A stretch of DNA of 64,000 nt from Eudoraea chungangensis (lineage in GTDB: Bacteria; Bacteroidota; Bacteroidia; Flavobacteriales; Flavobacteriaceae): the NCBI RefSeq assembly GCF_029360665.1, contig NZ_JARDUB010000005.1, forward strand, positions 1 through 64,000, read 5' to 3'. The translations under genes and the position numbers were made by a program. This document shows positions 1 through 64,000 of this stretch, piece by piece. A model generated the notes under the pieces. That model made no database searches. It was given only the letters and a program-made list of their open reading frames with translations, and was not told the DNA's origin. The first letter of the stretch is position 1; each line of letters begins with the position of its first letter.

Positions 1-3000
1 AATTGTAGCCGTATCAAATGCACCCTCTGCATCCTCAACTCGTAAACTCACCTGGTAAACCCCGGCGGTATCGAAAGTATGCGATGGATCTTCTAAAGCA
101 CTGGTTGCACCATCATCATCAAAATCCCATAGGTAACTAGTAATAGCCTTGTCGTCCGTAGAGTCATCACTATTAAAGTTAACCGTTAATGGCGCCAAGC
201 CACTAATGATATCCGAATCTGCGGCAGCTACTGGTGGGGTATTCCCTCCGTCAGCTGGAATTACAGAAACATTATCGTATATAGCATTGGTAATTACCCC
301 ATCGTTATGAGAAGTCGTAGCCAATCCTACCTGGATGGTCTCTCCCATGGTGATATCTTTTCTACCAATCTCTTCCCAATTGCCATTAGAGTCTGATGCA
401 TAGCCAATAAAGGTATTTCCTTCACGTACCAAACGTACGTAATGAGGATAGTCATCTATTGGCACCGGACCTAAGTTATTATCCGCGGGCGTCATATTTG
501 CTCCGGCAGTTGGTCTATCCTGTAGAGTATAAGACAAGCCATCTCCTACTGGATTTGGAGAGAATGACATCAGTACTTGCGCCGAATTAGGAGCAGTGGT
601 ATTTCGCATCATAACTCCGGCTTTTGCCCAAGGATGGGTAGCGTCTAAAGCCAATACTCTGGCAATAATTTCTCCATCACCCGTTAACGGCTGATAAACA
701 AAATGGAATTCATCACTTTCGTCCCAGATATCTCTACCGGAAGCTTCCACCTGAAAGGTTCCATCGTCAAAACATGCACTTCCCGCAGCAGCTACGTTAC
801 CTATATCTGAACTAGTCCAAGGATCTGGTACTGGTCCACAGGCAACAGGATCTCCAGTTACTACAATTTCTAAGGTAGTATTATCTGTTAACCCTTCTGC
901 ATCTTCAATACTAAGGCTTACCGTATAGGTGCCTGGTGCTGTAAAGACATGTTCTGGCTCTTCCGCAGTAGAAGTCGCTGTATTATCTCCAAAGTCCCAC
1001 AAATATGTAAGATCTCCATTTCCTTCTGAGGTACTGGCACTTAAACCAACTACCAAAGGAGCATCCCCAGTGGAAACATCAGATGTAGCTCTGGCAACCG
1101 GATCTATGTTCGGTAAAGACGAAACAGTTATACTAACCTGAGCCTGATCTTGAAGACCTCCTGCATCAGTAACCGTCAAAGTAGCCGTAAAATTACCTGC
1201 TGAGGTATACGTATGCTCTGGATTTATTGCGTTGGAAGTAGCCGAGCCGTCTCCAAAGTTCCATAAATACCCAGAAATAGCATTGTTATCATCAGTCGAC
1301 TGATCTCCAGAGAACTGCACAATTAGCGCAGGTATTCCTTCATTTATATTAGAAGTTGCCACTGCAGTAGGAGGCAGATTCTCTTCTACTACATCAATAA
1401 GGACATCCGCAGTTGCCGATAAGCCATTTTCATCTTCAATAGTATAGGTAAAAGAATCCGGACCTACATAGGATCCATTGGCGGTATATAGCACCGTGTT
1501 CTCTCCTTCGTTAAGTTCTGCAGTTCCGTTACCCGGGTTACTTACTAGGGTAATTGTCAGGTCCTGGCCGTTAGGTTCACTATCGTTTGCCAATAAATTT
1601 TCTAACAATAATGGCACTCCCTGAACCGCCTGAATTTCATCATCCTCCGCAATTGGCGCTTCGTCTATTGTAATAGTAACGGAAGTGCTCGCAATTAATC
1701 CGTTGCTATCTACCCCGTCAATATCAATCTGGAAACTACCCGACGCATCGTTAGGCACATTACCTGATACCAAACCTGTAAGAGGGTTAATATTTATCCA
1801 CGATGGTAATGCCCCACCTTCATAACTAGCCGCATAGGTAAGTTTATTCCCCGCGTAGCCAATGTCAAAAGCTTCTGTAGCCTCCACAGAGAAATTAGAG
1901 CCTACTGCAACAAATAGATCCTCAATAGGCTGTGCCGTTGGCACCTCCAAAGGTCTAATATTAGTAAAATAAAAGGTATTATCATTCCAGTCACAGTTTG
2001 CACCTCCGGCACCACAACCAGAGCCAATATAATCCTGCATTACCAAATATTCATTTGGGATAACATTTCCATTATGGTCTATGACACGGTAAACTCGAAG
2101 ACCTAAAATTCCGTCCGCGTTGTTTCCGTTAGTCTGACCTCCCGAGCTTCTGTAACCTGCCACCTGAATTCTAAAAGGTTGATTAATACTCGTGGAGGAA
2201 TCAAAATTTATTATTGCCGGGTCCGTTTCTCCGCTTTTTACCGGTAATAAGGACTGATACCAAGCGTTAGAATGAGCAAAGTTAATTCCCCCTACGGTAA
2301 CGTCTGCACCTACCTGAATAAACCTTGCATTTGCAGAACCTGTGCCATGTAATGCAGAAAGCTGTAAGCCATAAACTGGCTGACTGGGGTCGGCTACTAC
2401 ATAGGCACTAGGTAAGATCATATCGCCTTCATAACCTGCGTTGATATTCTCTTCAAGAGGGTAATTAGAGCTAGGTCTAAAGGGAACATTGTTTGGAGGC
2501 GAGATGGTTCCCTCGTCATTAACAATACTCAGCATGCTGGATTGGAAACCAAAGACATCAAATACTTCCTGCCCATTAATCTCGTCCCCACCTTCTGGTT
2601 GAGGCGCATATCCTCCATGTAAGCTTGCTTGGTTTTCTAAAGCATTATCCGCATTAGAAATTATTTGAATGGTTTCTAAGAATAAGCCATTATTACCATT
2701 CCCAGTTGTTCCAATAAAGGTTATTGGAAGATCTACGTAACTACCCACTGGTACCGTAAAGCCAGGTCCCTCAATGGTTTCGCCATTGGCATCCAAAATC
2801 TCAAAAGTATAGTCGTTCGGATCTGAAACGATTATTTCTGAAACCACAAGATCACCAGATCCTGTATTATTTAATCGCATTGTATTAAAGTCTCTCCACT
2901 GTGCACCATTGCCACCTTGCTGACCTAATCTGTAGAAGGTGTAATAATCGTCTGCAGGGAAACCTCTGTCTGTTCCTGGTATCTTGGTCATGTTTTCTAT

Positions 3001-6000
3001 GGCCAATAAGGCACCAGAAGGAGTTTCTATGTTAAAATTGAACGTTTGTTCTGTAATATTTCCGTTTGCATCTTCTGCTGTTACTACAAGGGTATGTGGT
3101 CCTACATCCGAGACATTTAGTGGCTCGGTATATTCTTCCACTCCTGCATCATCTAAGTTATACTCTAACCTTACGATACTTCCACTACCGCTTTCGTCTG
3201 TAGCTTCTAGAGTAATGTCCACCGCACCTCTATAGGTATCTTCGTCGCTTTGATTACCATCAAAAGTAGCCACTATCGTTGGAGGTATAAGTGCTGTATT
3301 AACGGGAGCCAAACGTATATAGTTTAGTTTAACATTCACACCGCCCGTACCTAGACCTAATCTCAAAATGCCATCGGTTACCTCTACTATGCTAGTATCA
3401 GAACTATAAGTAGGTCCACTAGGATCTGCTTCTTGGTTGTAATTAATTATTTCTGTACCATTTGCGTCCAATACGTGGTTACTATCCGTAGCCGTCGCAT
3501 CACCTACACTTAGATTAACAGAGTAGGTACCATTGGGTAAATCTACAACCCACTCCCTATATGGAAAAGAGTTGTCATTCCTGTGTCCCAATATGGTTAA
3601 TGTCTGTAATAGTATACCATCTCCAATTCCTTCTGGTCTATTCCTAACGTTTGTTTCAGCACCCGCAGGTGTTAACGTACCAGGCAATACCCAGCCATAG
3701 GTAACATCCCCAAGAATTGTACTTTGCACCCCATATTCGGTACCAATATCGTCGACATAACCAGACGGGGAAGGTTCAATATTATTAGGATCAGGAGTTC
3801 GGAAATTAAACTGATAGGTATAAACCAATTCGTTGGTTATTTCCAGATTTATGTCAAAAGTAGCGTCTTCATAATTAGGTGAAGAAGCCGTAACGGTAGC
3901 CGTATAAGAACCAATTCCTAAACCGGTATTATCGATGCCAACATCAAAAGGAATACTCAGATTAAAGTTCTCTGGCAAGATTACCCAATCCTCACTGCTT
4001 TCCAAGGTGATTTCTGAGCTTACAACTCCTCCTGTAGCTGTTAAACTGATTTGTTGTACAGGAATATCTTCCTGATTTACTGCTACAATATAGTCTAGAC
4101 TTTCCTTTGTAAAGTCTAAAACCAAACTGCCATCCACAAAAGGCTCAACATTACTGAGAATAAAAAGATAATCCTGGTAATCCCCATTGGCTGCATCTTC
4201 AAAAGCAATCAAATAGCTATTTTCAATAGGATTACCATCTCTATCCCTATTAGGGTAAATTCTGGTCCTATGTGTAACTCCTGAAGTCTGAATAGCGTTA
4301 AGCCCATCTTCCGTATAATTAAACCTGTTGAAAAAATTAGATTCTGTGTAGATTCCGAAGACGGCTCCCTGTGGATCAAAAGAAGTATCACCCGACTCTA
4401 AAATTGGGAATAGGGTCTGTGCATTGTCTATACCATCGGCTTGCACCCCTACTTCATTAGTTGTAATTGAACCATCTATATTGGTATACCATCCAAAAGG
4501 TAAGGTCTCTGCAGGAGAATAACGTCCTACGGACACAAGAGTTACAGGTTCATTACCGGCCTTTACCCAACGCTCGTCTTCTAATTCATCTCCAACCGGA
4601 GCCGGATTTGTACCGTTGGATAAACTTGTCCAACCAACATCAATTCCAATTCCTAAGGCATCTACTACATCCTGTAATGGCGGCTCTTGATTGCCTTCAT
4701 AACCGGCTTTCTTAAGACCGTGCAGCCCTATTTCGAAACTAGGATTATTAGGATCGTCGCTTTCTATCAGCAAAGCAGCTTCCTGATATCCAAGGGCAGA
4801 ACCATCTAACCCCGCTGCATAAACAACAGTATAGTCCTGGCTTTCCCCCGGTTGCAGGGTTACTACCCCAGATGGGGTAACTGAAGTAAACTGGCTAGCA
4901 AAAGTACCGGTAAAGGAAGCACCAGTTATATTAAGCACCTCATTTCCATCATTGGTTACTTCAACCACTTTTGTATCGGTTTGCTCGCCTTCATTAGGGT
5001 TAGTATTATTCGTGACTTCAAAAATCAACTCTTCTGGGGCAGCCACAATTTTAGGTCCGCGGGTTGCCTGAACATTGGCACGTAAAAGCACTAAGCCTAC
5101 ATTGGTGTTACCACCTCTGTCGTATTCAGAAACATACATGTTTCCTGTATTTGGATCTTCTACTACGTCTAAAGGATCATCAAAACCTTGTAAGCCGGGT
5201 ACGTCGCCATTCGCATTGGCAATATCTCCATTACCCTGGGGTTGTAAGACAATAATATCGTCTTGTCCGCTAAAACGAACCACCATTAACAGACCCTGTA
5301 GTTTGCCGCCAAAGGCATCACTTTGGTATTCGATAGCCCCATTTGGAGATTTGTTAAAACCAAAATCATAGGCCGGTTCTCGGTAATTTGGATCTGGACC
5401 CAAATTGTCTGGATATTTACTAACATCCGTTGCCGGTTCTGATTCTTGTCCCGGAACGCCACTATAAGGAGCTCCTCCATGGTTCAATACAAATTCTCCC
5501 CTAAGAGGATTTGGATGTCCGTGATAGGATCCTCCTTGCGACTTAAATAACCAGTCTTTTTGTGTCTCGCCACCATTTAGCGCTGGGACGTTGTTTGGTA
5601 ACACACCAAGACCATCAATTCTTCTTGCCAAAGGATCTCCTATCGTATAGGCTGGTGAATTTGGCGATGAGTTATTGTTCCCAGCAGTACCATTGGTAGG
5701 TATATATAACCAACCGTTACTGTGCCATACAAAGTCATAGGCATTTCGAACTCCAGAAGCAAAAATGGTCAGGGGTGAATTAACAGAAAACGGATTATAG
5801 GTATTATCACTCATTAAAATACTTCCCGAAGGCGCTGCATTAATCACCGCAATATCATCGGTAGTATAAGCACTTAAGGGCAGGGTATTTGGTAATTTGT
5901 CTAATTCTACCTTTAGTATTGCAGCAGACAATAGTTTTTCTGGTCTAAAGTCCCAGGCTGCATCCGGAGCACCACCAGCGGAATTACTTCCTTGATTTAT

Positions 6001-9000
6001 ATAAAGATCTCCTTGATCATCAAAAATTACGCTATTGGTTAAATGATCTTTCTTAGACCTAGGTAAATGCACAATAATATCCTGTACATCGCTTAAGGTA
6101 GGACCACTTAATCTGGTTAATTTTCCGTCCCATTCCGGACCATCAGAATCAGAAGCTTGGCTATGGGTTACATAGGCAATTAAATTTTCTGCCGTAGACG
6201 ACGGATCAAATACTAGTCCAATAATAAGTCTTTCGTTATTGTTTCCTGGTCTCGATCCTCCTTCCGGATCTGGGGATCCAAGAAGCTGAGGCGTTAATAT
6301 TTCTTCATTTTCAAGGGTTCCATCGGCCGCCATATCCCATCGGAATATTCTACCGTCCGATTGGAAGTCTCCAATGGTACTACCGTACAACTTCCCGTCG
6401 GGTCCTATGACTAGGCTAGAGAAACGTTCTCCTTCTGTAGTTGGCAGAGCCACTTGGGTGAATTCTACACCGGTAAGGTCTAGATCCGGAACCGTTGTAC
6501 CATCCCCTGTTGTAAAGTCAGAGCGGAACGCCTGGAAAGGGATTCTTGTAGTGAGGTCTCCGATAAGGTTAGCCTCTATAGCGTTTGTTGTTCTAAACAC
6601 ATAGTCGGTAAACGGTTGTAAATCACTTAAAGGAGTTAAGGTAATTGCATCTCCTCCGCCTGTATCATTAGAATTGGAAGGAACTAAAATTTCATCATTC
6701 CCTACCACTCTATACAGATTTACATTGCCTGCAATAGTGCCTTCATCCAGTTCATATCCTTCGGGCGTATTTACCGATACGGTGATCTGGAAGTCTGTAA
6801 TAGCTACACCATTGCTGTTATCAGCAGGATTAACATTCGTAAAGAATGCTCCTGAACCAACCTGACCTCCAATAATTTCAATAGCAGAAATAATCGCATT
6901 GTTGGTAGTGGCCGTGAAATCGATAGTTAAATTTCCATCCGTTACAGTAATATCAGAAAATGTCTCTGTTATCAAAGTTCCGGGAGTAGCTTCTTCAGTA
7001 AGGTCATAATTAGATAAAGAACCTTGTCCTCCTTCAATATCAACATCGAACACACGCACACCTGTACCTCCTGCTCCTCCACCTGGTACTCCAAAGAAAG
7101 GTTCTAAGAAATACAGTTTAACTGTATATGGTCCTGCTCCTGTTACCGGTATAGAGTATCCGAATGGTGCTCCCGGACCTGACCCAGCTGCATCGTCATT
7201 TGAGAAACGGTATTCCAGGAACAAGTCATCTTCAGTGGTGCCTGCCACATCAAATATCTTAGATGACACTTCTGAATTGCCCGTTAAAAATGTTTCGTCT
7301 AATTCCCAAACGTTACTCTGTGCGTCTGTATACGTTGTCGTACCACCTGCATTTATTCTTAGAGCTACCGCACTATTTTCCGGTGTAATCGCAAAATCCT
7401 CAAAAGTATAGGTCACAGTAGCTGCGGCCTCTCTTCTTTTGGTAGCAAAAATCCCTGCAAAACTCTGATCATCATAGGCTGCATTACCGGCCAAATAAGA
7501 GGCTGGTAAAGGTAATGCTGTAAATGCCACTTCCGTACCCCCGTTTATGGTATAATGAGGTACAAGTAAATTATTATCTACATCTACAAAAAGTCTTAAT
7601 TGAACCGTACTGGTATTTAATCCAGCTACCGAAGTAACCTCTTGGTCATCGCCAGCAGATATACCATTAGTCTCAGAGCGTAATTCTACTTGTCCGCCAC
7701 TATTCGCGACAAGTTTTACGAAGTTATCCTCGTCCAGTCCAAACCAAATTCCGGCCTGTTCCGAATCGTTTGAGCCATCGGTATAGGGATTTACAATGGT
7801 AGTTGTAATACTAAAACTACCATAAGAGGTGGCGTCGAATCCAACGCCTAAAGTATTCACCTGTGAATTTACATCTGTACTTTGAGTGCCTCCAGACCCT
7901 TCCGTTCTATACGCAATTCCGTTATTGGCTTCCAAGATGAGATTCCCGTTAGTTAAGCTAATTTTCCCAGGCTCATAACCCAAAACATCTGGATGTGAGA
8001 TAGGTAAGTCTGCAGCCAATCGCACTGTTGGATTATCTACCATGGTAAACCCTGTATTAGACAAACCGCCTTCTGTACCATCAAATGTTAGGCTGTATGG
8101 CAGAGCTACTGGAATTTCTTCACAGTCTAGCAGACTGATTGGCGCACAGTTAAGCGCAGGAGTATTATCTGCAGGTCTAATATTTCTAGCAATTACAACA
8201 ATATCCTGATAATCGAAGCCAGTAATATGCTCTTCCGTAGCGATAATATAAGCATCTGTCTCCCCTGGCAAGGCATATACACGAACATGGTGCGGAATAT
8301 TACCAGTGAAAGTATTTAGAACATCTTCGCTATATAATTGTCTGTTTTGGAATGCAGGCCATCTGCTATAGAAACCAAAGGCCTGTGTTCCCGGATCAAA
8401 CTGATCTAATCCTGTTAAAGGTGGATTTAATCGTTGTCCATTACTCACAGGGGTATTATCAACCGTAAAGAGCTCATTGGTAGCTGAGGCATTACCTGTC
8501 TCATACCATCCAAAAGCCACAACAGGATCGGAACCTGTTGGTCCATAAACGCTCAATAACTCTAAGGTTACCGGAGCATCTATTGCCCTTTCGAAGCTTT
8601 GTATATCTAATTCATCTCCTAAAAGATCATTAAAATCTAAACCATTAGCAGGGTTGAAAATGTTTGTAGCTGGATCTTCATCTCCTACATTCACAGCTCC
8701 TGCCCCTAATTGTGTATCTAAGATCCATTGCAGAGAAGGCTCATTAGAACCACCTGTACCCTGCTTTCCTAAACCATTCAGGGGAATAACAACATCGTCT
8801 ACATCTGTTCCAGAAATGGTTAATTGGGCAAATTTTGGACCATTAGAAGTAGGGCTAAAGACTACGTTAAATGCATCAGAATTCTGAGGATTTAGGCTAG
8901 AAGCCAAACCATTGAAGCTAAACTGATCGCTATCCGGCCCCGTAATTTCTGCAGTAATTCCTTCTAAGTTGGCATTTCCAAGGTTAGAAAGAAGTATTTC

Positions 9001-12000
9001 CTGAGTAAAGTCGTTACTTGTAATGGCATCTCCTACCACTTCTTCCGCATCCAAAACAATCAATGCTTCTGGTGAAGCCTGGGCACTAGGTCTTAATAGA
9101 ATAATTTCACGTTGCCCGTAGTCAGACACATAAATATTTCCTGTGGTTACATCTTCTACAAGATCTAAAGGATCATTAAATCCTGTAAATCCTGGGATTC
9201 CTATTTTAAAGGTATTGATGTCTCCGTTAGGTCCGTCGGGTACAAGGGCAATAATATCGCTCCCACCACTATACCTAACAACCAGTAAAGCTCCGGTTAG
9301 GTTACCGTTCTCGGCATTACTCTTATATTCAATGACACCGTTTGGCGATTTATTGTTTTCAAAATCAAAGGCAGCTCCTCTATAGTTAATATCTGGTTGC
9401 ACTCCATCATAAGTATTTCCAGATTGATTTACATCTGCATCTCCTCTATTTAAAACAAACTCTCCACGCAAAGGGTTAGGGTGCCCATAATAACCCAATG
9501 GATTAGATGGGTTTAATCTAAACAACCAATCCTTTTGAGTATTATTACTGTTCGAGGCAGGTATTACCGGGTAGTTTCCGCTAATGTCATCGTGATCATA
9601 GATGCTGCCATCTGGTCTTCTTGTATCATCAATGGACGCGGGCGCATTACTTCCTGCGGCTGTTCCATTAGTTGGAATATAAAGTTGCCCATTAGAATGC
9701 CAAACTAAATCGTAGGCATTTCTAACTCCAGTTCCAAATAAGGTTAAAGGCGCATCAAAATAATAAGGATTATAAGTCCCATCATCCGGAATATTGTTTT
9801 GGCCAGACTCTGAATAGGTAGTACCTCCAGGTGAGGCTAATGTAGGAGAATTTACATTCGCCTCGTTAATCGTCGCTGGGTCCATTGTGGTTTTAGCATT
9901 CAAAGGCCATTGTCCTTCTGGTAATTTATCCAAATCGAGGCGCAAGGCAGCAGCTGAAAGCAAGCGTTCTTTTCGCTGTCCCCAAGAATTATCCGGAGCT
10001 CCTCCGGCTGTATTACTCCCCTGATTAAAGTACAATACATTGTTTTCTCCAGGTCTAAAAGTTATACTGTTGGTTAAGTGATCTTTTGTAGACCTAGGCA
10101 AATTAGTAACAACTAAAACCTCGGTCTGTAAGTTGTCTCCTGTAAGTCTAGATATTTTACCATCCCAAGCAGGAGCTCCACTTAATCCACCTGAATTGTG
10201 TGAAATATAAGCGATAAGATTTTGTGCTGTAGCATCCGGATCAAAGGTTAGGCCAACAGAGGTTCTGCTGTTACCATAGTTACCTTTCCAGGCATTCAGA
10301 TCCTCTTTTCCTGAAAGGGTACCATCACTTTCAATGGTCCATCTATCAATATCTCCGTTTATTTGTAAACCATATAATTTTCCGTCAGGACCAATCGTTA
10401 AGGTAGTATACTGCTCACCAGATGCAACTGCTCCTTCATTTGAAAAGGACACGTTGTCTAAATCGGTTACAGGTCCGGTATTACCACTTCCTGTGGTAAA
10501 GGTCGAAGCAAAGGCTTCAAATGGCTCTCCCACTAAGTCCAAAACCCCTTCAATCTCGAATCTGTACTCTGTATTTGCTTCAAGAGGGGCAGAAGGAACA
10601 AGGTTAATAGCGTCTCCGCCACCTGTACCATTTACACTGGCTAGAACCTGATTTCCATTGGATACTTTAATAAGTTTTACACTAGTTGTAGTAATTGTGT
10701 TATTGTCTACACCCGCGTTATTTTGTGAATCCAGATTAGGCAAAAACAGATCGTTAGCCGAAATACTTGTATTTACCGGTACGCCAATGGCACCGTCGTC
10801 TGGATCCACTCCTACAACTCTTGGCGTTTGTACTCCACCTGCAGTAGCAGTAATCTGTACATAGTTTATTTTGGTATTAAAACCACCGGTAGCATCAAGC
10901 GTTAAACGTCCGTCCTCAACAGAAACTACTGCACTTCCAGTAGTAAACTGTTCTGGGTCATTAGCCACACGAACAGGAGTATAACGATCTACCAGGGTTG
11001 TTCCTTCAGCATTCAAGCTATGGAATGGTGTAGTATCAACTGGGTTAGTACCATCCAAAGATGGATCCCCAACGCTTACCACAACGTTATAAGACCCGTT
11101 AGGTACTTCTATTTCCCACTTGCCTTCTGTAGCGACTCCGTTAGACCCACCGGTATCCCCATATTGCATATGGATTAAGGTCTTTTCTAACAAAGAAACA
11201 GTTGAATTTCTATTCCGGGTATTTGTTGTGAGGTCTATTGGTGCATCTCCTAAAGTTAACCATCCATAGGTAAGGTCGTTCCCTCTGTCTCCATAAGGGT
11301 CTCCACTATCCCTTTCATAGTCTGCGGGAGGAGCTGTAGCAGGATCCGAGAAGTTGATATTTACGGCAAAATCGTTGACCGGCTCGGTAATTTCCAGAGT
11401 AATCTGTAATTCAGCGCTCGTATAGCCAACATCAGCTGGTTGTTCAATTGCGAAAATTGTGGTACTATAGTTCCCAGGTGCAAGACCTTCTTCTATACCA
11501 AATTCCAGGTCTCCAAGAACTGGGTTCTCAGGCAAAATTAGCCATGACGCTGAATCCGGATCATCACTTAATATAATTGCGGGACTACCTTCGCTTGCCG
11601 TCAGAGTGGCTGTTTGAGGTGCAATACTACTTCCTTGTTCTCCTGAGAAACTAAGTTCTGTTACATCAAAAGAAAGGGTAGCATCCTCCGAGATAGTAAA
11701 ATAGTCAAAAGTTGCATCAAAAGAACTAGCATTACTTCTATAGGTGGCATAAACCCCTGCAAAACTAGCGTTTCCTACCTCTCCATTTATCTCTTTCCCG
11801 CTTAAATATGCAGCTGGTAGCACTAAGTCGTCAAAATTAGTTTTAACCAGTTGGGTAAAATTAGTATCATCCAAAGAATAAAAAGCAGTTAGTGTTTCTG
11901 CTTCTGGGTCTACCACCAATCGCAAGGTCACATCTTGTCCCGACACACCAAGTGCATTAACCTGAATTTGATCTGGGGAGTCCGCTCCGTTTGCGGAAGC

Positions 12001-15000
12001 ACCACCTATCTCCCTACGCATCTCAATATTGTTGTTGTTAACATTGAGCTTTACGAAGTTTTCATCATCTATTCCAAACCAAATTCCAGCCTGTGCGGAA
12101 CTTCCCCCGGTAGTTATTCCGAGTAATTTTGTTTCAAGGGTAATTGTTGATGTAATGTTTTGTAATCCTACCCCAAGTGTGTTTATCTGGGCATTATTAT
12201 CTAAATAGGCAATTCCTTTATTTGCCGAAATCACCAGGTTATCTCCTGTAAGAGCTAGGTTTCCTGGCTCATATCCCGGTACGTCTGTATTAGAAGGAGT
12301 ACCGTCTTCCGCGACTCTTGTGCCCGAATAAGGATCCACCATGGTAAAGCCGGTGTCACTTAGGCCACCTTCTGTCCCGTCAAAACTAAGGGAAACAGCA
12401 TTACTAGTTACGATTTGATCACAGGGTAACGTACTAAATGGGCTACAAGGTGAAGCTTCTTCCGTAATTTCTTCTGTTACTACCTCGGTGTAATCGGTAC
12501 TCAATCGGATTGGACCAATATTTCCTGTATTGGCAGTACTTGTAGTACTGATAAATATTCTACCCAATTCAGGTATACCTACTACAGTCTGATCTTCGGT
12601 TGCTGCTATCCAACTATTGTCTCCTTCTGCCAAGGTTGGTGCAATAGTATACTCATAACTAATAGTACCAGCACCATCCCATACTCCTTTAACAACAAAC
12701 TGTAACAATTGGTCAGGAGCAATTTCTGTCTGACCCATATTGGAATTAGAAGTGGCAAGTCCTAGTCGAGCATAATAGGTTCCTCCATAGTTTCCAATGA
12801 TGTGACGAACCCATGCGGTCCCTTCGCCACCATCGTCATCTACCCGGATAGCCACACGAATTCTATTTCCCTCGCTTGCACCTAAGGCCTCTACTTTAAA
12901 GTAGGTGCCATAGTAGAATGGCACATTCGCTTCAAGAGCGACAGGATTGTTTATTAGTGTTTGGTAATCTATAACCGTATTATCGTTTTCAATCCTTACC
13001 GAGTTGGCTACGCCGGTAGCAATAGAAGTGGCGACTACTGGTAAATCTGGCTTTGAATTTTCAGGAATCCAAGCTCCACCAGATACCGTTTCTAGATCTC
13101 CAAGAGAATAATCAAAATCTTCTATGAAGGCGAAGTCTCCGACTGGAGGAACAACTATATCTTCCTCAACATTTATGGTTATCGAAGCCTCAACCTGATT
13201 GTCCCCATCACTAACTTCTACTGTTAATATGTACTGAGGCGTAGTGTCAAAATCAAGTGCGTTCACCGTAGTAATCTCCCCAGAATCCTGGTTTATAGTA
13301 AAATCTCCTGCTTCATTACCCGCGGTAATAGCAAAATCCAAATCTGCAACATCCGTATCTGCATCTGTAGCTACTACTGTATCTACTGCATCTCCTATGG
13401 ATGCTAGTTCCGATACTGTAAAAATTTGGTCGTCAACTACAGGAGGAATGTTCGTATTCGTATCAGCCTCAACACTAAAGTCATCAAAAGTGGCTGTGAA
13501 TTGGCTACCATTTCTGTGGGTAGCAAAGATCCCTGCAAAGGAAACATTGTCCTGACCTCCTACTGCATTGATATCTCTTCCTGTAAAATAATTTGCTGGA
13601 AGCAATAATGTTCCTAAAGAAGTTCTGGTTCCCGCTCCAACTGTGTAAAAGGCCTCTACCGATAAAGCAGTAGGATCAATCACCATCTCCAAGACAACAT
13701 CATTGCCTGAGGCCGATGCATTTACCTGAAGTTGGTCTGTATTATTGTTTGCTGATGCCCCTGCGCGCTCTACTCGAAGTTCTACATTGTTATTATTGAT
13801 ATCGAGCTTAACAAAATTATTCTCATCAAAACCATACCAGAGCCCTGCCTGTGCGGCATCCCCTCCTGTAACTATATTTAATAGCGTGGTTTTTATCGTT
13901 ATTGTCTCGGATAAATTATCCAGACCTATCCCCAAAGTATTAACCTGGTTATTATTATTACTACTTCCAATATCAGGATCTAAATAAGCAATCCCAGCCT
14001 GTGATTGTATGGCCAAAGTACCACTACCTAAAGTAAGTAAGGATGGCTCATATCCATTTATCCTTGGATTGGAAATAGCTAAATCTCCAGCCCTTCTTGC
14101 CTCCGAATGTTCTAAAACCGCTGTAAAGCCAGTTCCTGATGCATTTGTATCAAAAATAGTATTGGCTACTGGGGCAGAAAAATCTAAATTCACCGGTAAA
14201 CTAACCACTACCGCATCACAAGGTAGAATACTCAATGGGTTACATACATCTATAAGATCGATGGTCATTTCCGCGCTCGACGCATTGGTCCCATCGCTTA
14301 CTTCTACGGTTAACACATATTGAGGGGTAACCGCAAAATCAAGTGCGTTCACCGTTGTGATTTCTCCGGTATCCTGGTTTATAGTAAAATCTCCTGCTTC
14401 ATTACCCGAGGTAATAGCAAAATCCAAATCTGCAACATCCGTATCTGCATCCGTAGCTACTACAGTACCTACTGCATCCCCTACTACCGCTATCTCCGTA
14501 ATATCAAATTCTTGATCCAATACAACAGGAGGTGTCGTGACTATAATTTCTTCCGTAACTACCTGAGCATAATCGGTACTGAGTCTGATTGGTCCAATCT
14601 TCCCATTATTGGCAGTGCTGGTAGAACTAATAAATATTCTACCTAATTCTGGTGTTCCTGTTACAGACTGAGATGCAGTAGCTGCAACCCAAGTATTATC
14701 ACCTTCTACCAAAGTCGGTGCAATAGTATATTCATAACTTATGGTACCTGCGCCATCCCACACTCCTTTTACCACAAATTGCAAAACCTGATCAGGATCC
14801 ACGCCAACCTCTCCAACTGGGGCGGCATTAGAACCAGCGAGCCCTAATCTAGCGACTAAAGGACCATTATTTCCGTTCCGACTTATCATCTGTCGGACCC
14901 AGGCAGCAGCCTCACCACCACTATCATCCACTCGTATAGCAACCCGTATTCTATTGTTATTGTTAGTCCCTAGATCTGTTATTTGGAAATAAGTCCCGTA

Positions 15001-18000
15001 ATAAAAAGGAACATTAGCCTCTAAGGCAACAGGGGCATCGATTAATTTCTGAAAATCATGAACTGCTATAGTGCTGGCATTATTTATCGATAAAGAATGG
15101 GTTGTATTTGGCGTTAGTCCATCTTCCAGTACCGGAATATCTGCCAAACCTTCATCTCCGGATTGTTTTACCCAATCTCCATTGGATAGCACGGCAAGAT
15201 CTCCTGTGGAAGGGGTATAGCCATCAAAGTCTTCAATAAAAGAGAAGGTATTTGGTAAACCCTCTGTGACCGTAAGGTCAGCATCTAAAATTGCAGGTTT
15301 AAAACCAGCAGCTGTGGCTATTATTTTATCATTTCGTGTATCTGAAGCAGCAAGCGCACTGGCATCTATAGCAAAGGTAAATTCACCAGGAATATCTGTT
15401 GTTGGTAAGCTTAACCAGTCATTAAAATTGTCTGCGGTAGTGTTTACCGGATCATCCTCTATATTTAGTGCTATCGCAGTAGCCCCGTCTCCAGAAAGGG
15501 TACTTACAAAAGAACCTGTTTCTCCAGCAGCCAAACTAGGGCTAGCAGTATTAGGACTAAATACCAATTCTCCTGTTGCAGGAGTACCAGTACTTTCCAC
15601 TACTTCAATATGGGTAATCTTGGAATTAAAACCACCTAAACCATTCATCGTTAAAGCCCCATCAGTAACCTCTACTATCATGGTAGCTACTCTGGTCTCA
15701 GTACTAGATGGTCTAAATGCTGGGATAATAGTATATCCCTCGAGGGTAGCTGTATGACGACTGTCTAATTGGTTTGCTTGCTTATCCCCTAAGCCTAAGG
15801 TAACTTCATAAATACCATTTGGAACTTCTAATTCCCAATATAATTCGTTTTTACGCGGTTGTCCATTTCCCCATCCTGCAATATTATCGCCTTGGAAATG
15901 CACCAAAGTACCCTCTAATTTTTCTTGATCGGAAGCATTATTATAATTCGTAATATTTCCCAAACGCATTCTACCTACTCCTGTAGAATTACTTGCAGCT
16001 TCATCAGAAGCATCCCATGGGGCATCAGTAGCTAGAAGCTTCCAGCCGTAGTCATAATCTGTACTATTCACTGTTACCGAGGCATTACCAAATTGTTTCC
16101 CATAATCAGGCAAGTAACCCGTGGGTGGGGTAGTACCAGAAGGATTGTTTTGGAAATTAATTAATGCGGCAAATGGAGCTAAAGCCTCTGTGACCGTCAC
16201 CTCATATTCTTGTACTGTGGATCCGTCCTCGGCTGTTACCGTATAGCTAACTGCTCCAGCATCAAAATCCTGTGCTACTCCAGAAAGTGGTGCTATAGTT
16301 GCTCCCGCAGACAAAGTAATCGTTGGAACAAGGCCCGTAAGACCCGTGCCATTGGCCACTTCTAAAGTAACCGTCCCATTGTCTGTATCAATAGTCGCAG
16401 AACCTGTCTCACCAGCTATCGCAAAGGTTAAGATTTCCGTGGCATCACTTTGGACCGCCGGTAATATCTCAATTCCCATTAAAATACCTCCATTAATTGA
16501 GGCTAAAAAGTCTACATTAAGTTCTCCATCAGCAACTGTAACATTAAAAGATTCAACATATGGAGTCTTTTCTCCAGCGGTTACAAAAAGGTCTATGTCG
16601 TCAATTACAACAATATCCTCCATGATAACATCAAAAATCCGTGCATTAGAGGCAGTCTGGAAATTTTCTACCATGTGTAGAACAACCTGGTAATCCCCAT
16701 TGTCTAAAGGAAATGCGTAACCAAAGTCTGGGCCAAACCTACGAGGAATATACAGGTCTTCATTACCACCAACTACAACATAAGGGTTAGTACTCGTTTC
16801 TGAAGTACCTACCAGATAAGAAGTATCTTCGGCCTCGAAAAGATCGCCATCTAGGGTATATTCGCCACCAGCAACATTCATACGGAATGGAGTGGAAATA
16901 GGAACTACTGGGGCCTCAGTTACAGTTAGATCGGCATCCAAAACAGCAGGTTTAAAACCAGCAGCGGTAGCAATAATCCTGTCATCTCTTGTGTCTGTTG
17001 CTACAAGTGCACTAGCATCAATCCCAAAGGTAAAGTCTCCCAATACATCGGTAGCAGGAAGGCTTAACCAGTCATTAAAATTGTCTGCGGTTCCATTTAC
17101 ACCATCATCATCAATAATAAGGGCAATATCCGTTGCCTCGGCTCCTGATAACGCACTAATAAAGGAACCCGTTGTCCCGGCTTCCAAAGACTCACTAGAT
17201 GCAGCAGGATCAAAAGTTAATTCACCATTTACTGGTGTACCTGTGCTTTCTATGATATCAATATGTGTAATCTTAGAATTATAACCTCCAAGACCACTCA
17301 TAGTTAAGGCAGCATCTTCAACTTCTACTATCATTGTGGCAACCTTAACTTCTCCTGGGGTGGGCCTAAAAGCTGGAATAATGGTGTAACCCTCAATAGC
17401 GGCACTATGTCTACTATCGACCGAATTACTGGCATCTCCTATTCCAATCGTTACTAAATATGTACCGTTTGGAACAGCTACTTCCCAGATTAATTCATTA
17501 CCCCGATTCTGACCACTCCAGCTACTAATGTTATCGCCTTGAAAGTGCATTAACGTCCCTTCTAGTTGCACATTGATATCGGTAGTCGTGTTATAGGTAT
17601 TCCCTATTCTGTTTCTTCCTGCTCCTCCGTTTCCTGTAGTGTTAATTGGCGTAAGATCATCAGCTCTTCTCCAACCATAGCTATATCCATCGGAGGTTTG
17701 ATTTACCGCAAATGCTTCACCAATGTCCTTGTCATAACCCGTTGGGGGTGCTAAGACGCCACCACTGTTGCCATTAAGCTGATCGCTCATAAAGTTCACA
17801 TGAACTTCAATAGGAGCAGCAGTTTCTGCAACACCAAAACTATTATAGGAAACCACCAATGATCCTCCAGTGGATCTTCTAGTTGTTGTCATTATACCCG
17901 CATAGGTCAATGCATCGGTTGCTATATTGCTATCATGGTCGGCTCCCGTAATAAATTTAGCTGGTGCCGTTAAGGATACACCATCTCCGCCGACCTGTAT

Positions 18001-18729
18001 TTCTGCAGCCCCGTCAATACTGTAAAATCCACTTACTGAATTATCGGAAGGATCTACCGAAATTCTAAATGCAATAGTGCTTACACCGGCAATATTAAAG
18101 CTGTTTGTGTTGAGCTCGTTTATAGTTAAATTAGTGGTATTGCCTGTCCCATCGCCTTGTTCCAAAGCAAGTTGTACTTTTTGCTGTGTCCCGGAACTCT
18201 TAACCAATACTAATTTGGCAAAGTTATTCTCGTTAAGTCCAAACCAGATACCTGCTTGTTGCGATCCAGTACCCCCATTGTTCGTAGAACCGGCAAAATT
18301 TGGCTGTGCCATGGTCGCAGTTATATCTACTACATTACTCGTTATACCCACACCCACTCCCAGAGCATTCATTTGAGAATTTGTAAAGGTACTTGAAGGC
18401 GTACCTGAGAGTTGACTAAAATTAATTCCGTTAGTGGCAGTTACATTTAAGGCTCCGCCTGAGACGGAAAGATTAGCACTTATCAATCCAGGAATAACCA
18501 AATCATTAATAGTCTCGTCTGCTGTTAAGGGTGAAGATGGCGGATCTACCATGGTAAATCCAGTTGTATTAATTCCTCCCTCAGTACCATCAAAGGTCAG
18601 GTTGAAAGGTGTCGCCAATGAAACGTCTACCTCAGAACAGTCAAGTGGACTCAGCGTTCCACAAGGTGTCTGGGCTGTTACCATTTGTCCTAATACTAAT
18701 AAGAGTGCAATTAGAGTAATTTTTTTCAT
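1..18729 (-). CDS. Giant secreted multidomain protein (lectin/malectin/cadherin/beta-propeller/PKD), 3' end off window
   Basis: One open frame of at least 6,243 codons; I spot-checked about 60 of its lines across the whole span and found no in-frame stop. It starts with a signal peptide (MKKITLIALLLVLGQMVTAQ). Approximate order by residue: LamG-like domain with a DGTEGG motif 23-300; malectin-like 306-496; BACON-like 498-608; malectin 613-751; cadherin-like beta-sandwich 753-846; malectin-like 848-1040; BACON-like 1041-1153; EDFD sandwich 1156-1398; cadherin 1401-1498; LamG-like 1500-1760; cadherin 1763-1860; EDFD sandwich 1863-2093; LamG-like 2101-2360; malectin-like 2448-2640; glucose/sorbosone-dehydrogenase-like propeller 2690-3220; choice-of-anchor segment to 3520; LamG-like 3523-3781; malectin 3783-3945; SbsA-type Ig 3950-4040; second propeller 4076-4560; anchor-type, malectin-like and Ig domains to 5700; then three PKD domains around a DUF1349-like sandwich. 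It is probably surface-exposed and carbohydrate-binding. A type IX sorting tail is expected but lies outside the window. Confidence 0.9.
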   Translation of the reverse strand, partial: MKKITLIALLLVLGQMVTAQTPCGTLSPLDCSEVDVSLATPFNLTFDGTEGGINTTGFTMVDPPSSPLTADETINDLVIPGLISANLSVSGGALNVTATNGINFSQLSGTPSSTFTNSQMNALGVGVGITSNVVDITATMAQPNFAGSTNNGGTGSQQAGIWFGLNENNFAKLVLVKSSGTQQKVQLALEQGDGTGNTTNLTINELNTNSFNIAGVSTIAFRISVDPSDNSVSGFYSIDGAAEIQVGGDGVSLTAPAKFITGADHDSNIATDALTYAGIMTTTRRSTGGSLVVSYNSFGVAETAAPIEVHVNFMSDQLNGNSGGVLAPPTGYDKDIGEAFAVNQTSDGYSYGWRRADDLTPINTTGNGGAGRNRIGNTYNTTTDINVQLEGTLMHFQGDNISSWSGQNRGNELIWEVAVPNGTYLVTIGIGDASNSVDSRHSAAIEGYTIIPAFRPTPGEVKVATMIVEVEDAALTMSGLGGYNSKITHIDIIESTGTPVNGELTFDPAASSESLEAGTTGSFISALSGAEATDIALIIDDDGVNGTADNFNDWLSLPATDVLGDFTFGIDASALVATDTRDDRIIATAAGFKPAVLDADLTVTEAPVVPISTPFRMNVAGGEYTLDGDLFEAEDTSYLVGTSETSTNPYVVVGGNEDLYIPRRFGPDFGYAFPLDNGDYQVVLHMVENFQTASNARIFDVIMEDIVVIDDIDLFVTAGEKTPYVESFNVTVADGELNVDFLASINGGILMGIEILPAVQSDATEILTFAIAGETGSATIDTDNGTVTLEVANGTGLTGLVPTITLSAGATIAPLSGVAQDFDAGAVSYTVTAEDGSTVQEYEVTVTEALAPFAALINFQNNPSGTTPPTGYLPDYGKQFGNASVTVNSTDYDYGWKLLATDAPWDASDEAASNSTGVGRMRLGNITNYNNASDQEKLEGTLVHFQGDNIAGWGNGQPRKNELYWELEVPNGIYEVTLGLGDKQANQLDSRHTATLEGYTIIPAFRPSSTETRVATMIVEVTDGALTMNGLGGFNSKITHIEVVESTGTPATGELVFSPNTASPSLAAGETGSFVSTLSGDGATAIALNIEDDPVNTTADNFNDWLSLPTTDIPGEFTFAIDASALAASDTRNDKIIATAAGFKPAILDADLTVTEGLPNTFSFIEDFDGYTPSTGDLAVLSNGDWVKQSGDEGLADIPVLEDGLTPNTTHSLSINNASTIAVHDFQKLIDAPVALEANVPFYYGTYFQITDLGTNNNNRIRVAIRVDDSGGEAAAWVRQMISRNGNNGPLVARLGLAGSNAAPVGEVGVDPDQVLQFVVKGVWDGAGTISYEYTIAPTLVEGDNTWVAATASQSVTGTPELGRIFISSTSTANNGKIGPIRLSTDYAQVVTEEIIVTTPPVVLDQEFDITEIAVVGDAVGTVVATDADTDVADLDFAITSGNEAGDFTINQDTGEITTVNALDFAVTPQYVLTVEVSDGTNASSAEMTIDLIDVCNPLSILPCDAVVVSLPVNLDFSAPVANTIFDTNASGTGFTAVLEHSEARRAGDLAISNPRINGYEPSLLTLGSGTLAIQSQAGIAYLDPDIGSSNNNNQVNTLGIGLDNLSETITIKTTLLNIVTGGDAAQAGLWYGFDENNFVKLDINNNNVELRVERAGASANNNTDQLQVNASASGNDVVLEMVIDPTALSVEAFYTVGAGTRTSLGTLLLPANYFTGRDINAVGGQDNVSFAGIFATHRNGSQFTATFDDFSVEADTNTNIPPVVDDQIFTVSELASIGDAVDTVVATDADTDVADLDFAITAGNEAGDFTINQDSGEITTVNALDFDTTPQYILTVEVSDGDNQVEASITINVEEDIVVPPVGDFAFIEDFDYSLGDLETVSGGAWIPENSKPDLPVVATSIATGVANSVRIENDNTVIDYQTLINNPVALEANVPFYYGTYFKVEALGASEGNRIRVAIRVDDDGGEGTAWVRHIIGNYGGTYYARLGLATSNSNMGQTEIAPDQLLQFVVKGVWDGAGTISYEYTIAPTLAEGDNSWIAATEDQTVVGIPELGRIFISTTSTANTGNIGPIRLSTDYTEVVTEEITEEASPCSPFSTLPCDQIVTSNAVSLSFDGTEGGLSDTGFTMVDPYSGTRVAEDGTPSNTDVPGYEPGNLALTGDNLVISANKGIAYLDNNAQINTLGVGLQNITSTITLETKLLGITTGGSSAQAGIWFGIDDENFVKLNVNNNNIEMRREIGGASANGADSPDQIQVNALGVSGQDVTLRLVVDPEAETLTAFYSLDDTNFTQLVKTNFDDLVLPAAYLSGKEINGEVGNASFAGVYATYRSNASSFDATFDYFTISEDATLSFDVTELSFSGEQGSSIAPQTATLTASEGSPAIILSDDPDSASWLILPENPVLGDLEFGIEEGLAPGNYSTTIFAIEQPADVGYTSAELQITLEITEPVNDFAVNINFSDPATAPPADYERDSGDPYGDRGNDLTYGWLTLGDAPIDLTTNTRNRNSTVSLLEKTLIHMQYGDTGGSNGVATEGKWEIEVPNGSYNVVVSVGDPSLDGTNPVDTTPFHSLNAEGTTLVDRYTPVRVANDPEQFTTGSAVVSVEDGRLTLDATGGFNTKINYVQITATAGGVQTPRVVGVDPDDGAIGVPVNTSISANDLFLPNLDSQNNAGVDNNTITTTSVKLIKVSNGNQVLASVNGTGGGDAINLVPSAPLEANTEYRFEIEGVLDLVGEPFEAFASTFTTGSGNTGPVTDLDNVSFSNEGAVASGEQYTTLTIGPDGKLYGLQINGDIDRWTIESDGTLSGKEDLNAWKGNYGNSRTSVGLTFDPDATAQNLIAYISHNSGGLSGAPAWDGKISRLTGDNLQTEVLVVTNLPRSTKDHLTNSITFRPGENNVLYFNQGSNTAGGAPDNSWGQRKERLLSAAALRLDLDKLPEGQWPLNAKTTMDPATINEANVNSPTLASPGGTTYSESGQNNIPDDGTYNPYYFDAPLTLFGTGVRNAYDLVWHSNGQLYIPTNGTAAGSNAPASIDDTRRPDGSIYDHDDISGNYPVIPASNSNNTQKDWLFRLNPSNPLGYYGHPNPLRGEFVLNRGDADVNQSGNTYDGVQPDINYRGAAFDFENNKSPNGVIEYKSNAENGNLTGALLVVRYSGGSDIIALVPDGPNGDINTFKIGIPGFTGFNDPLDLVEDVTTGNIYVSDYGQREIILLRPSAQASPEALIVLDAEEVVGDAITSNDFTQEILLSNLGNANLEGITAEITGPDSDQFSFNGLASSLNPQNSDAFNVVFSPTSNGPKFAQLTISGTDVDDVVIPLNGLGKQGTGGSNEPSLQWILDTQLGAGAVNVGDEDPATNIFNPANGLDFNDLLGDELDIQSFERAIDAPVTLELLSVYGPTGSDPVVAFGWYETGNASATNELFTVDNTPVSNGQRLNPPLTGLDQFDPGTQAFGFYSRWPAFQNRQLYSEDVLNTFTGNIPHHVRVYALPGETDAYIIATEEHITGFDYQDIVVIARNIRPADNTPALNCAPISLLDCEEIPVALPYSLTFDGTEGGLSNTGFTMVDNPTVRLAADLPISHPDVLGYEPGKISLTNGNLILEANNGIAYRTEGSGGTQSTDVNSQVNTLGVGFDATSYGSFSITTTIVNPYTDGSNDSEQAGIWFGLDEDNFVKLVANSGGQVELRSETNGISAGDDQEVTSVAGLNTSTVQLRLFVDVDNNLLVPHYTINGGTEVAFTALPLPASYLAGNAAYDDQSFAGIFATKRREAAATVTYTFEDFAITPENSAVALRINAGGTTTYTDAQSNVWELDETFLTGNSEVSSKIFDVAGTTEDDLFLEYRFSNDDAAGSGPGAPFGYSIPVTGAGPYTVKLYFLEPFFGVPGGGAGGTGVRVFDVDIEGGQGSLSNYDLTEEATPGTLITETFSDITVTDGNLTIDFTATTNNAIISAIEIIGGQVGSGAFFTNVNPADNSNGVAITDFQITVSVNTPEGYELDEGTIAGNVNLYRVVGNDEILVPSNSNDTGGGDAITLTPLSDLQPFTDYVFRTTNAIEANLIGDLTTRIPFQAFRSDFTTGDGTTVPDLDLTGVEFTQVALPTTEGERFSSLVIGPDGKLYGSTIGDFQSDGRIFRWDMAADGTLENEEILTPQLLGSPDPEGGSRPGNNNERLIIGLVFDPSSTAENLIAYVTHSQASDSDGPEWDGKLTRLSGPTLSDVQDIIVHLPRSKKDHLTNSVIFDDQGDLYINQGSNSAGGAPDAAWDFRPEKLLSAAILKVELDKLPNTLPLSAYTTDDIAVINAAPSGSILMSDNTYNPFSVNSPLTIFASGVRNAYDFVWHSNGWLYIPTNGTAGNNNSSPNSPAYTIGDPLARRIDGLGVLPNNVPALNGGETQKDWLFKSQGGSYHGHPNPLRGEFVLNHGGAPYSGVPGQESEPATDVSKYPDNLGPDPNYREPAYDFGFNKSPNGAIEYQSDAFGGKLQGLLMVVRFSGQDDIIVLQPQGNGDIANANGDVPGLQGFDDPLDVVEDPNTGNMYVSEYDRGGNTNVGLVLLRANVQATRGPKIVAAPEELIFEVTNNTNPNEGEQTDTKVVEVTNDGNEVLNITGASFTGTFASQFTSVTPSGVVTLQPGESQDYTVVYAAGLDGSALGYQEAALLIESDDPNNPSFEIGLHGLKKAGYEGNQEPPLQDVVDALGIGIDVGWTSLSNGTNPAPVGDELEDERWVKAGNEPVTLVSVGRYSPAETLPFGWYTNIDGSITTNEVGVQADGIDNAQTLFPILESGDTSFDPQGAVFGIYTESNFFNRFNYTEDGLNAIQTSGVTHRTRIYPNRDRDGNPIENSYLIAFEDAANGDYQDYLFILSNVEPFVDGSLVLDFTKESLDYIVAVNQEDIPVQQISLTATGGVVSSEITLESSEDWVILPENFNLSIPFDVGIDNTGLGIGSYTATVTASSPNYEDATFDINLEITNELVYTYQFNFRTPDPNNIEPSPSGYVDDIGTEYGVQSTILGDVTYGWVLPGTLTPAGAETNVRNRPEGIGDGILLQTLTILGHRNDNSFPYREWVVDLPNGTYSVNLSVGDATATDSNHVLDANGTEIINYNQEADPSGPTYSSDTSIVEVTDGILRLGLGTGGVNVKLNYIRLAPVNTALIPPTIVATFDGNQSDEDTYRGAVDITLEATDESGSGSIVRLEYNLDDAGVEEYTEPLNVSDVGPHTLVVTAEDANGNITEQTFNFNIETPSGALLAIENMTKIPGTDRGFPADDYYTFYRLGQQGGNGAQWRDFNTMRLNNTGSGDLVVSEIIVSDPNDYTFEILDANGETIEGPGFTVPVGSYVDLPITFIGTTGNGNNGLFLETIQIISNADNALENQASLHGGYAPQPEGGDEINGQEVFDVFGFQSSMLSIVNDEGTISPPNNVPFRPSSNYPLEENINAGYEGDMILPSAYVVADPSQPVYGLQLSALHGTGSANARFIQVGADVTVGGINFAHSNAWYQSLLPVKSGETDPAIINFDSSTSINQPFRIQVAGYRSSGGQTNGNNADGILGLRVYRVIDHNGNVIPNEYLVMQDYIGSGCGAGGANCDWNDNTFYFTNIRPLEVPTAQPIEDLFVAVGSNFSVEATEAFDIGYAGNKLTYAASYEGGALPSWININPLTGLVSGNVPNDASGSFQIDIDGVDSNGLIASTSVTITIDEAPIAEDDEIQAVQGVPLLLENLLANDSEPNGQDLTITLVSNPGNGTAELNEGENTVLYTANGSYVGPDSFTYTIEDENGLSATADVLIDVVEENLPPTAVATSNINEGIPALIVQFSGDQSTDDNNAISGYLWNFGDGSATSNAINPEHTYTSAGNFTATLTVTDAGGLQDQAQVSITVSSLPNIDPVARATSDVSTGDAPLVVGLSASTSEGNGDLTYLWDFGDNTATSTAEEPEHVFTAPGTYTVSLSIEDAEGLTDNTTLEIVVTGDPVACGPVPDPWTSSDIGNVAAAGSACFDDGTFQVEASGRDIWDESDEFHFVYQPLTGDGEIIARVLALDATHPWAKAGVMMRNTTAPNSAQVLMSFSPNPVGDGLSYTLQDRPTAGANMTPADNNLGPVPIDDYPHYVRLVREGNTFIGYASDSNGNWEEIGRKDITMGETIQVGLATTSHNDGVITNAIYDNVSVIPADGGNTPPVAAADSDIISGLAPLTVNFNSDDSTDDKAITSYLWDFDDDGATSALEDPSHTFDTAGVYQVSLRVEDAEGAFDTATI
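5040..6680 (-). repeat. Sugar-dehydrogenase-like propeller module, C-proximal copy
   Basis: In-frame duplicate, inside the giant gene, of the module at 9065-10700. Both copies share the same string of motifs: GPDGKLYG, a LPRSKKDHLTNS/LPRSTKDHLTNS segment, NQGSN(S/T)AGGAPD, GVRNAYD(F/L)VWHSNG, LYIPTNGTA, HPNPLRGEFVLN and GNMYVSEYD/GNIYVSDYG. This resembles the soluble glucose/sorbosone dehydrogenase beta-propeller. Whether either copy binds PQQ or is catalytic cannot be told here. Confidence 0.75.
9065..10700 (-). repeat. Sugar-dehydrogenase-like propeller module, N-proximal copy
   Basis: First of the two propeller modules in the giant protein, lying about 4.0 kb from the second in gene order. 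It is flanked on its N-terminal side by a malectin-like domain and on its C-terminal side by a choice-of-anchor segment. The second copy has the same kind of C-terminal flank, so the duplication seems to have moved a multi-domain block. Confidence 0.75.
13195..13425 (-). repeat. Cadherin-like repeat, copy 2
   Basis: Encodes a cadherin-type domain with DADTDVADLDFAIT, DFTINQDSGEITTVNALDFD and YILTVEVSDG. It is nearly identical at nucleotide level to 14281-14511, with exact runs longer than 30 bp. The offset is 1,086 bp, exactly 362 codons. Confidence 0.85.
14281..14511 (-). repeat. Cadherin-like repeat, copy 1
   Basis: Partner of 13195-13425 at an offset of 1,086 bp. The strong nucleotide identity, and not just protein similarity, points to recent duplication or gene conversion within the giant gene. 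Confidence 0.85.
15266..16150 (-). repeat. BACON-like plus malectin-like unit, copy 2
   Basis: In-frame duplicate of 16919-17800 at an offset of 1,653 bp (551 codons). Shared protein motifs include IIATAAGFKPA, FNDWLSLP, ATMIVEV and LEGTL(M/V)HFQGDNI. Some nucleotide stretches of 20-29 bp are identical. Confidence 0.8.
16919..17800 (-). repeat. BACON-like plus malectin-like unit, copy 1
   Basis: First copy of the two-domain unit repeated at 15266-16150. The malectin-like half carries a YGWRRADDL-type aromatic motif and a THIDIIESTG end. The BACON-like half ends in LDADLTVTE. Confidence 0.8.
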
Positions 18730-18956
18730 AATGATCTGCGTTTAACGGGTATAGCAATTAGTTTTTGAGGATATAATAAAGTCTGCCCGGCATCTAAAAG
18801 TTGCGAGCTTTTTGTTGGTCCTTGTTTTATAAAATGCAAGAGAGGCGCTAGTTGCGATTGCAAATGCACCAAAACGGATGGAGTGCTAAAACTCCTTAAT
18901 AAAGCGATACAGGCCATAAAGGCTAATATCAGGATCAAGTGGGGTTGGTCCTTCAT
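18726..18956 (-). CDS. Possible small membrane ORF coupled to the giant gene
   Basis: A 76-codon frame whose TGA stop overlaps the ATG of the giant gene (ATGA), the usual arrangement for translational coupling. The N-terminus is hydrophobic (HLILILAFMACIALL) and could be a membrane anchor or signal; the rest has no family I recognise. No clear ribosome-binding site or promoter was found. Length and position are suggestive, but it could be a chance ORF in the leader of the giant gene. Confidence 0.3.
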   Translation of the reverse strand: MKDQPHLILILAFMACIALLRSFSTPSVLVHLQSQLAPLLHFIKQGPTKSSQLLDAGQTLLYPQKLIAIPVKRRSL

Positions 18957-19113
18957 GTATAGCTGGTCTAAAAAATTGAATTCAAATAATCAACACCAAA
19001 AAAAAAGAGGTAAGTTCTGCTAGAATGTGGGGCATTTTAACAATTGAAATATAGAACAAGAAGTTTTAAGAATGCCTTAACATAGTCTGTAATTGGCTAT
19101 AAATAATGATTTA

Positions 19114-19151
19114 ATCGATGAAATGCACTATTTATCATCGACGAACTGCAC
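19114..19151. repeat. Direct repeat with 23-bp period (candidate operator)
   Basis: ATCGATGAAATGCAC at 19114-19128 and ATCGACGAACTGCAC at 19137-19151 match at 13 of 15 positions, with starts 23 bp apart. A two-helical-turn direct repeat is the layout of LytTR-type operators, and the reverse strand (GCAGTTCGTC) partly fits the LytTR half-site pattern. Functional assignment is inference. Confidence 0.35.
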
Positions 19152-19163
19152 GCTTTCTAGAGC

Positions 19164-19220
19164 TTTGTAAAACCATTCTTTTAAAAAGCTTAAACAAACT
19201 CTGAAAAATAGTTTTACAAA
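19164..19220. repeat. 10-bp inverted repeat
   Basis: TTTGTAAAAC at 19164-19173 and its exact reverse complement GTTTTACAAA at 19211-19220, separated by 37 bp. It lacks the GC-rich stem and T-run of a terminator. It may be a pair of protein-binding half-sites or chance. Confidence 0.3.
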
Positions 19221-19486
19221 TTACAATTTGTTAGCCGTCCTGATTTTTGAAGTTCATCTATTCTTAAATCTTCCATACCGAAGCACTTATAAATTTAAAA
19301 ACGGCTTCCTTAGACGAGGTTGTTTTATCTGAATTAAATTGCAAAATGAATCCTTCTTCCTACCCAAAACTTCCATAAAAAATATGGCTACCTATTAAAA
19401 CATGGCATAAATTATTTACCTTACTACTGAAATTCTCATATAACTGAAAGGTGACTCAAAAAGATGCTTTTCTAAACTCTAAAACT

Positions 19487-21115
19487 ATGCTTGTTCCACT
19501 AAAAAAAACAAAGGCTTTACTTATAGTTCTAATGGTCTTCTTAATTCTTCCTGACCTGAAAGGACAGGAAGTAGTGACTGGAAAAAATGTCGCGGTTACA
19601 AATACAACCTCTGGAAAGGTAAGAGGCTATATTCACAATGGCATATATACCTATAAGGGAATACCTTACGCTAAAGCAGAGCGTTTTATGCCTCCCGTCG
19701 ATGCAGATTCATGGGAAGGCATTCGAAGTTCTACTACCTATGGCCCAGTTGCGCCATTAATTAAGCCTACCACTTCTGTTCAAGACGAACCTGAATTTGT
19801 TTTTGATCATGACTGGGGTTATCCAAACGAAGATTGTCTTCGTGTAAATGTGTGGACTCCAGCCATAAGCGACAATAAAAAGCGCCCCGTACTTTTTTGG
19901 ATACACGGCGGCGGTTTTACCGCTGGGTCTAGTCAGGAACTCCCATCTACTGACGGAGAAAACTTAAGTAAGAAAGGAGATGTAGTAGTTGTATCTATAA
20001 ACCATCGCCTAAACGTGCTTGGTTTTTTAGACCTTTCGGCCTATGGAGAAAAATACAAGCATTCTGCCAATACTAGTATGCTAGACATTATCGCGGCCCT
20101 CAAATGGACCAAGGCAAACATTGTAAACTTTGGCGGAGATCCTAACAACATCACCATCTTTGGACAGTCTGGTGGTGGAGCAAAGGTTAATACCCTAATG
20201 GCTATGCCAAAAGCCAAAGGGTTATTCCATAAAGCCATTAACCAAAGTGGCTCTTTTAGAATGGCCGTATTAGAAAAAGAAGACACCCAGGAAATTGGAG
20301 CTGAAGTTCTTAAGCAATTAAATTTAGAACCCAGTTTGGTAGATAGCCTACAGACCATTCCGTTCGAAGTACTTGCCAAGGCAAGTAGTAAAGCCTTAAA
20401 AGTGGTAGAGGAAAAGAGAAATGCTGCTGGTAAGCCCGTTATTGGATTTGGATTAAATTGGGGACCCAGTAGGGATGGAACAGATATCCCATACCAGGTG
20501 GCCTCAGAAGAAGCCTACGAAATGTCTAAAAACATACCCTTATTAATAGGTACGGTAAAGAACGAATTTGCCCCTTTTGCCAATATGCGTTTTGTAGAGG
20601 CCAGCGAAGAGGATATAATGCAACATATAAAAACACAGTACAAAGAAAAATCTGATGCCTACATTAAGGCAGTAAAAAAAGCTTATCCAGAAGATACCGC
20701 CGCCAAGGACCTGATAGACGTAGACCTAATGTTTAGACCGGGGGCTGTGGCGCAAGCAAATGACAAAGCTTCCTTAAAAGGAGGTGCTGCCGTGTACATG
20801 TATCTCTTTACCTGGCAATCTCCTGTTTTCGATGGAAAATATAAAAGTCTTCACTGTATGGAACTGCCTTTTGTTTTTGACAATATTGAGAGGGGAAAGA
20901 ATATGACTGGAGGTGGTGTTGAGGCACATCAGTTAGCAGACAAAGTTAGTAGAGCCTGGTTGAATTTTGCCAGAAATGGAGATCCCAACCATTCCGGATT
21001 GCCTACATGGCCTGCCTATACGCCAGATAATACAGCTACCATGCATTTAGACAACAACTGTGCGTTAAAACCACAAATGGACAAGGAACTATTTCAATTG
21101 ATTTCTTCCAAATAA
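19487..21115 (+). CDS. Secreted type B carboxylesterase
   Basis: Carboxylesterase/lipase family hydrolase, 542 residues from the chosen start. Family landmarks in order: EDCLRVNVW, the oxyanion-hole HGGGF, the nucleophile elbow GQSGGGA, an acidic residue in GTVKNEFAPF, and the catalytic His in HCMELPFVF. An in-frame GTG at 19451 would add 12 residues. I prefer the ATG at 19487 because it opens a clean signal peptide (MLVPLKKTKALLIVLMVF) ending near LKGQ. The protein is probably periplasmic or outer-membrane associated and cleaves ester substrates not identifiable here. It is followed after 41 bp by a haem-binding-domain gene and may share a transcript with it. Confidence 0.88.
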   Translation: MLVPLKKTKALLIVLMVFLILPDLKGQEVVTGKNVAVTNTTSGKVRGYIHNGIYTYKGIPYAKAERFMPPVDADSWEGIRSSTTYGPVAPLIKPTTSVQDEPEFVFDHDWGYPNEDCLRVNVWTPAISDNKKRPVLFWIHGGGFTAGSSQELPSTDGENLSKKGDVVVVSINHRLNVLGFLDLSAYGEKYKHSANTSMLDIIAALKWTKANIVNFGGDPNNITIFGQSGGGAKVNTLMAMPKAKGLFHKAINQSGSFRMAVLEKEDTQEIGAEVLKQLNLEPSLVDSLQTIPFEVLAKASSKALKVVEEKRNAAGKPVIGFGLNWGPSRDGTDIPYQVASEEAYEMSKNIPLLIGTVKNEFAPFANMRFVEASEEDIMQHIKTQYKEKSDAYIKAVKKAYPEDTAAKDLIDVDLMFRPGAVAQANDKASLKGGAAVYMYLFTWQSPVFDGKYKSLHCMELPFVFDNIERGKNMTGGGVEAHQLADKVSRAWLNFARNGDPNHSGLPTWPAYTPDNTATMHLDNNCALKPQMDKELFQLISSK

Positions 21116-21156
21116 GAATTTTAATAAACCTATTCAAAATACTTAATACCTATACA

Positions 21157-21651
21157 ATGCTTAAAAAAATCCTCTTAGCCCTCCTGGCTATCTTAGTTCT
21201 CATCCAATTTTTTCGCCCAGAGCAAAATATTTCTGGAGATCTCACCTATGACATTAGTAAAAAATACAACATTCCAGAAGACGTAAATCAACTTTTAAAA
21301 GTGGCGTGTAACGATTGTCATTCCAATAACACGGTCTACCCCTGGTATGCCAATGTGCAACCTGTGGCCTGGTGGATTAATGACCATATTGAAGATGGGA
21401 AACGCCATTTAAATTTTTCAGAATTTATCCATAGACCTATAGCAATACAAAATCATAAGCTAGAAGAGACCATTGAGATGGTGGAAGATCATGAAATGCC
21501 TTTAGAGTCCTATACCAATTTTGGTCTTCATGCAGAGGCAAATCTAAGTGCGGAAGAACGGAATAAAATCATTGCTTGGGCAGAGAGGCAAATGCAGTAT
21601 TTAAAGGATGCCTATCCTGCAGATAGTTTGGTAATGCCAAAAAGGAAATAA
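21157..21651 (+). CDS. Haem-binding domain protein (CxxCH)
   Basis: Protein of 164 residues with one N-terminal hydrophobic segment (residues 2-18, signal or anchor), followed by a periplasmic domain. The motif CNDCHSNNTVYPWYANVQP is the CxxCH haem-attachment site and conserved neighbourhood of the Haem_bd family. HEMPLESYT and a C-terminal WAERQ helix also fit that family. It is likely a small periplasmic c-type cytochrome-like protein. A redox partner is not evident nearby. It lies 41 bp downstream of the esterase on the same strand. Confidence 0.8.
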   Translation: MLKKILLALLAILVLIQFFRPEQNISGDLTYDISKKYNIPEDVNQLLKVACNDCHSNNTVYPWYANVQPVAWWINDHIEDGKRHLNFSEFIHRPIAIQNHKLEETIEMVEDHEMPLESYTNFGLHAEANLSAEERNKIIAWAERQMQYLKDAYPADSLVMPKRK

Positions 21652-21720
21652 AGTAGGTAATTGGATGATTTATGTAGCAATTTTATTGAAACCTTTGTTC
21701 TATCTACACTAAATGCCCAG

Positions 21721-22353
21721 TTAGTCTTCGTAGAAAATCAGGTCCTGCTCTTCCATGGTCTCCACAACAATTTTTACATAATCATTAATGGCATTTTTAA
21801 TCTTTTTAGGCTCGGCAATTTCTATAATTCCCCGCCAAATTAATTGCCTCTCCTTTCCAATACAAATACAATAAAGGGAAGATTCAGCCACATAGACCGT
21901 TTCTTCTGCATAGGCCTCAGGTTCAAAGTAGAGATCCTGATGAGAAAGGTAGTCTTCCTTAAAGTCTCCGTAATAATTATCCAAATTAGCCATACTCTTT
22001 CTAAAGGTCTGTCTATTTTCGGAGCCTAAAATTTTTGTGAATAAAATAGCATCAAAATCTCTTTCAAGTAGAGTTTCTTCTACTTCGTCCAATTCTTCTT
22101 CTGTCCTGGAATTATCAGTAAAACCAATATCAAAAACATCCAGACTCCGCATAGACTCCACATCTCTTTTTGAAAACTCCTTTTGCATCTTTAACTCAAA
22201 GTCTGCCTGTACCTCTTCATTAGAAGTCATACCCACAATTAACACCTTTTGAGCATCAAAAATTACAATTTCCGGATCCTTCCAACTACTCACCAGATCA
22301 GAGGAAGAACAACCCACAAGAAAAACCATTATTAAATAGCCAAATCTCTTCAT
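21721..22353 (-). CDS. Lipoprotein of unknown function
   Basis: A 210-residue protein with a lipobox-bearing signal (FGYLIMVFLVGCSSS), so it is probably lipidated at Cys15. The mature part begins SSDLVSSWKDPEI, a start typical of DUF4136-like lipoproteins, and continues with an alpha/beta pattern (KVLIVGMTSNEEVQADFE). The C-terminus is acidic. It lies 7 bp after the gene at 22361-22804 and is presumably co-transcribed with it. Function is not known. It sits at the edge of the stress cluster. Confidence 0.65.
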   Translation of the reverse strand: MKRFGYLIMVFLVGCSSSDLVSSWKDPEIVIFDAQKVLIVGMTSNEEVQADFELKMQKEFSKRDVESMRSLDVFDIGFTDNSRTEEELDEVEETLLERDFDAILFTKILGSENRQTFRKSMANLDNYYGDFKEDYLSHQDLYFEPEAYAEETVYVAESSLYCICIGKERQLIWRGIIEIAEPKKIKNAINDYVKIVVETMEEQDLIFYED

Positions 22354-22360
22354 TACATAA

Positions 22361-22804
22361 TCAGTTTAAAAGTCTTTTACTCTTTTCTTTTTTTAATATT
22401 TCAGCGATAAAAGCGAACAATCTTGTTTTTAAATCTTTATATCTTTTAAAATAATTTGATGTTTCCCGGAGCAATTCATGATGTTCATTCCGATAATGCC
22501 TTTCCAAATCTAACTCATCCTTTTCATCCATCATAATTTCCAGCCCATTTTGATGCTTCTGAATTCGTGTAATAATGGCTTCTATCTTCCCTTCCTCTTC
22601 TGTAATGGCCTCAACAAAGTCTTTAGTTTGTTTAAAGAATTTTTTATCCATCAACTGCGGGCTGTAGTGTTTTATGAGATAGTTTAGAAAGCATTGTTCA
22701 TCCTTAATAAAGCTTAATTCGGATAACCACTCAAGTGTTGTTTCGTGCATTTCCTCAGGGTTTATCCACTCAATATAACGATGTATTTTGGCATTGTTTC
22801 TCAT
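22361..22804 (-). CDS. Helical protein of unknown function, probable paralogue of 22915-23343 and 38220-38657
   Basis: A 147-residue, highly charged, almost entirely helical soluble protein with no signal. It follows the pattern of two other genes here: FI.DE..FL.YLI..Y near residues 32-50, a central heptad-like region with acidic and basic runs, a mid-protein YRNEHHEL segment, and a C-terminal helix (TRLFAFIAEILKK). I do not recognise a named family. It is downstream of 22915-23343 with a 110-bp gap and may belong to the same transcript. Confidence 0.6.
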   Translation of the reverse strand: MRNNAKIHRYIEWINPEEMHETTLEWLSELSFIKDEQCFLNYLIKHYSPQLMDKKFFKQTKDFVEAITEEEGKIEAIITRIQKHQNGLEIMMDEKDELDLERHYRNEHHELLRETSNYFKRYKDLKTRLFAFIAEILKKEKSKRLLN

Positions 22805-22914
22805 TCTAAAAACTTTAGATTGTCCTTAATAATTTTAGCCTTTTTAGTCTAAAATGGAATTTACCCTTAATTGAATGCATTTAAAACTCCTACATAAGAA
22901 CAATGGAACGGATA

Positions 22915-23343
22915 CTAGTTGTCTGGCCTGTGCTTCCTTAAAATTCCACCCGCGTAATTGAATATCTCGGCTTTTAGCTGTTGGAACTCTAAAGTAAATT
23001 TTGCCATTTTTAACTGCATCATTTTATACTCCTCATAGAGTTCTAAATCTGTTTTGGAACCCTTGCCCTCTATTGCACCGCCAATTCTTCCTTCCGACTC
23101 ACAAAGAAGAGTTTTAAGTTGTTCTTTTTCTTTTTTTAACTTTTCAAGTGCGCTTAAATAAAGCTGTAGCTTCTCGAATAAATTAGGGGTATCTGGCTCA
23201 AAAACATAAGAGTGTAAGAGCTTTTCTATAAAAATAAATTCGTCCGAAATAAAGCACAAAGAAGATCTGTATTCTTGGAGTTTTGCATGTATTTTTTCCA
23301 AGCTAAATTCCGATTCTATATCTATTGTATTCTTTTGTTCCAT
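22915..23343 (-). CDS. Helical protein of unknown function preceded by a regulon site
   Basis: A 142-residue coiled-coil-rich cytosolic protein (LQEYRSSLCFISDEFIFIEKL near the N-terminus, then a heptad-like region with LSALEKLKKEKEQLKTLL). Its pattern resembles 22361-22804 and 38220-38657, suggesting a small paralogous family. A perfect 14-bp palindrome lies 50 bp upstream of the start with a -7-like box at the right distance, so it is probably activated by the CRP-type regulator of this cluster. Function unknown. Confidence 0.65.
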   Translation of the reverse strand: MEQKNTIDIESEFSLEKIHAKLQEYRSSLCFISDEFIFIEKLLHSYVFEPDTPNLFEKLQLYLSALEKLKKEKEQLKTLLCESEGRIGGAIEGKGSKTDLELYEEYKMMQLKMAKFTLEFQQLKAEIFNYAGGILRKHRPDN

Positions 23344-23362
23344 GATAATTCCATTAGCCCAC

Positions 23363-23406
23363 TAAAGTTAGTATTAGCAGTATAGGATGGCAATGATTTA
23401 AATCAT
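23363..23406 (-). promoter_or_regulatory. CRP/FNR-type class II promoter for 22915-23343
   Basis: Perfect palindrome ATGATTTAAATCAT at 23393-23406. On the minus strand a -7-like box TAACTTTA lies at 23363-23370. The palindrome centre is 33.5 bp from the first T of TTTA, the spacing seen at most sites of this cluster. Confidence 0.75.
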
Positions 23407-23500
23407 GCCTATAATAAATGAAAGTAACTTACCGCTAATAGAATTTTATACTAATCCCTAAAAAACAGTGACCCCCCTCTTTGTAATAATTATTGGGAGT

Positions 23501-23902
23501 TTAAGTATAAAAATCACGAACCCACGCCATTACCTGATTATCCGTCATACTGTCGGCCGTTTTTACAGCCTTAATTTTTCTTGCCAGGTCGTTGTATTTG
23601 CCCTCCCACTCTTTTTGCAAGGCTCTTCCGGTTTCTGCCGGTCCAAAAACAACAATACAATCGGCTTTCTTGCTCTGTGCAGCTAATTCTCCAAAGTATT
23701 GTTTTAGCTGTTGTTTTTCTTTTTCTAAATATTTACTGTCCTGAACAACGTCTTGAGGACCCCACCTAGTTTTGGATCTGGAACCTCCTCTCGGATTGAA
23801 AAAATCTAGGTTTGAAAAGACGGTTTTCATCTTTACTACTTCCCCCTCCACAGAGACTATATGTGCTTTCTCCTTATCTATCCATATGCCAAGTTTTATC
23901 AT
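23501..23902 (-). CDS. Small RNase H-fold/eRF1-domain-like protein
   Basis: A 133-residue soluble protein. It opens with a strand pattern GIWIDKEKAHIVSVEGE and has a central ADCIVVFGPAETGRALQKEW segment, followed by IKAVKTADSMTDNQVMAWVRDFY. This resembles the C-terminal eRF1-like (baeRF or host-attachment) fold found in many bacterial proteins near stress genes; that assignment is from pattern memory and should be searched. It is the last gene of a probable operon after three universal stress proteins, 51 bp behind the nearest. Confidence 0.6.
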   Translation of the reverse strand: MIKLGIWIDKEKAHIVSVEGEVVKMKTVFSNLDFFNPRGGSRSKTRWGPQDVVQDSKYLEKEKQQLKQYFGELAAQSKKADCIVVFGPAETGRALQKEWEGKYNDLARKIKAVKTADSMTDNQVMAWVRDFYT

Positions 23903-23953
23903 AATATAGTGTTTAAATCAGTTTAAAAAAATTCCCCGTGAAAATCGGCTAGT

Positions 23954-24802
23954 CTAGTTATTACATGGAATAATTAGCAGTGGTATCTCTACAGACATGC
24001 ATAATTCTTCAAGTATTGGTTTCTGTATGAGCCGGTTAAAAAGGCCATGTTCATAATGCATCATAACTAGCATATCTATGTCCAATTCCTTTATAAATGT
24101 ATCAATAACCTTGCTTTTATTTGAAAACTTTGGCATAAAATACATACTGTGGTTAAGATGTGCCATGTATTTTTTAAGCGTTGCCATATTCGCTTTTTGT
24201 CGGATACTTAAATCTTCCTTCTCTTTAACATGAACAGTAAAAACCTTCGAATTCCATTCCCCGGCTAATGTTAGCAGAGGAAACAAAACTCTGGCATGGA
24301 AATAGTTCTTATAATCCGTAGCAAATGCCACATGGCGTGGTGCACTATATTCGTACGCCTCAGGGACTATCAAGATAGGACAGTTTCTTACTTTTTCAAT
24401 AGACTCCTTTACCTGGTTCCCGGATAACAAGGCAGTTAATCCCTTTTTCTTACCGTTCCCCAAAACCAACAAATCAATCTTTAGACGGGCAGCCAAGTCT
24501 TTTAGTGTCTCTTGAAGATTACCTTTTTCGGAAACTATATCATAGCTATGTTTTGGATTTGGAACGTCTAGGTTTATTCGATGCAGGGTAGACAAAAGAG
24601 CTGCTTTGGACAAGTCCCCAGGATTTAAGGGCTCTTGCAAATCTTCACTGGCCATAGTGTAGTTTGTAATACGCCTTTTGTGCAAATAATAGGTGTTGAG
24701 CAAATAGAAATGGCATTCTTTTTTCTCAAACAATTTAGTAATATAAAACAAGGCATTGTAAGCCTCATTAGAAAAGTCTGTAGCAAAAACTATGTTCTTC
24801 AT
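23954..24802 (-). CDS. Tandem universal stress protein, degenerate ATP motif
   Basis: A 282-residue protein with two UspA domains (about 1-145 and 155-282). The N-terminus IVFATDFSNEAYNALFYI is the usual Usp strand-helix start, and the second domain opens HVAFATDYKNYFHARVLFPL. The ATP-binding signature G-2x-G-9x-G(S/T) is degenerate: VLGNGKKKGLTALLSGNQ has no second glycine at the normal place. Third Usp gene in a minus-strand run with 15-bp spacing. Expression is probably from the divergent site near 26576. Confidence 0.85.
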   Translation of the reverse strand: MKNIVFATDFSNEAYNALFYITKLFEKKECHFYLLNTYYLHKRRITNYTMASEDLQEPLNPGDLSKAALLSTLHRINLDVPNPKHSYDIVSEKGNLQETLKDLAARLKIDLLVLGNGKKKGLTALLSGNQVKESIEKVRNCPILIVPEAYEYSAPRHVAFATDYKNYFHARVLFPLLTLAGEWNSKVFTVHVKEKEDLSIRQKANMATLKKYMAHLNHSMYFMPKFSNKSKVIDTFIKELDIDMLVMMHYEHGLFNRLIQKPILEELCMSVEIPLLIIPCNN

Positions 24803-24817
24803 GCTGCTTTATTTTAA

Positions 24818-25651
24818 TTAGGGGATTACCATAAAAGGAACCTCTATGTGAAAGCCAATTTTTTTAATCACTGGTTCAATAAATAAACGTTCCAAAAAAG
24901 TATGCTTGTTTTGGATCATGGCTAAAATATCTGCATTAGTTTGGGTTTGGAAATCGTGAATACCAGTAATTATCTCCTGACTGGGTAGTTCATGAAAACC
25001 TACCTCTAAACCACTTAAAATATCTTCTAACAGGCTTTTATTACTTTCTTGTTCTTCTGAAAGTGGGAATTCGTTACTAATATGGATTACATCTAAGTGA
25101 GCATTATGCTTCTTCACTAAAAACAGAAGGTCTTCCAATTGGTTTGAAGTATACTTTATTTCGTAATCGGTGGGAAACAATACCCTCTCAACATTCTTAT
25201 AATGATAAGCAGCGGGTATCGCCAAAACAGGGCAAGAGGCCTTTTTAATTACATGAACCGTATGTGTACCTAAGAATATTTCTTTTGCTCCCGTTGCACC
25301 CTGTGTTCCCATCACCACCAGGTTGGCTTCTTCGTTTGCTACGATTTCCAAAATTTCATCAACCAGAATATTAAAGGCTGAGCGCACAATAAATTGGTGC
25401 CTGGAGTTTTTAAACTTTTGTTTTAATTCTTTTTTCAGGGCTTCTAAATTATTTAAAGATTCTGACTGATATATATCTCCAAGACCTATTTGTCCAGGGC
25501 TTTGCAGCAAATACTCCGTTTGATAAATTGCCGGGGTATACGTATTTACCAAATAAAAAGTACAGGTTTCTTCTTTAAAAAGCTGTACAGCATAGCATAT
25601 AGCATTAAAAGCATTTTCAGAAAAATCTGTAGGAAGGATAATTTTTTTCAT
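24818..25651 (-). CDS. Tandem universal stress protein
   Basis: A 277-residue two-domain UspA protein (N-terminus IILPTDFSENAFNAICYAVQ; second domain from about residue 155, VLFPTDYEIKYTSNQLEDLL). The first domain has an intact ATP motif: GTQGATGAKEIFLGTHTV. The second domain lacks it, as is common in tandem Usp proteins. It lies between two other Usp genes, 15 bp from each, and so is most likely translated from a common message. Confidence 0.88.
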   Translation of the reverse strand: MKKIILPTDFSENAFNAICYAVQLFKEETCTFYLVNTYTPAIYQTEYLLQSPGQIGLGDIYQSESLNNLEALKKELKQKFKNSRHQFIVRSAFNILVDEILEIVANEEANLVVMGTQGATGAKEIFLGTHTVHVIKKASCPVLAIPAAYHYKNVERVLFPTDYEIKYTSNQLEDLLFLVKKHNAHLDVIHISNEFPLSEEQESNKSLLEDILSGLEVGFHELPSQEIITGIHDFQTQTNADILAMIQNKHTFLERLFIEPVIKKIGFHIEVPFMVIP

Positions 25652-25666
25652 GACTTTATTTTTAGG

Positions 25667-26515
25667 TTACCGATGTAAATTTTGAAAAACCAAAAATGGT
25701 ATTTTAATATGTAAGCCAATCTTTTCTAAGGTAGATTGATACAGTAAATCTTCTAAATGAGAGTGCTGGCTATTTACCATCACCAACATATCTATCTTAT
25801 TATGCAAAATATACTTTGTTATCGCCATTGTTTTGTCCTTTTCCTCGGTTGTTTCAAAACTCAAATGGGCTTTGTACAAACACTCCTTAAGGTAGTGCAT
25901 ATTATCTTCTTGTCTTATAGATAGTTTTTGAATTGGATTTATATAAAGCAAATGTATTGCAGATCTATATGAGCCGGCTATTTCACATAGAAACTTGAGT
26001 TCTCTTCTTTTATATGGAACCATATAATCTGATGGAAACAATATTTCCCTGGGCTCATGATAGGTATAGTCTTCCGGGATTGCAAGTACAGGGCACTGAA
26101 CATATTTCATTACCTGGACCGTGTTAGAGCCAAATGTAATTTGCCTATCATTCGTTTTTCCCCTAGTTCCCATAACCACACAGTCGGCATTTTCTAAATT
26201 TACCAAATTATTCACCTCATCAGTCAGAGATCCAAAAGCAGACAGCATTTTATACTTGTGCTTAGGATTCGGTAGACACTCATTTATCTTTTCTTCTAAA
26301 TGCAAAAGCTGCAAGTCTACTTTATCATATATCTTTTCTTTTCTTCTCTCCATCTCCTCCCTGCTTTTACTTTCGGATTCGTTATAGACTTCATCAGCAT
26401 AGGCATGTAACACGTACATATCGCACCTTGTATATTTAAAAAGTTTGGAGGCAAAATACAAGGCGTTAAAGGCATTCTTAGAAAAGTCTGTAGGAATAAC
26501 AATCTTTCGCATCAT
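25667..26515 (-). CDS. Tandem universal stress protein, first gene of Usp operon
   Basis: A 282-residue protein with two UspA domains (IVIPTDFSKNAFNALYFASK; second domain ILFPSDYMVPYKRRELKFL). The ATP motif GTRGKTNDRQITFGSNT in the first domain is intact. It heads a probable four-gene operon (25667-26515, 24818-25651, 23954-24802, 23501-23902). Its promoter shares one CRP-type palindrome with the divergently transcribed thioredoxin gene. Confidence 0.9.
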   Translation of the reverse strand: MMRKIVIPTDFSKNAFNALYFASKLFKYTRCDMYVLHAYADEVYNESESKSREEMERRKEKIYDKVDLQLLHLEEKINECLPNPKHKYKMLSAFGSLTDEVNNLVNLENADCVVMGTRGKTNDRQITFGSNTVQVMKYVQCPVLAIPEDYTYHEPREILFPSDYMVPYKRRELKFLCEIAGSYRSAIHLLYINPIQKLSIRQEDNMHYLKECLYKAHLSFETTEEKDKTMAITKYILHNKIDMLVMVNSQHSHLEDLLYQSTLEKIGLHIKIPFLVFQNLHR

Positions 26516-26539
26516 ATAAATCTTTATGAACTAACAAGC

Positions 26540-26613
26540 TAAATTTACGCACAATAACCATCCAATACTATGACAAAGATCAGTAATGAAATGGAGCATA
26601 TTTTTTATCTTTA
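26540..26613. promoter_or_regulatory. Divergent CRP/FNR-type promoter pair (Usp operon and thioredoxin)
   Basis: Near-palindrome ATGACAAAGATCAG at 26570-26583, centre 26576.5. To the left, on the minus strand, is a -7-like box TAAATTTA at 26540-26547. To the right, on the plus strand, is TATCTTTA at 26606-26613. Both are 33.5 bp from the palindrome centre to the first T of TTTA, so one bound dimer could activate both directions. Confidence 0.75.
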
Positions 26614-26631
26614 TTCATATTTTTATACCCT

Positions 26632-26931
26632 ATGAAAAAAGATTTTTTGTCTATTACTTCTGGCAACATACCCATATTAATAGATTTTTATGCAGACTGG
26701 TGCGGCCCGTGCAAAACCTTAGCTCCTATTTTAAAAGAAGTAAAAAAAGAATTGGGGGATTCGGTAAAAATAATCAAGATAGATGTAGATAAGAATCAGG
26801 CCCTAGCAACGAAGTTTCAGGTTAGAGGCGTCCCAACTATGATGCTCTTTAAGAACAACAAACAACTTTGGAGACAATCAGGTGTTCTTCCAAAAAATGA
26901 TATAATTACCATTGTTAAATCGCATCAATAA
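26632..26931 (+). CDS. Thioredoxin
   Basis: A 99-residue thioredoxin with the active site WCGPCK (residues about 23-28), the preceding ILIDFYAD strand, and the conserved cis-proline loop RGVPTMMLFKNNK. It is a cytosolic disulfide reductase. It is transcribed away from the Usp operon, with a CRP-type palindrome ending 49 bp upstream of the start, so it seems to be a dedicated stress-regulon thioredoxin and not necessarily the main housekeeping one. Confidence 0.93.
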   Translation: MKKDFLSITSGNIPILIDFYADWCGPCKTLAPILKEVKKELGDSVKIIKIDVDKNQALATKFQVRGVPTMMLFKNNKQLWRQSGVLPKNDIITIVKSHQ

Positions 26932-26999
26932 GTCGGACTAACAAAAACATAAACCCATTTTTAGTTTTAAAAGGTGTTGTTCCAAGTCCTTTTCTTTCG

Positions 27000-27839
27000 T
27001 TATTCGTGTAAGACCAGAAAAGGTATTTCCGTATGGTAGCTAATCTCTTCCACAGAAGGCTTAAAAAGAATTCTCTGAAAGTAATTTAAATTTTTTGCAA
27101 CCATGGCTACCATATCAATCTCTCGACTATCAACAAAACACTGAATGGAAGTTTCCAGGCGATTGCCTCTTACTAAATGGAAGCTATGATCTATTCCCCT
27201 GAGATAATCGTGTAAAAACTCCTTATTGGATTCTTGTTCTTCGTTTAATTTTTCCCCTTTTATGGATATATGCACAATTCTAAGAATTGCCTTATTCATC
27301 ACTGCCATGGCACTAAGTGTATCTAAGACCTTCATATCATAAGTCATGTGGTAGTCAGTCGGAAAAGCGATTTCCTTTATTCTTTTATATAAGGCGTCTT
27401 CAGGAATAGCAAGGAGGGGACATTTCACTTTGGTAATAACATCTCCAGTATTACTGCCAACAACAGCTCCCTTAAAACCCGTGGCTCCTTTGGTTCCCAT
27501 GATGATCATATCAATATTATTTTTCTCTACCTCCGCATTTATACCATCCACAAAAAAATCGTATAGAGCAATAGTCTTAAAAGAGTGTAATGTATTAGCA
27601 TTCCTTTCTTCTATTTTACAAAGTAATGCATGTATTCTTTTTTTACTCTCTTCAAGATATGCTTTTTGCAATTCTGAGCCGCTAGACCGTATGGAAGTAC
27701 CCGCTCCGGAATAAGGAGGAATCGGATTTATATGCAATAAATAAAACAAACATTTACTCTTTTTAAATAATTGCAAACCATATTCAATTGCATTGGAAGA
27801 GTTCTCAGAAAAATCTGTGGGAATCAGTATACGCTTCAT
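27000..27839 (-). CDS. Tandem universal stress protein
   Basis: A 279-residue two-domain UspA protein (ILIPTDFSENSSNAIEYGL; second half IAFPTDYHMTYDMKVLDTL). The first domain has an intact ATP motif, GTKGATGFKGAVVGSNT. It is convergent with the thioredoxin gene and monocistronic as far as spacing shows. A palindrome ATGAY-N4-RTCAT lies 48 bp upstream of its start. Confidence 0.9.
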   Translation of the reverse strand: MKRILIPTDFSENSSNAIEYGLQLFKKSKCLFYLLHINPIPPYSGAGTSIRSSGSELQKAYLEESKKRIHALLCKIEERNANTLHSFKTIALYDFFVDGINAEVEKNNIDMIIMGTKGATGFKGAVVGSNTGDVITKVKCPLLAIPEDALYKRIKEIAFPTDYHMTYDMKVLDTLSAMAVMNKAILRIVHISIKGEKLNEEQESNKEFLHDYLRGIDHSFHLVRGNRLETSIQCFVDSREIDMVAMVAKNLNYFQRILFKPSVEEISYHTEIPFLVLHE

Positions 27840-27857
27840 GGTCTTTTAGTTTAACAC

Positions 27858-27900
27858 TAAAGTATTGGTCTGTATAAGAATAGGAAATGATGCAAGTCAT
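27858..27900 (-). promoter_or_regulatory. CRP/FNR-type promoter for Usp gene 27000-27839
   Basis: Palindrome ATGATGCAAGTCAT at 27887-27900. On the minus strand, TACTTTA ends at 27858, with its TTTA starting 32.5 bp from the palindrome centre. This is one base shorter than most sites in the cluster, and the -7 box has a shortened TAnTTTA form. Confidence 0.6.
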
Positions 27901-27949
27901 GCTCTTACTCTTATAGCTGATAAAGCTTCTACTTAGCAAGAAAACCAAG

Positions 27950-29218
27950 TCAAAGTTCTTTTTCAAACTGTGGAGGGCTGTAATCTATAACCCTTGCGGT
28001 TTCCGGGAGAAATACTTCAAGGGAAATTGTAAAACTTCCATTAGGAATCTTTAACCAATACTCTTTTTGTACCTCTGCAGAGAAGTATAGATCAAAAGTG
28101 TCTTTTTTATCTAACATCTCTTTGGTAAACGTAAGACTCTTTCCTATTTGGTGGTTGTTTGAATCCAGTATGGAGACCGTCATAAATCCATTCTTTCCTA
28201 AAGGTGGGAAGTCTTTTTTATTAAAATGTATTTTACCCTCTCCCTCTGTGGAAGCCCTGTACCAAACGGACTCCTCAGGGGAGTTACTCCACAATTGAAC
28301 AAAAGCTCCTGTAGCTCTTTTTAAATAATCTCCTTTAAATGCATAGGGGTTTCCGTAAAAACCCATAGAACTAGAATAGCCATTTAGAGCCTTCATTTCC
28401 TTTACCGAAGACTTAATAGAAGATAATGCAGAATCAATTCCCTTTTGTACTGCTATTAATTGTTCTGGTTTTAAACGTACAGAATCTATAATTCCTATAG
28501 GCTTAAAACGCTCTAATAATGCCACTTCCTTCTTCGGAATACTATCCATTAAACTATTGACATAAGAGACAAAATTGGGAGAAAAAGCCTTTTCTTCTTT
28601 ATAGGTAGGATATACAGAAGTTTCCAAGGGAGCATAAACTACCTTTACCTCATTCACTATTTCCTCTAGCTTCTTTTGTTCCCAACTATTTTTGTTGAGA
28701 AGCCCCATTAACACAACGGCATAGTTTCCTTCCAGTAAAATACTTTGAATCGACTGATCATTTGGAAGTCCCTGACCCTCCTTATAAAAAACAAACCTAC
28801 CCCCATAGCCAAAATTAGCTCTTGTACCCATATAGAAAATATTATGGGTAAACATGTCTATACATTGATAAGCCACATAAGCATCTCTTATCGTTGGAAC
28901 ATCTATAATTACAGGGCCTTTCGTTATATCTACTAAAATCCCTGCTGTATTAGGTAAAATCCTAACACCCGTCTTATTGGAGGTGGTATCTTTAGATAAG
29001 AAACCACTAATTAAGGTAAATTTATTCTTTACAAGAGTTTCTTTTTCAAGTAGGGAATTAACCAGCTTTATCTGCGCTAAAACTGGATACGAATAGATAA
29101 ACGCTTCGTAAGCGATATCCTGGTATTCTTTGTTAGAAAGTTCTGGTGTCTCGTCTTTCATACAGGAAAGCAGCAAAAATAAACTTGCTAGAAACAAGGA
29201 AAAGTGTTTTAATCTCAT
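27950..29218 (-). CDS. DUF1254/DUF1214 lipoprotein
   Basis: A 422-residue protein with a lipoprotein signal (FLASLFLLLSC, probable lipidated Cys19). The N-terminal half (YEAFIYSYPVLAQ and PTIRDAYVAYQCIDMFTHN) fits DUF1254. The C-terminal half (KDFPPLGKNGFMTVSILDS and KIPNGSFTISLEVFLPE) fits DUF1214. Members of this family are periplasmic or outer-membrane associated and lack a settled biochemical role. It follows the CRP-fused response regulator by 100 bp on the same strand. No regulon palindrome was seen directly upstream. Confidence 0.8.
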   Translation of the reverse strand: MRLKHFSLFLASLFLLLSCMKDETPELSNKEYQDIAYEAFIYSYPVLAQIKLVNSLLEKETLVKNKFTLISGFLSKDTTSNKTGVRILPNTAGILVDITKGPVIIDVPTIRDAYVAYQCIDMFTHNIFYMGTRANFGYGGRFVFYKEGQGLPNDQSIQSILLEGNYAVVLMGLLNKNSWEQKKLEEIVNEVKVVYAPLETSVYPTYKEEKAFSPNFVSYVNSLMDSIPKKEVALLERFKPIGIIDSVRLKPEQLIAVQKGIDSALSSIKSSVKEMKALNGYSSSMGFYGNPYAFKGDYLKRATGAFVQLWSNSPEESVWYRASTEGEGKIHFNKKDFPPLGKNGFMTVSILDSNNHQIGKSLTFTKEMLDKKDTFDLYFSAEVQKEYWLKIPNGSFTISLEVFLPETARVIDYSPPQFEKEL

Positions 29219-29318
29219 AAAATTAAATTAGGAAAATTAGGATAGAACTTTTATGTAGTTATTAGAATTAATTCGGATAATCCCTGTCGAAAATAAATTG
29301 AAATATGTTCTAAGAAAA

Positions 29319-30374
29319 CTAATCTGCTATTTTTTTTAGTTTACTACTGTCCAAAATACCAATTTCCCTGTCGTTAATGGCAATAAGTCCCTCCTTTTTA
29401 AAAGCAGAAAGTGTTCTTATGAGCGTTTCTGTGGCCATTCCAGCTACACTTGCTAAATCGCTTCTAAGCACATGAATATTCCCTTTATCATTAGATTGTA
29501 ACCTGTCGGCAAATTTCAGTAAAGTACTGGCCGTTTTTTGCCGGACCGTGCCATAGGCCAATTGTATTAATTGCCTTTTAATATCCGTGAGATGTTCAGA
29601 AAGATATTCCAGTAATTCTATGGAAAGCTCATGATTTTGCCCTAATATTTTACTATAATCTTCCTGAGGTAAAGTCGTTAAAACGGAAGTTTCAATGGCT
29701 GTGGCAAACTCATCGTAAGGTTGAATACTGGTAAAGTTCGTAAACCCAAAAAAGTCATCGGGCTTATAAATTCCAGTAATTAATTCCTTTCCTTTTTCAT
29801 CTAGCTTATGGGTTTTGATTACTCCAGATTTAACTAAATATATTAGATTGGCATGGTCTCCTTCCCGATAAATAGTTTCTCCAAACTTATATTTCTTCTC
29901 CAATCCATGATCATCGATATAATTTTTAAACGCATTAATATTCTTAATCTCTTCGCTTATTTTTTCGCTACTAGAAACCAAATCCTCAGGGCCTTTTAGT
30001 ATCTCTGCCTTAGCCAACCTACTATTAATAGCTCCAAGTAGTTCCCATTCTTGAAAAGGCTTTGACAAATAATCGTCGGCACCTAAGGACATTCCTTTGC
30101 GAACATCTATTCTTTCTGCTTTGGCACTTAAAAAAATAAAGGGAATTCCTCTAGTTTCTGGCTTTGTTAACAAACATTCCAGTACGGCATATCCATCCAG
30201 TTTAGGCATCATTATGTCGCATAAAACAATATCTGGCATAGTGTTTTGAATTAACTTCAGACCTTTTTCCCCATCAGAAGCAGTAAAAACTTCAAAACCA
30301 TTAAGTTCTAATAGTTCCGCAACACTTTCCCTAAGTGTTTTATCATCTTCTACCAACACAATTTGCCTTTTCAT
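29319..30374 (-). CDS. Response regulator fused to CRP/FNR-type transcription factor
   Basis: A 351-residue protein: receiver domain about 3-120 (acidic cluster VEDD at 8-11, phospho-acceptor Asp53 in LCDIMMPKLDG, switch Lys in LSKPFQ); linker; cyclic-nucleotide-binding-like beta-barrel about 150-260 (FGETIYREGDHANLIYLVKSGV); Crp-type HTH about 275-345. Its recognition helix ATETLIRTLSAFKKEG keeps the Glu and Arg that contact the GA step in FNR-family proteins. There is no cysteine cluster for an FNR iron-sulfur centre, so phosphorylation is the likely input. It lies 21 bp behind its probable kinase, and is the best candidate to bind the seven ATGAY-N4-RTCAT palindromes nearby. Confidence 0.9.
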   Translation of the reverse strand: MKRQIVLVEDDKTLRESVAELLELNGFEVFTASDGEKGLKLIQNTMPDIVLCDIMMPKLDGYAVLECLLTKPETRGIPFIFLSAKAERIDVRKGMSLGADDYLSKPFQEWELLGAINSRLAKAEILKGPEDLVSSSEKISEEIKNINAFKNYIDDHGLEKKYKFGETIYREGDHANLIYLVKSGVIKTHKLDEKGKELITGIYKPDDFFGFTNFTSIQPYDEFATAIETSVLTTLPQEDYSKILGQNHELSIELLEYLSEHLTDIKRQLIQLAYGTVRQKTASTLLKFADRLQSNDKGNIHVLRSDLASVAGMATETLIRTLSAFKKEGLIAINDREIGILDSSKLKKIAD

Positions 30375-30395
30375 AATCTTTAAGTTTAGAATGGA

Positions 30396-32294
30396 TTAAA
30401 CGCTTACAATTTCTCTTTGTGAAATTGGAAGTTCTACTGTAAACTCGGTTCCTTTATTCTCTACACTTTTGAAACTTATATTCCCCCCAAGCTTGGTTAC
30501 ATGAGAATGAACAATGTTTAGACCAATACCCGTACCCTGAGTTAATAAGACATTATCCGCTCTGAAATATCTGTCAAAAATATGTTTTTGATCTTTCTCT
30601 GGAATCCCCAAACCACTATCAATAACACGCATCTGCATAGTTTTTTCCTGAATAGTAATTTTTAATATTATGTTGGTGTTCTCGGGAGAATATTTAATTG
30701 CATTGTGAATTAAATTCGTGAGGATTAGACTTACGATACGTTCGTCTTGGTAAATACTGACATCCTCAATATGCATCGGATACTTTATATTTTGCCCCGT
30801 TTTTAAAAACATATTCGCATTGTATAATACTTCATTGACCACTTTACTTAGGGAAAACCTGGTACAGTTATAAAACTGTTTTCCTTTCTCAATACGTTCT
30901 ATAGACAGAAAGTCATTTAAAATATCCGTTAAGCGTTGTACTCCAGCACTTATGGTTTTTAAATGTTTCTCTCGTTTCTCTTGCTGTTCCTTCTCAGTGT
31001 ACTTACTCACTAAAGTTGCAGAGGTTAAGATAGTACTTAAAGGCGTTTTAAACTCGTGAGACACCATTGAAAGAAACTTCGTTTTTAATTCACTTAGTTC
31101 CTTCTCCTTTTCTAAAGAACTTTTCAATTCCTTAGTTCTATCTTTAACCTTCCTTTCTAACTCCTCTGTATAATTCTTTCTTTCCGAAATATCTAATACC
31201 ATCGCCACTACCACCTTCGTGCTATGCAAAGAGGACGTCTGAAGATGTACTTCTACAGGATATATACTGCCATTCTTTCTTTGTATTCTGGTTTCAAAGA
31301 CTAATTTCCTTTGCGAACTATCCAATATAAGATCTAGTTTATCTCTTAGCTGCTTTTCAAAACCATTAACAAACAAGTCTGTTATTTTCAATTTTTTAAG
31401 CATTTTAAGGCTATATCCGGTGTTCTTAATCGCACCGTAATTGGCATGCGTAAAACAGAGGCTGTTGGCATCAAAAACAAAAATTTCATTTAATGAATCC
31501 TCAAATATTTTCAAAAAATGTCGTATTTCCTCTTCTGCCTTTTTTTTATGAGAAATATCGTTGTGAACCCCAACATAATGGGTAATTTCTCCTTTTTTAT
31601 TCTTTATGGGATTGATAGACACCTCGTTCCAAAATGCCGTCCCGTCCTTCTTGACATTCTTTACCTGTACACGACATTTTTTCCCTAGAGCCATTGCTTT
31701 TAACATCACTCTAAATCCTTTGTCATGGGTCTTATTCTTTTGAAGAAAAGTACAATTTCGATCTAATATTTCGCTTTCATTATAGCCGGTTAAATTTATA
31801 AACGCCTTATTTACATAGACAATCGGGTGTCCTTTTTTTGAAGCATCCGTTATAGTAATACCATTTAAAGTTGCGTCTAAGGCGTCCTCTTTTAAATGTA
31901 GATTTTGTATTATTTCTTCCGTTTCGGATTTATCCTGTATCAATGCCAAAACATAGTTTTTTCCATACACCTGAAATGGATGAAAAGTTAATTCTAATGG
32001 AAACGTATCACCGGCTTTTCTTTTACCAAGGGTACAATTAGCCTTGAGCTCCCCATCTTCTCTTTTATTGCAAAGGAAATGTTTAACATGAGATTTATGT
32101 GCTTCCGTAAAATGATCGGGAATGAGAAGAGATAAAGACTTCTGCATTAACTCCTTCTTTATATAACCAAATAGTGCAGCCGCTTTCCCGTTAATGGAAA
32201 CTATTCGCTGCTGCTCATCAACCACCAGGATACCTTCTGTAACGGCTTCTGAAAGCAAGTGAAATATATTAGTATTTTTTTCAAAAACATGCAT
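30396..32294 (-). CDS. Multi-PAS histidine kinase with LOV-like domain
   Basis: A 632-residue soluble kinase with no membrane segment. PAS1 about 10-125; PAS2 about 133-250; PAS3 about 257-375; HisKA with MVSHEFKTPLSTIL; HATPase with NLIHNAIKYSPENTN, DSGLGIPEKD and GTGIGLNIV. PAS2 looks like a LOV domain: RNCTFLQ with the adduct Cys at 181, KNVKKDGTAFWNE and YVGVHNDIS. Two flavin contacts differ from classical LOV: Arg after the Cys is Thr, and the Gln of GVQND is His. Light or redox sensing is therefore possible but unproven. It presumably phosphorylates the downstream CRP-fused regulator. Confidence 0.88.
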   Translation of the reverse strand: MHVFEKNTNIFHLLSEAVTEGILVVDEQQRIVSINGKAAALFGYIKKELMQKSLSLLIPDHFTEAHKSHVKHFLCNKREDGELKANCTLGKRKAGDTFPLELTFHPFQVYGKNYVLALIQDKSETEEIIQNLHLKEDALDATLNGITITDASKKGHPIVYVNKAFINLTGYNESEILDRNCTFLQKNKTHDKGFRVMLKAMALGKKCRVQVKNVKKDGTAFWNEVSINPIKNKKGEITHYVGVHNDISHKKKAEEEIRHFLKIFEDSLNEIFVFDANSLCFTHANYGAIKNTGYSLKMLKKLKITDLFVNGFEKQLRDKLDLILDSSQRKLVFETRIQRKNGSIYPVEVHLQTSSLHSTKVVVAMVLDISERKNYTEELERKVKDRTKELKSSLEKEKELSELKTKFLSMVSHEFKTPLSTILTSATLVSKYTEKEQQEKREKHLKTISAGVQRLTDILNDFLSIERIEKGKQFYNCTRFSLSKVVNEVLYNANMFLKTGQNIKYPMHIEDVSIYQDERIVSLILTNLIHNAIKYSPENTNIILKITIQEKTMQMRVIDSGLGIPEKDQKHIFDRYFRADNVLLTQGTGIGLNIVHSHVTKLGGNISFKSVENKGTEFTVELPISQREIVSV

Positions 32295-32333
32295 ACAAAT
32301 GGTTTTCGACTAACTAATCTTATACAACTAATA

Positions 32334-33170
32334 CTAGATCCTAAAAGTAATAATTGGCCTATCTGCATGGTTGGCCATTGCCTCACTTATGCTGCCTTTA
32401 AAAAAATGGGCAATACCATTGCGACCATGAGTAGTTATTGCAATAAGATCTGCGTTCTGTTGTTCGGCATATGAAAAAACACCACCTTCTATGGTATAGT
32501 CAGAAACTGTTACTAGCTGCTGTTTAGAAGGATGCTGATTGTGATAGGCTACTTTTAGGAATAAATCCCTTTTCTCCAGGATCTCCTCAGTGCTTTTAAA
32601 ATCGTCGTTTGGTAAGTTTACATATACCAAATGTACCTCGGCCTGCCACTTTTTAAATAATGCCATGGCATTTTGATATGCTTTTAGACTTTCCAGTTCA
32701 AAATCACATGCAAAGACTATCAAAGAAGGATGATAGGCGCTGCGTTGCTTCTTAATGACTAGTACAGGGACTTCAGACGTCCTTACAACCTTTTCCGTAT
32801 TTGAGCCTACAAAAAACTCTCCAATACCACTTTTACCATGTGACCCCATTACAATTAAATCTACCCCTTCTTCTTTAGCTAATTCATTGATTTCACTAAA
32901 AATTTTGTAATTCTGTACCAGCTCTGTAAATCGAATTCCTTGAAGATAGGGCTTGTCTAAAAGTTTGGTAAACCGTTGCTTCGCCAACTTCATATAGTAA
33001 TGAGCTTCTGCTGCTTCTTCTGAAGGACTTTTGGTTAAGTAAGCCTCTGAAAGGCCCATCATATGTAGCACCAGTATATCTGCCTTATATGTTTTCGCAA
33101 ACTGTGCAGCCACTTCTAAGGCATAGTCAGAGTATTCTGAGAAATCAACTGGCACTAAAATCTTTCTCAT
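32334..33170 (-). CDS. Tandem universal stress protein
   Basis: A 278-residue two-domain UspA protein (ILVPVDFSEYSDYALEVAAQ). The first domain has an intact ATP motif, GSHGKSGIGEFFVGSNT. The second has a near-complete one, TTHGRNGIAHFFKGS, unusual among the Usp proteins here, whose second halves lack it. It sits 19 bp after the ribosome hibernation factor gene and 39 bp before the histidine kinase, apparently in one operon. Confidence 0.9.
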   Translation of the reverse strand: MRKILVPVDFSEYSDYALEVAAQFAKTYKADILVLHMMGLSEAYLTKSPSEEAAEAHYYMKLAKQRFTKLLDKPYLQGIRFTELVQNYKIFSEINELAKEEGVDLIVMGSHGKSGIGEFFVGSNTEKVVRTSEVPVLVIKKQRSAYHPSLIVFACDFELESLKAYQNAMALFKKWQAEVHLVYVNLPNDDFKSTEEILEKRDLFLKVAYHNQHPSKQQLVTVSDYTIEGGVFSYAEQQNADLIAITTHGRNGIAHFFKGSISEAMANHADRPIITFRI

Positions 33171-33189
33171 TTCTGTTAAATTTATTTGG

Positions 33190-33489
33190 CTAATGTTTCT
33201 TGAGCATGTCTTTGCGTTTAGCCAATTGGTTTTCTAATTCCTTTACTACAGTTGCGGCCGCCTTTTCAAAATTATCTTGGTTAGATTTAGCAAAAAGTCT
33301 GGGGCCCGGAGCACTCAGCTGAATTTCACATATTTTCCCCATTCCTGAAGGGTCATTTTCTAGTTTAAAAAAGACATCCGCCTTAATAAGCCAATCGTAC
33401 TTTTTTTCTAGCTTTTGTAGTTTAGCAATAACAATATCACTCATTGAATCACTAGTTGGCATTTGAACATACTGTATATTAATCGTCAT
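33190..33489 (-). CDS. hpf: Ribosome hibernation promoting factor, short form
   Basis: A 99-residue HPF/RaiA-family protein (INIQYVQMPTSDSMSDIV; KADVFFKLENDPSGMGKICEI; AATVVKELENQLAKRKDMLK). These proteins bind the 30S A/P sites and help keep ribosomes inactive in stationary phase. The short length lacks the dimerising C-terminal domain of long HPF. First gene of a probable operon with a Usp protein, the kinase and the CRP-fused regulator. A CRP-type palindrome precedes it by 55 bp. Confidence 0.88.
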   Translation of the reverse strand: MTINIQYVQMPTSDSMSDIVIAKLQKLEKKYDWLIKADVFFKLENDPSGMGKICEIQLSAPGPRLFAKSNQDNFEKAAATVVKELENQLAKRKDMLKKH

Positions 33490-33513
33490 AGTTATTTATA
33501 ATTAAGTTTAGAA

Positions 33514-33557
33514 TAAAATTCGCCATTTACGGAAGTCTAAACTATGACATTTATCAT
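33514..33557 (-). promoter_or_regulatory. CRP/FNR-type promoter of the hpf-usp-kinase-regulator operon
   Basis: Palindrome ATGACATTTATCAT at 33544-33557. On the minus strand the TTTA of a weak -7 box (GAATTTTA, 33514-33521) begins exactly 33.5 bp from the palindrome centre. Because the operon ends with the CRP-fused regulator, this implies positive autoregulation. Confidence 0.7.
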
Positions 33558-33607
33558 TTTAATAAATTCCCCTGGAAACAGAAATAAAAAAGAATAAGTT
33601 AAAGGAC

Positions 33608-34045
33608 TTAGTATTTACTAGGTTGACCCTCCTTTAGTAACACTAGCAGAACTCCGAGTATAATTACATTTTTAATAATATACTGCCCCAAAAGTGTTAA
33701 TCCAAATGGAGTTTGACTAAAGAGTAATTCGGGAAAGAAAAGGAAAGGAGAAAAGGTAAACAGGATATGGACCAGAGCCATACGAAGGGCGGCCTTCCTA
33801 TAAATGTTTGCAATTAAAAGTATCCCTATAAGGGTTTCCCAAATTGCCAAAAGAATTATAGAATACGTTGAAGGTAGAATTCCAAATATTAACCGCTCTA
33901 TAGTACTCTTGGCTAATTCTTCGGCAGGACTTACTCCACTAAAGAATTTTAAAGCCCCAAACCATAAGTAGACGATACCAATACTAACAGGAAGATAATT
34001 TATATTTTTCCTTTTGTTCCAATATTCAATAACCAATTCTCTCAT
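33608..34045 (-). CDS. DoxX-like integral membrane protein
   Basis: A 145-residue protein with four predicted membrane helices (about 18-36, 50-75, 83-102 and 110-136). The first helix YLPVSIGIVYLWFGALKFF and the following FFSGVSP region resemble the DoxX/DoxD and YkgB group. Function in this family is poorly defined and often tied to redox or thiol stress. It is monocistronic, with a CRP-type site 41 bp upstream. Confidence 0.7.
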   Translation of the reverse strand: MRELVIEYWNKRKNINYLPVSIGIVYLWFGALKFFSGVSPAEELAKSTIERLIFGILPSTYSIILLAIWETLIGILLIANIYRKAALRMALVHILFTFSPFLFFPELLFSQTPFGLTLLGQYIIKNVIILGVLLVLLKEGQPSKY

Positions 34046-34056
34046 AATAAAAATGC

Positions 34057-34099
34057 CAAAATAGATATGATATCATAGGTAAAAGCTGATAAATATCAT
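34057..34099 (-). promoter_or_regulatory. CRP/FNR-type promoter for the DoxX-like gene
   Basis: CTGATAAATATCAT at 34086-34099 is palindromic except its first base. On the minus strand TATTTTG ends at 34057, with TTTG starting 32.5 bp from the palindrome centre. A second, tighter palindrome ATGATATCAT (34067-34076) lies between, of unknown meaning. Confidence 0.6.
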
Positions 34100-34183
34100 A
34101 CTTTCTAAACATTACTGAAATTCTTTTGCTATGGATTATTTAGTAAAAACTTGGCTGCCGCAAGAAAAGGATATTTTCGTTAA

Positions 34184-34227
34184 ATGATTTTTATCATAAA
34201 TCAGAATTTTTATTATCAATAGTTTTG
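34184..34227 (+). promoter_or_regulatory. CRP/FNR-type promoter for the LytTR-ABC unit
   Basis: Perfect palindrome ATGATTTTTATCAT at 34184-34197. A full TAnnTTTG box, TAGTTTTG, lies at 34220-34227, 33.5 bp from the palindrome centre to its first TTT base. The leader to the ATG at 34282 would be about 50 nt. Confidence 0.75.
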
Positions 34228-34281
34228 AACTAGGTTGCTCTTGTTGAGCTATACCCATTGTTACTAATTTAAGCTTAGCAG

Positions 34282-34980
34282 ATGAATTTACTATTGAAAG
34301 TTTTAGTAGTTGAAAAGGCAGCAGAGGAATTAAATTCGGTTAGTTCCCTAGTTCTAAACCATAAAAATTTAGTTTTAACAGCTGGTGTAGCCAGGCCGAG
34401 TAGTTTAAATAAATTTTTAACCCGACAAAAAATTGATGTCGTAATTATAGATATAGAACATCCTTTACTGCATGAATTAATAAATTCCGATTCCCTATTA
34501 AAAGGTATATCACTAATTCTAACCTCCGCAGATACGAATAATGCTTTACTTGCATTCGACTTTGGTGCTACCGACTTTTTGGTAAAACCCCTAAGCAGAG
34601 AAAGGTTTAACAAAGCCATCCGTAAGGTAATTAAACTCCAGTCGAGGGAGCAAAATTCCTACAGCTCTACGGTCAAAATATGTGTTAGAAGTGAGATGAA
34701 GGACAGGTTAATCGCGGTAGATAATATTTTGTGGATTGAAGCCTTGGGCGACTATGTAAAAATAGTTACTACAACTGAAAAAATAATTGTTCTAACAACT
34801 ATGAAATCTATTGGCCTTCTTCTTCCATCTGAACAATTTCTTAGAACACACAGGTCTTATATCGTTAATCTTAAAAAAGTTAAGAACATCGGTGTATCGA
34901 ATCTAGATATCGGAAGAAAAGAAATACCTTTAAGTAGAAATCAAAAGAAACTCCAAGAACTCTTGGCTATAGAAATATAG
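34282..34980 (+). CDS. LytTR-family response regulator with degenerate receiver
   Basis: A 232-residue protein: receiver-like domain about 5-118 and LytTR DNA-binding domain about 130-230 (ILWIEALGDYVKIVTTTEKI; FLRTHRSYIVNLKKVKNI). The receiver keeps the central Asp57 (VVIIDIEHP), a Thr-containing LTSAD strand and the Lys of LVKPLS, but the acidic pair near the N-terminus is reduced to VVEKAAEEL, so phosphorylation may be weak or absent. No kinase adjoins it. It precedes three ABC-export genes by 43 bp and is probably co-transcribed with them. Confidence 0.85.
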   Translation: MNLLLKVLVVEKAAEELNSVSSLVLNHKNLVLTAGVARPSSLNKFLTRQKIDVVIIDIEHPLLHELINSDSLLKGISLILTSADTNNALLAFDFGATDFLVKPLSRERFNKAIRKVIKLQSREQNSYSSTVKICVRSEMKDRLIAVDNILWIEALGDYVKIVTTTEKIIVLTTMKSIGLLLPSEQFLRTHRSYIVNLKKVKNIGVSNLDIGRKEIPLSRNQKKLQELLAIEI

Positions 34981-35023
34981 ATAATTTAAGTACATTTATA
35001 AGAATTGATGAATTGAACATTCC

Positions 35024-36127
35024 ATGAAAAAATGGTTTATACTACTTAGAAATTACTTGCCTTTTTACTGTCTTTTACTTGTGTTTTCCTGCAAAAACAA
35101 TGTCGATAAAATTCTGCCCTCGGAAGAAAAGCTTATAGAATCTGTTTACTCCTCGGTGATTGTTCAACCAGATAGCCTATATCAGGTATATGCCGCAGTA
35201 GGCGGAATTTTAGAAACCAATTTAGTAGAAGAAGGTGATCTTGTAACCAAGGGAACACCCATTGCCCAAATTATTAATAATACTCCCAAACTGAATACAG
35301 AAAATGCCAAACTTAGTTTGCATCTGGCAAGAGAAAATTACCAGGGTAGTAATACTCTTTTGAGGGCTCTGAGAGATGAAATAAGTGCCGCACAATTACA
35401 ATACAAGAATGACTCCATAAATTATACCCGGCAAAAGAACCTTTGGGATCAAAATATTGGTTCTAAAATAGAATTTGATAATAAAAAGCTTGCCTTTGAA
35501 CTTTCAAAGAATAAATTGACATTACTTAAAAGCAACTATGATCGGACAGAGACCGAGCTCGATACCCGATTAAGACAAGCTGAAAATAACTATCAAAGTG
35601 CTCTGATTACCACGGACGACTTTTCTGTAGAAAGCGTCATTAACGGAAAGGTCTATGCCCTGTTAAAAAACCCCGGAGAAATAGTCAATACCTCAGGACC
35701 AATAGCTATTATTGGCAGTACCGAAGATTTTATAATTGAAATGCAGGTAGACGAAGTGGATATCGTAAAGCTTAGGCTGGGTCAGAAAGTAATAATTACA
35801 TTAGACGCCTATGGCACAGAGACATTTAGCGCGACATTAAATAAAATTTATCCCCAAAAGGATGAGCGTTCCCAGACATTCAAGGTTGAAGCTTTATTTG
35901 ACACACTCCCCTCAGTTCTATATCCTGGCTTGGCTGGAGAAGGCAATATTGTAATTGCTGAAAAAGAAGGAGTGCTTACCATTCCCAAATCGTATCTGAT
36001 TGGATCAAATAAGGTAAAAACAGTAGAGGGCATAATACCAATCGTACTAGGATCAGAGAACTTAGATAAGGTTGAGGTATTAAAAGGCTTAAATGCAGAC
36101 ACATATATATATAAACCCACCGAATGA
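35024..36127 (+). CDS. Membrane-fusion lipoprotein of ABC efflux system (HlyD/RND-adaptor type)
   Basis: A 367-residue protein with a lipobox (LLLVFSCKNN). The lipoyl-like half VYAAVGGILETNLVEEGDLV, a long coiled-coil hairpin about residues 85-190, and a beta-barrel with KLRLGQKVIITLDAYG match periplasmic adaptor proteins. It bridges an inner-membrane transporter to an outer-membrane channel; no TolC-like gene is in the window. Its stop overlaps the start of the permease gene (ATGA). Confidence 0.85.
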   Translation: MKKWFILLRNYLPFYCLLLVFSCKNNVDKILPSEEKLIESVYSSVIVQPDSLYQVYAAVGGILETNLVEEGDLVTKGTPIAQIINNTPKLNTENAKLSLHLARENYQGSNTLLRALRDEISAAQLQYKNDSINYTRQKNLWDQNIGSKIEFDNKKLAFELSKNKLTLLKSNYDRTETELDTRLRQAENNYQSALITTDDFSVESVINGKVYALLKNPGEIVNTSGPIAIIGSTEDFIIEMQVDEVDIVKLRLGQKVIITLDAYGTETFSATLNKIYPQKDERSQTFKVEALFDTLPSVLYPGLAGEGNIVIAEKEGVLTIPKSYLIGSNKVKTVEGIIPIVLGSENLDKVEVLKGLNADTYIYKPTE

Positions 36128-37386
36128 CTAACTGGAAGGTAATTCTGAGTATTGCAAAAACTCATTTGTTGACCAAGTTAAAATCTACAATTACTGCATC
36201 CTTAGGGGTTACTTTTGGTATTGGAGCGTATATCACTCTGGTAAGTTTTATGACTGGTCTAAATGAGATGTTAGACAATTTGGTTCTAAACCAAACGCCC
36301 CATATTCACATGTACAACGATATAGAACCTTCGGCCCAACAACCCATAGACTTGGCAAGACCGCTAAGTACCGATTTTAATGTAGTTCGCTCTATTAAGC
36401 CCAAAATTAGTCAGACCAAAATACACAATGCCTTACCAATTTTAGACTACTTAAAGAAAAACAAAGAGGTAAAAGGAGCTACACCCCAGTTGAGATTACA
36501 AATTTTTTATATATCTGGTTCTATAGAATTAGGTGGGAATCTGGTTGGTATCGACGTAATGGAAGAGGTCCGACTGTCTAACATCAGAGATAACATAATA
36601 AAAGGAAGTCCGGAAGCATTAAAAAACAATGAAAATGGCATTTTATTAGGATCTGGCTTGGCAAATAAAATGTCGCTTTCCGTTGGGAACAGAGTACAGG
36701 TAAGTACCGTGGAAGGAGCTGTATTTCCCTTAAAAATAGTTGGAATCTACCAAAGTGGATTGGCCGAAATTGATAATATTCAAAGTTTTACGAACCTAAA
36801 GACCCTCCAAAAAATTCAGGGAAAAGCCCAAAATTATATTACCGATATCAATATTAAGCTGAACAATATAAATAAAGCAACCCCAATAGCAAAGGAGTTA
36901 GAAAAACAATTTAAGATTAAGGCCACAGATATTAATGAAGCCAATGCACAATTTGAAACAGGGAGTAGTATTAGAAATATAATAACCTATGCCGTTTCCA
37001 TTACCCTTCTTATTGTAGCTGGCTTTGGCATATATAACATCTTAAATATGCTTATTTATGAAAAAATGCAGGACATTGCAATCCTGAAAGCAACTGGCTT
37101 TTCGGGTAGAGACGTTCAGTATATATTTATGAGTCAGGCTATTATTATTGGCATTGCAGGTGGTATATTGGGGCTTATCCTTGGATTTATTTTTTCCACA
37201 ATAATTGACGGTATTCCCTTCGAAACAGAAGCCCTGCCAACTATAAAAACTTTTCCGGTAAACTATCAATTTAGCTATTATGTTATTGGAATTACATTTG
37301 CCCTAATATCCACTTTTATCGCAGGTTATTTGCCGGCCAATAAAGCCCGGAAGATTGATCCTGTAAGGATAATAAGAGGGAATTAA
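36124..37386 (+). CDS. ABC transporter permease, MacB/LolE type
   Basis: A 420-residue FtsX-family permease. It has one N-terminal membrane helix (about 20-42), a large periplasmic domain (about 45-275), and three C-terminal helices (about 285-305, 335-360 and 380-405) ending in PANKARKIDPVRIIRGN, the usual end of this family. It overlaps the adaptor gene by 4 bp and is followed after 9 bp by the ATPase, giving a complete adaptor-permease-ATPase set. Substrate unknown. Confidence 0.88.
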   Translation: MTNWKVILSIAKTHLLTKLKSTITASLGVTFGIGAYITLVSFMTGLNEMLDNLVLNQTPHIHMYNDIEPSAQQPIDLARPLSTDFNVVRSIKPKISQTKIHNALPILDYLKKNKEVKGATPQLRLQIFYISGSIELGGNLVGIDVMEEVRLSNIRDNIIKGSPEALKNNENGILLGSGLANKMSLSVGNRVQVSTVEGAVFPLKIVGIYQSGLAEIDNIQSFTNLKTLQKIQGKAQNYITDINIKLNNINKATPIAKELEKQFKIKATDINEANAQFETGSSIRNIITYAVSITLLIVAGFGIYNILNMLIYEKMQDIAILKATGFSGRDVQYIFMSQAIIIGIAGGILGLILGFIFSTIIDGIPFETEALPTIKTFPVNYQFSYYVIGITFALISTFIAGYLPANKARKIDPVRIIRGN

Positions 37387-37395
37387 TAATTTGGT

Positions 37396-38070
37396 ATGAA
37401 AGCAGTTTTAAAAGCTGAAAATATAAATAAACACTTTAAAAAACCCGTGGATTTTCATGTGTTAAAAGACATTAATTTCCAGATTAATTCAGGCGAGTTC
37501 AGCTCTATTATGGGGAAGTCTGGCTCAGGTAAATCGACGCTCTTATATATTCTCTCTACCATGGATACGGACTATGAAGGCAAACTCTTCCTAAATAATC
37601 AACTTGTTACGGGGAAAAGTCATCAGGAATTATCTAAAATAAGAAATGAGCATATTGGCTTTGTTTTTCAATTCCATTATCTACTTGCCGAGTTTAGTGT
37701 TCTGGAAAACGTGATGCTTCCAGCTAAAAAGTTGGGGCGTCTAAGCACTTCCGAAATTGAACACAATGCTTTTTCAAAACTTAAAATGCTAAATATAGAA
37801 CAGCTTGCAAATAAAAGGGCATCTAGAATTTCAGGCGGGGAAAAACAGCGTGTTGCAATTGCCAGAGCCCTTATAAATAGTCCTAGCATTCTTATGGGTG
37901 ATGAGCCTACGGGTAATCTAGACAGCTATAATGCCGAGAATGTTTTTCAAATTTTTAAACGCCTTAAAGAAGAAGAAGGTCTCTCTTTACTAATAGTAAC
38001 TCATGATTTAGACTTCGCGAAAAGGACGGATCGTATCATTGAGATGGAAGATGGTTATTTAGTAAAATAA
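37396..38070 (+). CDS. ABC transporter ATP-binding protein, MacB/LolD type
   Basis: A 224-residue ATPase: Walker A GKSGSGKST, Q-loop FVFQFHYLL, signature SGGEKQRVAIARAL, Walker B LMGDEPTGNLD, H-loop VTHDLDFA. It powers the permease encoded just upstream. Last gene of the LytTR-adaptor-permease-ATPase unit. Confidence 0.93.
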   Translation: MKAVLKAENINKHFKKPVDFHVLKDINFQINSGEFSSIMGKSGSGKSTLLYILSTMDTDYEGKLFLNNQLVTGKSHQELSKIRNEHIGFVFQFHYLLAEFSVLENVMLPAKKLGRLSTSEIEHNAFSKLKMLNIEQLANKRASRISGGEKQRVAIARALINSPSILMGDEPTGNLDSYNAENVFQIFKRLKEEEGLSLLIVTHDLDFAKRTDRIIEMEDGYLVK

Positions 38071-38152
38071 AGTAGCCAATGGCATCTTGTAAAATTGCCC
38101 ACTTAGTAATTGGTTTAAGAAGCTATTACAGTATTTTTATGAACCTATTGGC

Positions 38153-38196
38153 ATGACTAATATCATAAAATTTAATGCCCTGAACATATATCTTTA
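38153..38196 (+). promoter_or_regulatory. CRP/FNR-type promoter for 38220-38657
   Basis: Palindrome ATGACTAATATCAT at 38153-38166 and -7-like box TATCTTTA at 38189-38196. The palindrome centre is 33.5 bp from the first T of TTTA. Spacing and box sequence are identical to those of the thioredoxin promoter. Confidence 0.75.
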
Positions 38197-38219
38197 TAGT
38201 AATCTTAAAGAAAAGAATC

Positions 38220-38657
38220 ATGGCAGATACAAAAAATACTAATAGAGAAACTTCTAGCTGGAAAGAGTTATACATCCTATCAGATCATTGGAAGTCCGAC
38301 ATGGAATTTTATCAAGACGACCTTAGATTCTTACACCACCTGATAGACAAGTATATCATTTGGATTACTAAAGACAAAAATCTAAAATTGGTAGAAGAAT
38401 TGCGGAATCACCTACTTGAGCTTCGCACAGATAGTACAGAACTACTAGAAAAGATTACAGATCATAGAACAGAAATTGGGCGGATTATAGATAAAACAAG
38501 TAATATTAAGGAATCCTATATTACGAAAGAACATCACCAATTAGAAAAGGGCATTGCAGATTTTGTAAAAGCTTTCAGAGAAAATAGAAAAAGTGTTTTT
38601 CAGATAACAGAATATGTTATTGATAATGAGGAATTAGTAAATGTTTTAAAATCCTAA
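38220..38657 (+). CDS. Helical protein of unknown function, regulon member
   Basis: A 145-residue charged, helical, cytosolic protein. It shares the layout of 22361-22804 and 22915-23343: an early FYQDDLRFLHHLIDKYIIW segment, central heptads (KLVEELRNHLLELRTDSTELL), a YITKEHHQLEKG segment and a C-terminal SVFQITEYVI helix. Function unknown. A regulon palindrome lies 54 bp upstream of the ATG, so two of the three paralogues are preceded by such sites. Confidence 0.65.
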   Translation: MADTKNTNRETSSWKELYILSDHWKSDMEFYQDDLRFLHHLIDKYIIWITKDKNLKLVEELRNHLLELRTDSTELLEKITDHRTEIGRIIDKTSNIKESYITKEHHQLEKGIADFVKAFRENRKSVFQITEYVIDNEELVNVLKS

Positions 38658-38713
38658 TCTTTCTATTTGCGAATATATGTCTATACTACTTTGTTTGGGT
38701 TAACTTTTGGTAG

Positions 38714-38742
38714 TTGTAAATACAAATACTTCGTTATATTTG
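38714..38742 (+). promoter_or_regulatory. Bacteroidota-type promoter of tRNA-Leu
   Basis: TTG at 38714-38716 and TATATTTG (TAnnTTTG) at 38735-38742, separated by 18 bp. Transcription would start shortly before the tRNA at 38763. Confidence 0.8.
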
Positions 38743-38762
38743 CAGCTGCCAAAATGGTATTT

Positions 38763-38846
38763 GCCCACGTGGTGGAATTGGTAGACACGCTACCTTGAGG
38801 GGGTAGTGTTCGAAAGGACGTGCTGGTTCGACTCCAGTCGTGGGCA
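38763..38846 (+). tRNA. trnL: tRNA-Leu (anticodon GAG)
   Basis: An 84-nt class II tRNA. The acceptor stem GCCCACG pairs with CGTGGGC and the discriminator is A. The anticodon stem CTACC/GGTAG encloses loop TTGAGGG with anticodon GAG. A long variable arm follows, then the T-arm with GGTTCGACTCC. CCA is not encoded. A strong promoter and a terminator flank it. Confidence 0.96.
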
Positions 38847-38850
38847 CAAA

Positions 38851-38881
38851 AACTGCTTCATTAAAAGAAGCGGTTTTTTTT
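38851..38881 (+). terminator. Rho-independent terminator after tRNA-Leu
   Basis: AACTGCTTC and GAAGCGGTT form a 9-bp stem (one GT pair) around loop ATTAAAA, followed by a run of T. Confidence 0.88.
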
Positions 38882-38893
38882 GATCACCTTATC

Positions 38894-39604
38894 TCATAAT
38901 TCCTTTACCCTAATATCTTTAAACCAAACTCCGGCACCATGATCTTGCAGGGCAAAATGCCCTTCATTGGAGATACCATAATCCGGATAGTCATTCCATT
39001 TTCCGCTATTTCTTTTTTCTTTCCAGTCTTCAGATTTTTTGTTGAATTGAATAATTTTTTTTCCGTTTAACCAATGTTCTACCTCTCCGTTATTAAAAAC
39101 TATCTTACTCGTATTCCATTCTCCTACTATATTTAACTTTTTATCACCATTTGGAATATGCATGGCGTAGTTGGCACCTGCCTTTTGCCATTCTTCAATG
39201 GGATGATCAAAACCTGCATCATCTAGTATTTGAAACTCCGCACCAGTCTCGTAAGGGTACTTATATTTAGGGTCTTCCAAAACATGGTAAAAAACACCAC
39301 TATTGCCTTTGTTACTTATTTTCCATTTAAACTCCAATTCAAAATTATCAAAGCTAGCTAAAGTGATTATATCACCACCTTCTTCCCCTCCTTCACCTTT
39401 ACATGATATCAGGTCATTTTCTATCGTCCATTTAGCCGGAATTACTGCTGAATTAAATCCTTTCCAGTCCTCTTTATTCATAAGAGAGGTCCATTCCGAT
39501 TTTGTTGTGTCCCGAAGCTGAGAGATCGGGGTTTTGTCGTTGTCCTCTTTTATTTTACATCCAAGTCCAAGAAGTAGCAGGCATATAATTATAAAATATT
39601 TCAT
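38894..39604 (-). CDS. DUF1080 lipoprotein (3-keto-disaccharide hydrolase-like)
   Basis: A 236-residue protein with a lipoprotein signal (IIICLLLLGLGCKIK). The body is a concanavalin-like DUF1080 sandwich: WTSLMNKEDWKGF, FELEFKWKISNKGNSGVFYH, ETGAEFQILDD, NGEVEHWLNGKKI and a C-terminal GHFALQDHGAGVWFKDIRV. The family includes 3-keto-glucoside hydrolases and binds or cleaves sugars at the cell surface. It is convergent with the tRNA terminator and appears to be a single-gene unit. Confidence 0.88.
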   Translation of the reverse strand: MKYFIIICLLLLGLGCKIKEDNDKTPISQLRDTTKSEWTSLMNKEDWKGFNSAVIPAKWTIENDLISCKGEGGEEGGDIITLASFDNFELEFKWKISNKGNSGVFYHVLEDPKYKYPYETGAEFQILDDAGFDHPIEEWQKAGANYAMHIPNGDKKLNIVGEWNTSKIVFNNGEVEHWLNGKKIIQFNKKSEDWKEKRNSGKWNDYPDYGISNEGHFALQDHGAGVWFKDIRVKEL

Positions 39605-39817
39605 AAGAAAGCGAATATAAAGACTTAAAACTATAGTTTACTGAATGTAATTCCCACCTTCTAGCAAGCTCTAAGTGGGTGTTAGTGCGATTAAAGATAT
39701 CCTATTTAATAGAATTCCCTTCCGTTTTTAAGCTACTTCTATGCATTAATTTTACGGAACATCCCATATTTCAATAAAATTTATGCTAACATTAGGAAAG
39801 TAAGGCTAAAAAATCTT

Positions 39818-39825
39818 TAACTTTG
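39818..39825 (+). promoter_or_regulatory. Likely -7 box of the regulator-crt operon
   Basis: TAACTTTG matches TAnnTTTG 18 bp before the ATG of the MerR-like gene. There is no TTG at the usual distance upstream, so the promoter is weak by sequence or needs control by the regulator. Confidence 0.5.
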
Positions 39826-39843
39826 TTTAAACATTATTTATAA

Positions 39844-40746
39844 ATGATGAACAATGTAAAAAAATCTTTTAGCATTCGTGATTTAGAAAACCTATCGGGT
39901 ATTAAAGCACATACCATTCGAATATGGGAAAAAAGGTATGACCTTTTATCTCCCGAACGAACTACTACTAACATAAGAACCTATAGTCTAGAGAGTTTGC
40001 AAAAGCTTTTAAATATTACTTTGCTCTACAATAATGGCTACAAGATTTCAAAGATTTCAAAAATCCCAGAGAATGAAATAGCTCTGGTAGTAAGAGAAAT
40101 CGTAGCCAAAAATAGTGTTCAAAATCATGCCTTGAATGCTTTTAAGCTTTCCATGATAAATTTTGATATAACTCTATTTCAAAATACATACAATACTTTA
40201 CTAGCAGAAAAGTCTTTTCGAGAAATATTTTGGGATGTATTTATTCCGCTGCTAAATGAACTTGGTCTTCTATGGCAGACAGATACTATAAGTCCTGCAC
40301 ATGAACATTTCATCACAAATTTAATTAAACAGAAGATTTATACCAGTACGGAAAAGTTGCAATTGATGGAACCTAGCAAGAAAGATAAAGTATTTGTACT
40401 CTTTCTTCCCGAGAATGAAATCCATGAAATTGGTTTATTATTTATCAATTACGAAATAATCTTAAGAGGTTACAAAACCATTTATCTTGGGCAGACAATG
40501 CCTATTGAGAATCTTACAGATCTCAAAAATTATTATCAAAATTTGCACTTTGTTTCCTATTTCACTGTGGTTCCTACCAAAGACAAATTATCTAATTACA
40601 TTCGTGATTTTGGCAATATTCTTGCGGAAAATGGAAAGTCTTCTTTATGGGTTTTAGGTAGGCAAATTCAACACCTAAATAAGGAAAAACTTCCACCATA
40701 CATTCGTACCTTTGAATCTGTGGAAGAATTGTCTACAGCCTTGTAA
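39844..40746 (+). CDS. MerR-type regulator with CarH/LitR-like B12-binding domain
   Basis: A 300-residue protein. The MerR HTH is at about 8-75 (FSIRDLENLSGIKAHTIRIW, EKRYDLLSPERT). A helical cap at about 95-165 carries W144-x9-E154-H155, the upper-ligand motif of B12 photoreceptors of the CarH family. A Rossmann-like B12-binding domain (about 183-300) has E192-I-H194-E-I-G197, so the DxHxxG motif keeps its cobalt-ligand His but has Glu for Asp. It is the first gene before crtI, crtB and crtZ (22 bp to crtI). Proteins of this type repress carotenoid genes in the dark and release DNA on illumination; that role is inferred here. Confidence 0.82.
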   Translation: MMNNVKKSFSIRDLENLSGIKAHTIRIWEKRYDLLSPERTTTNIRTYSLESLQKLLNITLLYNNGYKISKISKIPENEIALVVREIVAKNSVQNHALNAFKLSMINFDITLFQNTYNTLLAEKSFREIFWDVFIPLLNELGLLWQTDTISPAHEHFITNLIKQKIYTSTEKLQLMEPSKKDKVFVLFLPENEIHEIGLLFINYEIILRGYKTIYLGQTMPIENLTDLKNYYQNLHFVSYFTVVPTKDKLSNYIRDFGNILAENGKSSLWVLGRQIQHLNKEKLPPYIRTFESVEELSTAL

Positions 40747-40768
40747 TTTTAGATATTCAACTATATAA

Positions 40769-42247
40769 ATGGAAAATAAGAAGAAAAAAGTAGTCGTAAT
40801 TGGCTCTGGTTTTTCCTCCTTATCTGCGGCTTGCTATCTGGCCAAAGATGGCTATAACGTTAGTATTTATGAAAAAAATGATACCGTCGGCGGAAGAGCT
40901 AGACAATTAAAAAAAGAAGGTTTTACTTTCGACATAGGTCCAAGTTGGTACTGGATGCCAGACATTTTTGATCGGTTTTTTGAAGATTTTGGCAAGAAGA
41001 CCTCAGACTATTATCAACTAGACAAGCTAAACCCTGCGTATAAGATATTTTTTGAAGACGATATTATAACCATAGGCGATTGCCTAGATTCTATTTATAA
41101 GGAGTTTGAAAGAATTGAAAAAGGAAGTTCTGTACGCTTAGAAAAGTTTATAAAAAAGGCTCAGCGAAATTACGACATTGCGATTAACGAAATAGTTTAT
41201 AGACCTGGTTTATCTCCCCTAGAATTGGTTACAAAAGATACCATCATTAGAGTGGACCAATTTTTTAAAACCATTAGTCAGGAAGTTAGAAGAAACTTTA
41301 AAAATCCTAAGTTAATCTCAACACTAGAATTCCCAGTACTCTTTCTTGGAGCAAAACCAAGTAAAACACCAGCATTCTATAGCTTTATGAATTTTGCAGA
41401 TTTTGGTTTAGGAACTTGGCACCCAAAAGGAGGCATGTATCAGATTATTTTAGCTATGAAGGCATTAGCTGAAGAACTGGGAGTATCTATATATACGGAA
41501 AGACCCATTTCAAAAATTCTTGTCAAAGACAAGAAGGTATATGGGATTAAAACAAATGAAGAGGATGTTTTTGCAGATTTAGTATTAAGTGGTGCCGATT
41601 ATCATCATACCGAAAGCCTGCTGGAAAAATCACAAAGACAATACAGCGATAGTTATTGGGAGAAAAAAACATTTGCACCATCTTCCCTTCTTTTCTTTGT
41701 AGGTTTTGATAAAAAATTAAACAATATAGAGCACCACAACCTATTCTTCGACACAGACTTTAGCCAACATGCCAGTGAGATATACGACAAGCCTAAATGG
41801 CCTTCTAGACCTCTGTTTTATGCTAACTTTCCTTCGGTAACCGATGAAGGTATGGCACCAGAAAATCATGAAACAGCCTTCTTTCTTATTCCTATTGCAC
41901 CAGGCTTAGAGGATACCCCTAGTTTAAGAGATAAGTATTTCAACATCGTCTTAAAAAGATTCCAAGAACGGACGGGTCAAAATGTGGAAAATAATATTAT
42001 ATTTAGAGAGTCTTTTTGTGTAAATGACTTTATTAAGGAGTATAATTCTTTCAAGGGAAATGCCTACGGAATGGCAAATACATTATCACAAACGGCCTTT
42101 TTAAGACCAGGTTTAAAAAGTAAGAAAGTGGCCAATCTTTTCTTTACCGGACAGTTGACTGTTCCGGGACCGGGGGTACCACCATCTTTAATTTCGGGGA
42201 AACTAGTAGCGGAATTGATGCGTAAAAATTTAAATATTACTAAATGA
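40769..42247 (+). CDS. crtI: Phytoene desaturase
   Basis: A 492-residue CrtI-type flavoenzyme. The N-terminal FAD dinucleotide-binding motif VVVIGSGFSSLSAACYLAKD, then VGGRARQLKKEGFTFDIGPS, and the C-terminal FFTGQLTVPGPGVPPSLISG are family hallmarks. It converts phytoene to lycopene by successive desaturations at the membrane. The stop overlaps the crtB start (ATGA), suggesting coupled translation. Confidence 0.93.
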   Translation: MENKKKKVVVIGSGFSSLSAACYLAKDGYNVSIYEKNDTVGGRARQLKKEGFTFDIGPSWYWMPDIFDRFFEDFGKKTSDYYQLDKLNPAYKIFFEDDIITIGDCLDSIYKEFERIEKGSSVRLEKFIKKAQRNYDIAINEIVYRPGLSPLELVTKDTIIRVDQFFKTISQEVRRNFKNPKLISTLEFPVLFLGAKPSKTPAFYSFMNFADFGLGTWHPKGGMYQIILAMKALAEELGVSIYTERPISKILVKDKKVYGIKTNEEDVFADLVLSGADYHHTESLLEKSQRQYSDSYWEKKTFAPSSLLFFVGFDKKLNNIEHHNLFFDTDFSQHASEIYDKPKWPSRPLFYANFPSVTDEGMAPENHETAFFLIPIAPGLEDTPSLRDKYFNIVLKRFQERTGQNVENNIIFRESFCVNDFIKEYNSFKGNAYGMANTLSQTAFLRPGLKSKKVANLFFTGQLTVPGPGVPPSLISGKLVAELMRKNLNITK

Positions 42248-43083
42248 AAGTGATTTTTGATCAAGTTTCTTTTGAGTGTAGTAAAGTTGTTACTGAGTCT
42301 TATAGTACTTCTTTTTCATTAGCTACAAAAATGCTGTCTGCTTCTATCCGTAGCGACATCTATAATATTTATGGCTTTGTTCGTTTTGCAGATGAAATCG
42401 TAGATACCTTCCATGACTTCGATAAAGAAAAACTGTTCAATAGATTCGAGGAAGATCTGAATCTAGCACTAGAAAACAAAATCAGTCTCAATCCAATCCT
42501 TAACTCTTTTCAGAAAACATACCACAAATACCAAATCCCTTACCATCTTGTTAGCTCTTTTATGAAGAGTATGCGAATGGATTTGGACAAGACTATCTAT
42601 AACACCGAAGCTGAATTCAAAGAATATATTTATGGATCAGCTGATGTGGTTGGACTTATGTGCCTAAGAGTATTTGTAAAGGGAGATGACAACAGGTATA
42701 ATGAATTAAAAGAATCGGCTATGGCATTAGGTTCTGCATTTCAAAAGGTTAACTTTTTAAGAGATCTAAAAGCAGATTACGAACACTTAAACAGGTCTTA
42801 TTTTCCAAATACCAATCTATTAGAATTAGATGAAGCTTCAAAGTATAGGATTGTTGAAGAAATAAAAAATGATTTTAGCAAAGGCTATGAGGGTATTGTT
42901 CAACTTCCAAATGAGGCAAAATTTGGTGTTTATACTGCTTATAAATACTACCACAAACTACTTTGTAAGCTACAGAATACTCCTTCAATGGAAATAAAGA
43001 ACACTCGGATTAGAGTTCCCAATTATCAGAAATTTGGCTTGTTGGCAAAATCATATGTAAATTATAAATTGAATTTGTATTAG
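42244..43083 (+). CDS. crtB: Phytoene synthase
   Basis: A 279-residue squalene/phytoene synthase. The first Asp-rich motif is DEIVDTFHDFD, and the second region is FQKVNFLRDLKADYEHLNRSYF. It condenses two geranylgeranyl diphosphates to phytoene. It is downstream of and overlapping crtI, and 1 bp before crtZ. Confidence 0.93.
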   Translation: MKVIFDQVSFECSKVVTESYSTSFSLATKMLSASIRSDIYNIYGFVRFADEIVDTFHDFDKEKLFNRFEEDLNLALENKISLNPILNSFQKTYHKYQIPYHLVSSFMKSMRMDLDKTIYNTEAEFKEYIYGSADVVGLMCLRVFVKGDDNRYNELKESAMALGSAFQKVNFLRDLKADYEHLNRSYFPNTNLLELDEASKYRIVEEIKNDFSKGYEGIVQLPNEAKFGVYTAYKYYHKLLCKLQNTPSMEIKNTRIRVPNYQKFGLLAKSYVNYKLNLY

Positions 43084-43084
43084 T

Positions 43085-43534
43085 ATGAAAATTTTACTTT
43101 GGATTTTAATATTCTTAGGAACTTTCGGATTTATGGAGTTCATGGCTTGGTTTACCCATAAGTATATTATGCATGGTTTTTTATGGAGCCTCCATAAGGA
43201 TCATCATAAAAAAGATCATGATTCATGGTTTGAAAGAAACGATGCTTTCTTTATTTTTTATGCCGTGGTGAGTATGACTCTTTTTTATTTAGGAAGTTAC
43301 CACGGGTTTTGGATGGGATGGCCTTTAGGGTTTGGAATAATGGCATATGGAGCCACCTATTTTCTTGTTCATGACATTTTTATTCACCAGCGATTTAAAA
43401 TGTTTAGAAATGCGAATAATTGGTATGCAAGAGGAGTAAGAAGAGCACATAAAATGCATCACAAACATATTGGGAAAGGCGATGGCGAGTGCTTCGGAAT
43501 GCTATTAGTCCCATTTAAGTATTTTAAACGATAA
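43085..43534 (+). CDS. crtZ: Beta-carotene hydroxylase
   Basis: A 149-residue membrane di-iron hydroxylase with the four histidine clusters HKYIMH, HKDHHKKDH, HDIFIH and HKMHHKH and hydrophobic segments between them. It hydroxylates beta-carotene to zeaxanthin. The operon lacks a lycopene cyclase, which must be encoded elsewhere if zeaxanthin is the product. Confidence 0.93.
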   Translation: MKILLWILIFLGTFGFMEFMAWFTHKYIMHGFLWSLHKDHHKKDHDSWFERNDAFFIFYAVVSMTLFYLGSYHGFWMGWPLGFGIMAYGATYFLVHDIFIHQRFKMFRNANNWYARGVRRAHKMHHKHIGKGDGECFGMLLVPFKYFKR

Positions 43535-43600
43535 GTCTCTCCTAAGTAGTTTCTTATTGAGCCAGCCACGAAAAAAGTATGCCTTCTTTTCTTACGCTTT

Positions 43601-44158
43601 TTACTCCAGTAACTGGTTAATAAATTGATATGTATTCTGGTTGTCCCAATCTGCAATACCAGACTGGACTATCCTTATTACACCATTCCTATCAATCAAA
43701 TAAGAGGCCGGAGCCTCTGGAATATCAAAAGGTGCCTTTTCTCCAATAATTAAGTAGGTAACAGGAAAGTTAAAGTCATTTTTTTTCATAAACTCTACTA
43801 CGGGTTCTCTTTCCTCGTTTGTTACAAGATAAAATACCATTCTACCTTGATATTCCTTGTACATCTTCTGAATACTCCTTAATTCAGCTACACAGGGCAA
43901 CCGCCATGAAGCCCAGAAATTTACAAATATTACCTCTCCCTTTGATTCCCTAAAATTAAATGGTCTACCATCTGCATTTTTAAGCTTCCAACTAAAATCA
44001 CTAATAAGGTATGCTTCCTCAGGCTCTAAAACATCGGGTTCTGATGCAAATAATTGATTTAAAAGAACCTTAGCCTGAAAGCCTATTGGGGTTACGAAAA
44101 ATGAGAGAACAAATACAATTATAAAAAGATTCCAGATCGTTTTTTTCGAGACTTTCAT
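43601..44158 (-). CDS. TlpA-like thioredoxin-fold protein lacking one active-site Cys
   Basis: A 185-residue protein with an N-terminal membrane anchor or signal (about 8-27, IWNLFIIVFVLSFFVTP) and a periplasmic TlpA/ResA-type thioredoxin fold. The active site reads WASWRLPC: the first Cys of CxxC is replaced by Arg86, leaving Cys89. The cis-Pro region (PEAPASYLIDRNGVIRI) is intact. It cannot form the usual intramolecular disulfide, so it may be a chaperone-like or single-Cys thiol protein. It is downstream of the aconitase terminator. Confidence 0.82.
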   Translation of the reverse strand: MKVSKKTIWNLFIIVFVLSFFVTPIGFQAKVLLNQLFASEPDVLEPEEAYLISDFSWKLKNADGRPFNFRESKGEVIFVNFWASWRLPCVAELRSIQKMYKEYQGRMVFYLVTNEEREPVVEFMKKNDFNFPVTYLIIGEKAPFDIPEAPASYLIDRNGVIRIVQSGIADWDNQNTYQFINQLLE

Positions 44159-44175
44159 ATTTGTCTATTTAAACT

Positions 44176-44202
44176 AAAAACTCCCGAATATCGGGAGTTT
44201 TT
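44176..44202 (-). terminator. Terminator downstream of aconitase
   Basis: AAAAACTCCCGA and TCGGGAGTTTTT form a 12-bp hairpin with a 3-nt loop and flanking A/T runs. It lies 20 bp past the aconitase stop and ends that transcript. The symmetric A and T runs could work in both directions. Confidence 0.88.
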
Positions 44203-44222
44203 GAGCATTGTATATTCTGCAA

Positions 44223-46490
44223 TTAAGCAGCATTTTCTTTCTTAATAACGTTTAAAGCAGAACCTTCTCTAAACCATTCAATCTGAGGAGCATTATAAGT
44301 GTGTTTAGCTATAATGGTATCCTTGGAGCCGTCGGCATGAACTACTTCAATTGTCAAAGGTTTTTCCGGTGCAAAATCGGCTATATCCACTAAATTAAAA
44401 GTATCATCTTCTTGAATAAGATCGTAATCCGATTCCTTTTCAAAAGTAAGGGCTAACATGCCCTGTTTTTTTAAATTAGTTTCATGAATTCTAGCAAAAG
44501 ACTTAACTAATACAGCAGCTACTCCAAGATGTCTGGGTTGCATTGCTGCATGTTCTCGAGAGGAGCCTTCTCCGTAATTGTGATCCCCAACCACTATTGT
44601 TTTAATTCCTTTTGCCTTATACGCCCTTTGCGTATCTGGAACACCACCATATTCGCCAGTGAGTTGGTTTTTTACAAAATTTGTTTTTTTGTTAAAAGCA
44701 TTAACCGCTCCGATTAGGGTATTATTTGAAATATTATCCAAATGTCCTCTATATCTAAGCCAAGGCCCCGCCATGGAAATATGATCCGTTGTACATTTAC
44801 CAAAAGCTTTAATCAGCAGCTTCATATTTTGAAGACTCTCATTTGAAAGAGGCACAAAAGGTTCTAACACTTCAAGTCTTTCAGAATCCTTAGCAACAAC
44901 CACTTCAACAGAGCTACCATCCTCCTGAGGAGCCAAATATCCAGCATCATCCACATCAAAACCATCCGGAGGTAATTCTATACCCTGCGGCTCTTTAAGT
45001 TTCACTTCTTCCCCTTCTTCATTAATAAGAGTATCATTCATTGGGTCAAAATCTAACCTCCCGGATAAGGCGATTGCTGCGACCATTTCTGGCGAACCAA
45101 CAAAAGCATGGGTATTTGGGTTTCCATCGGCCCTTTTTGAAAAGTTACGATTAAAGGAATGAACTATGGTATTTTTTTCCTCTCCCTTTAGATCACTTCG
45201 GTCCCATTGACCAATACATGGCCCACAGGCATTTGTAAATATTGTAGCTCCAAGATTTTCAAAGATTTGTAGCAATCCATCTCTTTCTGCCGTGAATCTA
45301 ATTTGCTCGGATCCGGGATTAATCCCGAAATCTGATTTAGGTACAATCTTATTTTCCACTGCCTGCTTAGCAATGGAAGCAGCTCTGGTTAAATCTTCAT
45401 AAGATGAATTGGTACAAGAGCCAATCAGACCCCAGTCTACTTGAATTGGCCAACCCTTATCCTTTGCTATGGACCCTAAATCTCCTATTGGAGTAGCCAA
45501 ATCAGGCGTAAAAGGACCATTTAAATGTGGTCTTAAGGTATTAAGATCTATTTCAATTATCTCATCAAAATAGGATTCTGGATTAGCGTATACTTCTTCG
45601 TCAGCTGTTAAATACTCGCTTACCGCATTTGCGGCATCAGCTACGTCATTCCTATCCGTAGCTCTTAAATAACGTTCCATAGAGTCATCATAACCAAAAG
45701 TAGAAGTTGTAGCACCTATTTCAGCACCCATATTACAAATGGTTCCTTTTCCTGTGCATGAGAGATTCTTTGCACCTTCTCCAAAATACTCCACAATTGC
45801 CCCAGTTCCTCCTTTTACAGTAAGAATACCAGCAACCTTTAGAATAACATCTTTTGCGGAAGTCCACCCTGAGATTTTTCCTGTAAGTTTTACTCCAATA
45901 AGTTTAGGGAATTTTAATTCCCAGGCCATCCCGGCCATCACATCTACCGCATCCGCGCCTCCTACTCCAATAGCCAACATTCCTAAGCCTCCTGCATTAA
46001 CGGTATGAGAATCTGTTCCAATCATCATCCCTCCTGGAAAAGCGTAATTTTCTAATACTACCTGATGAATAATACCTGCGCCTGGTTTCCAAAAACCAAT
46101 ACCGTATTTGTTAGATACAGATTCCAAAAAATTAAATACTTCTGCACTTGTACTATTTGCAGATTTTAAATCCGCAGCAGCACCCATTTTAGCCTGAATC
46201 AAATGATCGCAATGTACAGTAGTGGGAACAGCAACTTTTGGTTTGCCGGCTTGCATAAACTGTAATAAAGCCATTTGAGCAGTTGCATCCTGACATGCTA
46301 CTCTATCTGGTGCAAAATCTACATAGTCCTTTCCTCTTCTAAAACTTTTTGATGGATTCCCTTCCCACAAATGTGAGTACAATATCTTCTCGGAGAGCGT
46401 TAAAGGTCTTCCAACAATTTCACGGGCCTTATCTACTCGTTCTGCCATAGTAGAGTAAACCTCTTTTATCATGTCAATATCAAATGCCAT
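44223..46490 (-). CDS. acn: Aconitate hydratase, mitochondrial type
   Basis: A 755-residue aconitase that isomerises citrate to isocitrate in the TCA cycle. The [4Fe-4S] ligands are in [11 protein letters not shown] and [12 protein letters not shown]. The swivel domain carries [22 protein letters not shown]. Length and motifs match the mitochondrial-type family used by Bacteroidota, not AcnB. It is monocistronic: a terminator follows and a 16-bp inverted repeat lies 43 bp before the start. Confidence 0.95.
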
Positions 46491-46532
46491 TCTTTATTTT
46501 TTTCTATTGTTGCTAAGTAGCTAAATTAGTAA

Positions 46533-46548
46533 ATTACCCAAGGGTAAT
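46533..46548. promoter_or_regulatory. Inverted repeat upstream of aconitase (candidate operator)
   Basis: ATTACCC, then AA, then GGGTAAT: a perfect 7-bp inverted repeat with a 2-bp centre, 43 bp before the aconitase ATG and between it and the methyltransferase stop. The binding protein is unknown. Confidence 0.45.
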
Positions 46549-46590
46549 GAAATTTTTAGAATAGATAAGTCTTCTTTATTACAAAATACC

Positions 46591-47346
46591 CTAATTCGGT
46601 ATTTTACTAATGGATAGGTAGATAGGAAATTTCATTTCTTTTTTTGTTTTCTCCTCCCAAAATGGTGCTATTTTCGAAATAACAAGACTAACCGGGTCTT
46701 CATCCGGATTTTCCAATACATAGTTTCCTACGGCAGACCAAGTTCTTAAATATCCTTCTAAATGTTTTAAACTCCAGCTACATACAATTTCAAAGTTCTG
46801 AGCAACTTCTATTTCCTCAAAACCAAAGGAAATATGTTTGTATTCGTTATCCAAATGCCTCCTCTCAGGATTCCAATAACGTCCTACTTGATTTCCGTAG
46901 AAATCCCTGATAAAACCATTAATTGGATCTTCGGTACTGATCAATCCATACCCCCAAACCGCCAGAATTCCATTAGGCTTGCCTACCCGAACTACTTCTT
47001 TTCTGAAGTCTTCAAGATTAAACCAATGGGCCGCCTGGGCAACCGCAATCAGGTCGAATGTATCATCCATGAAAGGAGTAGTTTCTGCGGCACTCTTTAG
47101 ATAATTCACGTTTGTTAATGAAGGAGCCGAATCTAGTTGGTTCTGACTAATATCCGAAGCCATGACTTGTTTAAAGTAAGAAGCTAAAACACTAGCCACC
47201 TGACCGTTACCAGTTGCGCAGTCCCAGGCTTTATCTCTGGCTTTGGTATGGCGGAATATTTCTTCAAAAAGTGCTTTGGGGTAAGTGGGTCGAAACCTCA
47301 GATAATTCCCTGAATCATCAGAAAAAAGGTCTCGAGTATCTCTCAT
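46591..47346 (-). CDS. Class I SAM-dependent methyltransferase
   Basis: A 251-residue methyltransferase: SAM motif I AWDCATGNGQVASVLA, an acidic MASDISQ strand, and FDLIAVAQAAHWFNL. The AQAAHWF motif is typical of the group that includes trans-aconitate methyltransferases, but substrate cannot be fixed from sequence. It lies just upstream of aconitase on the same strand and 13 bp after MoxR. Confidence 0.8.
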   Translation of the reverse strand: MRDTRDLFSDDSGNYLRFRPTYPKALFEEIFRHTKARDKAWDCATGNGQVASVLASYFKQVMASDISQNQLDSAPSLTNVNYLKSAAETTPFMDDTFDLIAVAQAAHWFNLEDFRKEVVRVGKPNGILAVWGYGLISTEDPINGFIRDFYGNQVGRYWNPERRHLDNEYKHISFGFEEIEVAQNFEIVCSWSLKHLEGYLRTWSAVGNYVLENPDEDPVSLVISKIAPFWEEKTKKEMKFPIYLSISKIPN

Positions 47347-47359
47347 AGAATTTCCCTTT

Positions 47360-48313
47360 TTACAAAAGCTTGGTGATAATAATTTCTTCCGAGATACCTT
47401 CGGCTTCTGCCTTGTAATTCTTTATGATTCTATGCCTAAGAATTCCCATAGCTACAGCCTTAACATCCTCAATATCGGGAGAATATTTACCATTTACTGC
47501 CGCATGTGCCTTGGCGGCCAGGATAAGATTCTGCGAAGCCCTGGGACCAGCACCCCAATCTAGATATGTCTTCACATAATCAGAACTACTGTCTACACCC
47601 GGCCTTGTATTACTAACCAAATTTACCGCGTAGTCTACTACATTATTTGGAACAGGAATCCGCCGAATTAGATGTTGTATTTCTATTATCTTTGTTGCAT
47701 TTAACAAAGGATTCAATTCTTGTACCTCATCGTTGGTTGTTGTTTTAACGACTTGAATTTCCTCTTCAATAGAAGGGTATTTTAATTCAATCGCAAACAT
47801 AAACCTGTCTAGTTGCGCCTCTGGCAAAGGATATGTACCTTCTTGCTCAATAGGATTTTGGGTAGCTAAAACAAAATACGGACTTGGCAACTTGTGTTGT
47901 TCTCCGGCAATAGTCACCGCACGTTCCTGCATTGCCTCCAGCAAGGCCGCTTGGGTCTTTGGGGGGGTCCTATTTATTTCGTCTGCCAGTATTATATTTG
48001 CGAATACGGGACCTTTGATAAACTTAAAACGTCTGTCCTGATCTAGAATTTCACTTCCTAGGATATCGCTGGGCATCAAGTCTGGAGTAAACTGAACTCT
48101 TTTAAAATCTAGTCCAAGAGTTTTGGCAATGGTGTTTACCATTAGAGTTTTTGCGAGCCCAGGAACTCCAATTAGCAAAGAATGACCTCCTGTATAGATG
48201 GAAAGAAGTATTTGTTCAATTACTTCGTTCTGACCAACAATAACTTTTGCAATTTCCTGCTTTAGAGCCTTGTGTTTATCTACTAATTCTTTTACTGCAG
48301 CTACGTCAGACAT
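47360..48313 (-). CDS. MoxR-family AAA+ ATPase
   Basis: A 317-residue ATPase: Walker A IGVPGLAKT, Walker B ILADEINRTPPKTQAALLEA, sensor ATQNPIEQEGTYPLPEAQLD, and the arginine-finger region RPGVDSSSDYVKTY. MoxR proteins act as chaperones in maturation of partner complexes, often with VWA proteins, none of which are adjacent here. It follows the SurA-like gene by 3 bp. Confidence 0.92.
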   Translation of the reverse strand: MSDVAAVKELVDKHKALKQEIAKVIVGQNEVIEQILLSIYTGGHSLLIGVPGLAKTLMVNTIAKTLGLDFKRVQFTPDLMPSDILGSEILDQDRRFKFIKGPVFANIILADEINRTPPKTQAALLEAMQERAVTIAGEQHKLPSPYFVLATQNPIEQEGTYPLPEAQLDRFMFAIELKYPSIEEEIQVVKTTTNDEVQELNPLLNATKIIEIQHLIRRIPVPNNVVDYAVNLVSNTRPGVDSSSDYVKTYLDWGAGPRASQNLILAAKAHAAVNGKYSPDIEDVKAVAMGILRHRIIKNYKAEAEGISEEIIITKLL

Positions 48314-48316
48314 CTA

Positions 48317-49786
48317 CTAATCTTTTTGCCAGTCATTAGAAAACTCACAAGTCCTGTTTTCTCCATTAATACTAACATAGGTGTCTTGGATATGCTCTTC
48401 TAGCCATGCCTTAACTGCTCTGTATTGTTTATCTCGCAAAGCCAATTCCTGAATCTTAATATAGTCTCTCGCAAAATCTGCTTCGTGCTCGTCGAACCGA
48501 TTAGTAACCATAAGTATTTTATACTGGGGTGGTCCGCCCCGAGGATCTGTCTCTAGTGTTGGACTAGAAACTTCATTATCCTTTAAATTTCTAACCTGGT
48601 TGTACAAGGCAGGATCCATCTTCGTCAGCTCAAATTTCGAATCAAAATTCATTGGATTTCTAAGAAGACCTCCATCAAATTTTGTCTCTTTCTCATCAGA
48701 GAAATTCAAGGCTGCCTCTGCAAAGGTATATTTCCCTTCTTGTATATGCTTTCGGATACTATCCAATTCAACTTTGGCTTTTTCCAAGGCTGAAGATGGG
48801 ATTTCGGGTTGAATCAGAATATGTCTTAAATCTACTTCCTGCCCTCTGATTTTCTCAATATAAATGATATGATAGCCGAATGTAGTTTCGAAAGGATCGG
48901 ATACTTCTCCTTCTCTTAAACTAAAAGCCACATCTTTAAATTCCTTTACAAAAGGTGTTTCCCTTGTCATACTGTAAAATCCACCATTCGATTTAGACCC
49001 GGGATCCTGAGAATAAAGAATTGCTTTTACACTAAAACTCGCCTGATTATCTTCAACATCAGCCTTAATTTCATTTAGCTTATCAATGGTTTTCTGCTTC
49101 TCCGATTCTGGGACTTCCGGAATTTTAACAATCTGTGAAATCTCTAATTCTGCTCCAAAAACAGGCTTTTCATTCTCGGGAATTTTATTAAAAAATTGGC
49201 GAACCTCTTCTGGGGTTACTTCGATATCACTGACGATTTTTTGTTGCATTTTTTCGGAAAGCATTCTAAGCTTGTTAATATTATAAAGCTCTTCTCTAAA
49301 GTCTTCTACAGATTCTTTATTATAAAACTTTAGAACCTTTTCCATAGATCCAACTTGTTGCACCAATTGCTGCATCTGTCTGTCGCTTGTTCCGTTTACC
49401 TCGTCGTCCGAAACAAGAATACTATCTTGAACTGCCTGATGTGCATAGAGGCGATCTTCCATTAACTTACCCAAAAGGCTGCAATGTGTAATATCATCCA
49501 TTGCCGCGCCCTGATTCTTTAGGTCAATTAAGGTTTTATCAATGTCCGAATCTAAAATGACATAGTCCCCAACTACAGCAGATATGCCATCAATTTTAAC
49601 CCTTTCCGTTCTTTTTATGGTATCGGTAGCGCTATCTACCTCTGCTACAAGTACAGATTCTATTGGGGCCATGGCAGTTTCAGCAATAGAATCCATTTCT
49701 TGCCCATAGCCTGCAGCGGCAAAAAAGAATAATAACCACAGGTAAGAAAGACCTTTAGTTTTCAATAGTATACACTTCAAATTCAT
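48317..49786 (-). CDS. SurA-like peptidyl-prolyl isomerase (two parvulin domains)
   Basis: A periplasmic chaperone-isomerase of about 489 residues: signal peptide ending near AAGYGQ, an N-terminal SurA helical domain (about 70-200), a first PpiC domain (ISQIVKIPE to FGYHIIYIEKI) and a second (DLRHILIQPE to PRGGPPQYKILMV). It assists outer-membrane protein folding. The start is uncertain: an ATG 18 bp further upstream, and a TTG nearer the signal peptide that overlaps the previous stop, are also possible. It overlaps the upstream foldase gene. Confidence 0.87.
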   Translation of the reverse strand: MNLKCILLKTKGLSYLWLLFFFAAAGYGQEMDSIAETAMAPIESVLVAEVDSATDTIKRTERVKIDGISAVVGDYVILDSDIDKTLIDLKNQGAAMDDITHCSLLGKLMEDRLYAHQAVQDSILVSDDEVNGTSDRQMQQLVQQVGSMEKVLKFYNKESVEDFREELYNINKLRMLSEKMQQKIVSDIEVTPEEVRQFFNKIPENEKPVFGAELEISQIVKIPEVPESEKQKTIDKLNEIKADVEDNQASFSVKAILYSQDPGSKSNGGFYSMTRETPFVKEFKDVAFSLREGEVSDPFETTFGYHIIYIEKIRGQEVDLRHILIQPEIPSSALEKAKVELDSIRKHIQEGKYTFAEAALNFSDEKETKFDGGLLRNPMNFDSKFELTKMDPALYNQVRNLKDNEVSSPTLETDPRGGPPQYKILMVTNRFDEHEADFARDYIKIQELALRDKQYRAVKAWLEEHIQDTYVSINGENRTCEFSNDWQKD

Positions 49787-50648
49787 TTTTCTGCGTAGCT
49801 TCATCTATTATTTCCGTTTCTAATTTTCTTATATAATCTAGTTTTCGTCTATTTAAAAGGACCTGACTAATGCTGGATTTCACATAGGTAAAAGGAGCTA
49901 TTTCGTTTGCTTCCAATACTTCTACTACCTTAGTCAAATATACCCCCATTGCATCTTCTAATTCAAAAAATTGTGAATTTTTTAAGTATTGTGCCTCATT
50001 CTGAGTGGTTAAAGGGGGTATTTCTTCTATTACTCTAGTGGCTGGTACCCAGAGAGAATCATTAAAATTTAATTTTTTAAACTGTACTCCTATGGAATCC
50101 AAATAAACAAAATCGGTTTTCTCAAACCTTTTTAAGCTTTCCGTTACTTCCGGTTTATTCAAAAATTGCAGAGGTAACTGAATAAAACGAAGTCGAACGA
50201 TCTTTTCCTTTAGTTTAAAATTTGCTTTTTCCGTTTCGTAAAACGATCTTAATTCCTCTTCTGAAATCAGGGTATCGTTCACCTGATTTACCAAAGCCTC
50301 TTTATATGCTCTTGTATACAAATCGGTGCGATATTCTGACACCATTTGTTCAAATTGGGCCAATTTTTCTTCTGATAGATTAATTTTGGCCTTTTCTAAC
50401 AATATTTGTCTGGTTGCCCATTGATTGATATAATTAGTCACCAAAGAAGCACTATCTACTCCTTTTAAATTATCCGCCAGACTCAAGGCAACTTCGTCCC
50501 AATATAAATAGGCATCCCCTACCCTAGCTAAAGGTTCATCCCCGGCATTTCTGTTTATATAGGCCTCACAGGCTACCACTAAACAGGCAATGGCACATAA
50601 AGAAATACGCTTTGAGTTCTTATATAAAATATCCTTAAAAAAAAGCAT
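49755..50648 (-). CDS. PpiC-related foldase-like lipoprotein
   Basis: A 297-residue lipoprotein (lipobox ACLVVACEAY) with a SurA/PrsA-like N-terminal helical part (DSASLVTNYINQWATRQILL) and a DTLISEEELRSFYETEKANF linker typical of parvulin proteins. The isomerase core is poorly conserved, so it is more likely a chaperone than an active PPIase. First gene of the foldase-SurA-MoxR-methyltransferase run. Confidence 0.75.
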   Translation of the reverse strand: MLFFKDILYKNSKRISLCAIACLVVACEAYINRNAGDEPLARVGDAYLYWDEVALSLADNLKGVDSASLVTNYINQWATRQILLEKAKINLSEEKLAQFEQMVSEYRTDLYTRAYKEALVNQVNDTLISEEELRSFYETEKANFKLKEKIVRLRFIQLPLQFLNKPEVTESLKRFEKTDFVYLDSIGVQFKKLNFNDSLWVPATRVIEEIPPLTTQNEAQYLKNSQFFELEDAMGVYLTKVVEVLEANEIAPFTYVKSSISQVLLNRRKLDYIRKLETEIIDEATQKNEFEVYTIEN

Positions 50649-50987
50649 TCGACAAAAATAAGAATTCGCTGCAGCTGAGCAAGCATATAGAATAGGTATT
50701 AACAGATTTTTAGTACGCTACTTTGTTAACCGACGATCCATCTATTCGCTACTAAAAAGAGTTAAATTACTACTACGAGGTTGCATTTCCATGGCGTAAA
50801 GCACTATTTCAATGAATAATATCTATTCGAAAATAAATGAAATTAAAGATGTTAAGTTGGTAGAAAGCATTGATATAATATCGGCAAAAACAATATCTTG
50901 CAATCAATAGAAAGATTAAGTACTATCTTACTTTTAAATAACACAATGGATTTTGCCAATCATATAAGAGGTATTTAGCTAGAGGAT
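50649..50987. other. Intergenic region between divergent genes
   Basis: About 340 AT-rich bp between the divergent foldase and 79-residue protein genes. No ORF, hairpin or regulon palindrome was found. It must contain both promoters, but no full TTG/TAnnTTTG pair stands out. Confidence 0.4.
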
Positions 50988-51227
50988 ATGAATAGAAAAA
51001 TAAAATTAATTTGGGATTTTAGGGGATTAGATGCCTTGGAAATTGCAAAACATCACGACAAGCATCTACAAGAATTTATTAGAAAAGAAGAACTTTCTCT
51101 AAATATAAGCGGGCATCAATTTCTTAATGAAAACCATAGCATAGCCTTCTTAGTAGTGGAAGAGAAGAACATGCTTATTGTACGAGATGCCCTATTACCG
51201 CATCGCGCAGAAGTATTTATTGTCTAA
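50988..51227 (+). CDS. Small conserved-looking protein of unknown function
   Basis: A 79-residue cytosolic protein (IKLIWDFRGLDALEIAKHHDKHLQEF; SIAFLVVEEKNMLIVRDALLPHRAEV). The mixed alpha/beta pattern and high charge look like a real compact domain. I do not recognise the family. It lies 19 bp before the serine hydrolase gene and is probably co-transcribed. Confidence 0.65.
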   Translation: MNRKIKLIWDFRGLDALEIAKHHDKHLQEFIRKEELSLNISGHQFLNENHSIAFLVVEEKNMLIVRDALLPHRAEVFIV

Positions 51228-51246
51228 CTACAACCTTTAATACCCT

Positions 51247-52419
51247 ATGAAAAGTTTTCTCTTATTATTCCTGTTAGGAATCTTAGTATTGTTTTCGTGC
51301 AAAACGAAAACAAAAGAAAACGATTTGCTCAAAATCGCCTTAAGTTCTGAAGACCCGTCTATTAGAAAAGTTGTAGATAGTCTTTCTCCATACGAGGTTC
51401 AAATATTATATACGCAAATAGACAGGGATGCCGACTCTATCAAATTAACCGATTTTTCTTTTCAACTAAACAATAATAACTATTTCTATCCGGCAAGTAC
51501 CGTTAAGTTTCCTATTGCGGTTTTGGCACTAGAAAAACTTAATACCATAGATTCTCTTAACAGAAACACCAAATATTATATTGAAGGAGATACAATAGAA
51601 AACACTTTTGCCGAGGATATCAGTAAAATTTTCGCAATCAGTGATAACCACGCAAATAACCGATTACTGGAATTTCAGGGACAGGACGCTATCAATGAAA
51701 ATCTAAGAGAGAAAGGACTCTCCCCGGTAAGAATTTCTCACCGCCTGGGTATTCATTCCTCAGATCTTAAAACAAAACCTTTGATACTGTATCTAAATGA
51801 TAGCACCACGACTAGCTCCATCGCCATAAACAATACGGAACCAAAAATCCTAGAATTAGATAATATTCAAAAAGGAATTGGATTTTATAAAGAAGACTCT
51901 TTGTACCAAGAGCCTTTCGATTTTAGCTATAAAAATTACTACCCGCTTAGTACACAACACAAGCTTCTTAAACGTGTAATTTTTCCAATGCTCTTTACAA
52001 AAGAACAGCGCTTTACTATTACGGAAGATCAGAGAGAATTTTTACTGGAACAAATGCACACCTTACCCAGGAATGCAGGGTTTTTAGAGGAAGAATATTA
52101 TGACGGTTACTGTAAATTCTTTATATACGGAGATACCAAGAAAAAAATACCAGAGCATATTAAAATTTACAATAAAGTAGGTTTTGCTTATGGCACCTTA
52201 ACGGACTGTGCCTATATAACCGACACGAAAAATGGGGTAGAGTTTTTACTAACCGCTACTATCTTAGTAAACAAGAACGGTATCTTTAACGATGACCAAT
52301 ATGAGTACGATGAGGTTGGCATTCCTTTTTTAGCCGCTCTTGGCCGGGAGATTTATACTTTAGAATTAAATAGGAGGAAAAACGGTAAACGGTCCTTCAC
52401 CTTGAAGCGCTCCTACTAA
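51247..52419 (+). CDS. Class A beta-lactamase-like serine hydrolase lipoprotein with altered C-terminus
   Basis: A 390-residue lipoprotein (lipobox [11 protein letters not shown]). The nucleophile motif is STVK in [17 protein letters not shown], the SDN motif is in [13 protein letters not shown], and the KTG-equivalent box is [11 protein letters not shown], matching class A beta-lactamase-like hydrolases. The last ~16 residues ([15 protein letters not shown]) are encoded antisense to a truncated fasciclin gene, so the native end has been replaced or extended by a deletion junction near 52375. The catalytic core looks intact. Confidence 0.82.
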
Positions 52420-52566
52420 ATCTGCTGCCTTTAAGGCAGTTACCAGGGTAGAAAAATCGGCATTAGATACCGCGATATCTACAATACTCTTATTACTCAT
52501 CTGGGCCTTTACTTGATTCGTTGTAAAAAGACCGATTACGGATAAAATTAAAATAACTTTTTTCAT
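52366..52566 (-). pseudogene. Truncated fasciclin-domain protein
   Basis: A 66-codon remnant with signal peptide ([18 protein letters not shown]...KAQ) and the first part of a fasciclin (FAS1) domain: [20 protein letters not shown] and [11 protein letters not shown], then a stop. Complete FAS1 proteins continue past GPFTVFAPT for more than 100 further residues. The break coincides with the 3' end of the convergent serine hydrolase, so a deletion probably removed the rest. It sits beside an ECF sigma/anti-sigma pair, a common partner of such genes in flavobacteria. Confidence 0.8.
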
Positions 52567-52666
52567 GATTTAAATTCAATTAGAGTTTATGATTATAACT
52601 GTTGCACTATGCATATTTAAATACCCAAGACACCTTCAAATGGATGAGCAAATTCTTTTTTTATCA

Positions 52667-52674
52667 TATCTTTA
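52667..52674 (+). promoter_or_regulatory. Possible -7 box of the sigma/anti-sigma operon
   Basis: TATCTTTA fits TAnnTTTG at 7 of 8 positions and lies 10 bp before the sigma factor ATG. A matching -33 element is not clear. Confidence 0.35.
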
Positions 52675-52684
52675 ACACAAGAAC

Positions 52685-53251
52685 ATGGCAGTTACTCAGG
52701 ACGATTTATTGATAATTAATCAACTTAAGGAAGGAGATCAGAGGGCCTTACTAGTGCTATACGACAAGTATGCCGCTGCCCTCTATGGGGTAATAATTAG
52801 AATTTGTAAAAGAGAAGATATTGCGCAGGACGTCTTACAAGATAGTTTTCTTAAAATATGGCAGAAAATTAAAACGTACGACGAAAACAAAGGAAGGTTT
52901 TATACCTGGGCCTATAGAATAGCCAAGAATACTGCTTTAAATTCGATTAGAAACACCGCAAAACTCATCCAAACGGAAGAAATTAGTGTATATAATAGTA
53001 TAAGTTCAAATCCTGTTGAAATTGATTCTTATGGATTAAAAAATGTGTTATCAAAATTAGAGCCTCAACATAAAAGGGCTGTTGAACTTGTATATTTTGA
53101 AGGCCTTACCCACATGGAAGCGCATAAAGAGATGAAAGTTCCTCTGGGAACCTTTAAGTCTTATGTTAGACAAGCTCTTCAAAAGTTAAGAGAAAATAAG
53201 AACGACCTCTACTTAGTTTTGGTGCTTTTAGAAGTTTTAGGATATGGATAG
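52685..53251 (+). CDS. ECF RNA polymerase sigma factor
   Basis: A 188-residue sigma-70 family factor. Region 2 is at about 25-95 (DVLQDSFLKIWQKIKTYDEN; GRFYTWAYRIAKNTALN) and region 4 at about 125-175 (RAVELVYFEGLTHMEAHKEM; PLGTFKSYVRQALQKL). It overlaps the anti-sigma gene by 8 bp and is divergent from the fasciclin remnant, which may have been its target. Confidence 0.92.
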   Translation: MAVTQDDLLIINQLKEGDQRALLVLYDKYAAALYGVIIRICKREDIAQDVLQDSFLKIWQKIKTYDENKGRFYTWAYRIAKNTALNSIRNTAKLIQTEEISVYNSISSNPVEIDSYGLKNVLSKLEPQHKRAVELVYFEGLTHMEAHKEMKVPLGTFKSYVRQALQKLRENKNDLYLVLVLLEVLGYG

Positions 53252-54035
53252 AAAGCAAATAATTGATGAAGGATTATTAGAACTTTATCTTCTGGGTGAA
53301 CTCACTCTTGAAGAAGAGCAAAAAGTGGAAGCTTTGATTGCCAAGGATAATGACTTAAGAACAATATTCAACGACCTTGAATTGGCCTTTGAAAAGTTGG
53401 GTATGGAAAATGCAGTCACTCCTCCAGAAAAAGTAAGAGAACAACTAAAAACAAAACTTGGAAAAATAACTATTGTCAGTAAGTCGGAACAAAAAATATC
53501 TCCAGCTTTAGGTGGTAAAAAATATTCGACAAAGTTTCTGGTCGCAGCAAGTATTGCTATTGTGTTTGCCTTATCTTCCATTTGGCTTTATAGCAAATGG
53601 CGCCAATCCATTGAGACTCTTAATTTTTTGCAGTCTCAGACTGTGATTTTAGAAGAAAGATTGTCGCAATTAGAAAACAACTACCAGCTAACCTCCACGA
53701 AATACAACGCAATAAATAACCCGCAGATTATTCCTTTAGTTTTAAATGGGAATGAAAGGTCACCTGGGTCTAAAGTGGTCTTCTTTGTGAACCATCAAAA
53801 TAAAACAGTACTGGTTAACGCCCAAGGCTTAAGTCCTTTAGACAAAGATAATAGCTACCAACTATGGGCCGATGTAGAGGGAGAAATGATTAATATGGGG
53901 CTTCTGTCAACAGAGGAAGACCTTATCCCGGCTATTTACATCAGCAAAGCCGAATCCTTTAATATTACAATAGAACCTGCGGGAGGCAATAATCATCCCA
54001 CGGTTAAAAACCTTATTGGAAATGTTTATTTATAG
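53244..54035 (+). CDS. Anti-sigma factor, RskA type
   Basis: A 263-residue protein: cytosolic N-terminal sigma-binding helices (LLELYLLGELTLEEEQKVEA), one transmembrane segment (about 95-113, FLVAASIAIVFALSSIWLY), a coiled coil (ILEERLSQLENNYQ) and a periplasmic RskA C-terminal domain (VNAQGLSPLDKDNSYQLWAD). The HxxxCxxC zinc motif is absent, as in many RskA-type anti-sigma factors. It presumably sequesters the upstream ECF sigma. Confidence 0.88.
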   Translation: MDRKQIIDEGLLELYLLGELTLEEEQKVEALIAKDNDLRTIFNDLELAFEKLGMENAVTPPEKVREQLKTKLGKITIVSKSEQKISPALGGKKYSTKFLVAASIAIVFALSSIWLYSKWRQSIETLNFLQSQTVILEERLSQLENNYQLTSTKYNAINNPQIIPLVLNGNERSPGSKVVFFVNHQNKTVLVNAQGLSPLDKDNSYQLWADVEGEMINMGLLSTEEDLIPAIYISKAESFNITIEPAGGNNHPTVKNLIGNVYL

Positions 54036-54058
54036 AATAAGCACCAACTAATACTAAT

Positions 54059-55360
54059 TTATACTGGCTCCCCATAAAGGTCAAAATCAGAAGCTGAGGT
54101 AATCTTTATCTTCGCAAATTCTCCCATTTTAAGATAAAACCTAGAAGCATCTATTAATACTTCGTTATCAACATCCGGAGAATCGTATTCTGTTCGTCCT
54201 ACAAAATAACCTCCTTCTTTTCTATCAATAATACAACGGTATTTTTTATCAATTTTCGATTGGTTTAACTCCCAAGAAATTTGAGATTGAATTTCCATTA
54301 TTGTGTTTGCCCGATCTTGCTTCACTTCCTCCGGAACATTATCTTCTAATTTAAAGGCATGAGTATTCTCTTCGTGGCTATAGGTAAAACACCCCAACCG
54401 CTCAAATCTCATTTCCTCTACCCATTTCTTTAGTGTTTCGAAGTCTTCCTCAGTCTCCCCAGGATAACCAACAATTAAGGTAGTTCTAATACCAATGCTA
54501 GGCACTTCTGCTCTGATATCTTCCAATAACTTAGTGGTTTTTGCTTTTGTTGTACCACGTCGCATACTCTTTAGAATTGGGTCGGCAATATGCTGTAAGG
54601 GAATATCCAGATAATTACAAATTTTAGGCTCCTCACGCATTACTTCCAGTACATCCATAGGAAATCCTGTTGGAAATGCATAGTGCAGCCTTATCCATTC
54701 TATCCCGTCCACCAGAGCCAATTCCTTTAACAGGGCAGCTAAATTTCGTTTCTTATATAAATCGAGTCCGTAATAGGTTAAATCTTGTGCAATAAGAATT
54801 AATTCTACCACTCCCTTGGCTGCCAACTTTTCTGCTTCCTCCACCAAGGCTTCAATGGGTTTACTTTTGTGTTTTCCGCGCATTATTGGAATAGCACAAA
54901 AAGAACATGGCCTATCACAACCTTCTGCTATTTTTAAATAAGCGTAATTTTTAGGTGTTGTAGTGAGTCTTTCTCCTATGAGTTCATGCTTGTAGTCTGC
55001 ACCAAGAGCCTTTAATAAATAGGGCATGTCTGTAGTTCCAAAATAAGCATCTACATTAGGAATTTCCTTTTCTAAATCCGGTTTATACCTTTCACTAAGA
55101 CATCCTGTAACAAAGACCTTGTCTACTTCTCCATTCTTTTTCTGTTCTACAAAATCTAATATGGTATTTACACTTTCTTCTTTGGCATTCGCAATAAAAC
55201 CACAGGTATTTATAACTACTATGTTTCCTTCCTCTTCATGTACAACCTCCTTATCGTTAGCCCGAAGTTGGCCCATAAGTACCTCAGAGTCATAAATATT
55301 CTTAGAACAGCCAAGGGTCACTACATTAATCTTATTCTTTTTTCTTGTCTTTGTGCGCAT
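54059..55360 (-). CDS. rimO: Ribosomal protein S12 methylthiotransferase
   Basis: A 433-residue radical-SAM methylthiotransferase. The N-terminal UPF0004 domain has three Cys (LGCSKN, NTCGF, VTGCLSERY). The radical-SAM cluster is CDRPCSFCAIP. A TRAM-like C-terminal domain (KYRCIIDRKEGGYFVGRTEYD) follows. It modifies the conserved Asp of S12. I chose MRTKTRKKNK as start over an ATG 36 bp upstream because family members begin close to the LGCSKN motif. Convergent with the anti-sigma gene. Confidence 0.93.
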   Translation of the reverse strand: MRTKTRKKNKINVVTLGCSKNIYDSEVLMGQLRANDKEVVHEEEGNIVVINTCGFIANAKEESVNTILDFVEQKKNGEVDKVFVTGCLSERYKPDLEKEIPNVDAYFGTTDMPYLLKALGADYKHELIGERLTTTPKNYAYLKIAEGCDRPCSFCAIPIMRGKHKSKPIEALVEEAEKLAAKGVVELILIAQDLTYYGLDLYKKRNLAALLKELALVDGIEWIRLHYAFPTGFPMDVLEVMREEPKICNYLDIPLQHIADPILKSMRRGTTKAKTTKLLEDIRAEVPSIGIRTTLIVGYPGETEEDFETLKKWVEEMRFERLGCFTYSHEENTHAFKLEDNVPEEVKQDRANTIMEIQSQISWELNQSKIDKKYRCIIDRKEGGYFVGRTEYDSPDVDNEVLIDASRFYLKMGEFAKIKITSASDFDLYGEPV

Positions 55361-55600
55361 GCATTGTAATTTGACTGGCAAAAATACGATTTGCATTCTT
55401 AAGACATCCCCTTAAACGGATTTTGTTGGGCTGCGGCCCTAGTATTTTTATAGAAAAAGATTGAAATCAATTAGGAATACGATTAATTGTATTTTACAAA
55501 AGGCGTAAGTATTATGAACACAAGCTTAACTTCTGTTTTATCTTTAACCTAGGTTTGATGTTCTAGATATACAAATCAAAAAAAATCTGCTTACGATAGC

Positions 55601-56464
55601 TTAGTCTCTAGAGCTATTGATTTTCTTTTGCCAATTCAGAATATTCGCTTCATTAAGTCGCACAAATTCATCTTTGCCTAAAGAATCAGCGATCTTACGG
55701 GAAGTAGTGGCAGAACTAATGGCGTTCTTATAATTTCCCAATGCTGCTTCAGCCAAAGACTTCACTCTAAAAAAATAATAGGTTTTTCCACCTAGTGCTA
55801 TGGCCTTATTAACATAGTTGAGAGCTACAGAAGGATTTCGATTCTGTTCCACAAGATACCGAGCAGCCTCATAATAAGTCTGGGCAGTGGGCTGTTCTTT
55901 TAATGCCCTCTCTATACTTGTTTGCATTAAAACATCTGTCTCAACTTCAATGGGTATGGAAATAAGAGTATTCTCCCAGAGCCAATTCATCTTAGTACCA
56001 TTGTGCGTAATACTGTCGAATGTAATAAGAAAATTTTCTTGGTAGTCTTTCGTTCTGCTAGGTCTTATTCCTATTCTTAACGCGTCCTTCTCGGGCATGT
56101 ATTTGTCCCTACCATCACCCCAAAGGGTAGTATCCGTATGAAATATTATATCCCAGTAATCCTCATAGGGGAATGCATACAAGGCATAGGTGCCTTTAGC
56201 CAAGTGCTTGCCACCAATTTTCACATCTGTATCCATGCTGAATTTAGTAGACTCATTTGCCCCAACTCGCCATATGCGTTTGTATGGTACTAAGCCACCA
56301 ATAATTTTTCTACCCCTTGCTGCTGGACGAGAATAACTAACTTTAAGTTCGGTAAGACCTACTTGTTGAATAATTTTAGACGGAGGACTAACTGGCGGAA
56401 ACTCTATTTGCGAGTAGACTCCTATAGAAAAAAGCAATAGTACTAATGTGGAACTAAGTTTCAA
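55601..56464 (-). CDS. DUF2911 secreted protein with TPR-like end
   Basis: A 287-residue protein. Signal peptide ends near GVYSQ. The DUF2911 domain is at about 20-170 (LTELKVSYSRPAARGRKIIG; LAKGTYALYAFPYEDYWDIIF). The C-terminal TPR-like helices are at about 190-285 (YYEAARYLVEQNRNPSVALN). The start is TTG, overlapping the ftsY stop (TTGA), which suggests translational coupling to ftsY. Function unknown; members are common secreted proteins in Bacteroidota. Confidence 0.82.
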   Translation of the reverse strand: MKLSSTLVLLLFSIGVYSQIEFPPVSPPSKIIQQVGLTELKVSYSRPAARGRKIIGGLVPYKRIWRVGANESTKFSMDTDVKIGGKHLAKGTYALYAFPYEDYWDIIFHTDTTLWGDGRDKYMPEKDALRIGIRPSRTKDYQENFLITFDSITHNGTKMNWLWENTLISIPIEVETDVLMQTSIERALKEQPTAQTYYEAARYLVEQNRNPSVALNYVNKAIALGGKTYYFFRVKSLAEAALGNYKNAISSATTSRKIADSLGKDEFVRLNEANILNWQKKINSSRD

Positions 56465-57423
56465 TTGGATAGATTAAAGAATGAATCTACAAATTCTAGT
56501 TTATTAAAAACCTGTAAGTCTTCAATTCCTTCTCCTACTCCAATATACTTTACCGGAATTTTAAACTGATCGGATATACCAATAACCACCCCGCCCTTTG
56601 CCGTACCATCCAATTTAGTTACCGCCAAGGAAGAAACTTCCGTTGCCTTAGTAAACTCTTTTGCTTGTTCAAAAGCATTTTGACCTGTTGAACCATCCAG
56701 CACAAGCAAAACCTCATGCGGAGCATCTGGGACTACCTTTTGCATAACTCTTTTTACCTTTCCCAATTCATTCATTAGATTAACCTTGTTATGCAATCTT
56801 CCTGCGGTATCAATTAAAACAACATCGGCATTTTGGGTAACAGCCGAGCTCAGTGTATCATACGCCACAGAAGCCGGATCACTCCCCATTTTTTGTTTAA
56901 CCAAAGGAACACTCACCCTATCTGCCCATACTTGTAATTGATCTATTGCTGCCGCTCTAAAGGTGTCTGCCGCTCCCAAGACTACTTTTAGTCCCTGGGC
57001 TTTAAACTGGTGTGCCAGTTTGCCAATAGTTGTAGTTTTCCCAACACCGTTTACTCCAACCACCATTATTACATATGGTTTTTTACCTTCTGGTAGTAGA
57101 AATTCTATACCCTCACCAATATTTGTTTCCGACAGCAAGCCAGAAATTTCTTCTCTTAAAATAGTATTTAGCTCGTCTGTGCCTAAATATTTATCTCTAG
57201 AAACTCTTGCCTCAATTCTTTCGATAATCTTTAAAGTAGTACCAACGCCCACATCGGAAGTAACCAATACCTCTTCCAGGTTATCCAAAACATCATCATC
57301 AACTTTAGACTTTCCTGCAACAGCCTTACTTAACTTTGAAAAAAAGCTAGTCTTAGTTTTTTCCAACCCCTTGTCCAAAGTTTCCTTTTTTTCCGAAGAA
57401 AATATTTTTTTAAACAGACTCAT
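56461..57423 (-). CDS. ftsY: Signal recognition particle receptor
   Basis: A 320-residue SRP-receptor GTPase: helical N domain about 1-95, then the G domain with GVNGVGKTTTIGKLA, DTFRAAAIDQL, DTAGRL and TKLDGTAKGG. There is almost no acidic A domain, as is usual in this phylum. It docks SRP-ribosome complexes at the inner membrane. It follows the L28/L33 operon terminator. Confidence 0.95.
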   Translation of the reverse strand: MSLFKKIFSSEKKETLDKGLEKTKTSFFSKLSKAVAGKSKVDDDVLDNLEEVLVTSDVGVGTTLKIIERIEARVSRDKYLGTDELNTILREEISGLLSETNIGEGIEFLLPEGKKPYVIMVVGVNGVGKTTTIGKLAHQFKAQGLKVVLGAADTFRAAAIDQLQVWADRVSVPLVKQKMGSDPASVAYDTLSSAVTQNADVVLIDTAGRLHNKVNLMNELGKVKRVMQKVVPDAPHEVLLVLDGSTGQNAFEQAKEFTKATEVSSLAVTKLDGTAKGGVVIGISDQFKIPVKYIGVGEGIEDLQVFNKLEFVDSFFNLSN

Positions 57424-57464
57424 AATGCTGACTTGTGTTGAACAACAAATATATGAAATTAAAA

Positions 57465-57490
57465 AAGCCGCTTTCTAACGAAAGCGGCTT
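57465..57490 (-). terminator. Terminator of the rpmB-rpmG-DUF4295 operon
   Basis: AAGCCGCTTTC and GAAAGCGGCTT form a perfect 11-bp stem with a 4-nt loop. Read on the minus strand it is followed by a run of T. It separates the ribosomal operon from ftsY. Confidence 0.9.
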
Positions 57491-57513
57491 AGTATCTAAT
57501 TTGAGTTAGCTTG

Positions 57514-57666
57514 TTATTTCGAATTTAACCATTCGTTCACCATTTCTGGTGGCATAACAGATTCTACAAAAGTGTAAGCCCCTGATTTTGGAGATTTTAC
57601 CATTTTTATAGCTTTCGTTAATCTTTTAGAACTAGATTGTAAGCTTGCTACTGTCTTCTTTGCCAT
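57514..57666 (-). CDS. DUF4295 small basic protein
   Basis: A 50-residue basic protein (MAKKTVASLQSSSKRLTKAI; MVKSPKSGAYTFVESVMPP; ends EWLNSK). This family occurs next to rpmG in Bacteroidota and is probably ribosome-associated. It was found by reading the gap after rpmG; the ATG is 6 bp from the rpmG stop. Confidence 0.9.
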   Translation of the reverse strand: MAKKTVASLQSSSKRLTKAIKMVKSPKSGAYTFVESVMPPEMVNEWLNSK

Positions 57667-57672
57667 GGTTCC

Positions 57673-57855
57673 TTATTTTATTTCTTTGTGAACAGTCATT
57701 TTCTTTAGAATAGGATTAAATTTCTTAATCTCTAATCTATCCGGACTATTCTTTTTATTCTTAGTTGTTATATATCTTGACGTACCTGGTTGTCCAGAAT
57801 TCTTATGCTCCGTACATTCCAATATTACCTGAACTCTATTCCCCTTTTTTGCCAT
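57673..57855 (-). CDS. rpmG: 50S ribosomal protein L33
   Basis: A 60-residue L33 ([55 protein letters not shown]). It keeps one cysteine (LECTEH) and no zinc-ribbon pairs, so it is a zinc-independent form. It lies between rpmB and the DUF4295 gene. Confidence 0.95.
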
Positions 57856-57876
57856 TATCTTGTATATTTAGAAGAA

Positions 57877-58113
57877 TTATTTTACCAATCCTTTGGCTCT
57901 GGCTTCCTTTAAAACAGCCGAAATACCTTTTTTATTTATCGCTTTTAAAGCTCTCGTAGAAACTTTTAAGGTTACCCACTTATCTTCTTCTGGGATATAA
58001 AACCTTTTTTTGGAAAGATTCACGTCAAATCTTCTCCTCGTTTTATTGATAGAGAAGGAAACGTTGTTTCCAAACATAGCTTTCTTTCCGGTAAGTTCAC
58101 AAACTTTTGACAT
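57877..58113 (-). CDS. rpmB: 50S ribosomal protein L28
   Basis: A 78-residue L28 (MSKVCELTGKKAMFGNNVSF; RRRFDVNLSKKRFYIPEEDK; STRALKAINKKGISAVLKEA). First gene of the ribosomal operon, with a clear promoter upstream. Confidence 0.96.
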   Translation of the reverse strand: MSKVCELTGKKAMFGNNVSFSINKTRRRFDVNLSKKRFYIPEEDKWVTLKVSTRALKAINKKGISAVLKEARAKGLVK

Positions 58114-58146
58114 GATGCTACTCTTTACTTTATTTTAAACAGGGTG

Positions 58147-58177
58147 CAAATTTAATTCATTTTTGCGGGACCGACAA
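58147..58177 (-). promoter_or_regulatory. Promoter of the rpmB operon
   Basis: On the minus strand TTG (58177-58175) is followed after 20 bp by TAAATTTG (58154-58147), a full TAnnTTTG match, 33 bp before the rpmB ATG. Confidence 0.75.
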
Positions 58178-58186
58178 AATTCTCTC

Positions 58187-59434
58187 CTAGAATTTTAAAA
58201 TTTCTTTTTGAAGCATTTGAATGGCCATATGTACTGCCTTTTGCACAATTCTTGTACGATGATTTCCCAAAAGACTTTTAACGGAAAAAACGCTGTTAGG
58301 AGTAGCAATCGCTATGTATACTGTTCCTATGGGAGCATCTGAATCTCCTTTAGTCGGGCCAGCATTTCCGGTAGTGGCAATGGCAAAGTCGGATTTCATT
58401 ATTGTTTTTACATTAAGGGCCATTGCCTCCGCCACTTCTGCACTAACAACGGAATGTTCCTGAATCAGTTCGTTTGGAATATTCAAAAGATTCACCTTCA
58501 TCTCTGTTGCATAGCTTACAATGCTCCCTAGAAAAAATGCCGAAGCCCCTGGAATTGCAGTAAATTGCTCTGCTATTTTACCTCCGGTAAAACTTTCAGC
58601 TGTTGCTAGTTTAAGGTGCTTATCGGTAAGTAATTTTGCTACCACCGCTTCAATTGTTCCTGATTCTTCTTCGCCTGTAATAATATCTCCAATAAGAGAG
58701 TAAAGCTTTTTACTCTCCATGCGAACTCGTTCTTCAATTAACGATCTATCGGACCCTTTAGCCGTTAGCCGTAATCGGACTTTTCCCAAGTTCGGCAAGT
58801 AGGCAAGTTTTATAAAAGAAGGGAGGTTATCTTCCCAGTCCTCAATAATATTAGCAATTGAACTCTCCCCCATACCATAGGTCATAATAGTTTTATGGTA
58901 TATATAAGGTCTGTCAAAAGTTGCCATAACCTTGGGAATAACCTCATTTGTCAGCAGGCTCTTCATTTCAAAGGGAACACCGGGCAAGGAAACAATTGTT
59001 GTTTTCTCCATAGTAATCCACATACCAGGTGCAGTCCCATAGGCATTATGTAAGACCTTTGCTTTTGAAGGAACGAAAGCTTGTTGTCTATTAACATTGG
59101 AAATTGGAGTGGAGATATAGGAACGGAATAATTCTTCAATATGACCTAATACTTCGGTGTTTTCTATTAGGTTATCATCCGTAAATTCACAAAGAGTATG
59201 TTTGGTTATATCGTCTTTTGTAGGGCCAAGTCCCCCTGTAATTATGACTAATTCTGCTCTTTCCTGTGCCTCACTCAACGCATTTAAAATATGATCCCTG
59301 TCATCCTGCACTGAAGTAATCTGATAAACAGAGACACCTATTTTATTTAATTCCGTAGCGATAAAGGTTGAGTTGGTATCTACAATCTGCCCTATTAGTA
59401 TTTCGTCACCAATAGTTATTATTTCTGCAAACAT
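58187..59434 (-). CDS. cinA: CinA-family protein (MoCF-like domain plus NMN amidohydrolase)
   Basis: A 415-residue protein: N-terminal molybdopterin-binding-like domain about 1-170 (AEIITIGDEILIGQIVDTNS; GGLGPTKDDITK) and C-terminal PncC nicotinamide-nucleotide amidase domain about 255-415 (LATAESFTGGKIAEQFTAIPG; ATTGNAGPT). It likely recycles damaged or cleaved NAD-related nucleotides. Its ATG overlaps the stop of the Hpt gene (TAATG). Confidence 0.93.
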   Translation of the reverse strand: MFAEIITIGDEILIGQIVDTNSTFIATELNKIGVSVYQITSVQDDRDHILNALSEAQERAELVIITGGLGPTKDDITKHTLCEFTDDNLIENTEVLGHIEELFRSYISTPISNVNRQQAFVPSKAKVLHNAYGTAPGMWITMEKTTIVSLPGVPFEMKSLLTNEVIPKVMATFDRPYIYHKTIMTYGMGESSIANIIEDWEDNLPSFIKLAYLPNLGKVRLRLTAKGSDRSLIEERVRMESKKLYSLIGDIITGEEESGTIEAVVAKLLTDKHLKLATAESFTGGKIAEQFTAIPGASAFFLGSIVSYATEMKVNLLNIPNELIQEHSVVSAEVAEAMALNVKTIMKSDFAIATTGNAGPTKGDSDAPIGTVYIAIATPNSVFSVKSLLGNHRTRIVQKAVHMAIQMLQKEILKF

Positions 59435-59772
59435 TATAAGCTAAAGTCCTTTTTCAGTTCAGAAATAACTTGTAGTACATCTTTTTTCAAAAGAGGAAAT
59501 TTACTTCGTACAACCTCAATTTTTTCAGGATCCTTTCCAAGTGTTTCAATTTCAAAAGCAGTTGCTCTGGCCTCCTCCATTCCCAATAAATCTACATTAG
59601 GTTTAATCTTATGACCTAACATGTATATATTTTGGTGATCACCCTCATTGATTGCCTTTTCCAGATCCTCTAAATCTTGTGGTACCTCCTCCAGAAAAAC
59701 GGTAACAACAGATTGGATGAAATCCTCATCTCCATCGGCCATCTCATTGATCTTATGCAAACTGTAAATCAT
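59434..59772 (-). CDS. Stand-alone Hpt phosphotransfer protein
   Basis: A 112-residue helical Hpt domain. The phosphorylatable His is in MLGHKIKPNVDLLGM. Flanking helices DFIQSVVTVFLEEVPQDLED and ARATAFEIETLGKDPEKI fit the four-helix Hpt bundle. It relays phosphate between a hybrid kinase and a response regulator, neither of which adjoins it. It is tightly packed between an FAH-family hydrolase and cinA. Confidence 0.82.
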   Translation of the reverse strand: MIYSLHKINEMADGDEDFIQSVVTVFLEEVPQDLEDLEKAINEGDHQNIYMLGHKIKPNVDLLGMEEARATAFEIETLGKDPEKIEVVRSKFPLLKKDVLQVISELKKDFSL

Positions 59773-60384
59773 TTATTTTATTTTAACTTTTAATAATTCA
59801 TTTCCTTCAAGTATGCCTATAAGGTAGTCATTTACTGCAATTTTACCAACCCCTGCCGGTGTCCCGGTAAAAATTATATCTCCTTTCTTTAGCATGAAAA
59901 ACTTGGATACATAGGCAATAATAGAATTAATATTCCACAGCATATATTTCGTATTTCCCTCCTGCACGCTTTGTCCGTTCTTTAAGAGAGTGAAATTAAT
60001 ATGCTTAAGATCTTCCACAGATTCTTTATTTATCCATTCCCCTATGACTGCCGATCCATCAAAACCCTTGGCTTTTTCCCATGGTAATCCCTTTTTTTTA
60101 AGAGAAGACTGCAAGTCTCTGGCTGTAAAATCTATGCCCAAACTTATCTCATCATAATAGGTCGATGCAAACTTTTCTTGTATATGTTTACCTACCTTAT
60201 TAATCTTTACTATAACCTCTAGCTCATAATGGACTTCCTTCGAAAACTCAGGGATATAAAAATCTTGTTCTTTTGGAAGTACTGCAGAATCTGGTTTAAT
60301 AAAGATTACGGGTTCTTCTGTTTGTTCATTATTCAATTCCCGAATATGATCAACATAGTTTCTTCCTATACAGATAATCTTCAT
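59773..60384 (-). CDS. Fumarylacetoacetate hydrolase-family protein
   Basis: A 203-residue FAH-fold enzyme: CIGRNYVDHIRELN; KEVHYELEVIVKINKVGKHI with the metal-binding Glu pair; SLGIDFTARDLQ; IFTGTPAGVGKI. Close in size to acylpyruvases or oxaloacetate decarboxylases of the YcgM/FAHD1 type. The exact substrate is not evident. It abuts the Hpt gene without spacing. Confidence 0.85.
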   Translation of the reverse strand: MKIICIGRNYVDHIRELNNEQTEEPVIFIKPDSAVLPKEQDFYIPEFSKEVHYELEVIVKINKVGKHIQEKFASTYYDEISLGIDFTARDLQSSLKKKGLPWEKAKGFDGSAVIGEWINKESVEDLKHINFTLLKNGQSVQEGNTKYMLWNINSIIAYVSKFFMLKKGDIIFTGTPAGVGKIAVNDYLIGILEGNELLKVKIK

Positions 60385-60411
60385 GCTTTACTCCTTATTT
60401 ATAAATCTAAA

Positions 60412-61182
60412 TTATTTGGTATTTAAGGCACTTAGCTTTATTTGTGTAAGTACTTTCTTTGTATATAGAGGAAAGTCAGCGTTCAACAACCAGCCAAAAT
60501 AACCCGGCTCTTTTTCCAAAACTTCTCTCACCTTCTTCCCCTTGTGTTTTCCAAAAGAGAAAATTTCTTGCTGCTCGGCATTTAAAATGATAAATCCTGC
60601 AAAATCTACCGATTGTCTTCTTCTACTAAATTCTGATAATTTCTTAACATTGTTTTCAAGTTCTGGGTATTTTTCTAATTGCCCCAAGAGAACCTCATAG
60701 GTGGCCAGAGTATCTGCCTCAGCACTATGTGCATTATCCAACTCCTTTCCACAATAAAACTTATAGGCAGCCGACAGGTTGCGCTTTTCCATTTTATGAA
60801 AGATCGTCTGTACATCTACAGAACTCATGTTCTTTAAATCAAAATCTACACCCGACCTTAACATTTCTTCCGCTAAGAGAGGAATATCAAAACGATCAGA
60901 ATTAAAACCAGCCAAGTCCGAATCCTTGATCATCTGGTAAATCGATTTTGAAAGCATTTTAAAGGTCGGTTCATTGGCAACCTTTTCGTTCGAAATACCG
61001 TGTATAGCAATTACTTCTTCCGGAATCTGAATTTCTGGATTTACCAACCAAGTCTTACTCTCCTTATTGCCATTAGGATAAATCTTTAAAACGGATATTT
61101 CTACTATTCTGTCCTGGGATACATTAGTACCTGTGGTCTCTAAATCAAAAAAACATATCGGTTTACTTAATACTAATTCCAT
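60412..61182 (-). CDS. 3'-5' exonuclease, DnaQ-like DEDDh
   Basis: A 256-residue protein. The exonuclease domain (about 8-170) has FFDLETTGTNVSQDRIVEIS, GFNSDRFDIPLLAEEML and HSAEADTLATYEVL, giving the D-E-D-H-D set. The C-terminal FSFGKHKGKKVREVLEKEPG segment resembles the ExoX-type extension. It may proofread or trim DNA ends. It sits upstream of the FAH-family gene with a 27-bp gap. Confidence 0.87.
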   Translation of the reverse strand: MELVLSKPICFFDLETTGTNVSQDRIVEISVLKIYPNGNKESKTWLVNPEIQIPEEVIAIHGISNEKVANEPTFKMLSKSIYQMIKDSDLAGFNSDRFDIPLLAEEMLRSGVDFDLKNMSSVDVQTIFHKMEKRNLSAAYKFYCGKELDNAHSAEADTLATYEVLLGQLEKYPELENNVKKLSEFSRRRQSVDFAGFIILNAEQQEIFSFGKHKGKKVREVLEKEPGYFGWLLNADFPLYTKKVLTQIKLSALNTK

Positions 61183-61293
61183 TTGGATAAAGGTTTAATG
61201 TTGATTCTGTGGTAGTAAGTTAATAAGTGTTGAGACTCCTTGTGTATTAGTGAATGTCAAACATATAATACACAAAATCAGAAAAAGCTACTA

Positions 61294-62634
61294 TCAAATT
61301 TCACGATTAATATCCCAGGCTTCAAGATAATCTGCAACGGACTTAACAAACATACCACCCAGGGCTCCATTTACAACCCTATGATCATAGCTATGAGATA
61401 GAAACATTTTACTTCTAATTCCTATATAATCGCCTTCACTTGTCTCTATTACTGCAGGAACTTTCCTAATAGCCCCCAATGCTAAAATACCCACCTGTGG
61501 CTGATTAATTATTGGAGTGCCAAATACACTTCCAAAAGAACCTACATTAGTTACTGTATAGGTCCCATCCTTAACTTCGTCGGGTTTAAGTGCATTATTT
61601 CTGGCTCTAGACGCCAAATCATTAACTACTTTAGCCATACCAACTAAATTTAACTGATCTGCATTTTTAATTACTGGAACAATAAGGTTTCCATCTGGTA
61701 AGGCAGCGGCCATTCCAATATTTATGTTTTTCTTCTTAATTACGGTGTCCCCTTCAAGAGAAATATTTATTAAGGGAAATTTCTTAAGCGCTTTGGCTAC
61801 AGCCTCCATAAATATTGGGGTAAAAGTCAGTTTCTCACCTTCTCGTTTTTCAAATTCTCCCTTAGTTTTATTTCTCCATTCTACAACCTTTGTGACGTCA
61901 ACTTCAATAAAACTCTGTACATGTGCAGAAGTATTTATACTCTCCATCATATGATGAGCTATGAGTTTCCCCATTCTTGAGAGCGGGATTCTTTCGGCTC
62001 CGGCAACATTGCTTAATCCCGAGGCAACCTTTTGCTGTTGCAATTCCGGTTTAGTTATTTGTTCGTCCACCACCACTGCTTCTCTCTCCTCTGGAATAGT
62101 CTCTACCGGAGATTTTTTTCCTTGATCAATAAATGCTAGTATATCATTTTTTGTTACTCTCCCATCTTTACCCGTTCCCTTTAAGGTGTCTAATACAGCA
62201 ATGGAAATTCCTTCCTCTCTTGCAATATTCTTTACTAAAGGAGAATAAAAGCGACTACTTTCTGCCTCCGAGAGCTGAGGAGCTGTTAATTGAGATTTAA
62301 TTTTCACGACATCTTCCTCAATGACTTTTACAGCTTCAATTGCAGGTTCATTATCTTCTGATGAGGAAGTGTAGGTTACTTTTTCACCTTCTCCTTCTAT
62401 ATCTATTACCGCTACGGTCTGCCCTACCTTTATTACTTCGTCAATATCAAAAAGCTTCTCCAGGAGCACTCCTTCTACCTCCGATGGAACCTCGCTATCT
62501 ACCTTATCCGTTGCAATTTCAAAAACTGCTTCATCTAATTCAATGGTCTCGCCAACTTCTTTAAGCCAAGATGTTAAGGTAGCTTCTGCTACACTTTCCC
62601 CCATCTGAGGTAGTTTTAGTTCAAATTTTGCCAT
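61294..62634 (-). CDS. Dihydrolipoamide acyltransferase (E2) of a 2-oxo acid dehydrogenase
   Basis: A 446-residue E2: lipoyl domain about 1-80 with the lipoylated Lys in ETDKVDSEVPS, E3-binding domain about 135-170 (FYSPLVKNIAREEGISIAVL; GKDGRVTKNDIL), and catalytic domain about 215-446 ending SYDHRVVNGALGG. The usual HxxxDG active-site Asp is Asn (His418, Asn422). Which 2-oxo acid it serves is not clear because E1 and E3 are not adjacent; branched-chain or pyruvate type is plausible. Confidence 0.9.
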   Translation of the reverse strand: MAKFELKLPQMGESVAEATLTSWLKEVGETIELDEAVFEIATDKVDSEVPSEVEGVLLEKLFDIDEVIKVGQTVAVIDIEGEGEKVTYTSSSEDNEPAIEAVKVIEEDVVKIKSQLTAPQLSEAESSRFYSPLVKNIAREEGISIAVLDTLKGTGKDGRVTKNDILAFIDQGKKSPVETIPEEREAVVVDEQITKPELQQQKVASGLSNVAGAERIPLSRMGKLIAHHMMESINTSAHVQSFIEVDVTKVVEWRNKTKGEFEKREGEKLTFTPIFMEAVAKALKKFPLINISLEGDTVIKKKNINIGMAAALPDGNLIVPVIKNADQLNLVGMAKVVNDLASRARNNALKPDEVKDGTYTVTNVGSFGSVFGTPIINQPQVGILALGAIRKVPAVIETSEGDYIGIRSKMFLSHSYDHRVVNGALGGMFVKSVADYLEAWDINREI

Positions 62635-62723
62635 ATTGGTATTTAAAATGCATTTTTGACTATATATTTTGCAAAAATACTAAAAAAACGTCCTTATCAT
62701 TACATTTATTATACGATTTCCCT

Positions 62724-63344
62724 TTAAGATGCTTTCAAAGAACTTTCAAAAGGGATTCGGTTTAAAATACTCCTACCTAAAGTTACTTCATCTGCAAACT
62801 CTAATTCATCTCCAACCGAAATTCCTCGTGCTATAGTTGATATAGAAATGTTATAAGGTTTTAAAAGTTTATATATGTAGAAATTAGTTGTATCACCTTC
62901 CATCGTTGAACTTAGGGCAAATATTAACTCCTTAATCTTTCCTTCTTTAACTTTATTTGCCAAGGATGAAATGGTTAGATCGTGTGGTCCTATACCTTCC
63001 ATGGGAGATATTTTTCCTCCCAACACATGATAACGTCCTTTAAACTGGCCCGTATTTTCAATAGCCATTACATCTCTTATATCCTCTACTACACATACTA
63101 TATGTTCTTGTCGATTGACATTCGCACATATTTCACAGCAGTCTGAATCTGAAATATTATGGCAGTGTGCACAATACTTTATTTGCTCTCGTACAGCTGC
63201 AATAGCCTCAGACAATGCGGTACTCTGTTCTTTTGGCTGTTTTAAAATATGTAATACCAACCTTAGGGCCGTTCGCTTGCCAATACCCGGCAATTGAGAC
63301 ATTTCGTAAACTGCGTTCTCTAGAAGTTTGGATGAAAATTCCAT
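62724..63344 (-). CDS. recR: Recombination mediator protein RecR
   Basis: A 206-residue RecR: helix-hairpin-helix [22 protein letters not shown] region, C4 zinc finger [16 protein letters not shown], and Toprim [19 protein letters not shown]. It helps load RecA at gaps together with RecF/RecO. The open frame extends far upstream. I chose [10 protein letters not shown] at 63344 because family members start there and the extension would run into the divergent symporter gene. Confidence 0.94.
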
Positions 63345-63402
63345 AAAAGCAAAATTACGTAATGTTTTAAGTTTTTGTACTTTGCGTTTGCAATTTATTT
63401 TT

Positions 63403-64000
63403 ATGACCGCAACCCATATTCTGCTTCTTATTGGGGGATATTTTATTCTTCTACTGTTAATATCTTTTTTTACCGGGAAGAACGATTCCAATACTGATTT
63501 TTTTAAAGCTGGCAAACAATCCCCTTGGTACCTTGTGGCCTTCGGCATGATCGGGGCTTCTCTTTCTGGGGTTACCTTTATTTCCGTACCTGGGTGGGTA
63601 GAGAGTTCGGAGTTTAGTTATATGCAGGTTGTATTTGGGTATTTAGCCGGCTATTTTGTTATCGCCTTTGTATTACTTCCCATATATTATAAGCTAAATG
63701 TCACTTCTATATATGAATATCTACAAGGTAGATTTGGTGTGGTGAGCTATAAAATTGGCGCAATTTCATTTTTTATCTCTCGTGTTTTGGGAGCCTCGTT
63801 TAGACTTTTCTTGGTAGCCATTGTACTGCAACAATTTGTATTTGATTCTTGGAATATTCCTTTTGAACTGACTGTTGTTTTGTCTGTTATGCTAATTTGG
63901 GTTTATACTTTTCGCGGAGGAATTAAGACCATTGTCTGGACCGATACCTTGCAAACTTTATTTATGTTGCTATCTGTTGGACTCTCTATATACTTTATCA
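63403..64000 (+). CDS. Sodium:solute symporter family protein, 3' end off window
   Basis: At least 199 residues from [19 protein letters not shown], with membrane helices alternating with short loops. [20 protein letters not shown] and [19 protein letters not shown] match the start of SSS-family transporters, and [17 protein letters not shown] is the conserved later helix. Likely takes up a small organic solute with sodium; the substrate cannot be told. Divergent from recR with 58 bp between starts. Confidence 0.85.

Follow-up and report, generated by a model that had tools for sequence, protein, structure and literature searches.

A palindrome shared at nearly the same spacing across a flavobacterial stress-survival gene block that also encodes its likely controller

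In Eudoraea chungangensis, the promoters of a block of stress-survival genes have a palindrome in common, which keeps an almost constant spacing, and one of the genes of the block encodes the likely controller. The window, the whole 64,000-nucleotide stretch of contig NZ_JARDUB010000005.1 that we analysed, had been annotated with seven ATGAY-N4-RTCAT-like palindromes and eight -7-like boxes, and all of them are present in the letters. The palindrome is exact, with both half-sites intact, at 23393, 27887, 33544, 34184 and 38153, and carries one mismatch at each of 26570 and 34086. Read towards each gene, the -7-like box of the eight promoters begins 22 bp past the palindrome, and the annotated distances from the palindrome centre to TTTR hold: 33.5 bp in six promoters (minus side of 23393, 26570 and 33544; plus side of 26570, 34184 and 38153) and 32.5 bp in two (minus side of 27887 and 34086). 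Five of the eight boxes have the strict TAnnTTTR form, a Bacteroidota promoter type. The box of 33544 is GAATTTTA, of GAnnTTTA form, and those of 27887 (TACTTTA) and 34086 (TATTTTG) are one base short of the full box. According to the annotation, the window contains no further site of this kind; an exact palindrome also occurs at 59291, inside the 415-aa coding frame 58187-59434 (named CinA-like by eye), but this site has no box.

On the minus strand, the palindrome ATGATTTAAATCAT (23393..23406) with TAACTTTA at gap 22 forms the promoter of 22915-23343, which encodes a helical-looking protein of no family, and of the genes after it. The palindrome at 26570..26583 is shared by two divergent promoters. 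Its minus side, with TAAATTTA at gap 22, serves the universal stress protein (Usp) genes 26515-23954 and 23501-23902, among them three consecutive minus-strand genes with a PF00582 match each (23954-24802, 24818-25651 and 25667-26515); its plus side, with TATCTTTA at gap 22, serves a plus-strand thioredoxin gene (26632-26931, PF00085). A further minus-strand Usp gene (27000-27839, PF00582) follows the palindrome at 27887..27900. The minus-strand palindrome at 33544..33557, with its box at gap 22, precedes a run of four minus-strand genes, namely an HPF-like ribosome-hibernation protein (S30AE; 33190-33489, PF02482), a Usp (32334-33170, PF00582), a histidine kinase (30396-32294) and, last, a regulator (29319-30374), with intergenic gaps of 19, 39 and 21 bp. 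We expect the run to be read as a single transcript, and its position behind this palindrome makes positive autoregulation likely. The gene for a DoxX-like protein (33608-34045) has the minus-strand palindrome ATGATATTTATCAG in gene orientation (34086..34099). On the plus strand, the palindrome at 34184..34197 with TAGTTTTG at gap 22 is the promoter of a LytTR response regulator (34282-34980, assigned by Pfam) heading an HlyD/ABC unit (open reading frames from 35024 to 38070), and the palindrome at 38153..38166, again with TATCTTTA at gap 22, is that of 38220-38657, another helical-looking protein. Just past the island are a CarH-like gene and genes of carotenoid type.

The orthologous promoters of nine close relatives were compared, with identity thresholds that we set per gene and with L141, L142 and L144 (same contigs as L060, L059 and L061) and the more distant L145-L148 left out. 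Conservation is unequal among the eight promoters. Among relatives with the gene, the promoter of Usp 27000-27839 has the palindrome and a full TAnnTTTR at gap 22 in 8/8, the Usp side of 26570 has palindrome and box in 7/7, the HPF promoter has the GAnnTTTA form in 3/3 and the LytTR site is kept in 2/2. The promoter of 38220-38657 keeps its palindrome in 5/5, four of them with the box at gap 22; for 22915-23343, eight relatives have the gene, with the palindrome in five, the box in four and no site in three. On the thioredoxin side of 26570 the palindrome is found in 6/6 and a strict box at gap 22 in 0/6, one relative having a gap of 21, and the DoxX promoter has the palindrome in 4/5 and a strict box in 0/5. 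Upstream of HlyD, three of six relatives have a palindrome, none with a strict box, and a fourth palindrome spans the HlyD start.

Spacing is conserved on a broader scale. Across the loci of 20 relatives, TAnnTTTR stands at exactly 22 bp in 76 of 172 oriented sites (0.25 expected), none of the other gaps between 0 and 79 occurs at more than two sites, and no -33-like element is conserved between palindrome and -7 box. A set of 11 named loci, overlapping in part with these 20, has 39 of 164 sites at gap 22, and in 120 genomes of the family palindrome plus box is matched 1412 times, the reversed pattern 27 times. The comparison with relatives that the initial annotation proposed finds the sites kept both at orthologous genes, unequally by promoter, and family-wide, which supports its reading of an activator box of CRP/FNR type in the class II arrangement.

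Under a first-order Markov model (500 simulations), the 14.8 kb that hold the promoters have five exact palindromes against a mean of 0.054 expected, and five units of palindrome and strict box against 0.002; no simulation reached five of either. Enrichment of the bare palindrome was dropped as a test of the regulon, its counts being near the control both genome-wide (25 exact sites vs 21 for the reversed pattern) and, with two mismatches allowed, in the window (113 vs 105.5 expected). With the strict box required, as had been suggested for a genome-wide search, the palindrome exceeds its control by 16 to 2. Twelve of these 16 strict promoters lie outside the window, so the regulon is not the purely local one first described. 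Boxes elsewhere in the genome precede ccoNO, a HemN-like radical SAM gene, cytochrome c and NosZ, Hsp20 and a Usp, and several of the 12 outside promoters precede genes of microaerobic or anaerobic respiration.

The product of 29319-30374 had been put forward as the activator. The presence/absence comparison given below supports it as a regulator of the box, but it is not a one-component CRP/FNR protein: it is a response regulator whose output domain is of the CRP/FNR kind, and its gene adjoins the kinase gene 30396-32294. By Pfam it consists of a receiver (PF00072, E 3e-27), a cNMP-binding-like domain (PF00027) and a Crp-type HTH (PF13545), the last two over cut-off, and we refer to it as REC-CRP. 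The phosphoacceptor Asp (D53) and K105 are invariant in 12 sequences, as in response regulators. Only domain folds were used from its structural model, given the low overall confidence (pLDDT 80, pTM 0.41); the predicted CRP half has its best Foldseek matches in CRP, FNR and FixK2. FixJ consists of a receiver and a LuxR-type HTH; the output of REC-CRP is Crp-type. Its only cysteines, 52 and 67, are both in the receiver, which rules it out on sequence as an Fe-S sensor itself, and it scores 82 bits with the NCBIfam Fnr model (cut-off 228). Sensing of cAMP also seems unlikely by eye, as the stretch expected to line the cAMP pocket reads YDEFATA, without the Arg-Ser that contacts cAMP in cAMP-type CRP.

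Site counts across genomes, tabulated by hand, follow REC-CRP (called at E <= 1e-60). All 27 genomes with REC-CRP and no strong match to an FNR-like protein (E <= 1e-43) have at least four sites (4-36, median 12), compared with 1 of 22 genomes with neither regulator (median 0); the Mann-Whitney P is about 1e-8 with kinship ignored and many of the latter genomes small. G048, an 82% complete assembly, has 26 sites and neither regulator detected, and a further search at E <= 1e-10 returned separate receiver and CRP-type matches only. Four REC-only genomes (G036, G075, G108 and G113) carry a weaker CRP paralogue, and some CRP-type HTH is found in 14/14 genomes checked. We inspected the surroundings of the REC-CRP gene in 7 of the 27 REC-only genomes; in 6 of them, between 2 and 7 gap-22 promoters lie no more than about 10 kb away. 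The locus L077 has none, and the genome of L063 has a weaker CRP paralogue.

The single activator of the initial annotation is probably wrong, since the genome also encodes a stand-alone FNR-like protein (L125:8071-8766, contig 2) with the same recognition-helix residues as REC-CRP (GTATESCIR vs GMATETLIR), and the two probably share the box. The FNR-like protein is closer to FNR than REC-CRP is; in an alignment it keeps a CxxC near the N terminus, but the Cys that comes next in FNR is missing. Its gene adjoins cbb3 oxidase genes and a Usp that bear the same box. The box is also kept in FNR-only genomes (n=44, median 8 sites, 11/44 with 3 or fewer), so the FNR-like protein could be what acts at some or all of the sites in the window. 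A changed recognition helix finds no support as the reason why G026 and G012 have few sites: G026, with 0 sites, has the same helix residues, and the helix of G012 was not captured by the search pattern used. These observations would fit a model wherein the FNR-like protein mainly serves the window boxes, while REC-CRP does something else or contributes little. We consider this unlikely: every REC-only genome keeps its sites, in 6 of the 7 REC-only loci the sites surround the REC-CRP gene, some of them before Usp genes, and genomes with both regulators exceed those with FNR alone (median 20 vs 8 sites).

The partner kinase has three PAS stretches followed by HisKA-HATPase. The first (about residues 14-128) resembles FixL and DosP: all 14 distinct PDB sequences matched are FixL, DosP/EcDOS or FG214, the last termed heme-binding in the Foldseek listing, and the same kinds fill the first 32 Foldseek rows. 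Among 44 aligned kinase rows, which include two duplicate pairs (L059/L142 and L061/L144) and the poorly aligned L147, a His that we take to be the proximal heme ligand of FixL is kept in 43 (41/42 without duplicates), and the distal Arg that contacts O2 in FixL, its position taken from an R220A PDB entry, in 35 (33/42). In the window kinase, Asn takes the place of the distal Arg, and its match to FixL is the weakest among three tried (E 1e-8 vs 1e-14 and 5e-28), so that its binding of heme is uncertain; the PAS of a Chryseobacterium partner kinase is plainly FixL (E 5e-28).

Taking all this together, we think it fairly likely that the genes form a low-oxygen survival programme, turned on by a fused 'FixJ-FixK' protein that answers to a FixL-like kinase. 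Low oxygen would be sensed through the FixL-like heme PAS, and the kinase would phosphorylate the receiver domain of REC-CRP. The box, its spacing and its co-occurrence with REC-CRP indirectly suggest that the protein binds the 14-bp palindrome; it would do so as a phosphorylated dimer, at a centre about 41.5 bp upstream of transcription start (the class II position), and would take over the role of a -33 element in recruiting RNA polymerase. REC-CRP would thereby turn on the Usp proteins, the hibernation factor, the DoxX-like protein and the ABC unit, as well as its own gene run through the HPF promoter. The FNR-like protein, probably reading the same box, would join this survival island with the cbb3 oxidase, HemN-like, NosZ and Hsp20 genes. 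The initial annotation spoke of a dormancy or oxygen-stress programme; we prefer low oxygen to oxygen stress as the signal because the sensor PAS resembles FixL/DosP and boxes precede cco, HemN-like and NosZ genes.

It is also conceivable, if rather doubtful, that the pair senses a cue other than oxygen (nitric oxide via heme, the redox state or a different ligand of a PAS domain), while the promoters work in the same way. Heme PAS domains also bind NO and CO, NO- and CO-bound FixL entries are among the Foldseek matches, the distal Arg of FixL is not kept in the window kinase, and a NosZ-like gene follows one of the genome-wide boxes. However, in sequence as in fold the nearest relatives sense oxygen, and the cbb3 oxidase and HemN-like genes have boxes as well.

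Blue light is a still less probable input, by which the island would answer light as well as oxygen through the second PAS (about residues 132-256). The top PDB matches of this domain are LOV proteins, the photoactive Cys occurs in 8 of the 44 kinase rows (7 of 42 distinct), all of them except the window with canonical NCRFLQ and GIQND, and the CarH-like and carotenoid-type genes lie just outside the island. Yet 36 of the 44 rows lack the NC.FLQ motif, and the window domain keeps the Cys with Arg replaced by Thr (NCTFLQ) and the active-site Gln by His. This Gln-to-His change is reported to have abolished light responses in YF1 and NmPAL and not to be tolerated in AsLOV2, although natural Gln-less receptors with His are described as well (PMC9098866). 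Light as the main signal was placed second on these grounds, the FixL-like PAS being present in every kinase row. Finally, that the palindromes are chance occurrences in AT-rich intergenic DNA, as the unenriched bare palindrome might suggest, is refuted by the palindrome-plus-box and Markov counts, the conserved orthologous promoters and the exact 22-bp spacing in independent genomes, and is next to impossible.

The REC-CRP circuit looks like a low-oxygen sensing system with two rhizobial proteins merged into one. As in FixL-FixJ-FixK (also hFixL-FxkR-FixK) of rhizobia, a FixL-type PAS kinase is paired with a terminal CRP/FNR-type activator, cbb3 oxidase genes are among the box-bearing genes, and the box is of the anaerobox kind, given as TTGAT-N4-ATCAA for rhizobia in PMC7888657. 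Rhizobia keep receiver protein and CRP activator separate, whereas here they are fused and there would therefore be no separate FixJ/FxkR step; the box (ATGAY-N4-RTCAT), the TAnnTTTR promoter and the mostly Usp local targets differ as well. FNR/Anr shares the CRP-type fold with HTH, the class II spacing and targets of the Usp and respiration type, which Anr is known to control, but REC-CRP has a receiver domain and lacks the Fe-S cysteines. The mycobacterial DosS/DosT-DosR system also pairs a heme sensor kinase with a regulon that has many Usp, Hsp20 and hibernation-type proteins, through an unrelated LuxR-type output domain and box. To our knowledge, little has been written on how flavobacteria sense oxygen. 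The titles and abstract openings of the open-licence literature searched hold no description of the fused-regulator system; one study places a Flavobacteriales CRP/FNR protein of a mixed community near MalR, with carbon sensing predicted (PMC8510549).

If the proposed circuit is right, the box can be searched with almost no background, and activated promoters of the family would follow a simple rule of palindrome, 22 bp and TAnnTTTR without a -33 element. A receiver-CRP fusion replacing the two-step FixJ-FixK relay, and two activators on one box, would become directly testable. There would also be a sensor-regulator pair to work with, the regulator being found at E <= 1e-60 in 54/120 sampled family genomes and 55/395 genomes of the phylum sample. 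More tentatively, Bacteroidota may use a FixL-FixJ-FixK-type circuit with receiver and FixK-type activator in one protein, wherein some kinases combine heme O2 sensing with a blue-light LOV domain, and phosphorylation-reading and FNR-like (possibly Fe-S) regulators share one box, through which respiration genes and a dormancy island are connected. Outside the family, a kinase related to that of the window adjoins REC-CRP in 15 of 16 loci, and the local clustering of sites is mostly lost (7 gap-22 matches in 126 oriented sites), so that the local regulon mostly does not extend there. A gap of 44 was seen at 12 sites in loci outside the family.

The island at 23363-38196 contains all seven ATGAY-N4-RTCAT palindromes proposed in the initial annotation, at 23393, 26570, 27887, 33544, 34086, 34184 and 38153; five are exact (23393, 27887, 33544, 34184, 38153), while those at 26570 and 34086 have a single mismatch. 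Read towards the gene it serves, each palindrome is separated by 22 bp from a -7-like box, the same geometry as the centre distances of 33.5 and 32.5 bp noted previously. The box is a strict TAnnTTTR at 23393-, 26570-, 26570+, 34184+ and 38153+ (signs give the direction of reading), is replaced by GAATTTTA at 33544-, and is short by one base at 27887- and 34086-. Under a first-order Markov model, 0.054 exact palindromes and 0.002 palindrome-plus-strict-box units are expected in the 14.8 kb, and we found five of each. The regulon is real. The claim that the window holds no other such site overlooked position 59291, where an exact palindrome without a box sits inside a reading frame that we named CinA-like by eye.

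Genome-wide, the bare palindrome is not enriched (25 versus 21 for the reversed pattern); requiring strict TAnnTTTR 22 bp after a half-relaxed palindrome gave 16 versus 2. Only four of these 16 promoters are in the island and 12 are elsewhere, so the regulon is not purely local as first described. Downstream of the outside boxes are a small gene and a fused ccoNO and a Usp gene adjoining the gene for an FNR-like protein (both L125), a HemN-like radical SAM gene (L124), a cytochrome c gene with a NosZ-like gene two genes further on (L127), Hsp20, whose true start must be an ATG later than that of the longest frame (L129), a DoxX gene and a TonB-like gene (both L128), and, named by eye, peroxiredoxin-like (L114) and quinone-reductase-like (L113) genes. 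The remaining strict promoters outside the island precede genes without a clear role. Given these gene types, the box is part of a genome-wide set with a respiratory or low-oxygen flavour, plus one dense island.

The same spacing recurs in relatives. In the ~20-kb surroundings of REC-CRP, the receiver-CRP/FNR protein encoded at 29319-30374, from 20 other genomes of the family, TAnnTTTR follows at a gap of 22 bp at 76 of 172 oriented TGAY-N4-RTCAT sites, versus 0.25 expected per gap, and none of the remaining gaps between 0 and 79 accounts for more than two sites. No -33-like element was found between palindrome and box in these promoters, as expected for class II activation. These loci and the window together contain 82 gap-22 promoters. 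For 70 of them a start codon lies no more than 250 bp away, at a median of 24 bp past the box, and the Usp cluster holds 41 of these 70 first genes. We also compared orthologous promoters in nine close relatives (denominators are the number compared per gene). Conservation was complete for palindrome and box upstream of the Usp genes at 27000 (8/8) and 25667 (7/7) and LytTR (2/2), and for the palindrome with a GAnnTTTA box upstream of HPF (3/3). It was partial for gene 38220 (palindrome 5/5, box 4/5) and gene 22915 (5/8 and 4/8); the palindrome but not the strict box is kept for thioredoxin (6/6 and 0/6) and DoxX (4/5 and 0/5). Outside the family (L205-L220), twelve oriented palindromes have TAnnTTTR at gap 44, perhaps representing one repeat.

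Other genes recur across these loci. The genes at 22361-22804, 22915-23343 and 38220-38657 encode proteins of ~145 aa without a Pfam or NCBIfam match and with weak mutual likeness (22361 versus 38220, E 1e-6; 22361 versus 22915, E 0.005 to 0.04); between 22915 and 38220 we found no similarity beyond 9 residues. Their relatives recur in 11 loci among the 20 family loci and the window. A beta-CASP metallo-beta-lactamase RNase-like gene and an ATP-cone/Mrr-endonuclease-like gene (L070:3438-4280, L073:3413-4786 and similar), each named from one representative, occur within box-driven runs in nine of these loci apiece.

REC-CRP combines a receiver with a cNMP-binding-like domain and Crp-type HTH, a make-up that places it among the response regulators as well as in the Crp/Fnr family. 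It is not a FixJ, having the wrong output domain, nor an Fe-S Fnr, lacking the cysteines; among the 25 of 107 NCBIfam matches listed, none reached its cut-off. Present in 54 of 120 family genomes and 55 of a phylum sample of 395, it is not rare, and we saw it described nowhere in the open-licence literature listings that we searched. REC-CRP is last in the run HPF-Usp-kinase-REC-CRP (gaps of 19, 39 and 21 bp) behind palindrome 33544, and therefore probably activates its own gene run. A DUF1254 gene (27950-29218) lies between REC-CRP and a Usp gene; none was seen in that position at L058.

The initial annotation named REC-CRP as the most likely single activator. A second candidate is the FNR-like protein (L125:8071-8766, contig 2), which adjoins cbb3 oxidase genes and has helix residues in common with REC-CRP (GMATETLIR versus GTATESCIR). 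Across 120 genomes from 119 genera of the family, in a comparison that ignores phylogeny, the median number of sites was 20 with both regulators (n=27), 12 with REC-CRP but no strong FNR hit (n=27, range 4-36), 8 with FNR only (n=44, range 0-30) and 0 with neither (n=22, all with three or fewer except G048). The exception, an assembly 82% complete, has 26 strict boxes. Of the seven REC-only genomes (among the 27) whose REC-CRP surroundings we compared, six hold 2 to 7 gap-22 promoters there and the other, L077, holds none. The box thus accompanies REC-CRP without a strong FNR, and often FNR without REC-CRP, making shared use by the two proteins likeliest in this genome; the association with REC-CRP stands, its role as sole activator probably does not.

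The signal to REC-CRP should come from the neighboring kinase (30396-32294), since the receiver Asp and Lys are present and the only cysteines, 52 and 67, are both in the receiver. All 14 distinct PDB sequence matches of the kinase's first PAS domain (E <= 0.001) are heme-type sensors (FixL, DosP/EcDOS, FG214), and the first 32 Foldseek rows for its model (mean pLDDT 75) are of FixL, DosP and FG214 kinds, followed by LOV and other PAS proteins; FG214 is annotated as heme-binding in the structure matches. Of 44 aligned kinase rows (42 of them distinct), 43 keep FixL's proximal His and 35 its distal Arg, which is replaced by Asn in the window's kinase. Outside the family, 15 of the 16 loci have a related kinase adjoining REC-CRP. 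A partner kinase from Chryseobacterium is clearly FixL (E 5e-28), and the match weakens in a nearer relative (1e-14) and further in the window's kinase (1e-8). Based on the FixL-type PAS matches and related partner kinases, low oxygen is our best guess for the signal. Heme in this kinase is putative, and lacking the distal Arg it is better described as FixL-like than as a FixL. As predicted from sequence, the system would work in the same way as FixL-FixJ-FixK, a known circuit type; the difference, and the new architecture, is the union of FixJ's receiver and FixK's activator in a single chain.

The kinase's second PAS domain (residues about 132-256) is LOV-like, and to our knowledge a heme-type PAS and a LOV within one kinase looks unusual. 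This LOV keeps the photoactive Cys, but Thr replaces Arg and His replaces the active-site Gln (NCTFLQ, GVHND). PMC9098866 reports that His at this position abolishes the light response in YF1 and NmPAL and does not preserve it in AsLOV2, and that natural receptors with this His exist. The window's LOV may therefore be blind. Seven other kinase rows (6 distinct), from relatives having the domain, have canonical NCRFLQ and GIQND, and their LOV domains may work. Directly past the island (39844-43534) is a CarH-like MerR/B12-binding regulator (76 bits versus an NCBIfam cut-off of 400), with amine-oxidase/desaturase-type, phytoene-synthase-type and hydroxylase-type genes behind it.
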